Assembly (NCBI RefSeq): GCF_001870905.1 | Contig: NZ_LNDC01000132.1 | Location: forward strand, 1 to 58,404 | Source: Geitlerinema sp. PCC 9228 | GTDB lineage: Bacteria > Cyanobacteriota > Cyanobacteriia > Cyanobacteriales > PCC-9228 | Direction of reading: 5' to 3' | DNA length: 58,404 nucleotides | Shown: positions 1 to 58,404 of the stretch, piece after piece | Position numbering within the stretch: the first letter of the stretch is position 1 | Layout: each line of letters begins with the position of its first letter | Position numbers and translations under genes: made by a program | The notes under the pieces: model-generated | What the model saw: only the letters and a program-made list of their open reading frames with translations | What the model was told of the DNA's origin: nothing | Database searches by the model: none

Positions 1-139
1 TCAAATTTAAGCCAATATTCCCATTATGTAGAATATACTAGCAAGGCTGCCAGGGAAAGTCAATACATTCCCAGCAAAAAATTTCACGATTGATAGCAAT
101 AAAAAATCGTTGTTGAGAAAATAGCGATCGCCTATAAGA

Positions 140-1315
140 ATGTCACCTTTGCAACTTGCCTATATTTCTTTCGATATTGTTCCCGATCGCAAAGGGTCTG
201 CTACCCACATTCAAGCCTTTGCCGAAACCTTGGGAAATACCTTGGGTACTTTACAATTGGTTACAGTATCGCCAACCGAAAAAACCATTCCTCCCCAAGA
301 AATTGGCAACAATATTATCCAAACGCAACTCCCTGCAGTTGGCGAACATCTCATCCAGCGAGTTCAATATTTTCGGAGTATGTTGGGGAAATGGTGGCAG
401 GGAAAATATTTCGATATCGTACAATTTCGTTCTATCTATGAAGGATTTCCCATTGCTTGCCACAAAGAAAACCTATGTCGCTATCTAATTTTTGAAGTAA
501 ACGGTTTGCCATCGATTGAGTTAAAATATCGCTATCCGAAAGTGGCAAGCGATCGCGAACTTTTGTACAAACTTCACCGCCAGGAACAAATTTGCCTAGA
601 AGCCGCCGATGGGATTGTCACTCCCAGCCAAGTTACCAAAAATTACTTGCAAAGCCGCCATATTCCTCCAGAAAAAATCCGCGTTATTCCCAATGGCGTA
701 GATTTGGAAACTTTTTCCTACACTTCTCCACCGCCAGCAACCCATACCTTGCGGCTGTTGTATTTTGGAACCCTAGCAGGTTGGCAAGGGGTGAAAGTGG
801 CTGTAGATGCGATCGCTTTAGCAAAAGCAGAAATTCCGGTTTCGTTGCAAATTATTGGCAAATATCGTTCCCGACAGTTGCGAGACTTGCAAAAACGCAT
901 CCGCAAACGTAAAATCCAAGAATCGGTCAGTATCTTGCCTTCGGTATCGCAATCGGAATTGGTGGCATGGCTGCATGAAGTGGATGCGACGATGGTTCCT
1001 TTAACAGCTTGCGATCGCAATATTACCCAAGGATGCTGTCCTTTAAAAATTTTAGAAGCAATGGCAGCGGGAACGCCAGTGATTGCCAGCAATTTGGCAG
1101 TGGTTCGGGAGTTGGGAAGCCACGAGGAAGAATTTCTGTTGGTCAAACCGGGTTCGGCAAAAGATATCAAAGAGGCGATGTTGCGGCTGTATGGGGAAAC
1201 GGGTTTGCGGGAACGTTTGGCAAGCAATGCCAGAAAGCGGGTAGAAGATACATATACCTGGCAACAGGCAGGAGAGAAACTCGTTGAAGTTTACCGTCAG
1301 GTATTGTCTGTATAA
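140..1315 (+). CDS. Family 4 glycosyltransferase (GT-B fold)
   Basis: A 391-residue GT4 glycosyltransferase that should transfer a sugar from a nucleotide donor to a glycan or lipid acceptor. The N-terminal half (about 1-190) is the acceptor domain, opening with a beta strand and a small loop (YISFDIVPDRKGSATH). The C-terminal half carries the donor site: RVIPNGVDLETF near 190, then KILEAMAAGTPVIAS with the conserved Glu-rich E-x7-E region near 310-330. There is no membrane segment, so it is cytosolic. The acceptor cannot be read from sequence. Its 3' end overlaps the convergent NACHT gene by 19 bp. A second GT4 gene lies 2 kb downstream on the other strand, so a surface-polysaccharide role is possible, but no polymerase or flippase accompanies them. 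Confidence 0.9.
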   Translation: MSPLQLAYISFDIVPDRKGSATHIQAFAETLGNTLGTLQLVTVSPTEKTIPPQEIGNNIIQTQLPAVGEHLIQRVQYFRSMLGKWWQGKYFDIVQFRSIYEGFPIACHKENLCRYLIFEVNGLPSIELKYRYPKVASDRELLYKLHRQEQICLEAADGIVTPSQVTKNYLQSRHIPPEKIRVIPNGVDLETFSYTSPPPATHTLRLLYFGTLAGWQGVKVAVDAIALAKAEIPVSLQIIGKYRSRQLRDLQKRIRKRKIQESVSILPSVSQSELVAWLHEVDATMVPLTACDRNITQGCCPLKILEAMAAGTPVIASNLAVVRELGSHEEEFLLVKPGSAKDIKEAMLRLYGETGLRERLASNARKRVEDTYTWQQAGEKLVEVYRQVLSV

Positions 1316-3228
1316 TTTTGGCGATACATTTTCGCGAAATAGTTTCGCAAATACTCGTGAAGGAAACGATAGCCACCGCCAACTCTTTGCAACAATAGGC
1401 GATCGCTAACATATTCCAAAAATTTAGCATAGTTCCAGGGAATATATCCATTCCACCACAAAATCAAGCGTAGAACAAAATGCTGAAAAGTAGGACCACC
1501 ACTGTGAACGATACCAATCGTTGCCATTATAACGATACTAGTTATTCCTATAGACAGAAGACTTAAATATTGTACTTGTCTTGAATAGTCTTGTAGTTGT
1601 ATCAAATATAAACCTGTGTAAAACAAAATAGCAAGAGGAAACGCAAGAGAAATCAGTATTGAAAAATTATCAATAAACCTTTGCAAAACTGGATTTTTAA
1701 GTTTTTTGGGATCCAGAACTTTACGACTTTTGGAATCAGTATTGGTAGAAATAGCAATTCCCCAAAATAAAGCAAAACTTCCTAAAAGAATTCCCACCCC
1801 CATTCCCAAAAATATTCCAACCAGGAAAACCAGAGCAACTCCTCCTATCAAAAATTGCCAAAACCTTTTATTTTGTCTTGGTAAAAACCATAGTCGATCG
1901 GATATTGTGATTTTCAACATTTCTCTATAATATTCTAGTCCTTGCTTGAAAGCTAAAGCTAATCCAACTGCAAATAAAACTCCGAGAACTAATATACATA
2001 AAATGGTATTTACAAGAACAAACAAAATAAGAATATCGGTGTTATTAAACAGGAAAAATGATATAAAGAAAGGCAAAACAAAAGGTGAAATAATAAAAAC
2101 AAACCCTATAAAATAAACACTGTATAAATATAGAAATTTTTGTTTATTGTTTTCCAGCCAATAAGGTTGCAATTTATCAATTGAAATTTCCATTTCGTTT
2201 TCTTTTTCTAACTTATCAGCTAACCATCCCAGCCAATAAATTATTTTCGCTTTTGATGGTCGTTCGTTTCCTGTAAAATCAATCATGACAAACTTATCTA
2301 TGTAGATGGAAAACAAATAATCAATTCGTTCTGTTGTTGAAGAAAGTTGCTGCCAGTATTGAAAATTGATTTTAGAGCTAGTTGCGATCGCGACATTTAA
2401 AAATAGAGGAATTCTTGCCAATCCCAATTCATTTGGGGTTTCACGCATAAAACTTCCATCGTTTTGAATAGTATTCCACAAAGGTTGGCATTCATTTTGC
2501 TGTAGGTAGTTTTGGATCTGCTGTTCGGAAAGAGGTTGTATTTTCACACAACCATTTAAATTCAAAAATGGTTGATAATAATCGTATTCATGATTTGTGA
2601 GGCAGACCACAAAAGGAGATTGCCATACAGAGGGTTGCGAAGTTTCCTGAAAAACATTTGGTTTGCGAAAATCTTGTTGTTGTTCTCTCCTTAGGATTGG
2701 TAGTTGTAGTTTCTCCAGTAGCGGAATAATAGCACCAGAATTTAACCACAATTTGCATATATCTCGACGCAGACCGTATTTCTGCTTAATTTGTTCAACA
2801 ATACAATCTTGTAGGGGTTTTTGTTTGTATATCTCTACTGATACACTGAGCAAAACGGGAATAGCAGTTTTAGGATTAATTTGTGCTCGTTCTATAAGTT
2901 TTTTAGCAAGTTTGAGGAGTTCCGTGGTTTTCCCCGAACCCAATCTGCCAACAATGGCAAATCTGCCACAAATGTCATTGCGGTTGAAGATATCGAGAAG
3001 AGTTGTTTCTGGCTGCAACTCGACTGGCTGGTTGCCAAATCTCAGTTTCAAGTTCCAGTGAAGCTGAATTTCGGAGGGATTACGTTTGCTGCCAAAAAGA
3101 TAACGATTGGCAGGATTGATGTTGGCAATTTGATTGTGCAAACACTGTTGCAGTCGTGTTTCTATTTCATCACGAACGATATTTAAAAATTGTTGCTGGA
3201 TGCGATCGCGTTGAAATGGCATTTTCAT
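1297..3228 (-). CDS. NACHT-like P-loop NTPase with C-terminal membrane segments
   Basis: A 643-residue protein of the cyanobacterial NACHT/STAND type. A clear Walker A (GRLGSGKTTE) lies near residue 95. A helical domain follows, then a strongly hydrophobic region (about 370-580) with six or more likely membrane spans. The C-terminus (WNGYIPWNYAKFLEY, LLLQRVGGGYRFLHEYL) is the conserved tail of this family. Where family members normally have an acidic Walker B (LLLLDGLDE-like), this protein reads IIPLLEKLQLPIL, so the acidic pair seems lost and ATP hydrolysis may be impaired. Function is unknown; relatives are thought to sense signals or act in defence. The start ATG is followed two codons later by another ATG, and either could serve. 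It overlaps the 3' end of the convergent glycosyltransferase gene. Confidence 0.8.
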   Translation of the reverse strand: MKMPFQRDRIQQQFLNIVRDEIETRLQQCLHNQIANINPANRYLFGSKRNPSEIQLHWNLKLRFGNQPVELQPETTLLDIFNRNDICGRFAIVGRLGSGKTTELLKLAKKLIERAQINPKTAIPVLLSVSVEIYKQKPLQDCIVEQIKQKYGLRRDICKLWLNSGAIIPLLEKLQLPILRREQQQDFRKPNVFQETSQPSVWQSPFVVCLTNHEYDYYQPFLNLNGCVKIQPLSEQQIQNYLQQNECQPLWNTIQNDGSFMRETPNELGLARIPLFLNVAIATSSKINFQYWQQLSSTTERIDYLFSIYIDKFVMIDFTGNERPSKAKIIYWLGWLADKLEKENEMEISIDKLQPYWLENNKQKFLYLYSVYFIGFVFIISPFVLPFFISFFLFNNTDILILFVLVNTILCILVLGVLFAVGLALAFKQGLEYYREMLKITISDRLWFLPRQNKRFWQFLIGGVALVFLVGIFLGMGVGILLGSFALFWGIAISTNTDSKSRKVLDPKKLKNPVLQRFIDNFSILISLAFPLAILFYTGLYLIQLQDYSRQVQYLSLLSIGITSIVIMATIGIVHSGGPTFQHFVLRLILWWNGYIPWNYAKFLEYVSDRLLLQRVGGGYRFLHEYLRNYFAKMYRQNYTDNT

Positions 3229-3263
3229 ATCTTTACCAGCGTTGATAGTATTTGGTTCGATGT

Positions 3264-3308
3264 GTTACCATCGGACCTAAGTTGGCATCCATGCTACCAA
3301 ATTTGGTA
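3264..3308. repeat. Dispersed repeat copy upstream of the NACHT gene
   Basis: This stretch contains GTTACCATC, then CCTAAGTTGG and ATCC, then AAATTTGG, in the same order as a stretch at 15145-15199 upstream of the FAAL-NRPS gene. It ends in the palindrome TACCAAATTTGGTA. It is probably a small dispersed element, since both copies are non-coding and lie upstream of genes. Confidence 0.4.
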
Positions 3309-3434
3309 AGGTATCCCCCCTAAATTGAACTTTTCCAATTTCTGAAAGTCAACGTTCCCAGAGTTTTGACCAAACTATGACAATTTGTAAAGATGCGTGT
3401 GGAGAGAAAGTCTGGAAAAATTTGATTTTCGATT

Positions 3435-4601
3435 TCAAGCAATCCCCAATCGCTGCAAAACTTCCTGCAAACGCTGTTTTTCCGCTGCTATAGAAAATTC
3501 TTGGCGAATGCGATCGCAAGCTGCCTGAGAAATAGCCTGCCGGGTGGTTGCGTCTAATTCCAAAAATTCCCATATAGCCGTTGCCAAATGATGTAGCTGC
3601 CAGCGGGGAAGCAAAAATCCATCCTTGCCGTGTTCGATAATTTCAGGAATGCCACCGGCATCGCTGGCAATGCAACAGCAACCGCAAGCCATAGCTTCCA
3701 ACAAGGCATTTGGCATCCCTTCCCACAAAGACGGCTGTAGGTACACATCGCATATTTGCAAATATTTTGCAATTGTAGCTGGGTCTTCTAAATGACCGGT
3801 GATAATAATGCGATTTCCCGCATCTGGATATTGGGAAGCAAATTTTTGGATGTTGGTTTCTTCGTCCGGTCGTATGTCTCCTATAATGAACAAGCAAGCG
3901 GGTCGGTATTGACGCAGGTAGTGCAAGGCATTGAGTAAGAATTTGGACCCTTTTTTCTCCCGCAGTTCCCCGGAAAATCCCAAAACTACTTCATTTTCGG
4001 CGATATTGAGTTGGGTTCGCAGGGAGTTTATCCCTGTGCGATCGCTGGCTGGGGTAAAAATTTTCTCGTCAACGGCGTTTTTTAACAGGAAAATCTCTTG
4101 GTCGCTAACAATCTTTTCAATTTTTTTGCGTAAATCCTCGCTAACTGCCGTAATAACATCGGCGTTTTTCAGGGTCCACTGCAACCTGGAAAAATCACCG
4201 GGAGGAAATAACGTCCGTTCTAAATCGTTGCCTCGAACGCTGACCGTACAGGGAATTTGCTGGTTTTGTCCCAACCACACGGCTAAAAATCCACCGGGAA
4301 ATAAATAATGTCCCCAAACGGCATCGTAAGGTTTTTGCTCTTGCAACCAAGCGATCGCGTTGAGGGTATGCGGCATGGTGGTATCCCAGTGGCGATGGCG
4401 ACCCACCCGGTAGACCTGAATGTCGTGGTTGTCACTGTAGCGATCGCTAGCCACTTCTCCCGCTTCCAGCGATTGCGTCCAGGTTAACACATCAACGGTG
4501 ATTCCCATCTCTGCCAATTCGCCAACCAGGCGTTGGGAACTGCGGGAAACCCCGCCGATATCGGGGGGAAAGCGATCGCTGATGAAAAGCAAGCGAGACA
4601 T
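3435..4601 (-). CDS. Family 4 glycosyltransferase (GT-B fold)
   Basis: A 388-residue GT4 glycosyltransferase. The N-terminus has the usual glycine loop (FISDRFPPDIGGVSRSSQ), followed by a Rossmann-like acceptor domain. The donor domain contains LGFSGELREKKGSKFLL near 215-230 and the family signature PSLWEGMPNALLEAMACG near 300-320, with the paired glutamates used in nucleotide-sugar binding. It is probably cytosolic and acts on a membrane-linked or soluble acceptor that the sequence does not identify. It is transcribed toward the NACHT gene with a gap of about 200 bp. It is not closely similar to the GT4 gene at 140, so this is not a local duplication. Confidence 0.9.
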   Translation of the reverse strand: MSRLLFISDRFPPDIGGVSRSSQRLVGELAEMGITVDVLTWTQSLEAGEVASDRYSDNHDIQVYRVGRHRHWDTTMPHTLNAIAWLQEQKPYDAVWGHYLFPGGFLAVWLGQNQQIPCTVSVRGNDLERTLFPPGDFSRLQWTLKNADVITAVSEDLRKKIEKIVSDQEIFLLKNAVDEKIFTPASDRTGINSLRTQLNIAENEVVLGFSGELREKKGSKFLLNALHYLRQYRPACLFIIGDIRPDEETNIQKFASQYPDAGNRIIITGHLEDPATIAKYLQICDVYLQPSLWEGMPNALLEAMACGCCCIASDAGGIPEIIEHGKDGFLLPRWQLHHLATAIWEFLELDATTRQAISQAACDRIRQEFSIAAEKQRLQEVLQRLGIA

Positions 4602-4695
4602 GGCAATTAAACAGACACAGTTGGTGATATAAAAACATTATAATAACTATTGTCATACCTATGGGTATTTTCCGAGAGATTTTGCTATTTTTTTT

Positions 4696-5076
4696 ATGAC
4701 TGCAACTGAAATTCGCAATTGCATCCAACAAGCCGCACAAGCTTGCCAGCAAAAAGATGCTACGACCTTTGCTTCTCTATTTGCCAGCAATGCGGAACTG
4801 ATTATTTCCAACCAACGTATTGTCGGCAAAGAGCAAATTGCCGCCATTACTGCCAACTATTTGGCTAACTGCGAAAATATTCAAATTGACATCAAAAATA
4901 TAATTGTAGAAGAAAACCGTGCGGTTGTCGAGTGGATTTGGCGCGATCGCAAGGGGGATAGTGGCAAAGAAAATTGTGCCGCCAATGCCATTTCTCTCAC
5001 TTTTGTAGATGGAAAAATTGCTCGCTGGCGGGAATATACAGCGCCTCCTTTGGAAACAGAGCCATCAAACGAGTAA
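4696..5076 (+). CDS. SnoaL-like / NTF2-fold protein
   Basis: A 126-residue protein with the pattern of the nuclear-transport-factor-2 fold: an N-terminal helical pair (IRNCIQQAAQACQQKDATTFASLF), a short strand (AELIISNQRIVGKEQI), then a curved sheet with AVVEWIWRDR and ISLTFVDGKIARWREY. The RWREY ending is typical of SnoaL-like polyketide-cyclase or steroid-isomerase relatives and of uncharacterised stress proteins. No catalytic residue can be assigned. It is divergent from the glycosyltransferase at 4601 with about 95 bp between the starts. The C-terminal tail (ETEPSNE) is probably disordered. Confidence 0.75.
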   Translation: MTATEIRNCIQQAAQACQQKDATTFASLFASNAELIISNQRIVGKEQIAAITANYLANCENIQIDIKNIIVEENRAVVEWIWRDRKGDSGKENCAANAISLTFVDGKIARWREYTAPPLETEPSNE

Positions 5077-5421
5077 TTTCTTTTTTTCGTAAAAATACAA
5101 TGGTTCGCAGACACCAACCTGTTCCTCAAACATCGCCTTGGCGATCGCTGAAAGGCAGATTTTTTGTTGGCTTTTCCTGATACAAAGCCACAGTTTGTTA
5201 TTGCTTGATGGGAAACTCGAACAGTAGAACCAGCATCTTGATAGTTGGTCGTTGGATTGGCGGCTGGCTTCTCATTTGAGAACGTCTAGGGGTCTGGCAG
5301 AAAGATTGGCTTCGTTCTTGGCTTCGTTCCAGGAAAAAAAAATTCCGGTTTTGTTCAAGTTATATTGCAATTGCTGCCTGCCCCTTCTAAATTTTAGTAA
5401 AATAGAACTAGCCGTTGTTTT
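5077..5421. other. Intergenic stretch, no gene recognised
   Basis: This 345-bp stretch lies between the SnoaL-like gene and the pirin pseudogene. The open frames here do not resemble any family. The only internal repetition seen is a short near-duplication around 5306-5333 (GGCTTCGTTCTTGGCTTCGTT). It may be decayed sequence linked to the neighbouring pseudogene. Confidence 0.5.
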
Positions 5422-6110
5422 TTATGCTGCCAAATCGAAGCACAACACTTCGCAAGTATCCATTTTCCCTCGCCAGGCTAACGCTTCCTGCGTTTCTATA
5501 TCGAAAACAGCCGCACCATCACCGCCTACTAGGGATTCTCCATTTCATTGTACGCCACCGCAAGCAACCTGTATCCCAACCACCCTTGCTGGGTTCCTTT
5601 GTAGGTCACCGTTCAATTGACTGGCATACAGCTTGCATAGGTCACCGAACCATAACAATCGTCGGGAGAACCAATCAAACACCAGTGATTTTGCTTTTCG
5701 GATTCGTTGAAATTTTTTGTTCGTAGCCGGGAGTTCCTCCTAGCTTTTCCGGAAAAATCCCAATTGGCAAAAAATGTACGGGTTGGCTTTGAGAATGGTT
5801 GAATTCACTGTCAGTCATTCTACGACCAGCGGACATTCGCTTTAGTCCGATGGAACGAGAACCGATCCATTTTCCCTACTATCTTCATATTCTAAACTCC
5901 ATCGAGTACATAAGAAATAATCTCCATGTTTCGATGTCCGTGGGTGGCAAATCCTTTACCTGGTAAAAGTTTATCTTCGTTGATAACACGCTAACGAACC
6001 AACCCCATGTGCTTGGGGTCGTAGTCATTTCCAAAGGAAGACGTGTAGCGGCTATCCCACCCATCCAATTTGATAGCACTGCGATCGCATTCTCGACGGA
6101 TAGTTAACAT
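5422..6110 (-). pseudogene. Pirin-family protein (YhhW-like), multiply frameshifted
   Basis: Reading the minus strand from the ATG at 6110 gives pirin sequence broken across frames. Frame 1 gives MLTIRRECDRSAIKLDGW, then NDYDPKHMGLVR, an in-frame TAG, and [20 protein letters not shown] and [11 protein letters not shown]. After a frameshift comes EYEDSRENGSVLVPSD. After another comes KRMSAGRRMTDSEFN, PVHFLPIGIFPEKLGG and TPGYEQK. After more comes LYASQLNGDL, RVVGIQVACGGV, a stop, then NGESLVGGDGAAVF and EVLCFDLAA. The cupin metal motif (THGHR, EFN) is present. The full span would encode about 230 residues, the normal pirin length. Intact pirins are metal-binding bicupins, some with quercetin dioxygenase activity. 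With at least two stops and three frameshifts, no functional product is expected. It is divergent from the LysR gene, a common arrangement for pirins. Confidence 0.88.
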
Positions 6111-6245
6111 AATACCCTCTAAAAGATAAGATTAGCAAGTTGGATTTTTCTTTGATGACGAACTGAAGAGAAAAAAATAACAATACTCGATTTTTTTTAC
6201 AGTTTGTTTCTCAAAAATCAACAATCGTACAAACGTGAAATTAAG

Positions 6246-7142
6246 ATGGACAAATTCGCTGGTATTTTGGCTTTTACACAGGTCGTAAACTTTGGTGGTT
6301 TTGCTGCTGCAGCGAGAGAAATGGGATGTTCGCGGTCGGCAGTAAACAAATTGGTCAACCATCTAGAGAAGGAACTGGGAGTACAGCTATTGTATCGGAC
6401 AACGCGGCAGGTTTCTCCCACAGAAATCGGCATGGCTTTTTACGAACGCTGCACAGCTATTCTTGCCGATTTGGAGGCTGCAGAAGCTGCTACCTCGCAA
6501 CGACAAACGGAACTTCGAGGCAATTTGCGGGTGAATGCACCTGTTTCCTTTGGTACGCTACACTTATCCCAAGCGATCGCGGAGTTTATCGAACAACATC
6601 CACAATTACACGTAGAACTAACCCTCAACGATCGGTTTGTGGATCCTATCGAAGAAGGTTTCGATGTAACTATACGCATTTCGCAGCCTCCAGAATCGCC
6701 AGATATGGTTGCCAATCCCCTGACCACGGTTCCCCGGTATCTGTGTGCCTCTGGTGCTTATTTAGAAAAATATGGAATTCCCACCCATCCCCAAGACTTA
6801 CGCCACCATACTTGTTTTCATTACGGTTATTTGGCAACAGGTAACCCATGGAAACTCACTGGCGAAGACGGAGAACATACAATTTGCATCCAGGGAAATT
6901 TATATTCCAACAACGGTGAAGTGTTGCGGGATGCGGCGATTGCCGGATTGGGAATTGTTATGTTGCCGGAATTTATTGTTGGCAAAGCGTTGCAGCAAGG
7001 GAGTTTGCAAAGGATTTTACCAAACTATCAAGTACCGGACATTTCGATTTGGATATTGCATCCTATCAGCCGGCACTTATCTACGAAAGTACGGGTATTT
7101 ACCGAATTTTTGCAAGCCAAATTTCGCGATCGCTCGTGGTAA
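6246..7142 (+). CDS. LysR-family transcriptional regulator
   Basis: A 298-residue LysR regulator. The N-terminal winged helix-turn-helix covers about 1-60 (FAGILAFTQVVNFGGFAAAA, then SRSAVNKLVNHLEKELG, then LLYRTTRQVSPTEIG). The periplasmic-binding-like effector domain runs from about 90 to 290. I chose the ATG at 6246 because LysR homology begins there; an upstream in-frame ATG at 6204 would add 14 unrelated residues. The likely target was the divergent pirin gene, now a pseudogene, with about 135 bp between the starts. The regulator itself looks intact, so it is either orphaned or has other targets. The effector is unknown. Confidence 0.9.
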   Translation: MDKFAGILAFTQVVNFGGFAAAAREMGCSRSAVNKLVNHLEKELGVQLLYRTTRQVSPTEIGMAFYERCTAILADLEAAEAATSQRQTELRGNLRVNAPVSFGTLHLSQAIAEFIEQHPQLHVELTLNDRFVDPIEEGFDVTIRISQPPESPDMVANPLTTVPRYLCASGAYLEKYGIPTHPQDLRHHTCFHYGYLATGNPWKLTGEDGEHTICIQGNLYSNNGEVLRDAAIAGLGIVMLPEFIVGKALQQGSLQRILPNYQVPDISIWILHPISRHLSTKVRVFTEFLQAKFRDRSW

Positions 7143-7540
7143 AATGAACGAATCGTAGGGAAGTGCAGAAAATCAAGGACACTGGGAGAGTTGCTTGAAC
7201 TGGCTTCTCTTTTCACTATCCCCAATTTTTGTACTAAGCGTGAAAATTTTTCTGTATGCCGTGCAGGGAACTTGAATGGTTTGCCAAATTCTTGACACTT
7301 GAAAATCGGAGTGCTACCATCTTGCCATTCTATAAAAATTCCCCCGAAGACTCGACATTGAGGTTCTAGATATAAGTGGCTGGTGTTGTCTGTTGCAAAA
7401 CCTATGCCAAAAAATAATAGGTTCCATCACCCTTGACATAGAAGACGGGGAAGAGACGAGGGGATTTCTCGGGTTTTTGCAGTGCGGATTTTGTATAAAA
7501 TATAAAATAGAACCAACACCGTCGAGTCAAGTTATTCCTA
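7143..7540. other. Intergenic stretch, no gene recognised
   Basis: This stretch of about 400 bp lies between the LysR gene and the CAP-domain gene. The open frames look like shadows or chance frames. It presumably holds the promoter of the CAP gene, but no clear -10/-35 pair or operator could be assigned. Confidence 0.5.
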
Positions 7541-8068
7541 ATGCTACCAATTTCCAAACTCGTTCTAGCAACGGCTGGTTTCGTTGCCATTACCCTACCC
7601 ACTCTACCATTGCTATCCGCCCCCAGGCAAATCGATACGCAAGCCCAAAATACAATCCTGCAAACCCACAATCAATACCGAGAAGAAGTTGGCGTATCTC
7701 CTCTGGAATGGTCGCAAGAACTGGCAGCCAGCGCCAAAAAATGGGCAGAACATCTCGCCGAAATTGATACCATGGAACACAGCGAAAGCAACGGCGAATA
7801 TGGAGAAAATATTTGGTCGGGAACCAAAGGCTATTTTTCCTGGGAAGATATGGTCGATGCTTGGGGAGAAGAAAAACAATATTTTATCCCCAATCGTGCC
7901 ATTCCCAACGCTTGCGAAGGTAGCTGGCAAAAATGCGGTCATTACACGCAGTTGATTTGGCAGGATACTCAAGAAGTAGGTTGCGGTTTGGCGAGTAACG
8001 ACCAACGGGAATTTTTGGTTTGCCAGTACAATCCCCCCGGCAATTTTCAAGGGGAACAACCTTACTGA
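7541..8068 (+). CDS. Secreted CAP-domain (SCP/PR-1-like) protein
   Basis: A 175-residue protein with an N-terminal signal peptide (about 1-26, hydrophobic LVLATAGFVAITLPTLPLL). A complete CAP domain follows: ILQTHNQYREEVGVSPLEW with the first conserved His, WAEHLAE, the GENIW block, HYTQLIWQDTQEVGCG with the second metal-site His, and FLVCQYNPPGNF at the end. The three Cys (CEGSW, GCG, VCQY) fit the usual disulphide pattern. It should be exported to the periplasm or medium. Biochemical roles of bacterial CAP proteins vary and are mostly unknown. It is convergent with the small membrane protein gene and seems to be transcribed alone. Confidence 0.9.
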   Translation: MLPISKLVLATAGFVAITLPTLPLLSAPRQIDTQAQNTILQTHNQYREEVGVSPLEWSQELAASAKKWAEHLAEIDTMEHSESNGEYGENIWSGTKGYFSWEDMVDAWGEEKQYFIPNRAIPNACEGSWQKCGHYTQLIWQDTQEVGCGLASNDQREFLVCQYNPPGNFQGEQPY

Positions 8069-8087
8069 AAAGATCGTTAAAAAACCA

Positions 8088-8516
8088 TTAAAAACCGCTG
8101 CCGCCTAAGTTATTCCCACCACCGTAACTACGTTTGCTCCATGTACCAGTATTGTTTTTGCGGCGACGCAGGCGGGCGCGTTTTTCATCGATATTGTGGA
8201 AAATCCAAGCTCCTCCGTATGCCAGAACAATGATAAATCCTATAATAGCATTGGCTGAGGGTCTTTTTGATATTTCTGGATTTGCCGCCTGGGAAGGTTG
8301 GGATGGAGAAGGTTGGGGTGAGGTTTGCGGCTGCGGTGGCGGATATTGAGCGATGGGAGAATTGCCACCAGACAAATCTGCGGTTTCGGAGTTGGCTGCC
8401 TCGTTGCTGCTAGGTTGTTCGCCAACGCCGCTTTTGGCTGGCAAAACGGTCAGCGATAGGGAAAGCAAAAAGAGGAAGCTATAACGGCTCCAACGTAAAA
8501 CTTTAGGATGTAGCAT
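8088..8516 (-). CDS. Small Pro/Gln-rich membrane protein, unknown function
   Basis: A 142-residue protein if it starts at the ATG at 8516. An upstream in-frame ATG at 8618 would add 34 residues ahead of the signal sequence and is less likely. Visible parts are a signal peptide (YSFLFLLSLSLTVLPAKS), a low-complexity linker rich in Pro, Gln and Ser (about 40-85), one membrane span (ANAIIGFIIVLAYGGAWIF), and a basic tail (DEKRARLRRRK) ending in a Gly/Asn-rich stretch. Not recognised as a named family. The topology suggests a bitopic membrane protein. It lies about 110 bp beyond the end of the siderophore-receptor operon and could be a distal member or independent. Confidence 0.6.
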   Translation of the reverse strand: MLHPKVLRWSRYSFLFLLSLSLTVLPAKSGVGEQPSSNEAANSETADLSGGNSPIAQYPPPQPQTSPQPSPSQPSQAANPEISKRPSANAIIGFIIVLAYGGAWIFHNIDEKRARLRRRKNNTGTWSKRSYGGGNNLGGSGF

Positions 8517-8624
8517 AGCGAAAAAATATCTACCAGACACCATGAGAAGTTCGATCCTCTGCAAGTTTAGCGCATCCAGCAAAATATCTCCAAAATTCCT
8601 ATAGTTAGGTTTCCCCAAATGGCT

Positions 8625-9626
8625 TTATTTTTTTACTAGATGGCAAACGCGATACTGTTTGAGATGGGTGGTTTGTTCGTCGCCAGACTCTCCCATGGTA
8701 TCCACTGTATGGCTAACTTCTACTCTGGCTGTATATTGTCCGGAAATATTTTGTTGGGAGTCAGTAAAATCTAGTTGAATATCTGCCCACTCGCGATTTT
8801 CTCGGTCTATATCTAGGATTTTTCCCTTTTTTTGATAATTCAACCACGCCCAATCTTCTTGCATCCATATTTCACGTTCGGCAATTTGTTCGATTTGCGT
8901 TAGTCCAGCCCAACCGCGATAAAACGATCGCAAGGTCTCTACATCCCCCTGCTGCCAGACCAGAGTATCCAACATGCCTGGTTCCAAATGTCCCCAATAG
9001 CGCCCTTCTGGTAGGTCGATGAGGGTAGGGGCAAAGCGATGGCCGCCAAAGTGAGAGCATTGCCAAACGCGGAGGTTGCCTGGGGAGGCGGGTGCGTATT
9101 CGGAACGCAATTGTTTGTAAATGGGATAGCCAAAGCGAGAACAAGCCACATCTACATTGCCGTGAGTACAAACTAGCAAATCGCGAATGTGGTTGGTCTC
9201 CTGACGAAATTTTTGGAAGGCAGCTAGCTGTTGTTGGTTGTTGTTTAATAAAGCGATCGCTAAATCGCTAACTTGTTCTTTCGGTAAAATATATTCTTGT
9301 TTTTCAAAGCGAGCAAACAATAGACCCGGACGGCGATAGTGTATCAAACGCATCCAGCCTTGAGGAATATTTTGGGAGTATTCGCGATCGCTGGCAATGG
9401 CAAACGGTCGCATTTTCAAACCATCCCGTTCCATGCGCTGTTTGGCAACCGCCAGCATGGGTTGCAAGGCCGGAATTTCCCGCCAAAACTCCTCAATCCA
9501 AGGTGGTGGCGTTTCCAAAACAAACCATTGGTCGTAATTCCCCGCCGAACCAATGGGGTCTTCGCCGTTGGCTTTCGAGACCACCGAACAAAAATGAGCT
9601 TCACCAGACTGGGTCAATGGATTCAT
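8625..9626 (-). CDS. Sucrase/ferredoxin-like protein, putative Fe-S thioredoxin-fold
   Basis: A 333-residue member of the sucrase/ferredoxin-like family, recognised from LLVCTHGNVDVACSRFGYPI and CSHFGGHRFAPTLIDLPEG. The C-terminal half has the thioredoxin-like ferredoxin fold whose cysteines are proposed to hold a [2Fe-2S] cluster. The start at 9626 overlaps the stop of the exporter gene as ATGA, so the two are translationally coupled; the longer upstream frame runs back into the exporter gene. As last gene of the receptor, binding protein and exporter operon it is probably linked to siderophore handling. A role in releasing iron by reducing the ferrisiderophore is attractive, but this is inference from context only. 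It has no signal peptide and is probably cytoplasmic. Confidence 0.8.
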   Translation of the reverse strand: MNPLTQSGEAHFCSVVSKANGEDPIGSAGNYDQWFVLETPPPWIEEFWREIPALQPMLAVAKQRMERDGLKMRPFAIASDREYSQNIPQGWMRLIHYRRPGLLFARFEKQEYILPKEQVSDLAIALLNNNQQQLAAFQKFRQETNHIRDLLVCTHGNVDVACSRFGYPIYKQLRSEYAPASPGNLRVWQCSHFGGHRFAPTLIDLPEGRYWGHLEPGMLDTLVWQQGDVETLRSFYRGWAGLTQIEQIAEREIWMQEDWAWLNYQKKGKILDIDRENREWADIQLDFTDSQQNISGQYTARVEVSHTVDTMGESGDEQTTHLKQYRVCHLVKK

Positions 9627-10978
9627 GGTTCGTTTCCTGTTACTTTTTCTACCGTTTTTGGTTGCCAAAACTCGACATTCCGTAAGGGTTTCCAAGTATA
9701 TCCTGCCAACCCAATTAAGACCAAACCTATGGAGGAAATGGTATAAAGCAGCGCCATGCCAGCACCGGACCCCACGCCAAAAATACCGCCAAACACGCCA
9801 GCTAGCCAACCTCCCGGCATCATCGCCGGTTCCAAAAAGCGATCGGCAATAAATCCTGCCAGCAATTTTCCAAATGGCGGAATTGCGCCTACAAGCAAAA
9901 ACCCAATGGAAAAAACCCTGCCTTGGAAATTGGGGTCTACTTGAGCAAATAAAATGCTTTGTCGGGTACTGTGAATCGTAGGAAAATGCACAGAAGATAA
10001 AAATTGTGCGGGCACCCAAACCATAGGCGATCGCCCCAAACCAAACACAATCTTACTCAAACCTGCCCCAACCATACCCAATAGGAAGCCATGAATTTTC
10101 CGTTTGGGACCGCCCCAAACCCCAACCAACACCGACCCCAAAATGCCACCGATACCAGCGGCTGCTGCCACCGTTCCCAAAACCTGGGCATCGCCGCCAG
10201 AACGGGCTAAAATCATGGGTGAGTACAGACCCTTACCAATATCGTGGATAAGTTGGAACAAAGCCATTGCCCCTAGCAAAGCCAACAAACTCGGATTGGC
10301 AAATACGTAACGGAAACCCAGAATAATGTGATGCCAGAAATTGGTTTTAGAAGCTTTATGCTTGGATTCTTGAGGGGTTCCCCTGGGAGAGGGAATGGTC
10401 GCAGCCACCACCGTCGCCACGGCAAAAGCAAACGTTCCCAAATCGGCGGCAAAAATACCAGCCAACCCCACCGGTTCGTAAAGACTGCCTGCCAGTGCCG
10501 GTGCTAAAATCACAGAACCGTAGTGCAATACCGAACTCATGCCGCCAGCGCGCGTATACTGCCCTTCGGGAACCAACTGGGAAATAGAGGCGGTATAGGC
10601 TAGCTGTTGCAACTGCGAAAATGTACCGTTGACAGCTCCCGCAAAAAAGAAATGCCAAACTTGCAAGCTGCCCATCAGATAAAGTAGCAACAGGGTAACC
10701 ACAGACAAAGCAGCGATCGTATCCCCCAATAAAATGAGGGTTTTGCGATGCCAGCGATCGACCAATCCCCCGGCTAAGGGAGATACGAGGACGCGCGGCA
10801 TTTGGGTAAATAAAGCCACCAGCGCCAATGCCGTTGCTTGTTGCGTTTGTTCCCACACCCAAATGGAAATGGCAAAATGACTCATGTGGCTGCCAATGGC
10901 AGAAACCAGCTGACCGCTCCAGACAATATAAAAAGAACGGGTATGGTTGGGACTTGTCTTGGGCTGACGTTGGCTCAT
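9623..10978 (-). CDS. MFS transporter, putative siderophore exporter
   Basis: A 451-residue major facilitator protein with about twelve hydrophobic segments and the MFS loop motif between helices 2 and 3 (SPLAGGLVDRWHRKTLIL). It resembles the EntS/MFS_3 group of exporters. The central cytoplasmic loop near 200 contains SPRGTPQESKHKASKTN. It overlaps both neighbours by ATGA: its start overlaps the stop of the binding-protein gene and its stop overlaps the start of the sucrase/ferredoxin-like gene. That tight coupling in a siderophore operon supports export of the newly made siderophore from the cytoplasm. Substrate is inferred from context and not from residues. Confidence 0.88.
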   Translation of the reverse strand: MSQRQPKTSPNHTRSFYIVWSGQLVSAIGSHMSHFAISIWVWEQTQQATALALVALFTQMPRVLVSPLAGGLVDRWHRKTLILLGDTIAALSVVTLLLLYLMGSLQVWHFFFAGAVNGTFSQLQQLAYTASISQLVPEGQYTRAGGMSSVLHYGSVILAPALAGSLYEPVGLAGIFAADLGTFAFAVATVVAATIPSPRGTPQESKHKASKTNFWHHIILGFRYVFANPSLLALLGAMALFQLIHDIGKGLYSPMILARSGGDAQVLGTVAAAAGIGGILGSVLVGVWGGPKRKIHGFLLGMVGAGLSKIVFGLGRSPMVWVPAQFLSSVHFPTIHSTRQSILFAQVDPNFQGRVFSIGFLLVGAIPPFGKLLAGFIADRFLEPAMMPGGWLAGVFGGIFGVGSGAGMALLYTISSIGLVLIGLAGYTWKPLRNVEFWQPKTVEKVTGNEP

Positions 10979-12114
10979 TCTACCAAATATTGAAACAGGT
11001 CATCGATAACAGCGTTGGCAGCAATCGGTCCTCTGCCAATCCAGTAACCGGGGACTTCGTAGACTTTGCCTGCTTGCACGGCATCCAATTGCGACCACAA
11101 GCGATCGGATTGCAATTTTTGCAAAGCACTTTCGGCTTCGTCGCCCAGCGTCCACACAAAAATAACGTCCCCATCAGCAGCATCGAGGTTTTCTCGGGAT
11201 ACTTCCGACCAAAGGCGGTCTTTGTTTTGAGCGGTAGGGCGAGATAACCCAGCATCTTCGAGAATGCGACCGATAAAGGAGTCTTTTTGATACAGACGCA
11301 CGCGATCGGGAAAAATCCGCACTACAGAAATTTCTAATTTATCTGCTTTTCCGCCCAATTGTTCCCGCAAATTCGCCAAGCGATCGCGGTAGTCTTGCAA
11401 CAGTTGGTCGGCGGCTTCTGGCTTGCCTAAGGTTTTGCCCACCAGTTGTAGTTTATCTTTCCAATTGGAAGAACCACTTTTGCCCAACAAAACCGTTGGT
11501 GCGACCTGAGATAGCAAATCGTAGACCGGTTCTACATTTTTGCCCCCTACAATCAAATCGGGTTTGACAGCGGTAATCTGTTCGATGCTTTGCTGGGTGG
11601 GAGAAAGCTTGGTTACGTCTTTACCTTGCAAGCGATCGCGCAAATGAACCGGAAACTCGCCCGTATTTTCATTGTACAAAGCAGCCACCGGCGTCACTCC
11701 CAACGCCAAAACGCTATCGAGAGCAATATTGTCCAAAGCCACTACTCGCTCTGGTGACTGAGGAACTTGGGTTTTACCAGCGACATGTTGGATCGTGCGC
11801 GTGGGTTGGGTGGTTTCCGTTTGGGAGGATTGCTGGGCATTTTGAGAACTGCCACCATTTGTGGTGAGTGAAGTCGAACCGCAACCGCTGAGGTAAAGAG
11901 AAATAGCGATTAGCAACCCACTAACTAGCCAACTTGGGAATTTATACCAAATCCAAACCGCAATTTTCTTGTAGGGGCAACCCCCCGTGGTTGCCCGGTT
12001 TACCGTTGCTATGGTAGGGGCAGGCACAGGGGCACTGCCTATGGTAGGGGCAGGCACAGGGGCACTGCCCCTACAGTTTCGTGGTCTATATACCTCGGAT
12101 GACCTATTATGCAT
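10975..12114 (-). CDS. Ferrisiderophore-binding lipoprotein (FecB/FepB type)
   Basis: A 379-residue class III binding protein that should carry the ferrisiderophore to the FecCD/FecE transporter at 37-40 kb. The mature domain (from about 100) has RVVALDNIALDSVLALG, KPDLIVGG, ISVVRIFPD and YEVPGYWIGRGP. A lipobox (ISLYLSGC) follows a hydrophobic segment. The first 45 residues or so are odd: they are encoded by a MITE-like repeat (11944-12107) and read SAPVPAPTI twice. I chose the ATG at 12114, which has AAAGGA 8-9 bases upstream. The ATG at 12156 overlaps the receptor gene's stop and is an alternative. No Met lies between the repeat and the signal peptide, so the insertion probably replaced the original start. 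Confidence 0.85.
   Translation of the reverse strand: MHNRSSEVYRPRNCRGSAPVPAPTIGSAPVPAPTIATVNRATTGGCPYKKIAVWIWYKFPSWLVSGLLIAISLYLSGCGSTSLTTNGGSSQNAQQSSQTETTQPTRTIQHVAGKTQVPQSPERVVALDNIALDSVLALGVTPVAALYNENTGEFPVHLRDRLQGKDVTKLSPTQQSIEQITAVKPDLIVGGKNVEPVYDLLSQVAPTVLLGKSGSSNWKDKLQLVGKTLGKPEAADQLLQDYRDRLANLREQLGGKADKLEISVVRIFPDRVRLYQKDSFIGRILEDAGLSRPTAQNKDRLWSEVSRENLDAADGDVIFVWTLGDEAESALQKLQSDRLWSQLDAVQAGKVYEVPGYWIGRGPIAANAVIDDLFQYLVE
11944..12107. mobile_element. MITE-like element inside the 5' end of the lipoprotein gene
   Basis: The element opens with ATACCAAATCC and contains the hairpin GGGCAACCCCCCGTGGTTGCCC at about 11974-11996. It then holds a tandem duplication of a 29-base unit beginning ATGGTAGGGGCAGGC. 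It closes with a partial inverted copy of its opening (reverse strand ATAGGTCATCCGAGG). A related copy with the same hairpin and flanks lies at 32509-32637. It has no coding capacity of its own and presumably depends on a transposase elsewhere. Confidence 0.6.
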
Positions 12115-12149
12115 CAGCCATGTCCTTTCTTCGTTTCTTGCTTCATATC

Positions 12150-14747
12150 TCACCATTGGACGCTGTATTCCAAACTCAACGTGCGACCCAACGCCGCCGA
12201 ATTGCGACTGTTTTCCGACTGCAACTGCGAATCCACCGGGAAATATTGATTGTCCAATAGATTCTGAATGCCAAGTTGGAGGGTTCCCGGTCCCACATCC
12301 ACCTCGCTAATGTAATCTAACGTAATGTAACCATCAATATCGCGATCGTCTACACCATCGTCAAACGCTCTATCGCGACCGCCAACCACCAACAGTTGCA
12401 AGCGATTGCGCCAGCTAGGCAACGTTTGATTATCCACGTAAGCCGTGATTTTCCACGGTTGAATTTCCCGCGTACTCAACGCCACAAATCCTTCATCGGT
12501 GTTTTCGGGATTGCTCTCTCCTTCCACCCAGGTGACGCTGGTTCCTAACTGCCAATCTTGGGAAGGCTGGTAATCCAGACTAACTTCCAAACCATAGGTA
12601 CGAGTGGGAGAACGTTCCAATTCCAAAAATGGTCCTTCATCGCTTTCGCGAACGTTTTCTCCCAAATCGGAATACGTAAAGAACCCAGCCAACGAAAACT
12701 GTACTTGGTCCCAATTGCCTCGTAAGCCCAATTCGTAGTTATCCACCACCACAGGTTCAGTAACATCCACAAACTCGCTCACGCTACCGGCACCTCGCGG
12801 CGGGAAGCGCAAAACACGACCAAAATCCGGTGCCGAAAACCCTTGAGCAAAGTTCGCAAACAAACTTAGTTCTTCGGTCAGGTCGTAGACAGCCCCCACG
12901 TTAAACACCACATCGTCGAAAGCAATGTCGCCACCTTCCACATTTTCCACAGCATTGCCCGCTCTGGTTAAAGCAATATCGCCGAGAACGTTGTAGCTGT
13001 CGGCAAATACCTCAAATCGCTCGAAACGTACGCCACCGCTTAACGAGAGCTTTTGCGTGGCATCCCACTGCAACTGTCCAAACAAGCCCAAGGTATTCAA
13101 ATCGTAAGATGGCGCAAAAAATTCTTCGTCTACCTTATCAAATTCGGTACCACCGCTCTCGTCAAAGGTAGCGGCATTGAAAATTTCGATGGGATTGTCT
13201 ACAGATTCTTCTACGTAATCTGCCCCCCAAAATAAGTTGGCGTCTTCAAATATAGGAGTTTCCACTTCCAAACGGATGCCTAGCTTCTCGGAATCAATTT
13301 CCGTACGGGAAACTGACTGAAAAATCGTATCGCGCTTGTCTTCGGGGATAGTACGGGTGAGCGATTCTTGGAAGAAACCTTGCAAGCTAAATTGACTGCC
13401 CAGCAAATCGTCGTGGCTGTACTTGAGATTGATGACCGTCTCTTCACGACCGGGAAGTTCGTCAATGTCCAAATCTCCCGTATCCAAAGCCCTAGCGGTT
13501 TCCCGTTCTGGGGTTTCGTTGACGCTGGGGTCGGGTAGGGTGGGTACGTCTTGCTTGTCGTCGAAGTAATTGGCTGAAATTTGCAGCCGCTGGTCTTCGG
13601 TAATATCCACACCTACTTTGCCGAATAGGTTGAGGGTTTCTAGATTGTCCAATCCTTGGGAACGACCAATGGGAATTAAGTCGTTGCCGGCATCAAAGGC
13701 ATTCCCCGTCCCTTCAAAAGAGGCTGTGAATGCATAGTCTACAGAACCTAGATCGCCAGAAAGGCTTTGGCTAATCCCGCCACCAAAACTTTCGGATAGG
13801 TCGGATAGAGATAGGCGAGGTCCTAGGGAAATGCTGGTGCTACCTGTTATGCGTTCTCGAGCAGCTTCGCGGGTGATAATGTTAATCACACCACCGGTGG
13901 CATCGGAACCAAAAACGGCTGTTGGTCCGCGAACCACTTCAATGCGTTCGATAGCCGACGGATCGATGCTTCGCAATCCTTGGAAGTCGCGGCGGTTGCT
14001 GTTGAGGGGAACACCATCGACGGAAATAAAAGGCTGGCGACCCCGTAGGGATTGGGTACGTGTAGAAGCACTTTGGGTGGGTGGTCCCAAACCAGGTACT
14101 GTTCTCCCCAGCAAGTCCGGTAAGTTTGTGGAAAGTCCGGATTGCTCTTCAATTTCTTCTCGGGTAATGACTGTGGTGGAACGAGCTACGTCTTCCTCTC
14201 TTTCTTCCGTTCGCGTGGGTGTGACGATCAGCCGGATCGGTTCTCCGGGTTCTGGTTGGGTTTCCGGTTGGGTGGGGAGTTCTTCTGGTTGGGTAGGTGT
14301 TTCCGGTTGGGGTTCGCTTTCCCTGCCTTCTTGAGCAACCGGCGTACCGCTATCAACGGCGAGGGTGAGACGTTCTTGTTGTTCTGTCAGTTGCACGTTG
14401 GGAACTTGCTGGGTGCCCTTCACCAGAATGCGAATGCTGTTTTGATTTTGTTGGATGACTTCAATCGCCGCAATGTTGGCTGTGGGGTTTTGGCGGCGAA
14501 AGCCTTCTGAGGAGTCGCTTTGCAGGCGGGTGTTGAGAATGTCGATGGCGATGGTATTGCCAAATTTGGTTTGAAAGGCGCGTACTTCACCTAGGGGGGA
14601 AGTTTCTAGAACAATTTCCACGCCCTGTTCGGTTTCGTTTAAACGCACGCCAGTGACGGATATGGTTTCCGCAACCGCATTCGGCGCTGCGAGAAAAATT
14701 GTCATGCCGGCGCAAAACCAAGCGATGGAACCGTTGTATTTGTTCAC
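12150..14747 (-). CDS. TonB-dependent siderophore receptor with N-terminal AMIN domain
   Basis: An 865-residue outer-membrane receptor. In order: signal peptide (about 1-26), AMIN domain (about 28-135, SVTGVRLNETEQGVEIVLET), a Pro/Glu/Gln-rich linker (about 140-170), a TonB-box-like stretch (IRLIVTPTRTEE), the plug (about 185-295, with FISVDGVPLN, IERIEVVRGPTAVFG and GGVINIITR), then the beta barrel to the terminal aromatic residue (LSLEYSVQW). AMIN domains bind peptidoglycan or cell-wall polymers and are common in cyanobacterial receptors. It heads the leftward iron operon, and its stop overlaps the possible upstream start of the lipoprotein gene. A Fur-box match lies about 170 bp upstream of the start. 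The ligand is inferred to be the siderophore made by the divergent synthetase genes. Confidence 0.95.
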   Translation of the reverse strand: MNKYNGSIAWFCAGMTIFLAAPNAVAETISVTGVRLNETEQGVEIVLETSPLGEVRAFQTKFGNTIAIDILNTRLQSDSSEGFRRQNPTANIAAIEVIQQNQNSIRILVKGTQQVPNVQLTEQQERLTLAVDSGTPVAQEGRESEPQPETPTQPEELPTQPETQPEPGEPIRLIVTPTRTEEREEDVARSTTVITREEIEEQSGLSTNLPDLLGRTVPGLGPPTQSASTRTQSLRGRQPFISVDGVPLNSNRRDFQGLRSIDPSAIERIEVVRGPTAVFGSDATGGVINIITREAARERITGSTSISLGPRLSLSDLSESFGGGISQSLSGDLGSVDYAFTASFEGTGNAFDAGNDLIPIGRSQGLDNLETLNLFGKVGVDITEDQRLQISANYFDDKQDVPTLPDPSVNETPERETARALDTGDLDIDELPGREETVINLKYSHDDLLGSQFSLQGFFQESLTRTIPEDKRDTIFQSVSRTEIDSEKLGIRLEVETPIFEDANLFWGADYVEESVDNPIEIFNAATFDESGGTEFDKVDEEFFAPSYDLNTLGLFGQLQWDATQKLSLSGGVRFERFEVFADSYNVLGDIALTRAGNAVENVEGGDIAFDDVVFNVGAVYDLTEELSLFANFAQGFSAPDFGRVLRFPPRGAGSVSEFVDVTEPVVVDNYELGLRGNWDQVQFSLAGFFTYSDLGENVRESDEGPFLELERSPTRTYGLEVSLDYQPSQDWQLGTSVTWVEGESNPENTDEGFVALSTREIQPWKITAYVDNQTLPSWRNRLQLLVVGGRDRAFDDGVDDRDIDGYITLDYISEVDVGPGTLQLGIQNLLDNQYFPVDSQLQSENSRNSAALGRTLSLEYSVQW

Positions 14748-14916
14748 TTCTTAGTAAACTCTCCTTATCGACAGTATGCGACTGAGGACCAACAATATTT
14801 GGATGAAGAAAAACAGGGGTTGGTCCGAAAATTCTATGGAAAATTGGTTTCAATAACGACCAGCAAAAATGCAACGATTTTCAATTAGCTGGACGGATGA
14901 TGGCTTTACAATTGTT

Positions 14917-14935
14917 GCTAATTAGTACCATTATC
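14917..14935. promoter_or_regulatory. Putative Fur box in the receptor/synthetase divergent region
   Basis: The reverse strand reads GATAATGGTACTAATTAGC, which matches the 19-base Fur consensus GATAATGATAATCATTATC at 15 of 19 positions by my count. It sits about 170 bp upstream of the receptor start and about 380 bp upstream of the FAAL-NRPS start, so it could give iron repression to the receptor operon and perhaps to both directions. Confidence 0.6.
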
Positions 14936-15144
14936 AAAAAACGGAAGTCAACCCATTTTGTAAAGTTTTTTACGAGGTTTTGACGAAAAGTCCTATATGA
15001 CAAGGATTAAGGCGGTTCGTTTGCTGCCCGAACGCACGCTCGACTTCAGTTTGGCTGCGATCGCTAACGATTTTTCTGTCTGTCAATTGAAAATTTTTAC
15101 CAATACTCTTGCAAATATATTTCGATAGATATACAATACCTGCA

Positions 15145-15199
15145 GTTACCATCAAAGCTACCTAAGTTGGATCCTAAATGAGGATTTGGATCCAATTTG
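15145..15199. repeat. Dispersed repeat copy with inverted repeat, upstream of the NRPS
   Basis: The stretch shares GTTACCATC, CCTAAGTTGG, ATCC and AATTTGG in order with 3264-3308. It contains an 8-bp inverted repeat, TTGGATCC at 15167-15174 and GGATCCAA at 15188-15195, separated by 13 bases. It may be a protein-binding site or a remnant of a small mobile element. It lies within the roughly 560-bp region between the divergent receptor and synthetase genes, which holds no gene. Confidence 0.4.
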
Positions 15200-15311
15200 G
15201 GCCTGTTGGCTTGGTCGTGCGAAACAGGAACGTCAAAACACAAGTGCGATCGCCTTTTTCAGTTTTTTGTCTCGATCTCAAGCATCAGCCCCCTAGGAAA
15301 CCATCGAACCC

Positions 15312-18300
15312 ATGAACGGTAAGTACAGCAACAATCCATGCCATTTTTCGCTATCGACACCGCGCCCCACGGGGAATCTCAGGGCAATGCCAGCTCGGAG
15401 TCTTACTACTTGGGTCGATCTAATGCAATATAGGGCACAAAAGCATCCCCACCGCCTGGCGTATATCTTTCTTGAGGATGGAGAAACCGAAACCGAACGG
15501 TGGACTTACGCAGAGCTAAACCAACGCGCCCAAGCGATCGCAGCCCATTTACAAAAGGTTGCTCCCATGGGAGCGAGGGCTTTGCTGTTGCACCCGCAAG
15601 GGATTGAATACATTGCTGCCTTTTTGGGATGTTTGTATGCCGGTATTATTGCTGTTGGCGCTTATCCGCCGCGACGCAACCAACATCTATCGCGATTAAA
15701 AGCGATCGCCAACAATTCCAATGCCAGTCTTGCCCTGACTGTAGCGACCCAACAAGCAGACTTGCAAGCCAGATGCGCACAAGAACCAGAATTTCCCTCC
15801 TTGCATTGGCTGGCTACCGATACCATCGCCACAACCCAAGCCAGTCAATGGCAGGCACCACTGACATTGAGCGAAGCCGAACCCCCCATCCGTAAAGATA
15901 CGCCGGCGTTTCTGCAATATACTTCGGGTTCTACAGGAACCCCGAAAGGTGTCATGGTCACCCACGAAAACCTACTGGATAACGAACGTATTATCCAACA
16001 AGCCTTCCAAAGCTCCGAAAGTACTCGTGTTGTGAGTTGGTTGCCTCTGTTCCACGATATGGGGTTGGTGGGAAGTGCCTTACAAAGCCTATACATAGGC
16101 GGACAGTGCATTTTGTTTTCGCCAGTCGCTTTTCTGCAAAAGCCGGTACGCTGGTTGCAAGCCATCCATCGCTACCGCGCTACTGCCAGTGGGGCACCCA
16201 ACTTTGCCTACGACTTGTGCGTGCGCCAAATTTCTCCCCAGCAAACGAGAGCGTTAGATCTGAGCTGTTGGGAACTAGCTTTCAACGGAGCCGAACCCAT
16301 CCGCGCCCAAACCTTACAAAAGTTTGCCGAGACCTTTGCCAAATGCCATTTTCGCAAGTCCGCTTTTTACTGTTGCTACGGCATGGCGGAAACAACGCTG
16401 CTGGTATCTGGAGCAGAGAAAGAAAGTTTACCCGTTGTTCGGCAGGTAGACCAGCGTTCCCTGCAAGCCAACTGCGTTCGACCTCCCGAAAGTTCCGAAA
16501 GTGCCAAAGAGGTGGTCAGCTCTGGAAAACCCCGCTTGGATGGCCAAGTAGCGATTGTCGATCCTGTTTCTCACACGCAATGTGCTGCCGATGGCGTTGG
16601 CGAAATTTGGGTAGCTGGCAGCAGCGTGGCGCAAGGATATTGGCAGCGACCCACCGAAACCGAAGAAACGTTCCGTGCCTTTCTAGCGGATACGGGAGAA
16701 GGACCTTTTCTGCGCACTGGAGACTTGGGATTTATACAAGACGGCGAACTCTTCGTAGTCGGTCGCTTGAAAGATACCATCGTCATTCGCGGTCTCAATT
16801 ACTATCCCCAAGATATTGAGCTGACCGTGGAACCAAGCCATCCGGCGCTGCGAGATGGTTGTGGGGCAGCTGTTTGTGTGGATATAGAAGGCGAATCCCA
16901 ACTGGTTATCGTACAGGAAGTGGAAAGGCGGTTTCTGCGGAACTTACCCGTAACGGAGATTGTACGGGCGATTTGTCGTGCGGTGGCTGCGGAACACGAG
17001 CTGCAAGTCTATGCGATCGCGTTACTCAAAACAGCCAGCCTGCCCAAAACCTCCAGCGGCAAAATCCAGCGCCGTGCTGCCCGGGAAGGATTTCTCGCGC
17101 AAAGCTTATCGGAAGTAGCGCGTTGGTATCGTTCCCAAGGGTTCGGCGATGCCAACTCGGAAGATACGCAAGCCGATTTGTACATACGCCGTCACATAAG
17201 CGAAGTTTTGGGCGTGCCACTGTCAGAATTGCAAAACGGACAGCAAGGGCTTTTGGAACTGGGGCTTGACTCGGTCAGTTCGGTAGAGTTGCGCAACAGC
17301 CTGCAAACCAGCTTTCAAGTAACACTACCCGCTACTCTAACCCTGGAATATCCCACCATTGACGATTTAATTGCTTACCTCAAACAGCAAATCGAAAAGG
17401 ACAGCCCATCGCAACGCTCTGCGTCGAGCGAGGTCGAAACGCCTGCCAATACCTCTATGACACAACTGCCAGAAGCCATTGCCAATCTTTCCAGTAGCGA
17501 AAAGCGATCGCTGCTCAAAAGATTGCTCCAAAAACAGATCGATGAAAACCGAACCTTTCCCCTTTCTTTTCCGCAACAGCGATTGTGGTTTCTCCACCAA
17601 CTGGAACCGGACAACCACGCTTATAATATTCCGGTTGCGGCTCGCTTGCATGGGAATCTCGATGCCGTTGCCTTAGAAAAAGCCCTCCAGGAAATCCTGC
17701 GAAGGCACGAAGTTCTGCGTACCCGATTTGACACCAACGAACGGGGAGAACCGGTACAAATTATCGAACCAGAAGCCTCCCTGTCGCTTCCCGTTATTGA
17801 CCTGCGCCAACAGCAAGCACCAGAAAGTCTTATCGAGGAATACACCACCAAAGAGGCGCAGCAACCTTTTGACTTGCAGCAAGCGCCCTTGGTGCGTGCC
17901 AAGTTGTTACGAGTGAGCGATACCGAACATGTGGTTTTGCTTACCTTACATCATATTGTCGCCGATGGCTGGTCCATGGGCATCTTGGTACGGGAAATGG
18001 CTGCCCTGTACGAATCATTTTCCCAGCAAACCACACCTTCTTTGCCAGAACTTCCCATTCAGTATGTCGATTACGCCGTTTGGCAGCGACAACACCTGCA
18101 AGGGGAAGCTTTGGAATCGTTGCTTGCCTACTGGCGGCAGCATCTCGGGGGCAATCCGCCGACCTTGCAGCTACCCAGCGATCGCAATCCCCAACAAGTA
18201 TCCTCAGAACAACAGCAAGGGGCGACCCTGCCCATGTCCGTAAGCGCGGACCTCTTGTCTCAATTGGAAAAAGTGGCTGCTAGTGAAGGTGTCACCTTAT

Positions 18301-20024
18301 TTATGTCCTTGCTAGCTGCTTTCAAAACCCTGCTTTATTGTTACTCGGGGCAGGAAGATATCTTGGTAGGCACCGATGTAGCCAATCGCCAGCGCGCTGA
18401 AACTGAGGACTTAATTGGATTTTTCGTTAACTTGGTGCCTTTGCGAACCGATATGTCCGGGCAACCCAGCTTTCGGACCTTGCTGCAAAGAATACGCCAA
18501 GTGGCATTGGGGGCTTACGCACACCAGGAATTGCCCTTTGAAAAACTGGTGGAGGAATTGCAGCCGGAACGCCAAGCCGGGGAAACGCCCCTAGTGCGAT
18601 CGCTGTTTGTCCTACAAAACACGCCAATGCCAGAGTTTCAAACCTCACAATCTTCGGGCAACGCCGGGCAAGGTTTAACCATGAGTTCGGTGGAAGTCAA
18701 CGACCAAACCTCTAAATTCGACCTCAGTCTTTTTGTGGGGAAAAAACAAGGGAACTTGGTGGGCAATTGGCGATATCGCACCGATTTATTTTCCCAAAAT
18801 CGAATAGAGCAATTGTCCCAAAATTTTGTGGCTTTGCTAGAGAAAATTGTTACCCATCCCGACACACGATTGCATCAGTTCGCTAGGTCAATTCAACCCA
18901 ATCAAATGTCTGCTTCTTCTTTTCCATCCAAAAAATCAAAAACCAAACAGAAAAAACCACGTTTGTCCCGAGGCAAATTCCAAAAAATCCAACCCCAAGC
19001 GATCGCGTCTCGCGGCGAAGATTTGGTCCAAGCCAGTTACCTTCCCCACTTGCAGGAAAGGGCTTTTCCCTTGGTTTTGCAACCCAATTTTGCCGAAGTC
19101 GATTTAGCAGAATGGGCGCAGCAAAATCGCTCTTATTTAGAACAAGAACTGTTCCAACACGGTGCCATTCTCTTTCGTAACTTTCATACTCAATCCGTAG
19201 AAAAATTTGAAAAGGTAGCCAGTGCCATTTGCCCCCATTTATTTGGCGATTATGGCGATTTGCCCAGACAGGATATTAGCGATCGCGTTTACGGTTCTAC
19301 CCCCTATCCCGCCGATCGTTCGATTCTGTTTCACAACGAAAGTTCGCACATGCATTGCTGGCCGCGCAAAATCTTTTTCTGCTGCTTGCAACCCGCTTCC
19401 CAAGGAGGCGCTACGCCCATTGTTGATTGCCGCCGAATTTATCAAAAAATAGACCCGCAAATCCGGGAAAAATTCGAACAAAAAGGCTTAATGTACGCGC
19501 GCAATTACCGTCAGGATATGGATGTTAGCTGGCAAGAATTTTTCCACACCGACGACCCTTCCCAAGTAGAAGAATATTGTCACCGCGCTGGCATTGAATT
19601 TAAGTGGAAAGAAGACAATTGTTTGTTTACGCAGCAACAAGGACCGGGGGTCATCCAACATCCAGAAACTGGCGAGAAAAGTTTCTTCAATCAAGTGCAG
19701 TTGCACCATATTGCCTGTTTGGAATCGGAAACGCGGGATTCTTTACTTTCCCTGTTCGATCTTCCCAATTTGCCGCGCCATGTTTTTTACGGCGATGGAA
19801 CGGCAATAGCCGACGAAGATGTGGCTGCCATTCGGGATTTGTACGAACAAGAAGCCTGCCGTTTCCAGTGGCAAGCTGGCGATATTTTAATGCTAGATAA
19901 TATGCTAGCTGCCCACGGACGCGATCCCTATGCTGGAGAACGCAAAATTGTCGTTGCTATGGGCGATATGACCTACAAGCAAGATGTTTGCCCGGCTGCT
20001 GCCAATGGCGTTGTTCAAAAATAA
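15312..20024 (+). CDS. NRPS loading protein: FAAL-ACP-C-TauD (beta-hydroxylase)
   Basis: A 1570-residue multidomain enzyme that starts the lipopeptide. FAAL (about 35-610) activates a fatty acid as acyl-AMP (QYTSGSTGTPKG near 203, LRTGDLGF near 467, KTSSGKIQRR near 580). The ACP (about 620-700) has its phosphopantetheine Ser in LELGLDSVSS near 652. The condensation domain (about 750-1180) has an intact HHIVADG near 879. After a basic linker (KKSKTKQKKPRLSRGK) a TauD/clavaminate-synthase-like 2OG-Fe(II) oxygenase fills about 1230-1560, with the iron ligands HNE near 1342 and AAHGRDP near 1533 and the oxoglutarate Arg in ERKIVV. Such domains beta-hydroxylate carrier-bound aspartate in siderophore NRPSs. 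The start could instead be the Met at 15387, since homology begins shortly after it. Confidence 0.93.
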   Translation: MNGKYSNNPCHFSLSTPRPTGNLRAMPARSLTTWVDLMQYRAQKHPHRLAYIFLEDGETETERWTYAELNQRAQAIAAHLQKVAPMGARALLLHPQGIEYIAAFLGCLYAGIIAVGAYPPRRNQHLSRLKAIANNSNASLALTVATQQADLQARCAQEPEFPSLHWLATDTIATTQASQWQAPLTLSEAEPPIRKDTPAFLQYTSGSTGTPKGVMVTHENLLDNERIIQQAFQSSESTRVVSWLPLFHDMGLVGSALQSLYIGGQCILFSPVAFLQKPVRWLQAIHRYRATASGAPNFAYDLCVRQISPQQTRALDLSCWELAFNGAEPIRAQTLQKFAETFAKCHFRKSAFYCCYGMAETTLLVSGAEKESLPVVRQVDQRSLQANCVRPPESSESAKEVVSSGKPRLDGQVAIVDPVSHTQCAADGVGEIWVAGSSVAQGYWQRPTETEETFRAFLADTGEGPFLRTGDLGFIQDGELFVVGRLKDTIVIRGLNYYPQDIELTVEPSHPALRDGCGAAVCVDIEGESQLVIVQEVERRFLRNLPVTEIVRAICRAVAAEHELQVYAIALLKTASLPKTSSGKIQRRAAREGFLAQSLSEVARWYRSQGFGDANSEDTQADLYIRRHISEVLGVPLSELQNGQQGLLELGLDSVSSVELRNSLQTSFQVTLPATLTLEYPTIDDLIAYLKQQIEKDSPSQRSASSEVETPANTSMTQLPEAIANLSSSEKRSLLKRLLQKQIDENRTFPLSFPQQRLWFLHQLEPDNHAYNIPVAARLHGNLDAVALEKALQEILRRHEVLRTRFDTNERGEPVQIIEPEASLSLPVIDLRQQQAPESLIEEYTTKEAQQPFDLQQAPLVRAKLLRVSDTEHVVLLTLHHIVADGWSMGILVREMAALYESFSQQTTPSLPELPIQYVDYAVWQRQHLQGEALESLLAYWRQHLGGNPPTLQLPSDRNPQQVSSEQQQGATLPMSVSADLLSQLEKVAASEGVTLFMSLLAAFKTLLYCYSGQEDILVGTDVANRQRAETEDLIGFFVNLVPLRTDMSGQPSFRTLLQRIRQVALGAYAHQELPFEKLVEELQPERQAGETPLVRSLFVLQNTPMPEFQTSQSSGNAGQGLTMSSVEVNDQTSKFDLSLFVGKKQGNLVGNWRYRTDLFSQNRIEQLSQNFVALLEKIVTHPDTRLHQFARSIQPNQMSASSFPSKKSKTKQKKPRLSRGKFQKIQPQAIASRGEDLVQASYLPHLQERAFPLVLQPNFAEVDLAEWAQQNRSYLEQELFQHGAILFRNFHTQSVEKFEKVASAICPHLFGDYGDLPRQDISDRVYGSTPYPADRSILFHNESSHMHCWPRKIFFCCLQPASQGGATPIVDCRRIYQKIDPQIREKFEQKGLMYARNYRQDMDVSWQEFFHTDDPSQVEEYCHRAGIEFKWKEDNCLFTQQQGPGVIQHPETGEKSFFNQVQLHHIACLESETRDSLLSLFDLPNLPRHVFYGDGTAIADEDVAAIRDLYEQEACRFQWQAGDILMLDNMLAAHGRDPYAGERKIVVAMGDMTYKQDVCPAAANGVVQK

Positions 20025-20108
20025 CGAACGGATATTCTTTTTCCCAAGGGGTTTGGGAAATAACGACTTTTGGACAAAATTGATGATTCCTACAAGAGAG
20101 ACGTAACT

Positions 20109-23100
20109 ATGCTAGCCGAAGAAACCATTCAAGGATATGCCCTGTCGCCACAACAAAAACGTCTTTGGGATTGGCAACAGCAACAAAATACAAATTTCCG
20201 GGCCAAATGCCTGGTTTCCATCAGCGGAAATCTCGATCGCGATCGCCTTTATGCCAGTATCCAATCTCTTTGCGATCGCCACGAAATCCTCCGTAGCACA
20301 TTTCAGCGCCATGTCGGGATGCAATATCCCTTACAGGTGGTTTCCGAACACGCCACGTTTGACTGGGAAGTACGGGATTTACAGGAATTGAATCCCGAGC
20401 AGCAACAGGCTCAAATCGAGCAAATTGCCAACGCCCCAGCTAGCCCCAGGGAAAATCCCTTACAGGTATGGTTGTTGCCCACCGCACCAGAGAAATCTTT
20501 CCTTTTGCTCAGCTTACCAGCACTCTGTGCCGATCGCACAACCTTCAATATTTTGCTTGCCGAACTGAGCGATTTGTATGCTACTGGCGGCGAAAATATT
20601 CTGCCAGAATCAGAAATCGTTCAATACAGTCAAGTTTCTCAATGGCAATACGAAGTCCTTTCCGAGTTTAAAGCAGAAACAGGCGAGGAATTCTGGCAGC
20701 CCAGCAATCTGGAACGGTATAGTACACCGGAGATTCCCACTTGTACTGAGCCTGGCGCTGAGCTGAGTCGAAGCGTGCGTCAAAAAAGTCAGGAAAGCTG
20801 CGATCGCTACTCCCTTCACTTAGAACCGGAATTGCTAGAAAAGTTAGAACAGGCAGCCCAAAACTATGACAATTCCCTAGAGGATTGGCTGTTTGCTGCT
20901 TGGCAAACACTTTTGTGGCGCGTCGGCGGTTCCGGAGAGCGCTCCCTGCTTACTGTTTACGGCAGCGACGGCCGACCTTACGAGGACTTAGATAACACAG
21001 CGGGATTGCTAGCCAAATGGCTACCGGTTCCCATTACCCTCGATGGTAGCTGGCCGTTTTCCCAAGTGCTGGAATATGTTGGAGATGCCCAAGAACAGGT
21101 ACTGGGTTGGCAAGATTATATCGTTGCTGGTGCTACGCCTCTAGCCAGCCCCAATTCTTTGCCAGTTGGTTTTGAGTTTCTAGAACAGCCTTCTTTTTCT
21201 GCTTGCAACCTCACATTTGACATCCAACGCATCGAAACCACCAGCGATCGCTTCCAGCTTTGTCTATCCTGCCATCGCCATGCCGAGGGTCTGGATTTCG
21301 TTTTCCATTACAATGCGACTACCTACGCCGAAGCCACCATTGCCCGTCTGAGCCGTCATTGGCGAACCCTGCTAGAAAGCACGGTAGAAGCGCCAGATCG
21401 AAACATCGACCGACTATCCCTGCTCGACGATCGCGATCGCGAACAACTGCTTGTCGAATTCAACCAAACTCAACGAGACTTTCCCACAAATAAATGCTTG
21501 CACGAGCTTTTTGAAGAGCAAGTAGAACGCTGTCGCGATCGCATAGCCCTGCAATTCGAGCAAGAACAACTTACCTATGCAGAACTGAACCAACGCGCCA
21601 ACCAACTAGCCCACCACCTGCAGCAAGAATTTGGGGTGGGACCGGACACCCTGGTTGCCATTGGTTTGGAACGTTCCGCCCACAGCATTGTGGCCCTACT
21701 GGGCATTCTCAAAGCTGGCGGTGCCTACGTACCCGTGGACCCGGGCATGCCCCAACAACGCCGACAACGAATGCTGGCGGAAGCCAACCCAGTTGCGATC
21801 GTAACCCAGCAATCCTTGCAAAACCTATGGGAAGAACAAGAAAGTCCCATCATTTGTATCGACACCAAATACACCAATAGCACGGAGGAGTCTCTCCCCA
21901 ATCCCACCCACCGCACAACCAGCGATTCCCTTGCCTACGTTATCTTCACTTCGGGGTCCAGCGGTCAACCTAAAGGCGTAGCTGTGGAACACCGGCAAGT
22001 TCTCAATTATGTATATGGCATCAGCGATCGCCTGTCGCTGCCCGATAGGGCGACCTACGCCACGGTTTCCACCCTAGCTGCCGATTTGGGCAATACAGCT
22101 GTTTTCCCTGCCCTGTGTGGCGGTGGCTGCTTGCACGTTTTGTCGGGCGATCGCTTAGCCGATCCGCAAGCTTTTGCCGAGTATTGCACCTCCCACAGGA
22201 TTGACTGCCTGAAAATGACCCCTTCCCACCTGGCGGCGTTGGTTGCCGATGAAGATAGTGCCCAATTTCCCCGCTGCCGCCATCTCATTCTTGGTGGCGA
22301 ATCCCTAGGTTGGGAACTTATCCGAAAGATTCGACATCTAGCCCCCGATTGTCAAATTTGGAATCACTACGGTCCCACAGAAACCACCATTGGTGTTCTC
22401 ACTTATAAAGTAGAAGCAGAACTCACAACACCCACCGTGCCCTTGGGTCGTCCCCTGCCCAACGTGGAAACTTACTTGCTGGATAAATACATGCAGCCAG
22501 TACCTCTGGGGATTCCCGGAGAACTCTACATCGGCGGCGCTAGTGTTGCCCGGGGGTATCTCCACCAACCAGAACTAACCCAACAGCGATTTGCGAATCA
22601 TCCTTTCCGTTCTGAGGGAAGACTGTACAAAACCGGCGATATGGCTCGCTATCTGGAAGGCGGCAACCTAGAATTTTTGGGACGCAACGACCATCAAGTA
22701 AAAATTCGCGGTTTTCGGATCGAACTGGCAGAAGTGGAAGCCGTTGTGTCCCAACATCCCCAGGTGCGGGAAGTTGCCGTTACGACCCATCAAAGCGATG
22801 GTGCCTCTGGCACCGGTTCTTCGGACCATGGCGGCGAGACGGAACTGGCTGCCTACATTGCCCTCAAAGAGCAACAAGCAGATACCGTACGGCAGGTACG
22901 GAAATTTGTCCGGGAGCGATTGCCGGGGTACATGGTTCCCACCACCTTTTCTACCCTGAACGCCCTACCGCGAACGCCCAGCGGCAAAATTGACCGTCAA
23001 TCCCTACCCGAACCAACACCAGAAACGGAAGAAACCAGTTCGATGGCACCGCGTACCCAGGTGGAAACCCAATTGGTAGAGATTTGGCAAGAGATTTTGC

Positions 23101-23336
23101 AAACCGACAATATCGGCATTCAAGCGAACTTTTTCGATTTGGGGGGGCATTCCTTGCTTGCCACTCAAGTAATATCGCGGGTACGAAATGCTTTTGGGGT
23201 GGATGTTCCCCTGCGATCGCTGTTTGAATCGCCAACGATTGCCGATTTAGCGGTTTTGGTGGAACAAGCGCTTGCCGAACAAGTGGACGAAACAGAACTA
23301 TCGCAATGGCTGGCGGAAATTGAAGCGGATTCGTAG
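20109..23336 (+). CDS. NRPS module: C-like interface domain, A (Asp), PCP
   Basis: A 1075-residue module. The N-terminal condensation-like domain (about 1-440) lacks HHxxxDG; the equivalent stretch is LPALCADRTT near 135, so it should not form peptide bonds. It fits the interface domains that recruit aspartate beta-hydroxylases. The A domain (about 460-960) has FTSGSSGQPKG near 613 and RTPSGKIDR. Reading its specificity residues against GrsA gives D-L-T-K-I-G-H-I-G-K, one position from the Asp code DLTKVGHIGK. The PCP Ser is in DLGGHSLLATQ near 1013. The start chosen is the ATG at 20109, with AGAGAG upstream; a TTG at 20070 is in frame. It lies 84 bp after the FAAL-NRPS gene. Confidence 0.93.
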   Translation: MLAEETIQGYALSPQQKRLWDWQQQQNTNFRAKCLVSISGNLDRDRLYASIQSLCDRHEILRSTFQRHVGMQYPLQVVSEHATFDWEVRDLQELNPEQQQAQIEQIANAPASPRENPLQVWLLPTAPEKSFLLLSLPALCADRTTFNILLAELSDLYATGGENILPESEIVQYSQVSQWQYEVLSEFKAETGEEFWQPSNLERYSTPEIPTCTEPGAELSRSVRQKSQESCDRYSLHLEPELLEKLEQAAQNYDNSLEDWLFAAWQTLLWRVGGSGERSLLTVYGSDGRPYEDLDNTAGLLAKWLPVPITLDGSWPFSQVLEYVGDAQEQVLGWQDYIVAGATPLASPNSLPVGFEFLEQPSFSACNLTFDIQRIETTSDRFQLCLSCHRHAEGLDFVFHYNATTYAEATIARLSRHWRTLLESTVEAPDRNIDRLSLLDDRDREQLLVEFNQTQRDFPTNKCLHELFEEQVERCRDRIALQFEQEQLTYAELNQRANQLAHHLQQEFGVGPDTLVAIGLERSAHSIVALLGILKAGGAYVPVDPGMPQQRRQRMLAEANPVAIVTQQSLQNLWEEQESPIICIDTKYTNSTEESLPNPTHRTTSDSLAYVIFTSGSSGQPKGVAVEHRQVLNYVYGISDRLSLPDRATYATVSTLAADLGNTAVFPALCGGGCLHVLSGDRLADPQAFAEYCTSHRIDCLKMTPSHLAALVADEDSAQFPRCRHLILGGESLGWELIRKIRHLAPDCQIWNHYGPTETTIGVLTYKVEAELTTPTVPLGRPLPNVETYLLDKYMQPVPLGIPGELYIGGASVARGYLHQPELTQQRFANHPFRSEGRLYKTGDMARYLEGGNLEFLGRNDHQVKIRGFRIELAEVEAVVSQHPQVREVAVTTHQSDGASGTGSSDHGGETELAAYIALKEQQADTVRQVRKFVRERLPGYMVPTTFSTLNALPRTPSGKIDRQSLPEPTPETEETSSMAPRTQVETQLVEIWQEILQTDNIGIQANFFDLGGHSLLATQVISRVRNAFGVDVPLRSLFESPTIADLAVLVEQALAEQVDETELSQWLAEIEADS
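20740..20775 (-). repeat. CTTCGAC...CTCAGTACAAG-type repeat, in frame in NRPS
   Basis: On the reverse strand this reads as two adjacent half units, GCTTCGACTCAGCTCAGC and CAGGCTCAGTACAAG. It is translated as CTEPGAELSRS within the interface domain of the Asp module. It belongs to a family of 12 copies seen between 20.7 and 32.2 kb. Confidence 0.65.
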
Positions 23337-23338
23337 TG

Positions 23339-23438
23339 ATACCAAATCCTGCTTAGACTGAAGAACCCCCTGTAGTCCCCCTTAGTAAGGGGGACGGTTC
23401 AGGTTACGTTTGTGATTTAGCAATATCAGATTTGGTAT
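23339..23438. mobile_element. MITE-like element between NRPS genes
   Basis: A 100-bp element bounded by the perfect 10-bp inverted repeat ATACCAAATC / GATTTGGTAT (23339-23348 and 23429-23438). It contains the perfect palindrome GTCCCCCTTA-G-TAAGGGGGAC at 23375-23395. A 38-base internal segment (23360-23397) is identical to an in-frame segment of the PKS gene at 31065-31102. It starts 3 bp after the stop of the Asp module and could act as a transcript hairpin. Confidence 0.65.
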
Positions 23439-23497
23439 GAGATTCTCCGAAACGTTCCTATTTTGCCAACCCTCACATCAGCAACCTCGATGATATT

Positions 23498-26400
23498 ATG
23501 AGCGACCTTGCCAAACGAATTGCAGCTTTATCCCCCGAACAGCGGGAAAAACTGCTGCAAAAACTTTCCCAATCCCAATCAAAATCGTCCGATACAACTC
23601 AATCGCCTAGCGTTGAGGGCAGTCAAGATGCACCAGTTTCGCAAACGGGAGAAACGGTATTTCCCCTATCTGCTGCCCAACAGCGCCTGTGGTTTTTGGA
23701 ACAACTGGTGGGAGAAAGTCCTTTCTACAACGTTCCTGGGGCTGTGGAAATTCAAGGACAACTAGACGCAAATATCTTGCAGCGCTGTTTTAGCGAAACG
23801 ATCCGCCGCCACCAGGTATTGCGTACCCGATTTGCCAAGCAAAATGGCGAACCGGTCCAGATTGTCGATCCCCCTTTTCAACTGGAAATGCCAGTGGTGG
23901 ATTTGCAGCAGACGGATTCTGCTTGTAAAGAGGAAAAAGCCCAACAATTGGCGCGAGAAGAAGCGGAAAAGCCTTTCGATCTGACAAAATCGCCTCTTTT
24001 GCGGACCAAGCTACTGCATTTGGAACGCGATCGCTACCTGTTGGTGTTTATCTCCCATCATATTATCTCCGATGCGTGGTCCCGTACGGTGATGCTGCGA
24101 GAGCTGACGACTTTGTACCAAGCCTTTTCCCAGCAGCAGCCTTTCTCCTGCGGAGACGCTTCGCGAACGCCGTTGCCGGAACTTTCCGTGCAATACGTGG
24201 ATTTTGCTGTACGGCAAAACCAGTGGCTGCAAGGGGAAACCATGCAAAAACAACTGGATTACTGGCAGCAAAAATTGCATCCTTTACCACCAGTTTTGGA
24301 GTTGCCCTTCGCCCATCCCCGTCCCCAACAGCAAAGCTATCGCGGGGCACAGCATCAGTTAGTCGTAGAACCGGAATTGATGGCCTCTCTGCGATCGCTT
24401 GCCCGGCAGCACAATGCCACGCCCTACGTGGTGTTGCTAGCAGCATTCCAAACGCTGCTGTACCGCTATACTGGGGAAACAGATATTGCCGTCGGGTCAC
24501 CCATTGCCAACCGCAACCATGCTGCTTACGAGCAGTTAATCGGCTTTTTTGCCAACACGTTGGTGCTGCGTTCCGATTTATCCGGCGATCCGACATTTTC
24601 AGAACTGCTCGACCGGGTACGCGAGACCGCCCTCGATGCTTATTCCAACCAGGATTTGCCCTTCGAGAAACTGGTAGAAGTTCTACAACCGCAGCGAGAT
24701 ACCAGCCATTCTCCCTTATTTCAAGTTCTATTTGCCTTTCACGATATGCCGGTTTTGCCGGAAATTCCAGGATTGAGCTTCAAACTGTGGGATTTGGATA
24801 CGGCCACAGCCAAATTCGACCTCAGCTTGCTTTTGCGTGTGGACGAACAAAACCGGGGCATTATTACTTTAGAATACAATACCGATTTATTCGACTCAGA
24901 AACCATCGAACGCTTGGCCACCCACTGGCAAACGCTCTTAACCGATATTGCCAAGCAACCGTCGCAACCCATTTCGCAACTGTCTTTGCTGCCACCAGCC
25001 GAGCGACAGCAAGTTTTGCAAACCTTCCAAGCCACCGAAGTTGACTATCCAGAAACGCCCGTTCACCAGTTGTTTGTCGAACAGGTTGCCCAAACCCCCA
25101 CGCGCGAAGCGGTATCTTTGGGAGAACAAACCCTCACCTATCAAACCCTCTACCAAAAAGCCAACCAACTAGCCCGCAAACTGCGATCGCTAGGCGTAGG
25201 ACCGGAGACCCAAGTCGGCATTTGTCTGAGCGTTTCTCCAGAAATTTATGCCCAAAGGTCGGAAGCTTGGTTGCCAGTGGCTGTTTTGGGCGTCCTTTTG
25301 GCTGGCGGTGCCTACGTTCCCCTAGATCCCAACCTGCCTCAAGCACGTTTGGCTTATATGAGCGAGAACGCACAGGTCAAAATTGTCCTCACCCACGAGC
25401 ATTTGCAAGCCAGGCTGCCCGATGGTTGTACGACTTTATGTTTGGATACCGACTCGGATGAGATTGCCAAGTATAGCGATGCTCCTTTAGAACCGCTGGC
25501 AACCCCTGGTGTTGACCGAACTGGTGCTGAGCCGCGTCGAAGCAGCCGAAACGTCGATAACCTGGCATACATCATTTATACATCCGGTTCCACCGGACAA
25601 CCCAAGGGCGTGGCTATGACCCACCGTCCCCTCAACAACTTGATTCGCTTCCAGAGGCAAATCTCTCGCCTCCAGCAGCAAGGGGCACGTACCTTGCAGT
25701 TTGCAGCGTTCAGTTTTGACGTATTTTTCCAAGAGCTTTTTGCCACTTGGAGTGCCGGCGGAACGTTGGTTCTGATGCCAGATGAAGCCCGTCGCGACCC
25801 CAATCGCTGGTTGGAGCTAATGGTGCAAGAACGAGTCGAACGGGTCTTTTTGCCATTCGTCGCCCTATCGCAACTGGCTCAAGCCGCCCAACGTCGCGGA
25901 AAAATTCCCCAATCCTTACAAGAGATCGTTACAGCCGGGGAACAACTACAAATTACCCCTGCGATCGCGCGTTTTTTGGAAGCCTTGCCCAATTGCCGAT
26001 TGCAAAATCAATACGGTCCTTCCGAAACCCACGTGGTCGCCACCTACACATTGTCAGGAAAACCCAATTCCTGGCCCAAGCTACCGCCTATCGGTCGTCC
26101 CATTGCCAACGCCAAACTGTACGTTCTCGACGAGAACTTGCAACCGGTTCCCATTGGCGTTCCCGGAGAACTGTGCGTCGGCGGTGTTTCCCTGGCGCGG
26201 GGATATTTCCGCAACCAACAGCAAACGGACGAACGTTTCATTACCAATCCCTTTGTAGCCGAACAGCACAAGCCACGTTTGTACAGAACCGGCGATCGCG
26301 CTCGCTTTCTCAGCGACGGCAACATCGAGTTTTTGGGACGCAACGACCGTCAAGTCAAACTCCGGGGATTTCGCTTGGAACTAGCAGAAGTAGAAGCGGC

Positions 26401-27115
26401 TTTGACCCAACATCCTCAAATTCGCGAAGCAGCGGTAGGGGTGCTTCGCGAAGCACCCGTACGGGATGATGGTACGGGCAAGCGTTTGGTCGCCTATATC
26501 GTTTGCTTCGACAAAGCTCAGCACAAGCCGCATAGTTCAAATTCAGACAATAACTGGCAGATGCTTCGGCAGGACTCAGCACAAGTGCTTCAACCAAGCT
26601 CAGTACAAGCTTTTTTGCGATCGCTACTGCCCGAGTATGCCATTCCTTCCCAATTTGTGGAATTAGAAGCTTTACCCACCACCCCCAGTGGCAAAATCGA
26701 CCGGCGTTCCTTACCCGAACCCCAACCCCAACACACCAACACCTCTGCTTCGACAAAGCTCAGCACAAGCAGCAGCTACGTTGCTCCTAGAAACGACCTG
26801 GAATCGGACATTGCCCAGATGTGGCAGGAAATTTTGCAATGCGATCGCGTAGGCATCAACGACAACTTTTTCGACCTCGGCGGTCATTCCTTGCTCATCG
26901 TGCAATTGGGCGATCGCTTGTCCGAGTATCTACAACAGGAAATTCCGCTCGTCAAGCTATTTCAGTATCCCACCATCGCCAGCTTTGTGGAATATCTAAA
27001 TTCTGCAAACAACAGCCCAACCAACCAGCAATCCCATCGCTCTACCAGACGCCAAAGAGCCCAAAACCGAACTGCCAACCTGCAGCAGCAACGAAAACGG
27101 CGACAGCGGCGGTGA
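23498..27115 (+). CDS. NRPS module C-A-PCP, substrate uncertain
   Basis: A 1205-residue module. The condensation domain (about 50-470) has SHHIISDAWS near 186: the catalytic His and Asp are present, and the usual Gly after Asp is Ala. The A domain (about 500-1060) has YTSGSTGQPKG near 693 and TTPSGKIDR. My reading of the specificity residues is D-V-Q-F-V-A-Q-V-V-K. This shares DVQ and VVK with proline codes but differs enough that the substrate stays open. The PCP Ser is in DLGGHSLLIVQ near 1128. The protein ends in an Arg-rich tail (TRRQRAQNRT, QQQRKRRQRR) that may dock to the PKS. Several dispersed repeats are translated in its A domain and A-PCP linker, and one palindrome gives VLREAP. It lies 161 bp after the Asp module. 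Confidence 0.9.
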   Translation: MSDLAKRIAALSPEQREKLLQKLSQSQSKSSDTTQSPSVEGSQDAPVSQTGETVFPLSAAQQRLWFLEQLVGESPFYNVPGAVEIQGQLDANILQRCFSETIRRHQVLRTRFAKQNGEPVQIVDPPFQLEMPVVDLQQTDSACKEEKAQQLAREEAEKPFDLTKSPLLRTKLLHLERDRYLLVFISHHIISDAWSRTVMLRELTTLYQAFSQQQPFSCGDASRTPLPELSVQYVDFAVRQNQWLQGETMQKQLDYWQQKLHPLPPVLELPFAHPRPQQQSYRGAQHQLVVEPELMASLRSLARQHNATPYVVLLAAFQTLLYRYTGETDIAVGSPIANRNHAAYEQLIGFFANTLVLRSDLSGDPTFSELLDRVRETALDAYSNQDLPFEKLVEVLQPQRDTSHSPLFQVLFAFHDMPVLPEIPGLSFKLWDLDTATAKFDLSLLLRVDEQNRGIITLEYNTDLFDSETIERLATHWQTLLTDIAKQPSQPISQLSLLPPAERQQVLQTFQATEVDYPETPVHQLFVEQVAQTPTREAVSLGEQTLTYQTLYQKANQLARKLRSLGVGPETQVGICLSVSPEIYAQRSEAWLPVAVLGVLLAGGAYVPLDPNLPQARLAYMSENAQVKIVLTHEHLQARLPDGCTTLCLDTDSDEIAKYSDAPLEPLATPGVDRTGAEPRRSSRNVDNLAYIIYTSGSTGQPKGVAMTHRPLNNLIRFQRQISRLQQQGARTLQFAAFSFDVFFQELFATWSAGGTLVLMPDEARRDPNRWLELMVQERVERVFLPFVALSQLAQAAQRRGKIPQSLQEIVTAGEQLQITPAIARFLEALPNCRLQNQYGPSETHVVATYTLSGKPNSWPKLPPIGRPIANAKLYVLDENLQPVPIGVPGELCVGGVSLARGYFRNQQQTDERFITNPFVAEQHKPRLYRTGDRARFLSDGNIEFLGRNDRQVKLRGFRLELAEVEAALTQHPQIREAAVGVLREAPVRDDGTGKRLVAYIVCFDKAQHKPHSSNSDNNWQMLRQDSAQVLQPSSVQAFLRSLLPEYAIPSQFVELEALPTTPSGKIDRRSLPEPQPQHTNTSASTKLSTSSSYVAPRNDLESDIAQMWQEILQCDRVGINDNFFDLGGHSLLIVQLGDRLSEYLQQEIPLVKLFQYPTIASFVEYLNSANNSPTNQQSHRSTRRQRAQNRTANLQQQRKRRQRR
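25521..25543 (-). repeat. GCTTCGAC-type repeat, in frame in NRPS A domain
   Basis: A reverse-orientation copy of the dispersed repeat (reverse strand GCTTCGACGCGGCTCAGCA). It is translated as TGAEPRRSS in a loop just before the ATP-binding motif YTSGSTGQPKG. Confidence 0.6.
26435..26462. repeat. GTAGGGG palindrome, in frame in NRPS A domain
   Basis: The palindromic core GGGTGCTTCGCGAAGCACCC is translated as VGVLREAP in the C-terminal subdomain of the A domain. It is related to the palindromes at 27168, 29318, 30697 and 32406. Confidence 0.6.
26505..26609 (+). repeat. Three GCTTCGAC-type repeats, in frame in NRPS A domain
   Basis: Copies lie at 26505-26527, 26563-26585 and 26587-26609. They read variants of GCTTCGACAAAGCTCAGC plus ACAAG. 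Because they sit in different reading frames they give CFDKAQHKP, LRQDSAQVL and LQPSSVQA. Together they expand the C-terminal part of the A domain before the SGKIDR motif. Confidence 0.7.
26747..26769 (+). repeat. GCTTCGAC-type repeat, in frame in the A-PCP linker
   Basis: A copy of GCTTCGACAAAGCTCAGC plus ACAAG, translated as ASTKLSTS, in the linker between the A domain and the carrier protein. Confidence 0.7.
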
Positions 27116-27123
27116 TTTTAATT

Positions 27124-27155
27124 GGGAGGGAGAGGGGGAGGAGTGGGAGAGGGGG
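27124..27155 (+). other. G-quadruplex-capable G-rich run upstream of the PKS
   Basis: Five runs of three or more G separated by 1 to 6 bases (GGGAGGGAGAGGGGGAGG, then GAGTGGGAGAGGGGG) lie between the NRPS stop and the PKS start, about 110 bp before the PKS ATG. Whether it folds in DNA or mRNA is untested. Confidence 0.45.
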
Positions 27156-27167
27156 CACCCTTCGGCA

Positions 27168-27194
27168 GTAGGGGGTTTCGCGAAACGCCCCTAC
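27168..27194. repeat. GTAGGGG palindrome between NRPS and PKS
   Basis: A 27-base palindromic repeat with core GGGTTTCGCGAAACGCCC, of the same family as the palindromes inside the coding regions. It lies in the 148-bp gap between the third NRPS gene and the PKS gene. Confidence 0.55.
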
Positions 27195-27263
27195 TCAGGG
27201 CAAGTCGGCGCATCGGCGCATGGGGCTTCAAAGAAAACAATCGATCGTACTTGGTAAAAAATT

Positions 27264-30200
27264 ATGGAAAACACAAACAACGATATCGCGATCGTAGGCA
27301 TGACGGGCAGATTTCCTGGTGCCCGTTCGGTAGAGGAATTCTGGCAAAATTTGCGCGATGGTGTGGAATCCATCGAGTCTTTGAGCGAAGAACAACTGCA
27401 AGCGGCTGGCATCGCGCGCGAAACCTACAACCAGCCGAACTACGTTAAAGCAGCTCCCATTCTCAAAAACGATATTGCCGAATTTGATGCCTCGTTTTTT
27501 GGGTTGAGTCCTCGGGAAGCGGAACTGCTCGACCCCCAACAGCGATTCTTTTTAGAAGGCGCTTGGGAAGCGATGGAAAATGCCGGGTACAATCCACAAG
27601 ACTGCGGGTTGCGAGCGGGCATTTATGCTGGTGTAGGGCGGAATACGTACCTGTTGTTCAACGTCTATCCCAACCGCGATACCATCGATACGGCGGGGGC
27701 GTTTGCTACCCTCATTAGCAACGATAAAGATTTCCTTGCCACCCGCGTTGCCTATTTTCTTAATTTCAAAGGGGCAAGTATCACCGTACAAACCGCTTGT
27801 TCTACGTCTTTGGTAGCAACGCATTTGGCTTGCCAGAGCCTGTTGAGCGGCGAAAACGATTTGGTGTTGGCGGGGGGTGTTTCCCTGAAGGTGCCACATA
27901 CGGCTGGGTACGTTTACCAAGAAGGTGGGATTTATTCACCGGATGGGCACTGTCGCAGTTTCGATGCCCATGCCCAAGGAACGGTGGGTGGCAGCGGTAT
28001 GGGCATTGTGGTGTTAAAACGTTTGGAAGATGCGATCGCGGATGGAGATACCATTCGCGGGGTTATTAAAGGGTCTGCCACCAACAACGATGGTGCTGTA
28101 AAAGTGGGATACACGGCTCCCAGCGTGACGGGGCAAGCGGATGTCATTGAAGAGGCGCTGTGCGTGGCGGATATCCATCCGGAAACCATTCAATACGTGG
28201 AAACCCACGGTACGGCAACACCGTTAGGCGACCCCATTGAAATCCAAGCTCTCACTTCGGCATTTCGTTCCAGTACCCAGAAAACAGGTTGGTGTGCCAT
28301 TGGTTCGGTAAAAAGCAATGTGGGACATTTGGATACGGCAGCTGGTGTGGCAGGTCTAATCAAAACTGTGTTGGCATTGGAAAACCAACAAATTCCTCCT
28401 TCGTTGCATTGGGAACAACCCAATCCCCAAATTGATTTTGACAGTACCCCTTTCTTTGTCAATACGAAGCTACAAGATTGGCAGCGGTTCGACTCCAATG
28501 GCAGCCAGCAGGGGGAAACGCCGCGACGTGCAGGGGTTAGTTCCTTTGGCATCGGCGGTACCAACGCCCACGTCATTGTGGAAGAAGCACCCAAAACTTC
28601 CCCTGCTGCTACTTCCAGACCCCAACAACTATTGCTGCTTTCCACCAAAACCAAAACGGCTCTGGAAACGGCGACGACGAATTTAAAAACCTATCTGGAA
28701 CAACAGAAACCAGACAACTTAGCTGACGTTGCCTATACACTACAAATCGGACGCCAGCATTTTTCCTATCGCCGTGCCATCGTCTGCGAAAACAATACGG
28801 CTGCCGCTGTAGAAGTTCTATCGTCGGGAACATTCGTAACTACAGGATACTGCGAAACCAGCGATCGCCCGGTATGTTTTATGTTTCCCGGTCAAGGTTC
28901 CCAATATGCCAACATGGGAAGGCAGTTGTACGAACGCGAACCCGTCTATCGCCAGTCGATCGATCGCAGTGCCGAGTTGTTCGCTCCCTATCTCGATCTG
29001 GATATTCGCGATATTTTGTATGCCGATGCTTCTACAGAGGACCATCAAGAACAACTTACCCATACCGCGATCGCGCAATGTGTTTTGTTTGCTGTCGAGT
29101 ATGCTTTGGCACAACTGTGGCTTTCGATGGGTATTCAACCGAAAGCAGCCATTGGACATAGCATTGGCGAATACGTGGCGGCTTGTCTGGCAGGGGTGTT
29201 TGACCTAGAAGATGCTCATGCGTTAGTTGCCCAACGGGGCAAGCTGATGGAACAAGCACCCACCGGCAGCATGTTGAGCGTAGGGCTACCGGCAGCAGAG
29301 CTAGAACCCATGCTTGGTGGGGCAGGCACGGGGGCGCTTCGCGAAGCGCCCCTACAGTATACGGTGGCAGCCATCAATGCTCCCTCTTTGTGTGTTGTTT
29401 CTGGAGAAGAAAATGCGATCGCGCGTTTGCAATCGACCCTAGAGGCACGCGGAGTGGTTTGTCGCCCCCTCCACGTTCGTCATGCCTTTCATTCTCCTAG
29501 CATGAACGCCGCTGCCGAACAATTCGCTGCTATTGTAGAACGGACTTCCCTCCATCCCCCGCATTTACCTTTTATTTCCAATGTCACCGGCACTTGGATT
29601 ACCGAAGCGCAAGCCACCGACCCCCACTATTGGGCGCAACACATCCGCCAACCCGTACGTTTTGCCGATGGTGCTGCCGAACTGATGCGCTGCTTCGACC
29701 AAGCTCAGCACAAGCAAGCAATTCTGTTGGAAGTGGGACCGGGGAGAACCCTGCAAACGCTAGTCCGACTTGCAGCGAGCGAAACCGAACCGCAGCAGCT
29801 TCAGGATGATGCCGAACCTGTGGTTCTTACTTCCATGCGCCATCCCCAACAACCAACCAATGATACCCACCACCTGCTTGCAACCCTAGGGCAACTGTGG
29901 CGTTATGGGGTTACCATTGATTGGCAAGGCTTTTACCAGCAAGAAAAGCGTCGCCGCATTCCGCTACCCACCTATCCTTTTGAACGGCAGCGTTACTGGA
30001 TCGATCCGCCTAGCAAATCTTCCCAAGACCGGCAGCCAGAATCTACAACCAGCGAGGAGTTGCAACAGAGAAATCCTTTTGACGAATGGTTCTATACACC
30101 CACGTGGAAGCGTTTGCCTCGACGTAGTACAGCACAAACTGTATTGGCTGCCTCTCCGACAACTGCAACCAGCAATGCCGGAACCCACTGGCTGGTATTT

Positions 30201-32357
30201 ACAGATAGACAAGATGTGGGTAATTCGCTACTGCAACAAGTCCAGCAACAGCTTGCAGATGAAGGAGAATTGGACTATATCTGCATAGCCGTTGTCATGG
30301 GCGAAGAATTTGCTCAAATCGATGCCAACACCTATGCCATAAATCCGCGCCAGCGGCAAGATTACCGCATGCTGTGGCAAGAGCTGGTTCGACGCGATGC
30401 ACTGCCCCAACAAATCGTCCATTGCTGGAATCTTGACTATAGCGATAGTTTGGATTTGGGATTCTACAGCTTGCTCTATCTGGCACAAGCAATAGGCGAG
30501 AGCGATGTTACCGAACCGATAACTTTCACCACAGTGAGCGATCGCGCTTACGAAGTGGTCGGAATGGAATCTATTCGTCCCGAACAAGCCACATTGCAGG
30601 GTATTTGTCAAGTCATTTCCCAAGAATATTCCAATATTTCCTGTCGCTTGGTAGATGTGCTCCTGCCAAGGATTCAACATAGCTCAGCAGATTCGCAGGC
30701 GCAACGCGAAGCGCCCCTACTTGCCCAACAAATTCTTGGTGAAATCCAAGTATCGGCAAACGAAGGCTTCGACGAAGCTCAGTACAAGTCGCCTGTGGCA
30801 TATCGCGGCGGCTATCGCTGGATTCGTTCGTTTGATGCAATTTCTTTACCAGCAACCAGTGAAGGGATGCCCCATCGCCTGAAGCAAGGCGGCGTTTACT
30901 TGATTACTGGCGGTCTGGGTGGCATTGGTTTGTCGGTGGCTCGATATCTTGCCGATACGGTACAAGCCAAATTAATTTTGGTAACCCGTTCCGGTTTGCC
31001 AGCGCTAGAGAAAGGGTCCGATGCTTCGGCAGGGGTGAGCACAAGTTTCCTGACATCGCAGCCAGAAGAACCCCCTGTAGTCCCCCTTAGTAAGGGGGAC
31101 GGCGGCAGCTGGGGGGAAGAAGACAAAACCAGCCAAAAAATTAGGGCAGTTCAAGATTTGAAACAGCGCGGTGCCGAAGTTTTGGTGCTTGCTGCCGACG
31201 CAAGCGATCGCGATGGCATGGAATCTGCGATCGCAACTGGAGAATCTCGTTTTGGTCCCATCAATGGGGTGGTTCATGCTGCTGGGGTTGCTGGCGGCGG
31301 TATTATTCAATTGAAAGACCCAACACAAGCCGATGCGGTTCTATCTGCGAAAGTTCGCGGTTCGGTGGTGTTGGATGAATTATTGCGCGATCGGGAGTTG
31401 GATTTTATGGTGCTTTGTTCTTCCCTAAGTTCCGTTATCGGTGGTGTGGGTCAAGTGGACTATTGCGCTGCCAATGCCTTTTTAGATGCTTTTGCCCGCG
31501 ATCGCACAGCCAGAACCAACCAATACACTGTTTCGATTAATTGGGATGTGTGGCAAGAGGTTGGCATGGCGGTAGGTACGGAAGTGCCAGAATTGCTGCA
31601 AAAACAGCGTCAAGAAAGCATCGATTCGGGGCTATCGCCGGCGGAAGGAATTGCAGCTTTCCGTCACATTCTCGATAGCGATTTGCCTCACGTTTTGGTT
31701 TCTACCAAAAATTTAGATGATGTTATCGAAAACCGCCGTTCGGATATTGGTTTGGAAGATAAACTGGCGCAGTTGGAATCGCAAACAGAAGAACCAAGTA
31801 CCCCTGCAACCACCTATCCCCGTCCTAATTTAGAAACCACCTACGTAGCCCCGCGCAATAGCATCGAACGCACCATTGCTGCCACCTGGCAAGATTTTCT
31901 GGGTATTGACGATGTGGGCATACATGATGACTTTTTTGAGTTGGGCGGTCATTCCCTGTTGGCGGCGCGTATTATTTCTCAACTGCGCGATCGCTTTCAA
32001 CAAGAAATTCCCATCGATACCTTGTTCAAAACGCCAACGATTGCCGGGATAGCTGCTGTTATTCAGGACAACACTGCTGCTTCGACAAAGGTTCGTACAA
32101 AATCACCAGAACCAGATTCTACTCCGGAATCAATTTCTACCGATGCTTCGGCAGGGCTCAGCACAAGTGCTTCAACAAAGCTCAGCACAAGCGACGCTCA
32201 AGTCACCATTTTACCCACCCTCCGTACCGAAGCCCATAAGAAGCTTACCAAACTGGACGAACTTTCCGAACGCGATGTGGATGCTCTCTTACAGCGTTGC
32301 CTATCTCAAGAAAACTTATCTCAGGAGGAGATAGATATGTATCTGCAAAACAACTGA
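27264..32357 (+). CDS. Type I PKS module KS-AT-KR-ACP
   Basis: A 1697-residue polyketide synthase module that should add one malonyl-derived unit and reduce the ketone. KS (about 5-430) has Cys in QTACSTSLVA near 176, His in VETHGTAT and KSNVGHLD. AT (about 540-860) has PGQGSQYANMG, Ser in GHSIGE near 631, and HAFH, the signature favouring malonyl-CoA. KR (about 1000-1440) has TGGLGGIG near 1214 and the Ser/Tyr region CSSLSSVIGGVGQVDYCAAN. The ACP Ser is in ELGGHSLLAA near 1561. No TE or reductase domain follows, only about 100 residues ending in a charged helical stretch that may dock to another protein. Dispersed repeats are translated in the AT, the KR and the tail, lengthening loops. It starts 148 bp after the third NRPS gene. 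Confidence 0.94.
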   Translation: MENTNNDIAIVGMTGRFPGARSVEEFWQNLRDGVESIESLSEEQLQAAGIARETYNQPNYVKAAPILKNDIAEFDASFFGLSPREAELLDPQQRFFLEGAWEAMENAGYNPQDCGLRAGIYAGVGRNTYLLFNVYPNRDTIDTAGAFATLISNDKDFLATRVAYFLNFKGASITVQTACSTSLVATHLACQSLLSGENDLVLAGGVSLKVPHTAGYVYQEGGIYSPDGHCRSFDAHAQGTVGGSGMGIVVLKRLEDAIADGDTIRGVIKGSATNNDGAVKVGYTAPSVTGQADVIEEALCVADIHPETIQYVETHGTATPLGDPIEIQALTSAFRSSTQKTGWCAIGSVKSNVGHLDTAAGVAGLIKTVLALENQQIPPSLHWEQPNPQIDFDSTPFFVNTKLQDWQRFDSNGSQQGETPRRAGVSSFGIGGTNAHVIVEEAPKTSPAATSRPQQLLLLSTKTKTALETATTNLKTYLEQQKPDNLADVAYTLQIGRQHFSYRRAIVCENNTAAAVEVLSSGTFVTTGYCETSDRPVCFMFPGQGSQYANMGRQLYEREPVYRQSIDRSAELFAPYLDLDIRDILYADASTEDHQEQLTHTAIAQCVLFAVEYALAQLWLSMGIQPKAAIGHSIGEYVAACLAGVFDLEDAHALVAQRGKLMEQAPTGSMLSVGLPAAELEPMLGGAGTGALREAPLQYTVAAINAPSLCVVSGEENAIARLQSTLEARGVVCRPLHVRHAFHSPSMNAAAEQFAAIVERTSLHPPHLPFISNVTGTWITEAQATDPHYWAQHIRQPVRFADGAAELMRCFDQAQHKQAILLEVGPGRTLQTLVRLAASETEPQQLQDDAEPVVLTSMRHPQQPTNDTHHLLATLGQLWRYGVTIDWQGFYQQEKRRRIPLPTYPFERQRYWIDPPSKSSQDRQPESTTSEELQQRNPFDEWFYTPTWKRLPRRSTAQTVLAASPTTATSNAGTHWLVFTDRQDVGNSLLQQVQQQLADEGELDYICIAVVMGEEFAQIDANTYAINPRQRQDYRMLWQELVRRDALPQQIVHCWNLDYSDSLDLGFYSLLYLAQAIGESDVTEPITFTTVSDRAYEVVGMESIRPEQATLQGICQVISQEYSNISCRLVDVLLPRIQHSSADSQAQREAPLLAQQILGEIQVSANEGFDEAQYKSPVAYRGGYRWIRSFDAISLPATSEGMPHRLKQGGVYLITGGLGGIGLSVARYLADTVQAKLILVTRSGLPALEKGSDASAGVSTSFLTSQPEEPPVVPLSKGDGGSWGEEDKTSQKIRAVQDLKQRGAEVLVLAADASDRDGMESAIATGESRFGPINGVVHAAGVAGGGIIQLKDPTQADAVLSAKVRGSVVLDELLRDRELDFMVLCSSLSSVIGGVGQVDYCAANAFLDAFARDRTARTNQYTVSINWDVWQEVGMAVGTEVPELLQKQRQESIDSGLSPAEGIAAFRHILDSDLPHVLVSTKNLDDVIENRRSDIGLEDKLAQLESQTEEPSTPATTYPRPNLETTYVAPRNSIERTIAATWQDFLGIDDVGIHDDFFELGGHSLLAARIISQLRDRFQQEIPIDTLFKTPTIAGIAAVIQDNTAASTKVRTKSPEPDSTPESISTDASAGLSTSASTKLSTSDAQVTILPTLRTEAHKKLTKLDELSERDVDALLQRCLSQENLSQEEIDMYLQNN
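29318..29355. repeat. GTAGGGG palindrome, in frame in the PKS AT domain
   Basis: The palindromic core GGGGCGCTTCGCGAAGCGCC is translated as GGAGTGALREAPLQ. It forms an extra loop in the acyltransferase between the ELEPML helix and the VAAINAPSLCVVSG strand, where homologues are shorter. Confidence 0.65.
29692..29714 (+). repeat. GCTTCGAC-type repeat, in frame in PKS AT
   Basis: A copy of GCTTCGACCAAGCTCAGC plus ACAAG, translated as CFDQAQHKQ near the end of the AT domain. Confidence 0.65.
30697..30720. repeat. Partial GTAGGGG palindrome, in frame in PKS
   Basis: A half copy (GCGCAACGCGAAGCGCCCC plus TAC), translated as QREAPL in the KR structural subdomain. Confidence 0.5.
30766..30788 (+). 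repeat. GCTTCGAC-type repeat, in frame in PKS KR
   Basis: A copy of GCTTCGACGAAGCTCAGT plus ACAAG, translated as GFDEAQYKS just before the KR nucleotide-binding subdomain. Confidence 0.65.
31023..31102 (+). repeat. Two unlike repeats side by side, in frame in the PKS KR domain
   Basis: A GCTTCGGC-type copy (31023-31045, giving DASAGVSTS) is followed by a 38-base segment (31065-31102) identical to the core of the MITE-like element at 23339-23438. The second gives PEEPPVVPLSKGDG. They fill the variable loop between the second beta strand and the next helix of the KR Rossmann fold. Confidence 0.7.
32079..32191 (+). repeat. Three GCTTCGAC-type repeats, in frame in the PKS tail
   Basis: Copies lie at 32079-32101, 32145-32167 and 32169-32191. 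The last two are almost back to back. They give AASTKVRT, DASAGLST and SASTKLSTS in the linker after the ACP. Confidence 0.7.
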
Positions 32358-32405
32358 TACCATTTCTGAAAAATAATGATTGTATGGTATTTGCCAATTG
32401 CCCTG

Positions 32406-32452
32406 GTAGGGGGGCTTCGCGAAGCGCCCCTACTCACGCGTTGCGCCCCTAC
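32406..32452. repeat. GTAGGGG palindrome plus half copy downstream of the PKS
   Basis: A palindromic unit with core GGGGCTTCGCGAAGCGCCCC is followed by a half unit (GCGTTGCGCCCCTAC). It lies about 50 bp after the PKS stop, where its hairpin could also help end the transcript. Confidence 0.55.
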
Positions 32453-32508
32453 AAAAATGCCTCTATTATCTCTTGCAGATTATTAAGGAAATGGTACTAT
32501 ACCAGAGA

Positions 32509-32637
32509 ATACCAAATCCGACATGAGCAAACCACAATTATTCTGTAGGGGCAACCCCCCGTGGTTGCCCCTTTTTTGTGGAATAGGAGGGCACTACCCC
32601 GACGTTTTTGTAGGTCTACACACATCGGATGTGTTAT
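32509..32637. mobile_element. MITE-like element downstream of the PKS
   Basis: It opens with ATACCAAATCCGACATG and ends, on the reverse strand, with ATAACACATCCGATGTG, an imperfect inverted repeat. The centre holds the hairpin GGGCAACCCCCCGTGGTTGCCC, shared with the element in the lipoprotein gene at 11944-12107. It has no coding capacity. Confidence 0.55.
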
Positions 32638-32660
32638 GAAACTCCCAGGTGTTTGTTTTG

Positions 32661-33329
32661 TCAGGACTCGATCCACTTACGTAATAAGTTTGAATGGGTC
32701 TTACACAAGATATCAAATTCTTTTGTGTTGCCGTATTTTTTATAAAGGGCCTGTCGTACGGTTTCTAATTCAAAGAGAATTTGTCGTTCTTCTGCATCGC
32801 GAATCCAACTTTGTATCCACGTTACGCCAGCAAAACGGATTCCCGAGGTTACTGTACCTACGCGGTGAAATCTAGAAGAAGGATAAACAACCATAGAGCC
32901 AGCATTTAACTTAACATACTTTTCTCCCCACTCCGTATCGATAATCAACTCACCTCCCTCGTAGCTAGATGGATCGCTTAAAAATAAGGTTATTGATAAA
33001 TCCGAACGGGTTTTATTCTCTTTTCCGATTAAAGCATTGTCGGTATGCATGCCGTAAGACATACCAGTTTCGTAGCGGCTAAATAGAATAGGATGAATTT
33101 TTCGAGGTCGAACGGCACTTTGAAATAAATTGTTCCGTTGCAATGCTTGCAATACAATATCTCGAATCTCTGTGACAGAAGTTTCTTTTTCGGAAAGCTG
33201 CTGGTTATTTTTAACCTGTTTGGCATGCCATCCGGCGGTTAATTTTCCATCTATAAACTTTGCTGCTTCTAAACGAGCAACAATTGTTTTCACTTCATCC
33301 GGTGTCAAAACATCGTCAATGACAAGCAT
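32661..33329 (-). CDS. PiuC/PKHD-type 2OG-Fe(II) oxygenase
   Basis: A 222-residue Fe(II)/2-oxoglutarate oxygenase of the PiuC (PKHD) type, close to the usual length of about 225. The jelly-roll core shows the iron ligands HTD in YGMHTDNAL near 99-101 and His in YPSSRFHRVGTVTSG near 160. The oxoglutarate Arg is the R of SGIRFAGVTW. The N-terminus (VIDDVLTPDEVKTIVARLE) and the GWHAKQVKNNQQL stretch are family features. PiuC genes usually accompany TonB-dependent iron receptors, but their substrate is not settled. Here it lies between the siderophore PKS and thioesterase genes on the opposite strand. It may modify the siderophore or a related ligand, which is inference. Confidence 0.88.
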   Translation of the reverse strand: MLVIDDVLTPDEVKTIVARLEAAKFIDGKLTAGWHAKQVKNNQQLSEKETSVTEIRDIVLQALQRNNLFQSAVRPRKIHPILFSRYETGMSYGMHTDNALIGKENKTRSDLSITLFLSDPSSYEGGELIIDTEWGEKYVKLNAGSMVVYPSSRFHRVGTVTSGIRFAGVTWIQSWIRDAEERQILFELETVRQALYKKYGNTKEFDILCKTHSNLLRKWIES

Positions 33330-33441
33330 AATATATTAACCAGTGGTTGTCTTCTCGATCTAGAGTTGGCAGTTCGTTTAAGAAGAACCGATCGTTGCCG
33401 TTTTTTTGGTTACGAATTGCCCATATTTGGGATTTGGGAAG

Positions 33442-33490
33442 AAAAAAGCGGTCAATAAAGAAAATGGCTCTTATCAAAGACCGCTTTTTT
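33442..33490 (-). terminator. Rho-independent-type terminator of the GE-repeat gene
   Basis: A 12-bp stem, AAAAAAGCGGTC with GACCGCTTTTTT, around a loop of about 25 bases. The T run follows on the minus strand, 30 bp after the stop of the RTX-like gene. Confidence 0.7.
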
Positions 33491-33520
33491 ATTTCTAATT
33501 GCCTACAGCTGGTGTTGAAG

Positions 33521-35647
<2,127 letters not shown>

Positions 35648-35666
35648 CTAATAGCTCGCAACCATT

Positions 35667-35685
35667 ATATGCATTTATTGCATAT
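35667..35685. promoter_or_regulatory. Inverted repeat upstream of the GE-repeat gene, possible operator
   Basis: A perfect 7-bp inverted repeat, ATATGCA-TTTAT-TGCATAT, 65-83 bp upstream of the RTX-like gene's start. It could be a regulator site or simply an AT-rich palindrome; no known consensus is claimed. Confidence 0.35.
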
Positions 35686-36171
35686 TCTTTGCAAGTAGTT
35701 GCAGAATTTTTTCGTATCGCTGCATGCTGGTCGTAGCTCTAAGCTGCCCAAAAATGGACGAGCGGACTGCGTCTTTGGACTGTTATCATCAACCTGTCAG
35801 CTTGCTACTAGCCCTGTACTATGGGAACATGCAAAAATTAGGGGTTCGTAAAACTTCACACAGTTGTCAAATCGATACGCCAAACTATATCTCCCGCCAT
35901 CACTTGCTGCTACCAAGCATACAATAGACTTGCCCAGAAGATTGATGAAAATTGTTTTCAAAAAAATGAATTTTGATTATTATTGATAGGGGTTGGCAAA
36001 CGGGTACCTTGATGGCTTCAAAAGTTACTCGAAAAAATAAAAATCCCCAAAAAACAAGTTGATTCTAGAAAGACGATCCAAAATTTAACTCAATGGGAAG
36101 CTCTGTAAAACCAGACATATCTAAAAAACCTAATTTCATCAAGCAATTGGTCCTTTTTTTGTAACCTGATT
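35686..36171. other. Intergenic stretch before the thioesterase gene
   Basis: About 490 bp. A 67-codon open frame at 35724-35927 resembles nothing and is probably chance. TGATTAT-T-ATTGATA at 35974-35988 matches the Fur 7-1-7 pattern at 10 of 14 positions, about 185 bp before the thioesterase ATG, and is only a weak candidate. Confidence 0.4.
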
Positions 36172-36969
36172 ATGACTTCTACTTCCACAAGCAACTGGAT
36201 TCAAATTCCTAGACCCAATCCCACCGCTCGCTGGCGTTTGTTCTGTTTCCCCTATGCTGGTGGTTCGGCGCGGGTCTTTTATTCCTGGTTGGAGAAACTA
36301 GATACCGATATCGAACTCTGCCCGGTGGAACTGCCCGGTCACGGTCGGCGTTTGGCAGAATCTCCCTATACGCGGCTGTTTCCTTTGGTAGAAGCGATCG
36401 CAAGTGAAATCGCTCCCTTTCTCGATCGTGCTTATGCCTTCTTTGGTCACAGTATGGGGGCTTTACTGGCATTTGAACTAACGCGACATTTGCGCGAGCA
36501 AGAAATGACACTACCCGACCATCTGTTTCTTTCCGGGCGTCGCCCTCCTCAATTTCCCGACGACGACCCCCCAACCGCCAATCTCTCGGATGCAGAATTA
36601 ATCGAGAAACTGCGCTGGCTGCGAGGAACGCCTCCAGAAATTTTAGAAAATGACGAGCTACGAGAGCTGCTGTTTCCCGTTCTTCGAGCTGATTTTGCCG
36701 TTTGCGAAACCTACGAACCTACCTGGCGAGACCCCCTACCCTGCCCCATCACGGCATTTGGCGGTCGGCGGGATCCAGCCACGCGCCAAGGCGAACTTCG
36801 CCAATGGCGGCATCACACCAGTGCCGAGTTTTCCAAAAAAGTATTTGGTGGCAATCACTTTTTCTTGCATTCTGCCCGCGATCGCTTATTACCGGCGATC
36901 GCCCAACAATTAAAAAGCAAGGATAATTCAAAACCAAACAACAAAAAAAGATGGTTCGATCTTCGGTGA
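36172..36969 (+). CDS. Type II thioesterase (alpha/beta hydrolase)
   Basis: A 265-residue type II thioesterase of the kind that accompanies NRPS/PKS lines and removes misloaded acyl or aminoacyl groups from carrier proteins. The nucleophile Ser is in AFFGHSMGALLAFEL near 93, the Asp is in AFGGRRDPAT near 200, and His is in FGGNHFFLH near 227. The N-terminal FCFPYAGGSARVFYSW and the CPVELPGHGRR stretch are typical. It lies 3.8 kb after the PKS, on the same strand but separated by two leftward genes, so it needs its own promoter. Because the PKS lacks a release domain, this enzyme could also serve in product release, which is inference. It converges with the FecE-type ATPase gene, 10 bp away. 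Confidence 0.92.
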   Translation: MTSTSTSNWIQIPRPNPTARWRLFCFPYAGGSARVFYSWLEKLDTDIELCPVELPGHGRRLAESPYTRLFPLVEAIASEIAPFLDRAYAFFGHSMGALLAFELTRHLREQEMTLPDHLFLSGRRPPQFPDDDPPTANLSDAELIEKLRWLRGTPPEILENDELRELLFPVLRADFAVCETYEPTWRDPLPCPITAFGGRRDPATRQGELRQWRHHTSAEFSKKVFGGNHFFLHSARDRLLPAIAQQLKSKDNSKPNNKKRWFDLR

Positions 36970-36979
36970 GCATCTTTTA

Positions 36980-37801
36980 TCACTTCGTGCGATCGCCGGT
37001 CGGGCAAGGGCTGACAGGCACGCACATGGGTGTATCTGTCACCGGATCGGGAACAATGCGGCATTCCAAGTCAAACACTTCCCGTACAATGGACTCGGTC
37101 ATCACCTCCTGCGGGCTGCCACAGGCACGCAATTGACCGTCTTTCACCGCCATCAAAAAATCTGCATAGCGACAAGCCTGATTGAGGTCGTGCAAAACCA
37201 TGACAATCGTGCGTTTTTGCTCTTGATTGAGCTGGCGCAACAAATCCAACAATTCAATTTGGCGGGCAATATCCAAGTACGTCGTTGGTTCGTCCAACAA
37301 CAAAATATCCGTATCCTGCGCCAAAACCGTAGCCACCCAAGCTCGTTGTTGCTGCCCTCCCGACAGGGTTTCGATGGGGCGGTGAGCAAACTCTTGAATG
37401 CGAGCGGTTTGCATGGCTTGTTCCACCATGGTTTCGTCTTCGCGGGACCACTGCTGCAGCCAATTTTGATAGGGATAGCGTCCTTGGGCCACCAACTCTT
37501 TGACCGTCAGCCCTGCCGGCGTACTGGGATTTTGCGGGAGAATGCCCAGCCGTTTGGCAACGCCTTTGGTGGGCAGTTGGCGAATATCGTTGCCATCCAA
37601 ATAAACCACCCCGTGCGTTGGTTTGAGCAAGCGAGCCAATCCCCGCAACAAAGTAGATTTGCCGCAACCATTAGGACCAACCAACACGGAAATGGCTTGG
37701 GCTGGCACCGCCAGGCTTAAATCTACCACAATAGGATTTTTTTCGTAACCCAGACTCAGATTTTGGGCAGTCAGTCGGTAAGTAGGAGCGTTCCGATCCA
37801 T
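36980..37801 (-). CDS. Ferrisiderophore ABC transporter ATPase (FecE/FepC type)
   Basis: A 273-residue ATPase with Walker A GPNGCGKST near 43, Q-loop LPQNPSTPAGLTV, signature LSGGQQQRAWVA near 145, Walker B DILLLDEPTTYLD near 165 and the switch His in VLHDLNQA. It is the FecE/FepC/BtuD type that powers import through FecCD permeases. It is the last gene of the leftward unit exbB-exbD-permease-permease-ATPase, with 12 bp between it and the upstream permease gene. The matching binding lipoprotein is encoded 25 kb away at 10975-12114, the only one in the window. It acts on the cytoplasmic face of the inner membrane. Confidence 0.95.
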   Translation of the reverse strand: MDRNAPTYRLTAQNLSLGYEKNPIVVDLSLAVPAQAISVLVGPNGCGKSTLLRGLARLLKPTHGVVYLDGNDIRQLPTKGVAKRLGILPQNPSTPAGLTVKELVAQGRYPYQNWLQQWSREDETMVEQAMQTARIQEFAHRPIETLSGGQQQRAWVATVLAQDTDILLLDEPTTYLDIARQIELLDLLRQLNQEQKRTIVMVLHDLNQACRYADFLMAVKDGQLRACGSPQEVMTESIVREVFDLECRIVPDPVTDTPMCVPVSPCPTGDRTK

Positions 37802-37813
37802 AGTTTTGCTCGA

Positions 37814-38908
37814 TTAGAAGTTCTTGCGAAGTAAGAGAAACAGCAAGTAAGGGGCACCGATAATGGCAGTCACAATACCACAAGGCAGTTCAATGGGAGA
37901 AAACAGCAGCCGACCCGTGACATCGGCAAGAACCACAATGGTACCACCTACCATGGCAGCAGTAGGCATCAATCCCTCGTGGGCAGAACCCACCAGCTTG
38001 CGCGATAAATGCGGTGCCATTAACCCCACAAACTGAATCGAACCGGCTGTGGCTACGGATGCTGCTGCCAAGGCTACGCCGCAAAACAACAAGGTTCCCC
38101 GCCGCCATTCTACCGGACTTCCCAATCCTCGGGCCACATCCTCTCCCAAAGCCAAAATGTTCAACTCCCGGGCCATAGCAAACCCCACTGCCCCGCATCC
38201 CACCAACCAAGGCAGCAATGCCCAAACTTGGTCCCAACTGCGTCCGTACACGCTACCGGCCAGCCAAATCAGGGCTTGGGAAACATTGTCTATTTCGCCG
38301 AAGACAATGGTGAGGTCGGTGGCGGCGGTGGCAATAAAACTGAAGCCAATACCCACCAGGATAAACCGGGCGCTGGAGGTGCCGCCACGCCATGCCAAGA
38401 TATAAATCAGAAAAGCGATCGCGATGCCTCCCAAAAAGGCAGCTATCGGTAAGGCAGAAACCGGCGCTTGCGGCCACCATACCAAACAGATAACAGCAGC
38501 GAGGGAAGCACCGCCGTTGATACCAATAATACCGGGGGCAGCTAGCGGGTTGCGCGCTATGCCTTGCACGATGGTACCAGCAATGCCTAGGGAGGCACCC
38601 ACGAAAAAAGCTACCAAGGTACGCGGCAAACGTAAGGTTGTCACCACAAAGGCAGCGTCGCGATCGCCGGTGGAGATTCCCAAAAGAATTTTGATGACAT
38701 TAATCGGCGAAATGGCATATTCTCCATAGCCAATAGCGATCGCTATCGCCACCAAGGTAATGACCGCCAGTACCAACAAAACCACCGGTACCCGCCGGTC
38801 CCAGCGAAAAGAAAACGGCAAGGGCGGGCAGCGAATCACCAACTCACCGGATTTCGATTGTTTGTCAATTTTCAATGGCAACCCATCGATTTTGGACATT
38901 TGACTCAT
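37814..38908 (-). CDS. FecCD-family ferrisiderophore permease, second subunit
   Basis: A 364-residue inner-membrane permease with about nine to ten membrane spans and family motifs LRLPRTLVAFFVGASLGIAG, NPLAAPGIIGINGGAS, LGEDVARGLG and FVGLMAPHLSRKL. The N-terminus (about 1-35) is a hydrophilic extension. It pairs with the permease encoded directly upstream to form the heterodimeric channel for ferrisiderophore import. Its ATG comes immediately after the TAA of the upstream gene with no bases between, which implies translational coupling. Confidence 0.95.
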   Translation of the reverse strand: MSQMSKIDGLPLKIDKQSKSGELVIRCPPLPFSFRWDRRVPVVLLVLAVITLVAIAIAIGYGEYAISPINVIKILLGISTGDRDAAFVVTTLRLPRTLVAFFVGASLGIAGTIVQGIARNPLAAPGIIGINGGASLAAVICLVWWPQAPVSALPIAAFLGGIAIAFLIYILAWRGGTSSARFILVGIGFSFIATAATDLTIVFGEIDNVSQALIWLAGSVYGRSWDQVWALLPWLVGCGAVGFAMARELNILALGEDVARGLGSPVEWRRGTLLFCGVALAAASVATAGSIQFVGLMAPHLSRKLVGSAHEGLMPTAAMVGGTIVVLADVTGRLLFSPIELPCGIVTAIIGAPYLLFLLLRKNF

Positions 38909-39922
38909 TTACCTTAATTTGGCGCGTACCAAATAAATGAAAAAAGGCGCTCCCACCAGAGGCGTGACCAACCCGACGGGCAATTCTTGCGGTCGAACAG
39001 CCACGCGGGCCACAATATCGGAAAGCAACAGCAAAATCGCCCCCAGCAAAGCAGCGTGGGGCACAATCTTACGGTAATCCCATCCCACCAGAAAACGAGT
39101 GAGGTGCGGTACGATGAGACCAATAAAACCAATGGGACCAGCGATCGCAACGCTACCGCCAGCCAACAAAACCACGCTCGTTGCCGCTGCCATTTGGATC
39201 CAAACTGTTTTTTGTCCCAGTCCTTGGGCAATTTCTGTACCCAAACTCAGGGTAGTTAACTGCCGCCGCAAAGCCAAAGCCAACACCAGTCCCACACTCA
39301 GATAGGGAAGCACTTGCACGATTAAGTCAAAATCCCTACCAGCGGTGGACCCCACCAACCAAAAACGAATTTCATCCAAGGTGCGTTGGTTGAGAACCAG
39401 GACAGCGGTGGTTAGAGAACTCATAAGTGCCGCCATGGCAGCCCCGGCAATGGTTATATTAAAATAAGTAGCTCCCCCCTGCCCAAAAGAACTGAAGGTA
39501 TAAACCGCGATCGCTGTAACGGCAGCACCTAACAACGCCAGCCAAATATACGTACTTAGGGAAGAAAATCCCCATACCGACGCTGATAAAACCACTGCCA
39601 AAGCCGCACCGGCATTCACCCCCAAAATGACGGGAGAAGCTAGGGGGTTGCGGGTGATGCTTTGCATGATGGCACCGGCTACAGCCAGGGAACTGCCCAC
39701 CAGCATCGCCACCAGCGATCGCGGCAACCGCACCGTAGTTACAATTAAATGGGCTTCGGAACCGTCATAGGCAAAAAAAGCCTCGTAAACGGTTGAAATG
39801 GGGATTTCCTTCGCTCCCAACAGCAAACTGATGAGGAATATCCCCAACAGAACCAGCAATTCCACTGGCAAAACCATGGCCGGCGATCGCACTTTTTGGG
39901 AAATCAAAGAGGTTTTTGCCAC
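38909..39922 (-). CDS. FecCD-family ferrisiderophore permease, first subunit
   Basis: A 337-residue inner-membrane permease with VRLPRSLVAMLVGSSLAVAG, NPLASPVILGVNAGAAL, LGTEIAQGLGQK and FIGLIVPHLTRFLVGWDYRK. The latter stretches contact the ATPase and binding protein in BtuCD-like transporters. It is followed without a gap by its partner subunit and preceded by exbD at an 18-bp distance, so ExbBD energisers and inner-membrane importer are made from one unit. Confidence 0.95.
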   Translation of the reverse strand: MAKTSLISQKVRSPAMVLPVELLVLLGIFLISLLLGAKEIPISTVYEAFFAYDGSEAHLIVTTVRLPRSLVAMLVGSSLAVAGAIMQSITRNPLASPVILGVNAGAALAVVLSASVWGFSSLSTYIWLALLGAAVTAIAVYTFSSFGQGGATYFNITIAGAAMAALMSSLTTAVLVLNQRTLDEIRFWLVGSTAGRDFDLIVQVLPYLSVGLVLALALRRQLTTLSLGTEIAQGLGQKTVWIQMAAATSVVLLAGGSVAIAGPIGFIGLIVPHLTRFLVGWDYRKIVPHAALLGAILLLLSDIVARVAVRPQELPVGLVTPLVGAPFFIYLVRAKLR

Positions 39923-39940
39923 GATTTGTCCGGATTCTAC

Positions 39941-40351
39941 TTATTCTTCCGATTCCGATTCTGTCGCGATCGCGAGTTGCAAGCCATCCACGCGCCGCAA
40001 ACGATCCATCACCCGCACCACCCGACCGTGAGCCACTTGTTCGTCAGCATTCACAATGGCCAACTTTTTTGTACCAGATTCAATTTCCTTACGCACGGTG
40101 GGCAAAAGTTGCTCCATCTCCACAGACGTTTTGTTTACAGAAAGGGTACCATCGGCAGCAATGGTAATGTAAATTTCGCTGGAACTTTGCGACTCGCCAG
40201 TAGAAGCCTCCGGTAAGTTCACCGGCAATCCTTCCGACCGAGTTAAGAACAAGGTAGAAATCACGAAAAACGCCAAAATCGAGAAAATAATATCAATAGC
40301 TGGCACAATATTAATTCCAGCAGGGCGATCGGGTTCCTCATTGAGACGCAT
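39941..40351 (-). CDS. exbD: ExbD-type biopolymer transport protein
   Basis: A 136-residue ExbD protein. It has a short cytoplasmic N-terminus (MRLNEEPDRPAGINIVPAID), one membrane helix (IDIIFSILAFFVISTLFLT) containing the essential Asp at its start, and a periplasmic domain ending in GRVVRVMDRLRRVDG. With ExbB it uses the proton gradient to drive TonB. Its start lies 14 bp inside the exbB gene, so the two are translationally coupled. The C-terminus is acidic (ESESEE). Confidence 0.93.
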   Translation of the reverse strand: MRLNEEPDRPAGINIVPAIDIIFSILAFFVISTLFLTRSEGLPVNLPEASTGESQSSSEIYITIAADGTLSVNKTSVEMEQLLPTVRKEIESGTKKLAIVNADEQVAHGRVVRVMDRLRRVDGLQLAIATESESEE

Positions 40352-41015
40352 ATTCGGTGTTCTCCTTCTGATAGTTTGGTTCGCTGTGACCGTTCTGATT
40401 GCTTTGACGGCGATAGAGCAGTTCTAGCTGTCCGCCGTACTCTTGAATCATAGCCAACTGACGTGTATAAAAACCACGGAACAAGTTGGCAAACAGCAGC
40501 GTAACAATCGCCACCACCAATCCCATCACCGTGGATACCAAGGCTTCGCTGATACCGCCAGTGACAGCAGTGGTGTTTTCGCCTCCCACTTCACCAATTT
40601 GTAAGGAACTAAAGGCTTGAATCAAACCCAAAATCGTTCCCAACAGACCCAGCAATGGCGAAACGCTGATAATGGTATCAAAAACCGTGTTGAAGCGTTT
40701 GAGGAGGGGAATTTCTGCTTGGGAAGCACTTTCGAGCGCCAAACGAAATTCCTCGGGATTGGGGTGGTCGAGTTCCAAAGCTTCTAGAAAAATCCGCGCT
40801 AGAGGCAGATTGAGGTTTTGTTTGAGACGCTGAATCGCCAAATGGGGTTCTTCTGGGTAAACGCGCAAAACATCCCGAATCAGGCGCTTTTGACGCCTTT
40901 GGATGCGACTCCAAAAGATTAAGCGTTCGATAATCAGCGTTACCGAGACAATGGAAAATCCCAGCAACGGCCAGGCAATGATTCCTCCAGAAGTAAAAAA
41001 GTTGCTAAACGACAT
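40338..41015 (-). CDS. exbB: ExbB-type proton channel protein (MotA/TolQ/ExbB family)
   Basis: A 225-residue ExbB protein with three membrane helices: GGIIAWPLLGFSIVSVTLIIE near 10-30, and two in the conserved core (SVSPLLGLLGTILGLIQAF and ALVSTVMGLVVAIVTLLFAN). The core motif LLGLLGTILGL is the family signature. It forms the ExbBD motor that energises TonB. It is the first gene of the leftward transport unit, and its promoter lies in a 272-bp region shared with the divergent tonB gene. Confidence 0.94.
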   Translation of the reverse strand: MSFSNFFTSGGIIAWPLLGFSIVSVTLIIERLIFWSRIQRRQKRLIRDVLRVYPEEPHLAIQRLKQNLNLPLARIFLEALELDHPNPEEFRLALESASQAEIPLLKRFNTVFDTIISVSPLLGLLGTILGLIQAFSSLQIGEVGGENTTAVTGGISEALVSTVMGLVVAIVTLLFANLFRGFYTRQLAMIQEYGGQLELLYRRQSNQNGHSEPNYQKENTEYASQ

Positions 41016-41116
41016 AAAAACAGCTTACGAACAATTCTAATTGACCAATACAAGGCGCAAGGCACGAACGTTCTCGAAGGCTTCGAGAGCATGTCACGAT
41101 AATACTAGCAGACATT

Positions 41117-41131
41117 TGAAATATATTCTCA
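41117..41131. promoter_or_regulatory. Possible Fur box near exbB in the exbB-tonB divergent region
   Basis: TGAAATA-T-ATTCTCA fits the Fur 7-1-7 pattern (TGATAAT-N-ATTATCA) at 10 of 14 positions. It is about 100 bp upstream of exbB and 157 bp upstream of tonB. Confidence 0.4.
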
Positions 41132-41259
41132 ATTAATTTGGAAGATTGTGGGGGGAAGTTTGGCAAGGAGATGTCGGGAGTTTTTTCTATAAATCGCAAA
41201 TTTAGGGAGTTTTGTCTTGACGCGATTCGGCTACCCTACTACAATAAACCACTTACAAT

Positions 41260-41274
41260 TTAAATTCATTCTCA
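41260..41274. promoter_or_regulatory. Possible Fur box just upstream of tonB
   Basis: TTAAATT-C-ATTCTCA shares the half site ATTCTCA with 41117-41131. It ends 13 bp before the tonB ATG, a position where a bound repressor would block transcription or overlap the ribosome site. Confidence 0.35.
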
Positions 41275-41287
41275 ATAGAATTCACAA

Positions 41288-42382
41288 ATGCAACGCTCCC
41301 ATCACATCATCCAACACAGAGAACAGACCTTCCGTTCCTCAAGAACTGTGGCGTTTTACGGATGCCTCAGTTCTGTCTTGCTGCATGGTTTTGTCTTATT
41401 TGGGGAATTTCAACTTGCCGACCCCAAACCGGAAAAACCCAAACCGGAAAAATCTCCCGCGCCTATCGTTCTGAAATCGCCACCACCGCAATCGCCACCC
41501 CAACCGGAAGAAAAATCGCAAGCAGAAACTGCAACGCCATCAGAAAGCACGCAGACAGCCGTATCGCCACCACCACAACCCCAACCCCAACCGAGAACTA
41601 GAGAACCGCAACGCGATCGCTATTCCCAGCCTACACCAGAACCGCGCCGCCGAGAACCAGAAAGAAGACCGCAACGCGATCGCACGCCCCAAACGCCCGA
41701 ACCCGCTCCCAGAGCGACTCCTGAACCTACTCCTGTTCCCACACCTTCTCCAAAACCAGAACCCACGCCAACGCCAGAAGCCAAACCAGAACCAAAACCC
41801 ACGCCAACACCAACACCAAAACCCACGCCAACCCCAACTCAATTAGAGAATATTCTCGAATCTACGCCTTCTCCTTCCGAAACAGCATCGAACCAGGAAA
41901 CAGAAACATCACCATCCAGTACTTCTACTGAGACCAATTCTCCTAGCAATACCAACAACACCTCACCGCAAGGAAATCGGCAAGCCAGCCAACCCGCCGA
42001 AACCACGCAAAGAGGTGCTTCGACTCCCTCGGAAACCTCCCAACAAAATGCCAATACCAACGCTGCCAGACAGCAACCACAACCCACCCCGCAACCAACC
42101 CCGCAGCCAGCTGCCAGGCAAACCCCAACCGGTCCTTTACCAGCGCATCGAGGCAACCTCAGAGGGTGCGGTTCCAAACCAGAGACTGACTTCGATACCA
42201 GTACCTCGACGTTAGTTCAGATTCGCGTGAGTCCAGGCGGTAGCGTTACCTCCGCAAGCGTCGCTGCCTCTAGTGGCGATTCCGAGTTGGATCGATTGGC
42301 CCTTCAATGGGTGCGAACTTGTCGCTTTACCAGCTCTCCCAGCGGCAGAGAAGGTGAAATTACGGTTGTCTGGCAAAATTAG
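41288..42382 (+). CDS. tonB: TonB-like energy transducer
   Basis: A 364-residue TonB. It has a short cytoplasmic N-terminus, one membrane anchor (AFYGCLSSVLLHGFVLFG near 21-38, with the His common in TonB anchors), and a very long Pro-rich periplasmic spacer (about 45-285, rich in PEP, PTP and PKP repeats, with Arg clusters such as RRREPERRPQRDR). The small C-terminal TonB domain (about 290-364) ends VRTCRFTSSPSGREGEITVVW. It transmits ExbBD energy to the receptor at 12150-14747. The gene is divergent from exbB and overlaps the convergent DUF429 gene by 4 bp. Confidence 0.9.
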   Translation: MQRSHHIIQHREQTFRSSRTVAFYGCLSSVLLHGFVLFGEFQLADPKPEKPKPEKSPAPIVLKSPPPQSPPQPEEKSQAETATPSESTQTAVSPPPQPQPQPRTREPQRDRYSQPTPEPRRREPERRPQRDRTPQTPEPAPRATPEPTPVPTPSPKPEPTPTPEAKPEPKPTPTPTPKPTPTPTQLENILESTPSPSETASNQETETSPSSTSTETNSPSNTNNTSPQGNRQASQPAETTQRGASTPSETSQQNANTNAARQQPQPTPQPTPQPAARQTPTGPLPAHRGNLRGCGSKPETDFDTSTSTLVQIRVSPGGSVTSASVAASSGDSELDRLALQWVRTCRFTSSPSGREGEITVVWQN

Positions 42383-43116
42383 TTGCATTCTGCAGGGACA
42401 ATAATATATCCCTGCTCTTTATTTCCCAAAACTTGATGGTTACTTTCTCCCCAATACCACCAAGATACGCCCAAATAAGCACAAATGAGCGCATCCAGAC
42501 GATCTTCGATCGCTTTGAGGTCTTTCATGCGGGTAGCGGTTTGCGGGTGGGGAATGTGTGTTTCTAGAAGCGGTAAAGCGGGTTGGCGGCTGGTGAGTTC
42601 TGTATTGATAAAATCGTATAATTTGCTTAGTTCGGAAATGCGATCGCGAAACCGTCCTTTTTTGTATTTGAGAATGCGAGGCAGGCGAAACCAACGCACA
42701 ATTGCTGTATGGGGAAACACTTCGATCTGAAAACGTCCCGGCTGTTGTGCTGTAATTTCCGGTGCGTGGCGAAATCCCCGCTCTAGCAGACTTGTTCCCA
42801 ATCCCACCGTACGTTCGGCAAAAGGACGCTGCAAGTTTGCAGGATAGCATCCAGCATGGTAGCGTCCAAAGTATTTATGGGTCAAGCGATCGGGAACTCG
42901 CATCCCCGTGGTATTGGGAATAATCGTGGGTGCATCCACCGCTACCATAGCTGCGGTTTCTGCTGGTGCCAGCTCATCCACCCACTGCAGAATATCGCTT
43001 ACCGATGTCAAACACTCCGAGGCTACCATCTCCAGAGTACCATCGGTATTCAATTCCAAACCGCACAAGCCACTATCCCCGGAACGCCAACCAAAGTCAA
43101 TTCCCAAAAATCGCAT
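42379..43116 (-). CDS. DUF429 family protein
   Basis: A 245-residue DUF429 protein, a family related to the RNase H-like fold. Visible motifs are FLGIDFGWRSGDSGLC at the N-terminus with the first acidic residue, VAVDAPTIIPN near 59 with a second, and KAIEDRLDALICAYLG near 205 with further acidic residues. They form a plausible metal site. The biochemical activity is not established. It is convergent with tonB and overlaps it by 4 bp. It appears to be transcribed alone and is probably unrelated to iron uptake. Confidence 0.8.
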   Translation of the reverse strand: MRFLGIDFGWRSGDSGLCGLELNTDGTLEMVASECLTSVSDILQWVDELAPAETAAMVAVDAPTIIPNTTGMRVPDRLTHKYFGRYHAGCYPANLQRPFAERTVGLGTSLLERGFRHAPEITAQQPGRFQIEVFPHTAIVRWFRLPRILKYKKGRFRDRISELSKLYDFINTELTSRQPALPLLETHIPHPQTATRMKDLKAIEDRLDALICAYLGVSWWYWGESNHQVLGNKEQGYIIVPAECN

Positions 43117-43216
43117 ACGGCTGCGTTTGTTGTTTTGCTAGCAACCCTTCTATTGTCCTCTTTTTTGCTAATTTTGACCCATGCGATCGTTCTATGAGGG
43201 GTACAAACATACTGAA

Positions 43217-43243
43217 AGCGGAGGTACGCTCTATACCTCCGCT
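43217..43243 (-). terminator. Hairpin downstream of the PEP-CTERM fragment
   Basis: A perfect 10-bp stem, AGCGGAGGTA with TACCTCCGCT, around a 7-base loop, about 40 bp after the stop of the leftward fragment at 43284. Confidence 0.6.
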
Positions 43244-43283
43244 ATAGATAGCTATGAAGTTAAGCCAAAGCTACACAATCTAA

Positions 43284-43622
43284 CTAGGCTTTCTTACGTG
43301 CTAATACAGTACCAGCACCGATAAGGCTAACTGCAAGCAAACCTAACAGGGAAAAAGATTCGGGGACTTCTTGTTGTCCGCTTACCGACAATGTCATGTT
43401 TCCCTCAGGAGAAAAGTTGTTGATATCATTAAAACCATCTGCAAAGACATCAAAGGAGATCGGACCTGCGGCTTTGGTACCTAGTGAGATAAATTTCTGA
43501 TAAGCACCATCGCTATTGAAAACATTACCACCTTGATTTGCGTCGATTTCATCAAAAATCTGAGTCGTGTTTCCGAGTTGGTCAGTTCGTTCAACATCAA
43601 AAGCCTCTGAAAGGGGGGGCAA
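43284..43622 (-). pseudogene. PEP-CTERM sorted protein, 5' truncated
   Basis: A 112-codon open frame with no signal peptide but a complete C-terminal sorting tail: VPES, then the hydrophobic FSLLGLLAVSLIGAGTVLA and RKKA. Intact proteins of this kind are exported, then anchored and processed by exosortase, so a copy without a signal peptide should not be routed. The tail is almost identical to that of the intact PEP-CTERM protein encoded just upstream. The missing 5' end coincides with hairpin-rich sequence at 43623-43732 that looks like a mobile-element end. The remaining domain (LGTKAAGPISFDVFADG) is not recognised. Confidence 0.6.
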
Positions 43623-43732
43623 TGCCTACCCTACGAGTTTGCTTGATTTTAACGGCGGCTAAAGCCGCACGGGTCGCTTTTCATCCCTGCTTTAAAAAGT
43701 CAGGGTTTTCAAGCTCCCGATTCATGCGGTAA
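43623..43732. mobile_element. Probable IS200/IS605-like end remnant
   Basis: Two subterminal hairpins lie close together, as in single-strand transposon ends: GCGGCT-AA-AGCCGC at 43655-43668 and CCCTGCTTTAAAAAGTCAGGG at 43685-43705. The stretch lies between a truncated PEP-CTERM gene and the terminator of the next gene. No transposase is present, and the assignment rests on hairpins and context. Confidence 0.4.
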
Positions 43733-43762
43733 ATGGCGGAGACACCATTGTATCCCCGCCAT
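43733..43762 (-). terminator. Hairpin downstream of the intact PEP-CTERM gene
   Basis: A 7-bp stem, ATGGCGG with CCGCCAT, around a 16-base loop, about 45 bp after the stop of the leftward gene at 43809. It is similar in placement to the hairpin at 43217. Confidence 0.5.
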
Positions 43763-43808
43763 CTAGAATCACAATCGTTTAACTAATTAGAGCTATGGGA
43801 TTGGGGAG

Positions 43809-44720
43809 TTACGCTTTTTTGCGCGTTAGTCCGATTCCTGCTCCTAAAAGGCTAACCGCCAACAGACCAACAAGTGAGGAAGATTCTGGAACGTCTTCTG
43901 GAGGCTCTGTGGGTTGGTCGGAAAACGTATTTGCTTGTAGAAAAACGCCAGAATCTAATATCCGATCGCTAGTATCTGCGATCGCCAGCTTGATAGTATG
44001 AGAGCCAGGTTCTAGATCCAATGCTTGCGCTTGGAAAACATCAGTAAATCCATCGTATTCGAGATTGAAGTTAGCGGGGTCGATATTTTGATTGAACTGG
44101 CTACTATTGTTGACGCTGTTCACCGTGTTAATAGAAACAGGCGTTGAAGGACCGGGAATCTTGGCAATGTTGGTACCGTCTAAGAAAAAGCCAAAAACAT
44201 CGTTAAACTGAGTACCTTCAAAATCAATATACTCCTCAGAAGCGAAGGCGTAGTTAAAAAATACATCTCCACCGGCACTTTCAAATTCAATTTCTAAGGA
44301 TGTAGCATCCTGTGTTGCACTGTTTTGCGGAATGAGAGTATCTAGATCGGAATCACCGCTAAAGAAATTCTCTGTGGAGGCTCCTCGCTTTAGCTCATCA
44401 TTTTCATCAAATCCTCCGGAAACTTCGTCTACGTCTCCATTACCGTTAGGACCTTCAGCATCCTTGGCTTGACCCGAAGTTAAGAGAATACCCGAATCGA
44501 TTCCAATTGAAGATTTTCCATTCGTGAAAGTTCCTGATGCACCATCAGCTCCCTTATAGGTAACCGAATTGACATTAATACCAGGACCTAGGATATTATT
44601 AGTTAAGTCTGTACCACTGTTATTCGGTGTGATGGTAACCGCTGTGGCAGAACCACCAGCCATTGCCAGACTAGAAACAACAGCTACTGTCCCTAATGAG
44701 AAAGTATGCTTGCGTTGCAT
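43809..44720 (-). CDS. Choice-of-anchor L domain PEP-CTERM protein
   Basis: A 303-residue exported protein. The signal peptide is about 1-28 (LGTVAVVSSLAMAGGSATA). The body reads as a choice-of-anchor L domain: ILGPGINVNSVTYKG, SIGIDSGILLTSGQA, FEFESAGGDVFFNYAFASEEY-like sequence, FNDVFGFFLDGTNIA and HTIKLAIADTSDRILDSGVFL. It ends with a PEP-CTERM tail (DVPESSSLVGLLAVSLLGAG, then RKKA). Such proteins are anchored through exosortase and are thought to work at the cell surface or in the extracellular matrix. The DTSDRILDSGVFL ending of the domain is strongly conserved. No exosortase gene is in the window. Confidence 0.85.
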   Translation of the reverse strand: MQRKHTFSLGTVAVVSSLAMAGGSATAVTITPNNSGTDLTNNILGPGINVNSVTYKGADGASGTFTNGKSSIGIDSGILLTSGQAKDAEGPNGNGDVDEVSGGFDENDELKRGASTENFFSGDSDLDTLIPQNSATQDATSLEIEFESAGGDVFFNYAFASEEYIDFEGTQFNDVFGFFLDGTNIAKIPGPSTPVSINTVNSVNNSSQFNQNIDPANFNLEYDGFTDVFQAQALDLEPGSHTIKLAIADTSDRILDSGVFLQANTFSDQPTEPPEDVPESSSLVGLLAVSLLGAGIGLTRKKA

Positions 44721-45289
44721 AAAGGAAAACTCCTAAAAAAATGTTCGCCTGAAAAAAGTAACTTTCGCAAGTTTTGAGAAGTCGTTTTGACTAGTACTGA
44801 GCGAGTACTGAGGGATAACCTAACGAAAAAATCAGCTTTTGTATAAATTTAATGGGGGGATTTACTGGAAAATTAAGAAAAAATAGCAAAATTTAAAGCT
44901 GAAATAAAGAAAATTAAAGATTTTCTTATTTTCTTTACGAAAAACAGTAAAAGCATGCGGTAATTGGTATTCATGAAGTACAGTTTTCAAAAAAAAACTG
45001 CTTGCAGGGAGATCGAGCTTGCAGGAAAATATTCTTGCTACGGGAAACTTTTCTATCTACGTATGGGGAAGTTCGGCGAACAATGTTTAAAGCTGTTTGC
45101 CGCTACAATTACGTACGTGACAATTTACGCTTTTTGGCTGAGACATCTATATACTAATCGGCAATTTAGCCGATGTAACAGGGATTGCCACAGGAAATAA
45201 TAGAGGAGTATTGCCAAAAAACACGTAAGTTCCTGGAAGGGAATTTACTGAAATTGAAAAAAAACACTCATTGGCAGGGAGTACGTATT
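44721..45289. other. Intergenic stretch, no gene recognised
   Basis: About 570 bp, AT-rich in its first half. Open frames here (for example 44964-45200) lack any recognisable family features. It should hold the promoters of the divergent PEP-CTERM and receiver genes, but none was assigned. Confidence 0.5.
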
Positions 45290-45772
45290 ATGGCTAGAAT
45301 TCTTCTTGTGGAAAGCGATCGCCTGTTGCGGCAAATTTTAACAGAAGTACTGCAATCCGAGAATTTTGACGTTCTAGACACCAACAGCAGAGAAGAAGGA
45401 TTGCGGTTAGCCATCCAATGGGTTCCCGATGTCATTGTCTGCGATGCCATGTTTCCCATTCAACTTGGAAATTTTCTCGATCGCTTGCACGAACATCCCA
45501 CAACCGCTAATATCCCCATTATAGTCTTAGCCACATCCAGCGCCATCGAGCCAATCTATACTTTGATTTCCAGCAAAACCACCTATTGGGTTAGGCCTTT
45601 AAATATTCCCATTTTGCTAGAGACCATTGCCAGACTTGGCAGCTGCAGTCATTCCCCTCATCCCCCATCCGAGTTCCAATGGCATCGCTTACCCAACTTA
45701 ACCATCCAACCGGAAATTGCCGAGCAGCCAACGTTTTCCGCAATCAAACTCCTTCGCATCGCCTCGGCATAA
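45290..45772 (+). CDS. Single-domain response regulator receiver, atypical
   Basis: A 160-residue receiver protein. The phosphoacceptor Asp is in PDVIVCDAMFP near 56, and the switch Thr is in IIVLATSS near 83. The acidic pocket reads VESD, and the normally conserved Lys is replaced by Arg in TYWVRPLN near 106. Phosphorylation may therefore be weakened or constitutive in effect. No output domain follows; the C-terminal 40 residues are unstructured. I chose the ATG at 45290 because the beta-1 strand (MARILLVESD) begins there; the frame extends upstream to 45185. The cognate kinase is not nearby. Confidence 0.8.
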   Translation: MARILLVESDRLLRQILTEVLQSENFDVLDTNSREEGLRLAIQWVPDVIVCDAMFPIQLGNFLDRLHEHPTTANIPIIVLATSSAIEPIYTLISSKTTYWVRPLNIPILLETIARLGSCSHSPHPPSEFQWHRLPNLTIQPEIAEQPTFSAIKLLRIASA

Positions 45773-45850
45773 AAATCGGCACATCCCCCGGAAGTTGGAA
45801 CAACCGGGGGGTTGAGTATAACTTCTCAATCCCTGGCAAGGAACCAAGAC

Positions 45851-47623
45851 CTACATGCGTTCCAAAGCCGGAATTCCCAACAACGAAAGTCCTAACTTAA
45901 GAGTACGTGCTGTTAGATAGCAAAGCATTAGACGGGACGTTCGCTGGGGTTCTTCCGCTTGCAACACCGGACAGCGGTCGTAAAATTGATTGAATTTCTG
46001 GCTTAACTCAAATAAATACTGACACAAACGGTTGGGCATCAGTTCCGCTTCCACCGATCGCAACACCTCCCCCAACTGCAGAATGTGTTTGGCAAGCCCC
46101 AGTTCCAACTCGTCGTCAAGTTGCAATTGAAAGTCCGATGCCTGGGATAGTTTCTGACTGGTTTCCCAATCAATACCGCCTTTGCGAGAGATGCCTTGAA
46201 TGCGTACGTAGGCATACAGCATGTAAGGCGCGGTGTTCCCTTGCAGTGCCAGCATTTTGTCGTAACTAAAAACGTAGTTGCTGGTGCGGTTCTGACTCAA
46301 GTCCGCATATTTGACGGCGCTAATGCCAACTACCTGCGCCACGCCATCGATGAATTCGGGGGTTTCTTCCCGCTGTTCTGCCGCCAAGCGTGTTTGTAGA
46401 TCCTTTTTGGCCCGGGAAATAGCTTCATCCAGCAAATCCCGTAGGCGAACGGTTTCCCCAGCCCGAGTTTTCAGCTTTTTCCCACCTTCCCCTTGTACCA
46501 AACCAAACGGAACGTGAACCGCTTCTACATTATCTGGCAGCCAACCGGCACGTCTGGCTACTTGAAATACCTGAGCAAAGTGCGTAGCTTGTCCGGCATC
46601 GGTGACGTAAATAATGCGATCGGCACCGTCTTGTTCTACCCGATAGCGCAAGGCAGCTAAATCTGTGGTCGCATAGTTGTAGCCGCCGTCGCTTTTCTGT
46701 ACGATGAGCGGTTGCGGGTCGCCAGAGCGGTTGGTAAATCCTTCCAAAAATACACATTTCGCCCCTTGGTCGGTTTCCAAAAGGCCGATTTTATCTAAAT
46801 CCGCTACTACTTGGGGTAGTAAGGGGTTATAAAAGGATTCTCCCCGTTCCGTTAGGCGTACGTCTAACAAATCGTAGATAACTTGAAATTCTTGCCGCGA
46901 CTGTTCGCAGAGAAACTTCCAGCCACGCACGCTTTCCTCATCTCCCGACTGCAATTTGACCACTTCCTGCCGGGCTTTGGTTTGGAAACCTTCATCTTCA
47001 TCAAATCGTTTTTTGGCTTGTTTGTAAAAAGAAACCAAATCGCCCAAGTCTAGGGCAGAAGCGCCAGTCAGTGCTTCCGGGCAAACCTCACGCAGGTAAG
47101 CAATGAGCATGCCAAATTGGGTTCCCCAATCCCCTACGTGGTTGAGGCGGAGAACGTCGTGACCGCGAAATTCTAAAATGCGGGCAATGCAATCGCCGAT
47201 AATGGTAGAGCGTAGATGCCCTACGTGCATTTCTTTGGCAATGTTGGGGCTGGAAAAATCCACCACCACTCGCTGCTGCGGATCGGCGGGTTCTATCCCC
47301 AAGCGATCGCTTGCCTGAATTTCTTGCAGTTGGGCGATGAGATATGCTGGGGTTAGGCGAATGTTAATAAATCCAGGACCGGCAATTTCCGGGGGATGGC
47401 TGATATCGCTAATTTCCAATGCATTGACAATGGCTGTGGCAATGTCTCTTGGTTTCTGCTGCAGGGGTTTGGCAAGAGACATGGCCGCATTGGATTGGTA
47501 ATCGCCAAATTTGGGGTTGTTGGTCGGGGCAAGCAACGGATCGCATTCGGCATATTCCTCGCCAAATGCAGCTACCAAAGCTTGCTGAAAACGCATTTGT
47601 AAAGTTTCTAAAGTAGAAGGCAT
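45851..47623 (-). CDS. argS: Arginyl-tRNA synthetase
   Basis: A 590-residue class I synthetase that charges tRNA-Arg. The N-terminal Add-1 domain covers about 1-100 ([13 protein letters not shown]). The HIGH-type motif is [16 protein letters not shown] near 120. The catalytic core continues with [18 protein letters not shown], and [32 protein letters not shown] provides the KMSKS-like region. The C-terminal anticodon-binding domain ends in [19 protein letters not shown]. The start is taken at the ATG 47623 (MPSTLETLQ); an upstream in-frame ATG at 47656 would add 11 residues. Confidence 0.97.
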
Positions 47624-47692
47624 AGGGACCGATCGCGATCGATGGGAAACAAACAAAAAACCAGAAATTTCGAGCGTATCATATTTTGTCCC

Positions 47693-47986
47693 CTAGCAGA
47701 CCGTTTGCCAGCCTCCAAAGCGATCGCTATAGTAGCTTAAAATCCGATCGACCTGTTGGCGGGAGGCAACAGAAGCATTTTCGGTATAGCGCAGCCACAA
47801 ATGACCCACTTGACTCTGGTAGTAGTCGAATTGGGCATTCGTTGGCGATGCCAATCCCGTTTCCACGCCCACCACTTGTCGCAAATGGCTGGCCACCTCT
47901 CGATAGACACCGAGAGGCAAGCCAGCACAACGAAACTGGTAATCTATTTGGCTTTCGCTAGCAGTTTGAACGGACGGATGGCTCAT
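47693..47986 (-). CDS. Small conserved-looking hypothetical protein
   Basis: A 97-residue soluble protein with no signal peptide or membrane span. The composition is that of a real protein and codon use resembles the neighbours. Visible segments are FRCAGLPLGVYREVASHLRQ, a Gln/Tyr-rich middle (NAQFDYYQSQVGHLWLRY), and VASRQQVDRILSYYSDRFGG. No family or motif was recognised. It sits between the PedR-like regulator gene, 18 bp downstream, and argS, all leftward, so they could share a transcript. Confidence 0.7.
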   Translation of the reverse strand: MSHPSVQTASESQIDYQFRCAGLPLGVYREVASHLRQVVGVETGLASPTNAQFDYYQSQVGHLWLRYTENASVASRQQVDRILSYYSDRFGGWQTVC

Positions 47987-48004
47987 CTACAATCTTTGAA
48001 TAGG

Positions 48005-48313
48005 CTACGATACAGGTGCGTCTTTGGGGGCATCTTCGATCGCCGCCGCCGAAGGATTGGGCTGCGGTATCGTACAACAGTTTACATCATCCAGACAGAC
48101 TTTCCCCCATTGCAAAGCCCATCGCACCAAAGCTACCCGATTTTCCGTGGCCGTTTTATTCAAAATATTGCTGATATGATTGTCAACCGTCCGTTTGCTG
48201 ATCTCCAAGCGCTGGGAGATTTCCTGGTTGGTTAAGCCAGCAGTTACCAGTTCGATAACCTGCATTTCACGCTCGGAGAGAAAAATCCGACCGTTGGGAT
48301 CGCCACCAGTCAT
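48005..48313 (-). CDS. pedR: LuxR-type HTH regulator, PedR-like
   Basis: A 102-residue regulator consisting almost wholly of a LuxR/GerE helix-turn-helix domain: LSEREMQVIELVTAGLTNQE, then ISQRLEISKRTVDNHISNIL. The C-terminal RWALQWGKVCLDDVNCCT matches the small cyanobacterial regulator PedR, which senses photosynthetic electron flow through thioredoxin; several cysteines are present (VC, NCC). The start is the ATG at 48313 (MTGGDPNGRIF), with GGAG upstream; another in-frame ATG is at 48340. No receiver domain exists. Confidence 0.8.
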   Translation of the reverse strand: MTGGDPNGRIFLSEREMQVIELVTAGLTNQEISQRLEISKRTVDNHISNILNKTATENRVALVRWALQWGKVCLDDVNCCTIPQPNPSAAAIEDAPKDAPVS

Positions 48314-48340
48314 AAATAATTGCTCCCTATATCTGTACAT

Positions 48341-48975
48341 TTACTTACCTTATCTATTGTAATCACAAATGCGGCGATCGTTCCCAAGTCGAGCGAGAAA
48401 AATTTCCCGATCCCCGCAATGGTCTGTTGCCAGGCCTGCAGGAGAGTTTCCAATGGCTGCAGTGCGATCGAGCATCGATAGGCTCGGGGAGAGGGGTTCC
48501 CGTCGTTGGGAAAAGTGCTATCCCCTATGACATTTCCAGATGGCGCAGCTCGAGAGCAGTTCCCCATTTTTCGCACCATCCAACTGCTACCGCAGGCGAC
48601 TCGAGTCTAAATTATCTTTTATTGCTGGTGTTTTTTGAAGTTTCTTAAAAAAAATTAAGCCTCTTTTCCGACCGCAAGCAAATGGCAAATTGCTGCATTG
48701 ACTAGAAGTCACGAACAATTCAAAAGCTGCTTTAGGGGGAATTTTCTGAATTCCGATGCGATCGCTCCTTGGAGATAGGGAAAAAGCTGCTCTCGTATCT
48801 AGAAACCAAGAAAACCAGCACTGCCAACTTTTTTCTCGATTCCATTGTTGCGTTTGCCTATCTGGCAAACAGCCCAATTCCCCCCAACCAAACTCTTTTT
48901 TGAATCGCTTGGAGAACAACCCCGCTCAAGGTACAATAGCAAAGTTTACCAGCAGTCAATCGATTATGGAAAATT
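48341..48975. other. Intergenic stretch upstream of purH
   Basis: About 635 bp between the divergent pedR-like and purH genes. Leftward open frames at 48310-48579 and 48587-48919 lack family resemblance or convincing starts and are treated as chance. The stretch presumably carries both promoters. No riboswitch-like structure was recognised. Confidence 0.5.
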
Positions 48976-50541
48976 ATGGCGCGTGTAGCACTGCTCAGTA
49001 CCTATGACAAGACCAATTTGGTAGAATTTGCTCGTTCTCTGGTGGAAGAATTTGGCTTTGAACTGCTCAGTAGCGGTGGAACCGCGCGTACTCTAACCGA
49101 AGCAGGCTTGCCAGTGACACAGGTATCCGAGTACACTGGTTCTCCAGAAATGTTGGGCGGACGGGTCAAAACGCTACATCCAAAAATTCATGGCGGGATT
49201 TTAGCACGGCGAGATATTTCCCAAGACCAGCAAGATTTGGAAGACAGTCAAATTCGGGCCATCGATTTGGTGGTGGTGAATCTGTATCCCTTCGAGCAAA
49301 CCATTGCCCAACCGGGAGTTAGCTTGGCGGATGCGATCGAACAAATTGATATTGGTGGACCAACTTTGTTGCGTTCGGCAGCCAAAAATTTCCAACACGT
49401 AACGGTTTTGTGTTCTCCCCAGCAATACCAAAACTGCCTGGAAGACATGCGGCAAAATCAGGGCACTCCCAGCGACGGCTTCCGCCAGGATTGCGCTGCC
49501 CAAGCATTTTGGCACACCACTGTCTACGACCAAGCGATCGCTGCCTATCTCAGCCAGCAGTCTAGCGCCGAGGTTACCAGCGCCCCCACCATGCCGCAAC
49601 AATACGCGATCGCGGGGCATCAAATCCAAGCCCTCCGTTACGGCGAAAATCCCCACCAAACCGCCGCTTGGTATCAAATCGGTAGCCAAAGCACTGGCTG
49701 GGCAGCCGCCGAAAAACTGCAAGGGAAGGAACTCAGCTACAACAATCTCGTGGATCTGGAAGCCGCCAGAGCCATCATTGCCGAGTTCATGCAGCCAGAT
49801 ACGCCTCCCTGTGCTGCGGTTCTCAAACATACCAACCCTTGTGGCGTTGCCCAAGCTTCCCGTTTGGTAGAAGCCTACGAAAACGCCTTCGCCGCCGACT
49901 CCGTATCCGCCTTTGGTGGGATTGTTGCCCTCAACCGCGCCATCGATACCTCTACCGCCACGGCCTTAACCAAAACTTTTCTAGAATGTGTGGTGGCCCC
50001 TGGTTGCGAAGCGGAAGCCGCCGATATCCTCAAGAAAAAATCTAAAGTCCGCGTCCTTACTTTAGAAAACTTACTCGACGGTCCCACTAACAGCGTCAAA
50101 GCGATCGCGGGTGGGTTTTTGGTGCAATCCACCGACCAAGACATTGAAGGCACCAGCCAGTGGAAAGTGGTGACCCAGAAAGAACCTTCCCCCGAACAAT
50201 GGGAAGAACTCCTGTTTGCCTGGAAAGCCTGCAAGCACGTCAAATCCAACGCCATTGTCATTACCCGCGATCGCGCTACCATCGGGATTGGTGCCGGTCA
50301 AATGAACCGCGTTGGTGCTGCCAAAATTGCTTTGGAACAAGCAGGCGATCGCGCCAATGGTGCGGTCCTGGCAAGCGACGGCTTTTTCCCCTTTGACGAT
50401 ACCGTACGTAATGCGGCAACTCAGGGCATTCAAGCAATCGTTCAACCAGGGGGAAGTTTGCGCGATAACGATTCTATTGCCGCTGCCAACGAACTGGGTA
50501 TCCCTATGATTCTCACTAACGTACGTCACTTTTTGCATTGA
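48976..50541 (+). CDS. purH: Bifunctional AICAR formyltransferase/IMP cyclohydrolase
   Basis: A 521-residue PurH that carries out the last two steps of IMP synthesis. The N-terminal IMP cyclohydrolase domain (about 1-195) shows ALLSTYDKTNLVEFARSL, LLSSGGTARTL, GRVKTLHPKIHGGILARR and DIGGPTLLRSAAKN. The C-terminal transformylase shows LRYGENPHQTAAWY near 217, LKHTNPCGVAQ near 280 with the Lys-His pair, and DGFFPFDDTV with AIVQPGGSLRDND near the end. The length is normal. It is convergent with priA; a hairpin repeat lies between them. Confidence 0.97.
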   Translation: MARVALLSTYDKTNLVEFARSLVEEFGFELLSSGGTARTLTEAGLPVTQVSEYTGSPEMLGGRVKTLHPKIHGGILARRDISQDQQDLEDSQIRAIDLVVVNLYPFEQTIAQPGVSLADAIEQIDIGGPTLLRSAAKNFQHVTVLCSPQQYQNCLEDMRQNQGTPSDGFRQDCAAQAFWHTTVYDQAIAAYLSQQSSAEVTSAPTMPQQYAIAGHQIQALRYGENPHQTAAWYQIGSQSTGWAAAEKLQGKELSYNNLVDLEAARAIIAEFMQPDTPPCAAVLKHTNPCGVAQASRLVEAYENAFAADSVSAFGGIVALNRAIDTSTATALTKTFLECVVAPGCEAEAADILKKKSKVRVLTLENLLDGPTNSVKAIAGGFLVQSTDQDIEGTSQWKVVTQKEPSPEQWEELLFAWKACKHVKSNAIVITRDRATIGIGAGQMNRVGAAKIALEQAGDRANGAVLASDGFFPFDDTVRNAATQGIQAIVQPGGSLRDNDSIAAANELGIPMILTNVRHFLH

Positions 50542-50563
50542 TATTGCTAGAATCCTTTGTAAG

Positions 50564-50582
50564 GGGTGGGCGGTGCCCACCC
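50564..50582. terminator. Hairpin between convergent purH and priA
   Basis: A perfect 8-bp stem, GGGTGGGC-GGT-GCCCACCC, in the 55-bp gap between the two stops. It lacks a long T run and looks like a common cyanobacterial palindromic repeat that may serve as a bidirectional terminator. Confidence 0.5.
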
Positions 50583-50596
50583 TACTGGTTGAAAAA

Positions 50597-53188
50597 TTAT
50601 CCCAGATTCATGGGATCTACATCCACTGTTACGCTTACAGCCGCGGGACACTGACGGTGCAAATCTTCAATATCCGGCAATTGTAATCTCCGATGGCGAT
50701 CGCATTTCAACAAAATTTGCCAGCGATAACGTTTCGCCACGCGAACAATCGGTGCCGGTGCCGGTCCCAACAAATCGATTCCCAATTCCCCTTCTTCTTC
50801 TTCTTGTTCGGGAATCTGCAAAACCTCCCGCAAATAAGCCGCCAGCCGTTCCGACACCGCTTCCACTTCCTCTGCATGGTAGCCACTCACAGATAGCAAC
50901 ACCAACTGCCCGTAGGGAGGATAGCCCAAAGCTTGCCGCTGTTCCAACTCCGACGCCACAAAAGCCTCGTAATCGTAGCGCGCCACCGCCTCAATGGCCG
51001 GATGGTTGGGGGTATAGGTTTGCAAAATCGCCCGACCCGGATCTTCTCCCCTGCCAGCACGACCGGCTACCTGCGTTAACGTTTGAAATGCCCGTTCGCT
51101 GGCGCGGTAGTCAGAAATATTCAACAAACCATCTGCCGCCACAATTCCCACCAACGTTACTTGCGGTAAGTCTAACCCCTTGGTGAGCATTTGCGTTCCC
51201 ACCAGCAGTTTCCCTGCCCCCCGGGCAAATCGGTCCAACAACGCCCGATGGGCCCCTTTGGTGCGTGTCGTATCGCTGTCGAAGCGAATCGCACTCAACT
51301 GGGGGAATTTTTTGTGCAACTCTTGCATAACGCGCTGGGTGCCAGTGCCGAAATGTTTTAAATAAGGAGAGCCGCATGCCGGGCACTGTTGGGGATGGAC
51401 TTGCATGAAATTGCAGTAGTGGCAGCGCAACCACTCGCTGGCCCCTTCGTGGGTGTAGTGGTAAGCCAGGGAAACATCGCAGTTGGGACATTCCACCACG
51501 TAACCGCAACTGCGGCAGGAAACAAAGGTACTGTGACCGCGCCGGGGAATGAACAGCATGCCCTGGGCGTTGCTATTTTCTAGTTTTTGTAAGGCCGATT
51601 GCAGGTTGCGGCTAAAAATCGAACGGTTCCCCTGACGCAGTTCGTTGCGCATATCCACAACTTCGATATCTGGTAGGGGACGTGCGTGAATTCTTTCTGG
51701 TAAAGATAAGTAATAAGTTGGAGGTGATGTTTGAGATGCTGCGGTTTCCGGGGGCAAGTAACCGCGAATTTGCGCCCAAGTTTCAATCGATGGGGTCGCA
51801 GAACCCAAAAGTAAGGGACAGGATTCTAACTCGGCACGCCATTGAGCTACGGTTCGGGCGTGGTAAGTGGGAGTACGGTCTTGTTTGTAGCTGGCGTCGT
51901 ATTCTTCGTCTAAGACAATACAACCGAGATTTTTGAGGGGGGCAAAAATGGCTGTACGGGTGCCGATAACTACTTGTGGCGTATCTTCCAGCATCTGTCG
52001 CCAGGCATCGAAACGTTCCCCGTCGCTGAGGGCGCTGTGGTACACGCAAACGCGATCGCCAAAACGCGCCCGAAATCGGTCTGTCAGTTGCGGCGTTAAC
52101 CCAATTTCCGGCACCAACACAATGGCAGATTGCCCGGCTGCTAGGATAGGCGCGATCGCTTGCAGGTAAACCTCGGTTTTCCCGGAACCGGTGATTCCGT
52201 GCAGCAAAACCTGCCCGTAGCCATCCAATTCCCAAATTGTCTCCAATGCATATTTTTGCGATTCTGTCAAGGCTTTGGCACGATCCCGTTGGTGGGTGCC
52301 TTCCTGGGGAGAACGCAATCTTTCCCGCTGGGTAATTTCCACGCATCCCTTCTCTTGCAGCTTCTTCACCACCGAAGAACTGGTACGGCAAATTTGCAGC
52401 AATTCCTGCAACCACATATCGCCACCGCTGCGGCGCAAAACCTGTAAAACCTCCTGCTGCCGGGGAGTTAAATCTTCCGCCGGTAGATCCGATACCAACG
52501 TCACCGCCTGCTGCACCTTGGGCGTAGAATGCCTAGGAGGTTCCAAATAGCTTTCTACCCATCCCAGTTTTAACAATTCTCGAATGCCGCGATCGGCACG
52601 ATGGACCTGTTTGCGCAAATATTTCCAAGTATAATCCCCCGTTTTCGACTGTTGCAGCAACGCCAAAACTTCCTGCGCTGGCTGGCTGAGAAATATGGTT
52701 TGGCAGGGGCGGTAGTGGTTGCTTAACCGCAGGCGACGGGAACTTTTCCCCAACAATCCCGGCGGCAGTGCCGTGCGAATTACCGACATCAACGGGGCGT
52801 AGTAATAATGGGCTACCTTTTCCAGCAATTGCCAGTAGGTAGGGCGAAAAAATCCCGCTACCACCACATCCTCCACCAATCGCACGGTATCGGCACTGAG
52901 ATGGCTGGGCAATTCTTGACGGCGGCGAATCGCGATCGCGCCCATCTGCTGGGAAGCAAAAGGAACTGATAAAATATCCCCCGGCTGCACTTCCAAACCA
53001 TCGGGAATCTGATAAGTATACAGCGACTGCTGGGTTTGTGAACTCGCTTGCGGTACATCCACCAACACATCCACCCATTGCGGTTTCGGTGCGTTGCTGC
53101 TCCAACCAGCCGCATCGTAATTCCCCGCCGGCGTTGCCACCACAGCAGGAATCCTATTGATTCTGTCAGTTTGGAAGCTGTAATCCAT
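50597..53188 (-). CDS. priA: Primosomal protein N' (replication restart helicase PriA)
   Basis: An 863-residue PriA helicase that reloads the replisome at collapsed forks. The N-terminal 3'-end-binding domain covers about 30-140. Walker A is LLHGITGSGKTEVYLQ near 330. The DEAD-type box reads DEEYDASYKQD, where many bacteria have DEEH. LLGSATPSIETW and VGTQMLTKGLDLPQVTLV are further helicase motifs. The zinc-binding cysteines are in CRSCGYVVECPNCD and CHYCNFMQ, then CPACGS. The ATG at 53188 (MDYSFQTD) is preferred over one at 53209. Its start is 24 bp from the divergent GNAT gene. Confidence 0.96.
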   Translation of the reverse strand: MDYSFQTDRINRIPAVVATPAGNYDAAGWSSNAPKPQWVDVLVDVPQASSQTQQSLYTYQIPDGLEVQPGDILSVPFASQQMGAIAIRRRQELPSHLSADTVRLVEDVVVAGFFRPTYWQLLEKVAHYYYAPLMSVIRTALPPGLLGKSSRRLRLSNHYRPCQTIFLSQPAQEVLALLQQSKTGDYTWKYLRKQVHRADRGIRELLKLGWVESYLEPPRHSTPKVQQAVTLVSDLPAEDLTPRQQEVLQVLRRSGGDMWLQELLQICRTSSSVVKKLQEKGCVEITQRERLRSPQEGTHQRDRAKALTESQKYALETIWELDGYGQVLLHGITGSGKTEVYLQAIAPILAAGQSAIVLVPEIGLTPQLTDRFRARFGDRVCVYHSALSDGERFDAWRQMLEDTPQVVIGTRTAIFAPLKNLGCIVLDEEYDASYKQDRTPTYHARTVAQWRAELESCPLLLGSATPSIETWAQIRGYLPPETAASQTSPPTYYLSLPERIHARPLPDIEVVDMRNELRQGNRSIFSRNLQSALQKLENSNAQGMLFIPRRGHSTFVSCRSCGYVVECPNCDVSLAYHYTHEGASEWLRCHYCNFMQVHPQQCPACGSPYLKHFGTGTQRVMQELHKKFPQLSAIRFDSDTTRTKGAHRALLDRFARGAGKLLVGTQMLTKGLDLPQVTLVGIVAADGLLNISDYRASERAFQTLTQVAGRAGRGEDPGRAILQTYTPNHPAIEAVARYDYEAFVASELEQRQALGYPPYGQLVLLSVSGYHAEEVEAVSERLAAYLREVLQIPEQEEEEGELGIDLLGPAPAPIVRVAKRYRWQILLKCDRHRRLQLPDIEDLHRQCPAAVSVTVDVDPMNLG

Positions 53189-53212
53189 TGTCAATCGAAG
53201 CAACAACAAGTC

Positions 53213-53731
53213 ATGGAAATCAGCGAATCGAGCTCTCTACCTTCTACCGTCAATATTCGACCCGCCACTCCCGACGATGCGGAAGCCATATTTCAGCTTA
53301 TTCTAGCGCTAGCCGATTACGAAGAACTCTCCCACGAGGTCAAAGGAAGTCCGGCGCTGCTGAAAAAACATCTGTTCGGAGAGCGTCCATATGCAGAATG
53401 TATTGTAGCAGACCTAGATGGCAAGCTCGTGGGGCAGGCACTATTTTTTCATAATTTTTCTACATTCCTGGCACAGCCCGGGTTGTATCTAGAAGATTTG
53501 TTTGTTTTGCCAGCCTACCGCCGCCAGGGCATTGGTACGGCTTTGTTGCGATATGTGGCGAATATAGCTGTAGAACGGGGTTGCCATCGTTTGGATTGGC
53601 AGGTTTTGGCTTGGAACCAATCCGCGATCGCATTTTACCAGCGTATCGGTGCCCATGTTTTTGCCGAATGGCGCACTTGCCGGGTGACTGGAGATACGTT
53701 GCAGCAGCTAGCCCATATTTCCCGATCTTAA
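53213..53731 (+). CDS. GNAT-family N-acetyltransferase
   Basis: A 172-residue GNAT enzyme that transfers an acetyl group from acetyl-CoA to an amine. The acetyl-CoA motif is LEDLFVLPAYRRQGIGTALL near 100-118. IRPATPDDAEAIFQLI opens the fold, and WNQSAIAFYQRIGA is the C-terminal motif. The layout resembles diamine/thialysine acetyltransferases of the SAT1 type, but the substrate cannot be read. The start is the ATG at 53213, since homology begins shortly after it; the frame continues upstream antisense to priA. It overlaps the convergent queG gene by 4 bp. Confidence 0.88.
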   Translation: MEISESSSLPSTVNIRPATPDDAEAIFQLILALADYEELSHEVKGSPALLKKHLFGERPYAECIVADLDGKLVGQALFFHNFSTFLAQPGLYLEDLFVLPAYRRQGIGTALLRYVANIAVERGCHRLDWQVLAWNQSAIAFYQRIGAHVFAEWRTCRVTGDTLQQLAHISRS

Positions 53732-54660
53732 GGGTGCCAGCGCAGATTGGCTTGGGCATTGCGCCGCCACATGTGGGGTTTAATCCGACGCAGGGCAGAC
53801 CCCCGAAAGCGCCGATCCCATTCTTCCTCAGAGATTTTGGCTAAATCTTGCAAATCCGGAGAAAGGTTATCTGGGTAGGGGTGAAAGTCTTCAATATCCG
53901 TTTCGGTGGCAAACCGAATGTTCCAAGGGCAAACATCCTGGCAAATATCGCACCCGGCGACCCAACCTTGCATGTGGGGGTGAATCTCTTCGGGGAGGGT
54001 TTCGGCGCGATTTTCAATGGTGTGGTAGGCAATGCAGCGGTTGGCGTCTACCACAAAGGGTTGGGTAATGGCATCGGTGGGGCAAGCTTCCAGACAGCGG
54101 GTGCAAGTACCGCAATGTTCCGTATGCGGCGTATCGGGTGGTAAATCCAAATTGGTTAAAATTTCCGCTAAAAACACCCAAGAACCGTATTGCCTGGTAA
54201 TTAGATTCCCGTTTTTGGCAATCCATCCCAATCCAGCACGTTCTGCCCATACTTTATCTTGGACAGGACCGGTGTCTACATAGGTGCGTACTTCGATGTC
54301 TTTCGATTGCGCGCGCAGCCAGCGTGCCATGGCTTTGAGTTTTTTACTGGCTACTTTGTGGTAATCCCTTCCCCAGGCGTAGCGGGAGATTTTGGCTTTT
54401 TGGGGATTCTCGGAATGCTGGTGGTTGGTGTAGTAGTTTAAAGCCAGCGAAATAATTGATTTTACCGATGGCATCACCAGGCGAATATTTTGGCGTTTGG
54501 GATTGGCCATCCAATCCATATCCGCCTGATATCCCTGGTTTAGCCAGGATTGTAAATGTTTTTGAACCTTTCCATCGCCATCGCTTTCTACACGGGCAAT
54601 GCCTACCAGGTGAAAGCCTTCAGCCCTGGCCTGCTCTTTGATTTGCTCTGCCGTTACCAT
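53728..54660 (-). CDS. queG: Epoxyqueuosine reductase
   Basis: A 310-residue QueG that reduces epoxyqueuosine to queuosine in tRNA, using cobalamin and two [4Fe-4S] clusters. The N-terminal cobalamin-dependent domain includes KSIISLALNYYT, RYAWGRDYHKV, TYVDTGPVQDKVWAERAGLG and GWIAKNGNLI, with the catalytic Asp in VDTGP. Cluster motifs are CGTCTRCLEACPTDA near 186 and CDICQDVCPWN near 240. The C-terminus is FRGSALRRIKPHMWRRNAQ. The length is short of forms carrying HEAT repeats, which is common. Confidence 0.96.
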   Translation of the reverse strand: MVTAEQIKEQARAEGFHLVGIARVESDGDGKVQKHLQSWLNQGYQADMDWMANPKRQNIRLVMPSVKSIISLALNYYTNHQHSENPQKAKISRYAWGRDYHKVASKKLKAMARWLRAQSKDIEVRTYVDTGPVQDKVWAERAGLGWIAKNGNLITRQYGSWVFLAEILTNLDLPPDTPHTEHCGTCTRCLEACPTDAITQPFVVDANRCIAYHTIENRAETLPEEIHPHMQGWVAGCDICQDVCPWNIRFATETDIEDFHPYPDNLSPDLQDLAKISEEEWDRRFRGSALRRIKPHMWRRNAQANLRWHP

Positions 54661-54805
54661 AAAAATCGCAGCCCTACTATAAGCTATCTTTGCTGCTATG
54701 ATATTTAAATTTTATTTGCACATCGTAAAAAAAGTTTACATAATAGGAGCAGATACTCAATCTCCTCCCAATTTTACTGTCGTTTTCTAGCTGGGGTAAA
54801 CCGCT

Positions 54806-55309
54806 ATGGCTACTACTACCAACACCAACTTCGTCAAAACCTTTGTTTCCACTACACCGGAAACCGTTAGCAACGCCATCCAACAGTTTCAACGCCTCAA
54901 AACCGACGACCAACTAGCCGCCCTCTGGTTTATTTACCTGCAAACCGGCATTTCCATCACCCCCGCCGCTCCTGGGGCTGCCCGCTTGCAATTGGCCGCT
55001 GGCTTGCTCGACCAGGTAAAAAGCATGACCCACGAGCAACAACTACAGTTTATGCGCGACCTTGCCAACCAAGTAAATACGCCAGCCACCCGCGCCTACG
55101 GAGTTCTCAGCGCCAACACCAAACTCGGCTTCTGGTATCGTTTGGCTGAATGGATGGAAGATGGCACGGTCATCCCCATGCCCCAAGGATACAAAATGTC
55201 TCCGGAAGCTTCAGCCCTTGTCTCCAAGCTGGAACAGCTAGATTTCAACCAACAAATCACCATCTTGCGTCAAGTGGTGGTGAATATGGGAGTCGATCCC
55301 CTCGCCTAA
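54806..55309 (+). CDS. Helical carotenoid protein (OCP N-terminal domain paralogue)
   Basis: A 167-residue all-helical protein matching the N-terminal domain of the orange carotenoid protein. Motifs are FQRLKTDDQLAALWFIYLQT near 28-47, GAARLQLAAGLLDQVKSMTH, LGFWYRLAEWMEDGTVIPMP near 112-131 and the QQITILRQVVVNMGVDP ending. HCPs bind a ketocarotenoid and act in singlet-oxygen or excitation quenching; which clade this is cannot be decided here. It is followed 147 bp later by a CTDH gene on the same strand, so both halves of an OCP-like system are adjacent as separate genes. No full-length OCP or FRP is in the window. Confidence 0.93.
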   Translation: MATTTNTNFVKTFVSTTPETVSNAIQQFQRLKTDDQLAALWFIYLQTGISITPAAPGAARLQLAAGLLDQVKSMTHEQQLQFMRDLANQVNTPATRAYGVLSANTKLGFWYRLAEWMEDGTVIPMPQGYKMSPEASALVSKLEQLDFNQQITILRQVVVNMGVDPLA

Positions 55310-55456
55310 AACGCTACTGCAGCCACTAGAAAATTGTTAAGGAATAAGAAAACCTTTTTGGTTTGGATTCTCCTCGACTTGCAATTTGCCGAATGTCAGG
55401 AAGTCACCTTCCTGGCATTTCCCCTTTCCCAATAGCCACAACCACCGGAATCGTAC

Positions 55457-55870
55457 ATGTCTTTTTCTCAACTTGCACAAACAGAAATTCAGATTGTTGG
55501 CGTTGACCAGCCTTTGGTCAAACGGTATTTTCAAACGTTCAATGCTGGCCATTTTGACGCCACGGCCAATTTGTTCGCCGCTCAAGGAGAACTCCATCCC
55601 CCTTTTGAAAAGCCAGTGCTGGGAAACCAAGCGATCGCTGCCTATCTCCATCGAGAAGCCCAGGGGATGAACCTCGTTCCCGAACGGGGATTTGCGGAAA
55701 CCCTAGACAACGGCGAAGTGCAAGTATATGTCCAAGGATACGTCAAAACCCCTCTGTTTGGCGTCAATGTGGGGTGGTTGTTTTTGCTAAACGCTGAAGC
55801 CAGCCAAATCCATGCCGTGGGCGTGAAACTGTTGGCCTCTTGGGAAGAACTGGCGAAACTCCCACGATAA
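55457..55870 (+). CDS. OCP C-terminal domain homologue (CTDH), NTF2 fold
   Basis: A 137-residue protein matching the C-terminal NTF2-like domain of OCP: VKRYFQTFNAGHFDATANLF near 22-41, LHPPFEKPVLGNQAIAAYL, VQVYVQGYVKTPLFGVNVGW and LFLLN with the conserved Trp. CTDHs carry carotenoids and can deliver them to HCPs. This copy has no Cys at all, so it cannot form the disulphide-linked dimers described for some CTDHs. It is probably co-transcribed with the HCP gene. Confidence 0.92.
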   Translation: MSFSQLAQTEIQIVGVDQPLVKRYFQTFNAGHFDATANLFAAQGELHPPFEKPVLGNQAIAAYLHREAQGMNLVPERGFAETLDNGEVQVYVQGYVKTPLFGVNVGWLFLLNAEASQIHAVGVKLLASWEELAKLPR

Positions 55871-55871
55871 G

Positions 55872-56306
55872 CTACGCTACGGCGTCTTGCTGCCAGGAAG
55901 ATTCCAACATCCGGCGACCCAGGTCCATATCTTTTTCGGAACACTGCCAATCGGGATGGGCTGTCATCAGCAAGCTATCCAGGGTTTCCATATCGAACAA
56001 ATGCCAAACTGGAGCACCCTGGTTCTCGGTAGCGATCGCAAAACAGTTAGAGCTAATGCAAAGTAGTTGTACCTGGCGATCGCGGTTTCCCAGTTCCATG
56101 ATTTCTCCCGATTTCAGGGCGCGGAACTGGCGCATTTTCTGCTTGAACTCCTCAAAGGAACCAGCGTTTAACCCAGGTAGTTTTACCATCCAATCGCGAT
56201 CGCCGTTAACCGCAATCCAGTAGTTGCGCAGCGGATCGATTCCTTCCAACCAGGGAAGTTCGTCATCGAGGCGATAGCGGGGGGCTAGAGGAAATAGAGG
56301 ATACAT
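55872..56306 (-). CDS. Hypothetical protein, unknown function
   Basis: A 144-residue soluble protein beginning at the ATG 56306 (MYPLFPLAPRYRLDDELPWL); the frame continues upstream to 56405 but the extension looks non-coding. Segments visible are WIAVNGDRDWMVKLPGLN, FKQKMRQFRALKSGEIMELG and ATENQGAPVWHLFDMETL. I do not recognise a family. It converges with the CTDH gene, with 1 bp between the stops. Confidence 0.65.
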   Translation of the reverse strand: MYPLFPLAPRYRLDDELPWLEGIDPLRNYWIAVNGDRDWMVKLPGLNAGSFEEFKQKMRQFRALKSGEIMELGNRDRQVQLLCISSNCFAIATENQGAPVWHLFDMETLDSLLMTAHPDWQCSEKDMDLGRRMLESSWQQDAVA

Positions 56307-56579
56307 AAGCGTTTTTTCAAACTCTACAGCCAAGTCTAGAAAAGATATATCAATTGAACACAAACAAAAATCGTAATGAGAAAACCGCAAAACCGATTTT
56401 CCCAACTTCGATTGGGCTTGGGATCGCTACCATCCCTTCCTGCCATCGGAAAAATTAAGCGGTCGATCGATAATATGAGGCAAATTTCCCGCAGAAACAA
56501 GGCAATTTAATAAAAATTAGAAAAACTGGAGGATAGCTTAATAAAAAGTAATAAATAAACCACCGGCGCGATCGCTTCC

Positions 56580-57074
56580 TCATCTGGGTTCGATTTCCCC
56601 GCGACAACGCCCTTCCTGACACCTCAGGCGCTGCTGGCGTTGGCAAGAAATCGTTTCCAAATCCGGTCTTCCCGTGAGTGGCAAGCGCCAATTTGCCCAT
56701 ATCTGGTACAACTTATTAGCAATGGGAGCGACCAGCGGCCATTTGGTAGGTGCGTAAATCCAACCCATGCCTAACGTTTTGTAAACCTGGCGAAAAACTT
56801 CCAAATCACGAACCACCGTGCCATCCGCCAAAATGGCATGGATACGCCCCATAGCCGCTTCAAAATCAACGCCACCGTGTTCGCTTGGGTCGTAGCTATC
56901 TTGAGAAATATCGACAAAAGCAACCAAACCTCGACCTCTGTCCTTCTTTTGCAAAAAGTTGACTTCTCGCATACAGAAAGGACACTCGCCATCGTACAGC
57001 AACTTAATGCGCCACGATGGGGATGCTGTCACCTGTTTGATTTGGTCTTGGTTTGGACGAGGATAGTGAGTCAC
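56580..57074 (-). CDS. DCC-family (DUF393) thiol-disulphide oxidoreductase-like protein
   Basis: A 164-residue DUF393 protein recognised by the family motif LLYDGECPFCMREVNFL near 25-41 (D-G-x-C-P-x-C) and by VFRQVYKTLGMGWIYAP near 95-110. The CxxC pair suggests redox or thioredoxin-fold chemistry, but the function is not established. Translation seems to start at GTG (57074). The C-terminus carries extra Cys residues (ISCQRQQRLRCQEGRCRGE), which could bind a metal or be disordered. It appears to be a single-gene unit. Confidence 0.82.
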   Translation of the reverse strand: MTHYPRPNQDQIKQVTASPSWRIKLLYDGECPFCMREVNFLQKKDRGRGLVAFVDISQDSYDPSEHGGVDFEAAMGRIHAILADGTVVRDLEVFRQVYKTLGMGWIYAPTKWPLVAPIANKLYQIWANWRLPLTGRPDLETISCQRQQRLRCQEGRCRGEIEPR

Positions 57075-57231
57075 GATCGTTTCCAGCAGCCAGCAAATCC
57101 GCCCCTAAAAGTATTAGGTTGGCAAACAAAAATGCAGAACTGCTTGTATTTTTTCTGCAGTATCCATGGTAACGTAATTAATTTGACAGTTGAAGGCCGC
57201 TAGATACGAGCATTGTAGAAACGCACGCTTA

Positions 57232-58320
57232 TCAATTTGGTTTGCTCTTGGTATCTTTTTTGGAATCGTCTACCGTTTCCTGCAATTTCTCTTTTTCCGG
57301 AATGCCTTCAGTCGCGTAATCAACCCGTAAAGAACGCCACAAGCCATAGGCTGCCACCAACAAGAAAATCGACATCGGCAATCGGTGTAGTTAGCGAGGC
57401 CGTACGTAAAGCTTGCAAACCGCCAAAATACAACAAAGTCCCGGCTACCGTACCTTCAGCCAAAGCCCAAAACAGGCGTTGAACCTTAGGAGGATTGGGA
57501 TGCCCTCCCGAAGTTACCATATCGTCTACCAGCGAACCAGAATCAGAGGAAGTAACGAAAAACACAATCGTCAGAATTGTAGACAATCCCCAAGTTAACA
57601 GGTGCCAAGGAAGATTTTCCAAGACAGCAAACATAGCCAAGGCTTGGTTTTGCTGAATTTGCTCGGTGACACCTCCCGGACCGTACAATTGTTGGTACAA
57701 ACCAGTTCCCCCCATAGCAGAAAACCAGAGAAAACCGCTGAGACTGGGAACTAAAAGGTTGGTAGCGATGAACGAACGGATGGTACGCCCTTTAGAAATG
57801 CGAGCCACAAAAACCCCGACAAAAGGCGACCAAGAAATCCACCAGCTCCAGTAGAATAAAGTCCAGTTGGCTTGCCATTCGTCTTCGGGTCCGGGATTGA
57901 TATGAAAGCTAGTGAACGGTAGGTTTTGCAAGTAGTAGCCCAAGCCGTCGGTAAAAACTTCTAGGATGAATACAGTGGGTCCGGTGACCAGAACAAAAGC
58001 AAAGATAACAATGGTTAGACCGATATTAAATCGGCTCAGAAATTGAATGCCTCGGTGAATGCCAGAAACGACAGAAATAGTGGCTACAGCGGTAATGGCA
58101 GCAATCAGCAGTAGCTGGGGTTGCGTTCCTTGCGGCATACCAAAGATAACACTTAATCCGGCGTTGACCTGTTTGGAACCTAATCCCAAAGAGGTAGCCA
58201 CACCGAATAGCGTTCCTACCGTACACAGCACATCTACGGCATGACCGGGAGCGCCGCGAATTCCGTTGCCTAATAGAGGGTATAATAGCGATCGCGGTGC
58301 TAGGGGCAGACCGTGGCGAA
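57232..58320 (-). pseudogene. BCCT-family betaine/choline transporter, truncated and frameshifted
   Basis: The minus strand encodes the middle and C-terminal part of a BCCT transporter: RHGLPLAPRSLLYPLLGN and GAPGHAVDVLCTVGTLFGVA, then the Trp-rich helix FYWSWWISWSPFVGVFVARI, then FLWFSAMGGTGLY. Two lesions are visible. At the 5' side homology stops at about 58320, where an IS-like end begins, so the first membrane helices are missing. Near 57376 one extra base shifts the frame: PIA should continue MSIFLLVAAYGLWRSLRVDY and on to a stop at 57232-57234. The open frame instead ends early at 57320. Intact BCCT proteins import glycine betaine or choline for osmoprotection. Confidence 0.8.
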
Positions 58321-58404
58321 AGTCAGCACCCCCGGCTGAAGCACGGGGGCTTCATGCCTCCAGCTTCAGGTAGCTGACCAGCCTAAGCCCTTTGGGGGCT
58401 ACGT
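58321..58404. mobile_element. IS200/IS605-like terminus, running off the window
   Basis: It begins GTCAGCACCCCCGGCTGAAG with the hairpin CCCCCGGCTGAAGCACGGGGG, followed by GGCTTCATGCC and further short stems. This resembles the hairpin-ended termini of IS200/IS605-type elements. It abuts the point where the BCCT gene loses its 5' part. No transposase is visible in the window. Confidence 0.5.

Follow-up and report, generated by a model that had tools for sequence, protein, structure and literature searches.

The four genes at positions 15312-32357 of the window analysed here (58,404 nucleotides of Geitlerinema sp. PCC 9228; contig NZ_LNDC01000132.1 of assembly GCF_001870905.1, positions 1 to 58,404) probably make a lipopeptide siderophore with a single beta-hydroxyaspartate. 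Judged from its sequence, the locus would belong to the cyanochelin-like class of cyanobacterial siderophore lines as a compact, conserved form of it, and not be a cyanochelin line in the strict sense. Its domains, adenylation codes, genomic completeness, relatives and neighbouring genes are described below, along with the other readings of the locus that they bear upon.

Domain architecture of genes A to D

Genes A to D are four open reading frames that follow one another on the forward strand, with the following domains assigned by Pfam (for gene A, also by motifs).

15312..20024, + strand: gene A, 1570 aa, FAAL-ACP-C-TauD (FAAL, residues ~32-600; ACP, 624-690; C, 747-1189; TauD, 1261-1549)
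20070..23336, + strand: gene B, 1088 aa counted from a TTG start, interface-type C-like-A-PCP
23498..27115, + strand: gene C, 1205 aa, C-A-PCP
27264..32357, + strand: gene D, 1697 aa, KS-AT-KR-ACP

Translation of gene B more likely begins at the in-frame ATG at 20109 than at the listed TTG. Repeat-derived insertions were seen in genes C and D. An earlier note on this DNA had read the same domains in the same order on one strand, and the reading frames, Pfam matches and motifs confirmed that description. All domains of the four proteins score far over the Pfam cut-offs, which rules out reading-frame chance as the source of this order.

The first A domain of protein A is FAAL-like. Its solved relatives are 7r7e (described as "polyketide synthase"; 655 bits) and 3kxw ("saframycin Mx1 synthetase B"), followed by the fatty-acid–AMP ligases FadD23 and FadD32; NCBIfam FAAL models match it well, yet under their curated cut-offs. 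The FAAL domain and an ACP precede the C domain, as in a FAAL-started lipopeptide line, in support of what had been proposed. The C domain of protein A carries the motif HHIVADG, and its TauD domain has the HNE triplet, the distal His and the Arg of a TauD-type Fe(II)/2-oxoglutarate beta-hydroxylase; H(N/S)E, H and R occupy these positions in all 56 aligned TauD domains. The C-like domain of protein B reached a Condensation score of 172 bits, versus 419 and 386 bits for the other two C domains, and reads PALCADR in place of HHxxxDG, a motif that its counterparts in relatives also lack. When C and I domains were aligned (7 of 222, shorter than 380 residues, were left out), HH stood at the motif position in none of 57 I-type domains versus 147 of 158 C domains. 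The siderophore interface domain of Reitz et al. (2019) reportedly has a Condensation fold, stands beside a hydroxylase and is devoid of the catalytic HHxxxDG. The C-like domain of protein B adjoins the hydroxylase, and its position and missing motif fit these features.

Protein C has the C-domain motif HHIISDA. Protein D contains TACSTS in its KS domain, GHSIGE and HAFH (the latter presumably of the malonyl type) in its AT domain and the Tyr/Asn motif of a KR domain, which supports the single reduced malonyl unit expected earlier, and the modified Ser is kept in all four carrier domains of the line. By Pfam, no TE or TD domain was found after the ACP of protein D, nor an E or TD domain anywhere in the line. 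Protein D ends in a docking-like C-terminal tail, which was also recognized by eye in two of the three other genomes that carry the core of this line (G386 and G487) and could mean that the ancestral line continued into a further protein. No NRPS/PKS gene was detected after gene D in the window, G386 or G487; the contig of the third genome, G159, ends before that point.

Adenylation codes for aspartate and proline

Ten-letter codes were read after 145 A-domain pieces had been aligned. Protein B yielded DLTKIGHIGK, an Asp code. The cyanochelin B cluster of Leptolyngbya sp. NIES-3755 (plasmid 2, AP017310) served as a control, and its A domains, read at these columns, gave, in order, DAWTIAAVCK, DILQLGLIWK, DLTKIGHVGK, DVWHFSLIDK, DLTKIGHVGK and DILQLGLIWK. 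This succession matches the residues Phe, Gly, OH-Asp, Ser, OH-Asp and ethanolamine from Gly that PMC12628792 assigns to cyanochelin B, with both OH-Asp modules reading DLTKIGHVGK. The claim of one Asp code was thus borne out, and codes and Pfam matches together support an Asp module adjoining the TauD hydroxylase.

The A domain of protein C reads DVQFVAQVVK, which by code specifies Pro, a residue that the earlier note had left unnamed. The assignment comes from a table of binding-pocket assignments, not from an assay of protein C; in the one source in which the string was found (PMC9113097), DVQFVAQVVK (Streptomyces formicae) and DVQFVSQVMK are both entered as Pro, and H replaces the Q in the majority of the remaining Pro entries. 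The Pro-type code DVQFIAQVVK was read in G159 and G386, and G487 has matching motif pieces; among the codes read, none beyond these Pro-type domains begins with DVQ. The ninth letter of the Pro-type codes was taken from a second alignment (from the raw motif for G487), and the Asp code of G159, split across two broken frames, was read in pieces. Five further strings, including DLTKIGHIGK and two classical Pro strings, did not turn up in the literature searched.

Completeness of the line in the genome

Pfam profiles were run at E ≤ 0.001 against the draft assembly, which comprises 4.80 Mb in 223 contigs and has a completeness rating of 100%. Three Condensation matches and one TauD match were obtained, all inside the line. 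PP-binding domains gave five matches: four belong to the line, and the fifth lies in a frame of 89 aa next to a KS frame of 432 aa. Beyond the line, KS matches were confined to two frames of 432 aa and 401 aa, too short for a type I PKS. Both were rejected as extensions of the line, the former (contig C46) being probably FabF and the latter (contig C42), judged by eye from its translation, free-standing. Continuation of the line elsewhere in the genome was likewise dismissed, with no further C or TauD domain and, but for the one short frame, no outside PCP. The line is thus the only NRPS/PKS system found in the draft genome, with a single hydroxyaspartate module. Since no other C or TauD domain occurs there, it looks complete with one beta-hydroxyaspartate, in agreement with the previous suggestion of a product unlike the two-hydroxyaspartate siderophores.

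Comparison with cyanochelins

Cyanochelins are described in PMC12628792 as having two beta-OH-Asp. The window line, with one Asp-coded I-A module and the one TauD domain of its genome, is therefore not a cyanochelin line by this description, and the "cyanochelin type" wording of the earlier note had to be dropped. Reductive (TD) release, a feature of the cyanochelin B cluster that is not part of the printed definition, is also absent after the ACP of protein D. The succession of C-TauD and interface (C-like)-A(Asp)-PCP is nevertheless that of cyanochelin-like beta-OH-Asp lines of cyanobacteria, as are the siderophore transport genes alongside it.

The comparison with the cyanochelin B cluster that had been proposed bore out the kinship in part. 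The two share a FAAL start, a C-fused TauD after which I-A(Asp)-PCP comes as a protein of its own, the common Asp code DLTKIGH.GK and counterparts of the receptor, binding protein, MFS, Suc_Fer and FecCD genes. They differ in hydroxyaspartate number, Pro and release: cyanochelin B, according to PMC12628792, has two beta-OH-Asp, a second, free-standing TauD, a thiazoline, Phe, Gly, Ser and reductive release, whereas in the window line a single beta-OH-Asp and Pro are followed by a reduced malonyl unit at the C terminus, and a TD is missing. In the best long matches, identity to the cluster was about 37-49%, and protein B matched best the Asp modules BAU16061 and BAU16012 (43% and 42%, respectively).

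The cyanobacterial FAAL-NRPS-PKS class of beta-OH-Asp siderophores is already known, and antiSMASH already has rules for cyanobacterial siderophore beta-hydroxylases; according to PMC12971057, the groups concerned, CyanoBH_Asp1/2, are likewise TauD enzymes near siderophore transporters in cyanobacterial NRPS clusters. No description of a cyanobacterial hydroxyaspartate/proline lipopeptide siderophore was found in the literature searched, which comprised listings and abstract openings and had the 2021 cyanochelin and 2019 hydroxylase papers outside it. Within that literature, we found no printed account of this compact variant with one hydroxyaspartate and a proline.

Conservation of the core in other genomes

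When 386 sampled genomes of the phylum were searched for TauD, 28 of them, including the genome of the window, matched at E ≤ 1e-30. Flanks were compared for 21 of the 27 others (left out were G024, G074, G105, G172, G306, G336 and the second G167 locus), together with the cyanochelin B plasmid and the named loci L035, L036 and L039 (L034 is represented by G159; L037 and L038 were left out); the G386, G388 and G487 loci were added later. A minimal core of C-TauD, I-A(Asp)-PCP, C-A(Pro)-PCP and KS-AT-KR-ACP is complete in the window and on contigs C177 of G386 and C162 of G487, and in G159 it is present as far as the KR domain, where the contig end cuts gene D. Beyond these four minimal-core lines, 26 loci were resolved, and 24 of them have at least two interface-A modules, one of which reads DSALIAEVWK (presumably a His code) in six of the 24. 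The remaining two are a cut 7.7-kb contig of an Acidobacteria MAG and the locus of G278, where a single TauD match and a single interface module belong to a much longer, partly covered line. One TauD match was obtained in the window's genome and one in G159, one match covering TauD in G487 and two in G386, the second of which belongs to another, longer line of the two-module kind. A search with protein C over 388 genomes of the order, in which only two candidates were scored per genome, gave 2711, 1358, 1268 and 1190 bits for the four core genomes and at most 1023 bits for the others.

In a tree of 57 TauD domains, those of the window, G159, G386 and G487 are set apart from the rest by a single branch (support 98/99). 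They lie within a group to which 22 of the remaining 23 NRPS-fused enzymes also belong; the TauD of G278 falls outside the four-member clade. G386 belongs to the family of G159 but to a different genus, and G487 to another family, so that the core occurs in genomes of three families. It is rare: in the family of G159, three of nine genomes have a TauD match and two of nine the core. The window's family offered no other genome for comparison. The MAG QS_4_48_99 (PXPT01000187), which we take to be linked to salt crusts, and G159 gave the same 69% match. Halothece-like genomes are reported from Atacama salt crusts in PMC5532433, although QS_4_48_99 is not named in its main text.

The starts of the four lines are less uniform. 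FAAL-ACP-C-TauD is fused in the window and has the same order over broken frames in G159, and only in these two does FAAL-ACP adjoin C-TauD. No FAAL fusion was seen in G386, where an open reading frame that ends with an ACP and includes a methyltransferase-like stretch (by eye) lies upstream of C-TauD, or in G487, whose contig ends ~0.5 kb upstream of C-TauD with no open frame in between. Because the starts differ, it is the core, and not the start, that is conserved. All three other genomes (G159, G386 and G487) have the core on short or truncated contigs, and some of the G159 reading frames are interrupted. In G386, binding-protein and MFS genes lie between genes C and D, and a TE is found farther off on the same contig.

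This conservation bears on two other readings. We regard it as highly unlikely that the locus is a true cyanochelin line that makes two beta-hydroxyaspartates by using its Asp module twice or with a second module in genomic DNA missing from the assembly. There is indeed a match to the cyanochelin B cluster in the transport genes and the C-TauD/I-A-PCP unit, at least two interface modules are the rule in the other resolved loci, protein D has its docking-like tail, and the assembly is a draft; set against this are the one TauD and three C domains of a genome rated complete, the recurrence of the one-Asp core in three other genomes, the failure to find an E or TD domain in the line and the siderophore-locus genes that flank genes A to D on both sides. 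We would give still less credence to the view that a longer cyanochelin-like cluster has been shortened and is decaying, leaving a remnant that yields no useful product. Such decay could explain a docking-like tail without a partner, the repeat-derived insertions and the broken frames of G159, but genes A to D have intact reading frames in the window and keep every catalytic motif that was checked, the core is common to genomes of three families within one TauD clade, and the G487 core likewise consists of open genes, with a TE at its end.

Flanking transport genes, thioesterase and Fur-like site

A compact line with one hydroxyaspartate, the reading that we prefer, lies among genes for siderophore handling (Pfam assignments unless otherwise stated).

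8625..10019, - strand: Suc_Fer-like protein, with a counterpart in the cyanochelin B cassette (356 bits)
9623..10978, - strand: candidate MFS exporter, with a counterpart in the cyanochelin B cassette
10975..12156, - strand: siderophore periplasmic binding protein
12150..14747, - strand: TonB-dependent receptor with an AMIN domain, with a close homologue beside the line in G159
14917..14935: Fur-box-like site, 4 mismatches on the - strand, intergenic, between the receptor gene and gene A
32661..33329, - strand: YbiX-type Fe2+-dependent dioxygenase (NCBIfam NF003974, 297.6 bits; cut-off, 143)
36172..36969, + strand: type II thioesterase (PF00975), proposed release/editing enzyme
36980..39922, - strand: ferric-siderophore ABC transporter (ATPase, 36980-37801; FecCD permeases, 37814-38908 and 38909-39922)
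39941-40351, - strand: ExbD
40338-41015, - strand: ExbB
41288-42382, + strand: TonB

Moving away from the line to the left, the order is thus receptor, binding protein, MFS and Suc_Fer-like protein; the latter, a candidate ferric-siderophore reductase, overlaps the MFS gene when its reading frame is taken as listed, from a TTG start. To the right follow the YbiX-type dioxygenase, an RTX/collagen protein, the thioesterase, the ABC ATPase, the two FecCD permeases, ExbD, ExbB and TonB. The dioxygenase at 32661, a PKHD-type protein that presumably corresponds to PiuC, was judged unlikely to be a tailoring hydroxylase on its match to YbiX-type models. Of four PF00975 matches in the genome, only the one at 36172 exceeds the Pfam cut-off, and a homologue of this thioesterase (53%) lies directly 3′ of gene D in G487. 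The receptor, binding-protein and Suc_Fer genes are found beside the line in G159 as well, on a contig where no MFS gene was detected.

The Fur-like site was located by a scan against a 19-bp consensus, with expectations from a first-order random model. One site with up to four mismatches was seen in the window versus 0.08 expected; at up to five mismatches there was no excess (one seen versus 0.83 expected). Among 500 simple shuffles of the intergenic stretch, eight gave a site with up to five mismatches on the scanned strand. The corresponding site in G159, near the receptor start, is weak (six mismatches).

The transport genes around the line support the siderophore setting that had been proposed, and they speak against a further explanation, that the product is a beta-hydroxyaspartate lipopeptide with another role, such as a surfactant or an antibiotic. 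Precedent exists in turnercyclamycin, which PMC12971057 names as a lipopeptide containing beta-OH-Asp without being a metallophore, and only one bidentate chelating residue is predicted for the window line. With a TonB receptor, binding protein, FecCD, ExbB/ExbD/TonB, YbiX-type dioxygenase and Fur-box-like site at its flanks, and three of the siderophore genes again beside the G159 line, we consider such a role improbable.

Proposed biosynthesis and product

For the siderophore reading, the domain order suggests the following route. The FAAL domain would adenylate a fatty acid and load it onto the ACP of protein A, while the A domain of protein B would load L-Asp onto its own PCP. The TauD domain of protein A, docked to protein B via an interface domain that is itself catalytically dead, would beta-hydroxylate the tethered Asp, and the C domain of protein A would join the acyl chain to the hydroxyaspartate. 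Protein C would then add proline and protein D one malonyl unit, the ketone of which would be reduced to give acyl-(beta-OH-Asp)-Pro-CH(OH)-CH2-CO-ACP. Release as the free acid may fall to the type II thioesterase at 36172 and export to the MFS pump, and the ferric complex may return through the TonB receptor, the binding protein and the FecCD transporter. The likely product is thus acyl-(L-threo-beta-OH-Asp)-Pro-beta-hydroxy acid, i.e., with one reduced acetate unit after Pro. NRPS-fused hydroxylases give S at the beta carbon by the rule of Reitz et al., as quoted in PMC12628792; since the hydroxylase of the line is NRPS-fused and no E domain was found, the hydroxyaspartate is probably L-threo.

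One beta-OH-Asp provides two donors, and no gene for a second recognized chelator was seen. The PKS-made terminal beta-hydroxy carboxylate could be a candidate for two further donors, which would give a four-donor ligand. More tentatively, and with some doubt, the line may stand for a separate class of cyanobacterial siderophores that combine one beta-hydroxyaspartate with a Pro-derived PKS beta-hydroxy carboxylate, four-donor amphiphiles forming 2:1 or 3:2 iron complexes in a few lineages, one probably of salt crusts.

The predicted product is most likely a smaller version of the known light-sensitive iron scavengers of cyanobacteria. These findings would caution that cyanochelin-like gene signatures do not always stand for two hydroxyaspartates. 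If the assignment is true, the line, with four genes and one hydroxyaspartate, would be the smallest of its class among the resolved loci. As the only NRPS/PKS system found in its genome, it would be convenient for asking how a fused hydroxylase finds Asp via a dead condensation-like domain, and it would be suited to asking whether a PKS-made beta-hydroxy acid serves as an iron ligand.

Repeated elements in genes C and D

Three types of repeated element were located in and around gene C (C-A(Pro)-PCP) and gene D (KS-AT-KR-ACP) of the predicted siderophore line:

26505-32191, within genes C and D: 23-bp repeat GCTTCGACAAAGCTCAGCACAAG (mismatch-tolerant copy count)
26429, 27161, 29322, 30687 and 32400: looser copies of palindrome GGGGCGCTTCGCGAAGCGCCCC (n = 5)
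23355-23397 and 31060-31102: 43-bp element, two copies

At ≤3 mismatches, all seven window copies of the 23-bp repeat fall in genes C and D, against a mean of 0.00 copies in shuffled sequences. The same two genes hold five of the eight copies found across the 4.8-Mb genome at ≤2 mismatches. Copies and near copies use all three reading phases, and several overlap insertions that have no counterpart in the aligned homologues. The repeat was not found in the stretches checked from six relatives. The palindrome type occurs at 36 places across the genome (≤2 mismatches); three of its five looser window copies lie in genes C and D. The copy at 29322 forms an insertion that was not observed in the aligned homologues. 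The two copies of the 43-bp element are 95% alike, the first separating genes B and C; the second falls in the part of gene D that encodes the KR region, and the reading frame stays intact across it.

Other genes of the siderophore locus and the window

Pfam searches yielded the following features:

8625-10019, minus strand: Suc_Fer-like protein (Pfam)
33521-35602, minus strand: RTX calcium-binding and collagen triple-helix repeat protein, 693 aa (Pfam)
54806-55309, plus strand: stand-alone orange-carotenoid-protein N-terminal domain, 167 aa (Pfam)
1297-3228, minus strand: 643-aa ORF with zero Pfam matches

A Suc_Fer-like protein is encoded in the siderophore loci of the window, of G159 and G386 (two of the three other genomes with the same core line) and of cyanochelin B, and is a candidate ferric-siderophore reductase. 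The RTX/collagen gene, whose DNA is strongly repetitive, lies midway through the siderophore locus. At L034, the G159 counterpart, a CHRD/RTX protein immediately precedes the FAAL.

Related lines in other genomes

A 7.7-kb contig labelled Acidobacteria (L039; MAG52, JAIVJM010000091) carries a TauD with I-A(Asp)-PCP-E, the same class as the window line. The two TauD proteins share 52% identity, and the presence of this class on that contig points to either transfer or mis-binning. In each of six further loci (G030, G078, G308, G334, G376 and G382), one of the interface-A modules (a condensation-like domain lacking HHxxxDG followed by an A domain) has the code DSALIAEVWK, which we take to specify His. 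This module adjoins a free-standing TauD gene in all six, and the arrangement suggests cyanobacterial lines that combine beta-hydroxyaspartate with beta-hydroxyhistidine.

Follow-up and report, generated by a model that had tools for sequence, protein, structure and literature searches.

We compared the window, the whole 58,404-nucleotide stretch of Geitlerinema sp. PCC 9228 DNA analyzed here, to siderophore assembly lines that have already been described. The cyanochelin B plasmid of Leptolyngbya sp. NIES-3755 (AP017310.1) was taken as the reference, since the structure of its product is known from NMR (PMC12628792). There, CcsFGH ends in a condensation (C) domain followed by a TauD domain, and CcsI consists of a catalytically dead C-like domain with the sequence LPALCADTKS, an adenylation (A) domain with the specificity code DLTKIGHVGK and a thiolation (T) domain, with no E domain. 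NMR places β-hydroxyaspartate (β-OH-Asp) at the CcsI position of cyanochelin B (PMC12628792). In the potashchelin system of Halomonas sp. MG34, PtcB and PtcC follow the order FAAL-ACP-C-TauD-C-A(Asp)-PCP (PMC7100376). The IβH_Asp interface class of Reitz et al. (2019), as cited in PMC12971057 and PMC12230676, has an Asp module opened by a non-catalytic C homologue and a hydroxylase as the last, fused domain of the preceding NRPS. Cyanobacterial hydroxylase clades CyanoBH_Asp1 and 2 have been described (PMC12971057), and antiSMASH 8 carries interface-domain profiles and flags C domains without catalytic residues (PMC12230676). X domains of glycopeptide NRPSs (4tx3, 6m7l) again have a non-catalytic condensation fold and act as oxygenase recruiters.

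The window contains a closely similar arrangement. An NRPS gene on the forward strand (20109-23336) starts with an ATG read directly at 20109, is open throughout and ends with its stop at 23336; translation could alternatively start at a TTG at 20070. Its product matches the Pfam families Condensation, AMP-binding, AMP-binding_C and PP-binding, and comprises an interface-like, catalytically dead condensation-fold domain (20124-21446), an A domain (21495-23054) and a T domain (23055-23276), without an E domain. The preceding gene on the same strand (15312-20024) encodes, by Pfam, a protein with a FAAL (about 15417-17114), an ACP (17166-17396), an active C domain (17544-18908) and a TauD-type aspartyl β-hydroxylase domain (19062-19991). 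The C domain carries HHIVADG; the active condensation domain does lie on the previous protein, as an earlier note made from the DNA letters had stated. The TauD domain retains the HNE motif and the distal His characteristic of Fe(II)/2-oxoglutarate enzymes, and the hydroxylase sits with cyanobacterial relatives tentatively called CyanoBH_Asp1/2 (PMC12971057). The domain order is identical to that of potashchelin (PMC7100376), and both the dead C homologue opening the Asp module and the fusion of the hydroxylase to the NRPS before it are shared with the IβH_Asp systems. X domains match the dead domain in fold but recruit P450 Oxy enzymes and are located at the end of the line. Because the potashchelin order, the CyanoBH_Asp clades and the antiSMASH 8 interface profiles have already been described, the gene is a further example of a known interface-domain/hydroxylase arrangement, which is standard in siderophore clusters.

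The remainder of the assembly line is where the window departs from these systems. Downstream on the forward strand lie a C-A-T module (23498-27115) whose C domain reads HHIISDA, a PKS module of composition KS-AT-KR-ACP (27264-32357) and a stand-alone thioesterase (36172-36969) that is likely involved in release or editing. The A domain of the C-A-T module (25058-26758) has the code DVQFVAQVVK (DVQFIAQV-K in a related MAG), which is proline-like but allows no confident assignment, Gln replacing the His that is usual in Pro domains. The whole synthetase (15312-32357) appears to consist of FAAL-ACP followed by three modules, one each for β-OH-Asp, for a proline-like residue and for a PKS step. 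Cyanochelin B has a longer line, a second β-OH-Asp module and a stand-alone hydroxylase, whereas the window has a single β-OH-Asp module and a FAAL start directly before C-TauD. Two β-OH-Asp modules of the cyanochelin B kind are not found: the whole genome holds one TauD domain, three C domains and one modular KS, all in this cluster. The potashchelin line, too, is longer: another eight amino-acid modules follow, and a second hydroxylase stands alone, compared with a single additional NRPS module and a single PKS module in the window. At its end, the PKS protein has a charged tail (32240-32357) that resembles a docking region; a genome-wide search for a line to receive it found neither a further C domain nor a further modular KS. 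No MbtH partner was found in the genome.

Gene order is conserved in the related MAG QS_4_48_99 (G159; L142, L143), in which the NRPS/PKS pieces are about 47-69% identical to those of the window. Among cyanobacterial relatives that have interface domains, the majority carry two or more β-OH-Asp modules, and the line common to the window and QS_4_48_99, which appears to make a single β-hydroxyaspartate, is mildly unusual. We put at about even the chance that both encode a minimal cyanochelin-like line, built from a fatty acid, one β-OH-Asp, a proline-like residue and a reduced malonate unit. If so, this would be a short, undescribed siderophore scaffold, in which the interface domain partners the only hydroxylase of the line.

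A β-OH-Asp-containing lipopeptide need not be a siderophore. Turnercyclamycin, for example, has no siderophore role (PMC12971057), and a single β-OH-Asp module would provide few chelating groups. The surroundings of the core speak against such a product here. On one side, all on the reverse strand, are genes for an MFS exporter that is EntS-like at low score (9623-10978), a ferric-siderophore periplasmic binding protein (10975-12156) and a TonB-dependent siderophore receptor with an AMIN domain (12150-14747). On the other side are a ferric-siderophore ABC importer with an ATPase and two FecCD permeases (36980-39922, reverse strand), ExbD and ExbB (39941-41015, reverse strand) and a TonB-like protein (41288-42382, forward strand). 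The receptor and the binding protein hold their position in QS_4_48_99. We thus regard a non-siderophore lipopeptide as improbable. NRPS and PKS modules, an NRPS-fused Asp β-hydroxylase, a FAAL start and iron-transport genes are all present, as in a cyanochelin-type siderophore cluster. An Fe2+-dependent dioxygenase of the YbiX/PKHD type (32661-33329, reverse strand) is probably an uptake accessory and not the Asp hydroxylase. Between the receptor and the NRPS genes, a search for a Fur box returned only matches with three mismatches, not above chance. The protein at 33521-35602 consists of RTX nonapeptide and collagen-like repeats, and similar repeats adjoin the receptor in the related MAG.

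The identity of the activated residue was assessed from the A domain. Mapping onto GrsA yields the ten-residue Asp code DLTKIGHIGK, the same code that the earlier note had read by hand. Activation of another residue, which would have spoken against that reading, is not what the code predicts. The isoleucine at position 299, which the note had counted as a change from valine, is indeed there, but it is no deviation: Ile is the commonest residue at this position in the family (52 of 66 codes), and it also occurs in the Asp modules of cyanochelin B. At one surveyed locus (L005:3071-6340), an interface-like domain with LPALCGD precedes an A domain with the code DATKVGEVGK, which is nearer to Asn than to Asp codes.

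We next consider how regularly hydroxylase and dead domain occur together. The sample consisted of the 80 nearest relatives of the window's hydroxylase domain, drawn from one genome per species across 84,980 species. Seventy-five of the 80 are fused behind a C domain. A dead C-like domain follows in all 71 fused cases with readable downstream sequence, and HHxxxDG is kept in none of them. All 66 readable A codes conform to DLTK[IVL]GH[VI]GK, seven of them being DLTKIGHIGK itself. Pairing is the rule in this hydroxylase family, the 80 loci being nearest relatives and not an unbiased sample from which universality would follow. The reverse search, starting from the dead domain in 292 cyanobacterial genomes, separated interface-like domains (at least 380 bits) from ordinary C domains (below 280 bits), and a hydroxylase lies immediately upstream in all ten of the top cyanobacterial dead-domain loci parsed, the window included. 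C-TauD followed by a dead C domain is also found on plasmids of Leptolyngbya boryana, Nostoc, Gloeothece and Trichormus; Variovorax, Janthinobacterium, Eleftheria and Azospirillum show it too, their dead domains being more diverged. The division between two polypeptides, to which the earlier note had drawn attention, is present but hardly noteworthy, as it is shared by the 71 of 71 readable cases, cyanochelin B and potashchelin. The fused hydroxylase is not the sole partner, as the dead domain also follows stand-alone enzymes in cyanochelin B and others; cyanobacterial examples are L004:2797-5151, L005:1999-4414 and L008:10129-13332. The proteobacterial stand-alone hydroxylases of Vibrio harveyi and Azospirillum sp. 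B510 were excluded as interface cases, as an active C domain (HHIAGD) comes next.

The dead domain itself is clearly set apart from catalytic C domains. Its Pfam Condensation score is 171.7 bits, compared with 419.5 and 386.3 bits for the C domains of the preceding and following proteins, respectively. In a MAFFT alignment, LPALCADRTT (20514-20543, forward strand) falls exactly over HHxxxDG, where the earlier note had placed it, with HHIVADG of the upstream C domain paired to PALCADR. Both histidines of the motif are absent, and the subsequent, structural Asp is retained. The replacement motif and the Asp code are not a chance combination, because dozens of species carry the two together. A first phylogeny, of 85 C-superfamily domains, gathers the 26 dead ones into one group (SH-aLRT 99) that excludes all 59 others. 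A smaller, more careful tree recovers interface, LCL, DCL and E domains as one group each, with bootstrap 99 and SH-aLRT 96 for the interface group; the LCL, DCL and E labels are our own, assigned from motif, position and the first tree and not by an external classifier. Both other C domains of the window are placed among the LCL rows, and the dead domain belongs to a distinct clade made up of dead C-like domains, which includes homologues from the cyanochelin B cluster and from Pseudomonadota. Grouping with active LCL or DCL domains, which the earlier note had named as the outcome that would tell against its reading, is thus not observed.

An AlphaFold2 model of the dead domain, computed with 55 homologues, has a mean pLDDT of 89.7. 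It is predicted to adopt a condensation fold, with Foldseek E values down to 6.8e-33 and VIA-align Z scores up to 38 at 2.7-4.2 Å, and the matches include the X domains of glycopeptide synthetases. Sequence relatives in the PDB are C-superfamily domains and general TauD-type enzymes, none of them annotated as an interface domain or NRPS Asp hydroxylase. The predicted fold speaks against a decayed remnant, a shared fold not being in itself an indication of function. Loss of both catalytic histidines could be expected of a vestigial C domain left behind by a module fusion and drifting without a role, and the domain does evolve faster than its neighbors, with 45% identity to its closest relative versus 71% for the adjacent hydroxylase. 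Its reading frame is nevertheless intact and its fold confidently predicted, the replacement motif is conserved across phyla, as are many other columns, and the domain co-occurs with the hydroxylase in nearly all parsed cases, making a vestigial origin very unlikely. That the domain condenses non-canonically, giving the module two working C domains, has least to commend it and seems barely credible, as the C fold and structural Asp are retained but both histidines are replaced in every homologue, an active C domain already precedes it, and none of the LCL, DCL and E clades includes it. An interface domain is instead indicated by the lost HHxxxDG histidines, a clade of its own and an adjacent Fe(II)/2-oxoglutarate β-hydroxylase fused to the preceding NRPS. 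This fusion to the C terminus of the previous protein strengthens the assignment, and the proposal that the C-like domain is the partner of an aspartate β-hydroxylase is supported, with a putative recruiting role for the domain.

It is thus very likely that the gene encodes the Asp module of a cyanochelin-type lipopeptide siderophore line, whose N-terminal, non-condensing interface domain presents T-bound Asp to the hydroxylase of the preceding protein. The domain order, the lost histidines, the intact hydroxylase triad, the Asp code, the intact predicted C fold, the clade and the one-to-one co-occurrence with the hydroxylase were all computed here. By analogy with cyanochelin B, it is well supported that the 20109-23336 module makes β-hydroxyaspartate. 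We infer that the dead domain physically recruits the hydroxylase; to our knowledge, the recruiting role of interface domains is an inference in the literature as well. In the proposed sequence of events, the A domain would load L-Asp, and the interface domain would dock the upstream hydroxylase onto Asp-S-T. By the rule published for enzymes fused to NRPSs, the β-OH-Asp formed would be L-threo, and the active C domain upstream would then couple it to the fatty acid activated by the FAAL. Chain extension would follow on the next module and the PKS, and the product may finally return ferric iron to the cell via the neighboring TonB and Fec-type genes. The stereochemistry is disputed: fused enzymes have been reported to give the 3S, L-threo product (PMC12628792), whereas the variochelin paper assigns erythro to an embedded enzyme (PMC10999976).

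The locus provides a clean cyanobacterial example of an interface domain paired with its hydroxylase. In several phyla, the missing histidines, an Asp code and a fused hydroxylase occur as a set, which aids the prediction of photoreactive β-hydroxyaspartate siderophores from sequence. Being small, the line could be well suited to probing interface-domain function.
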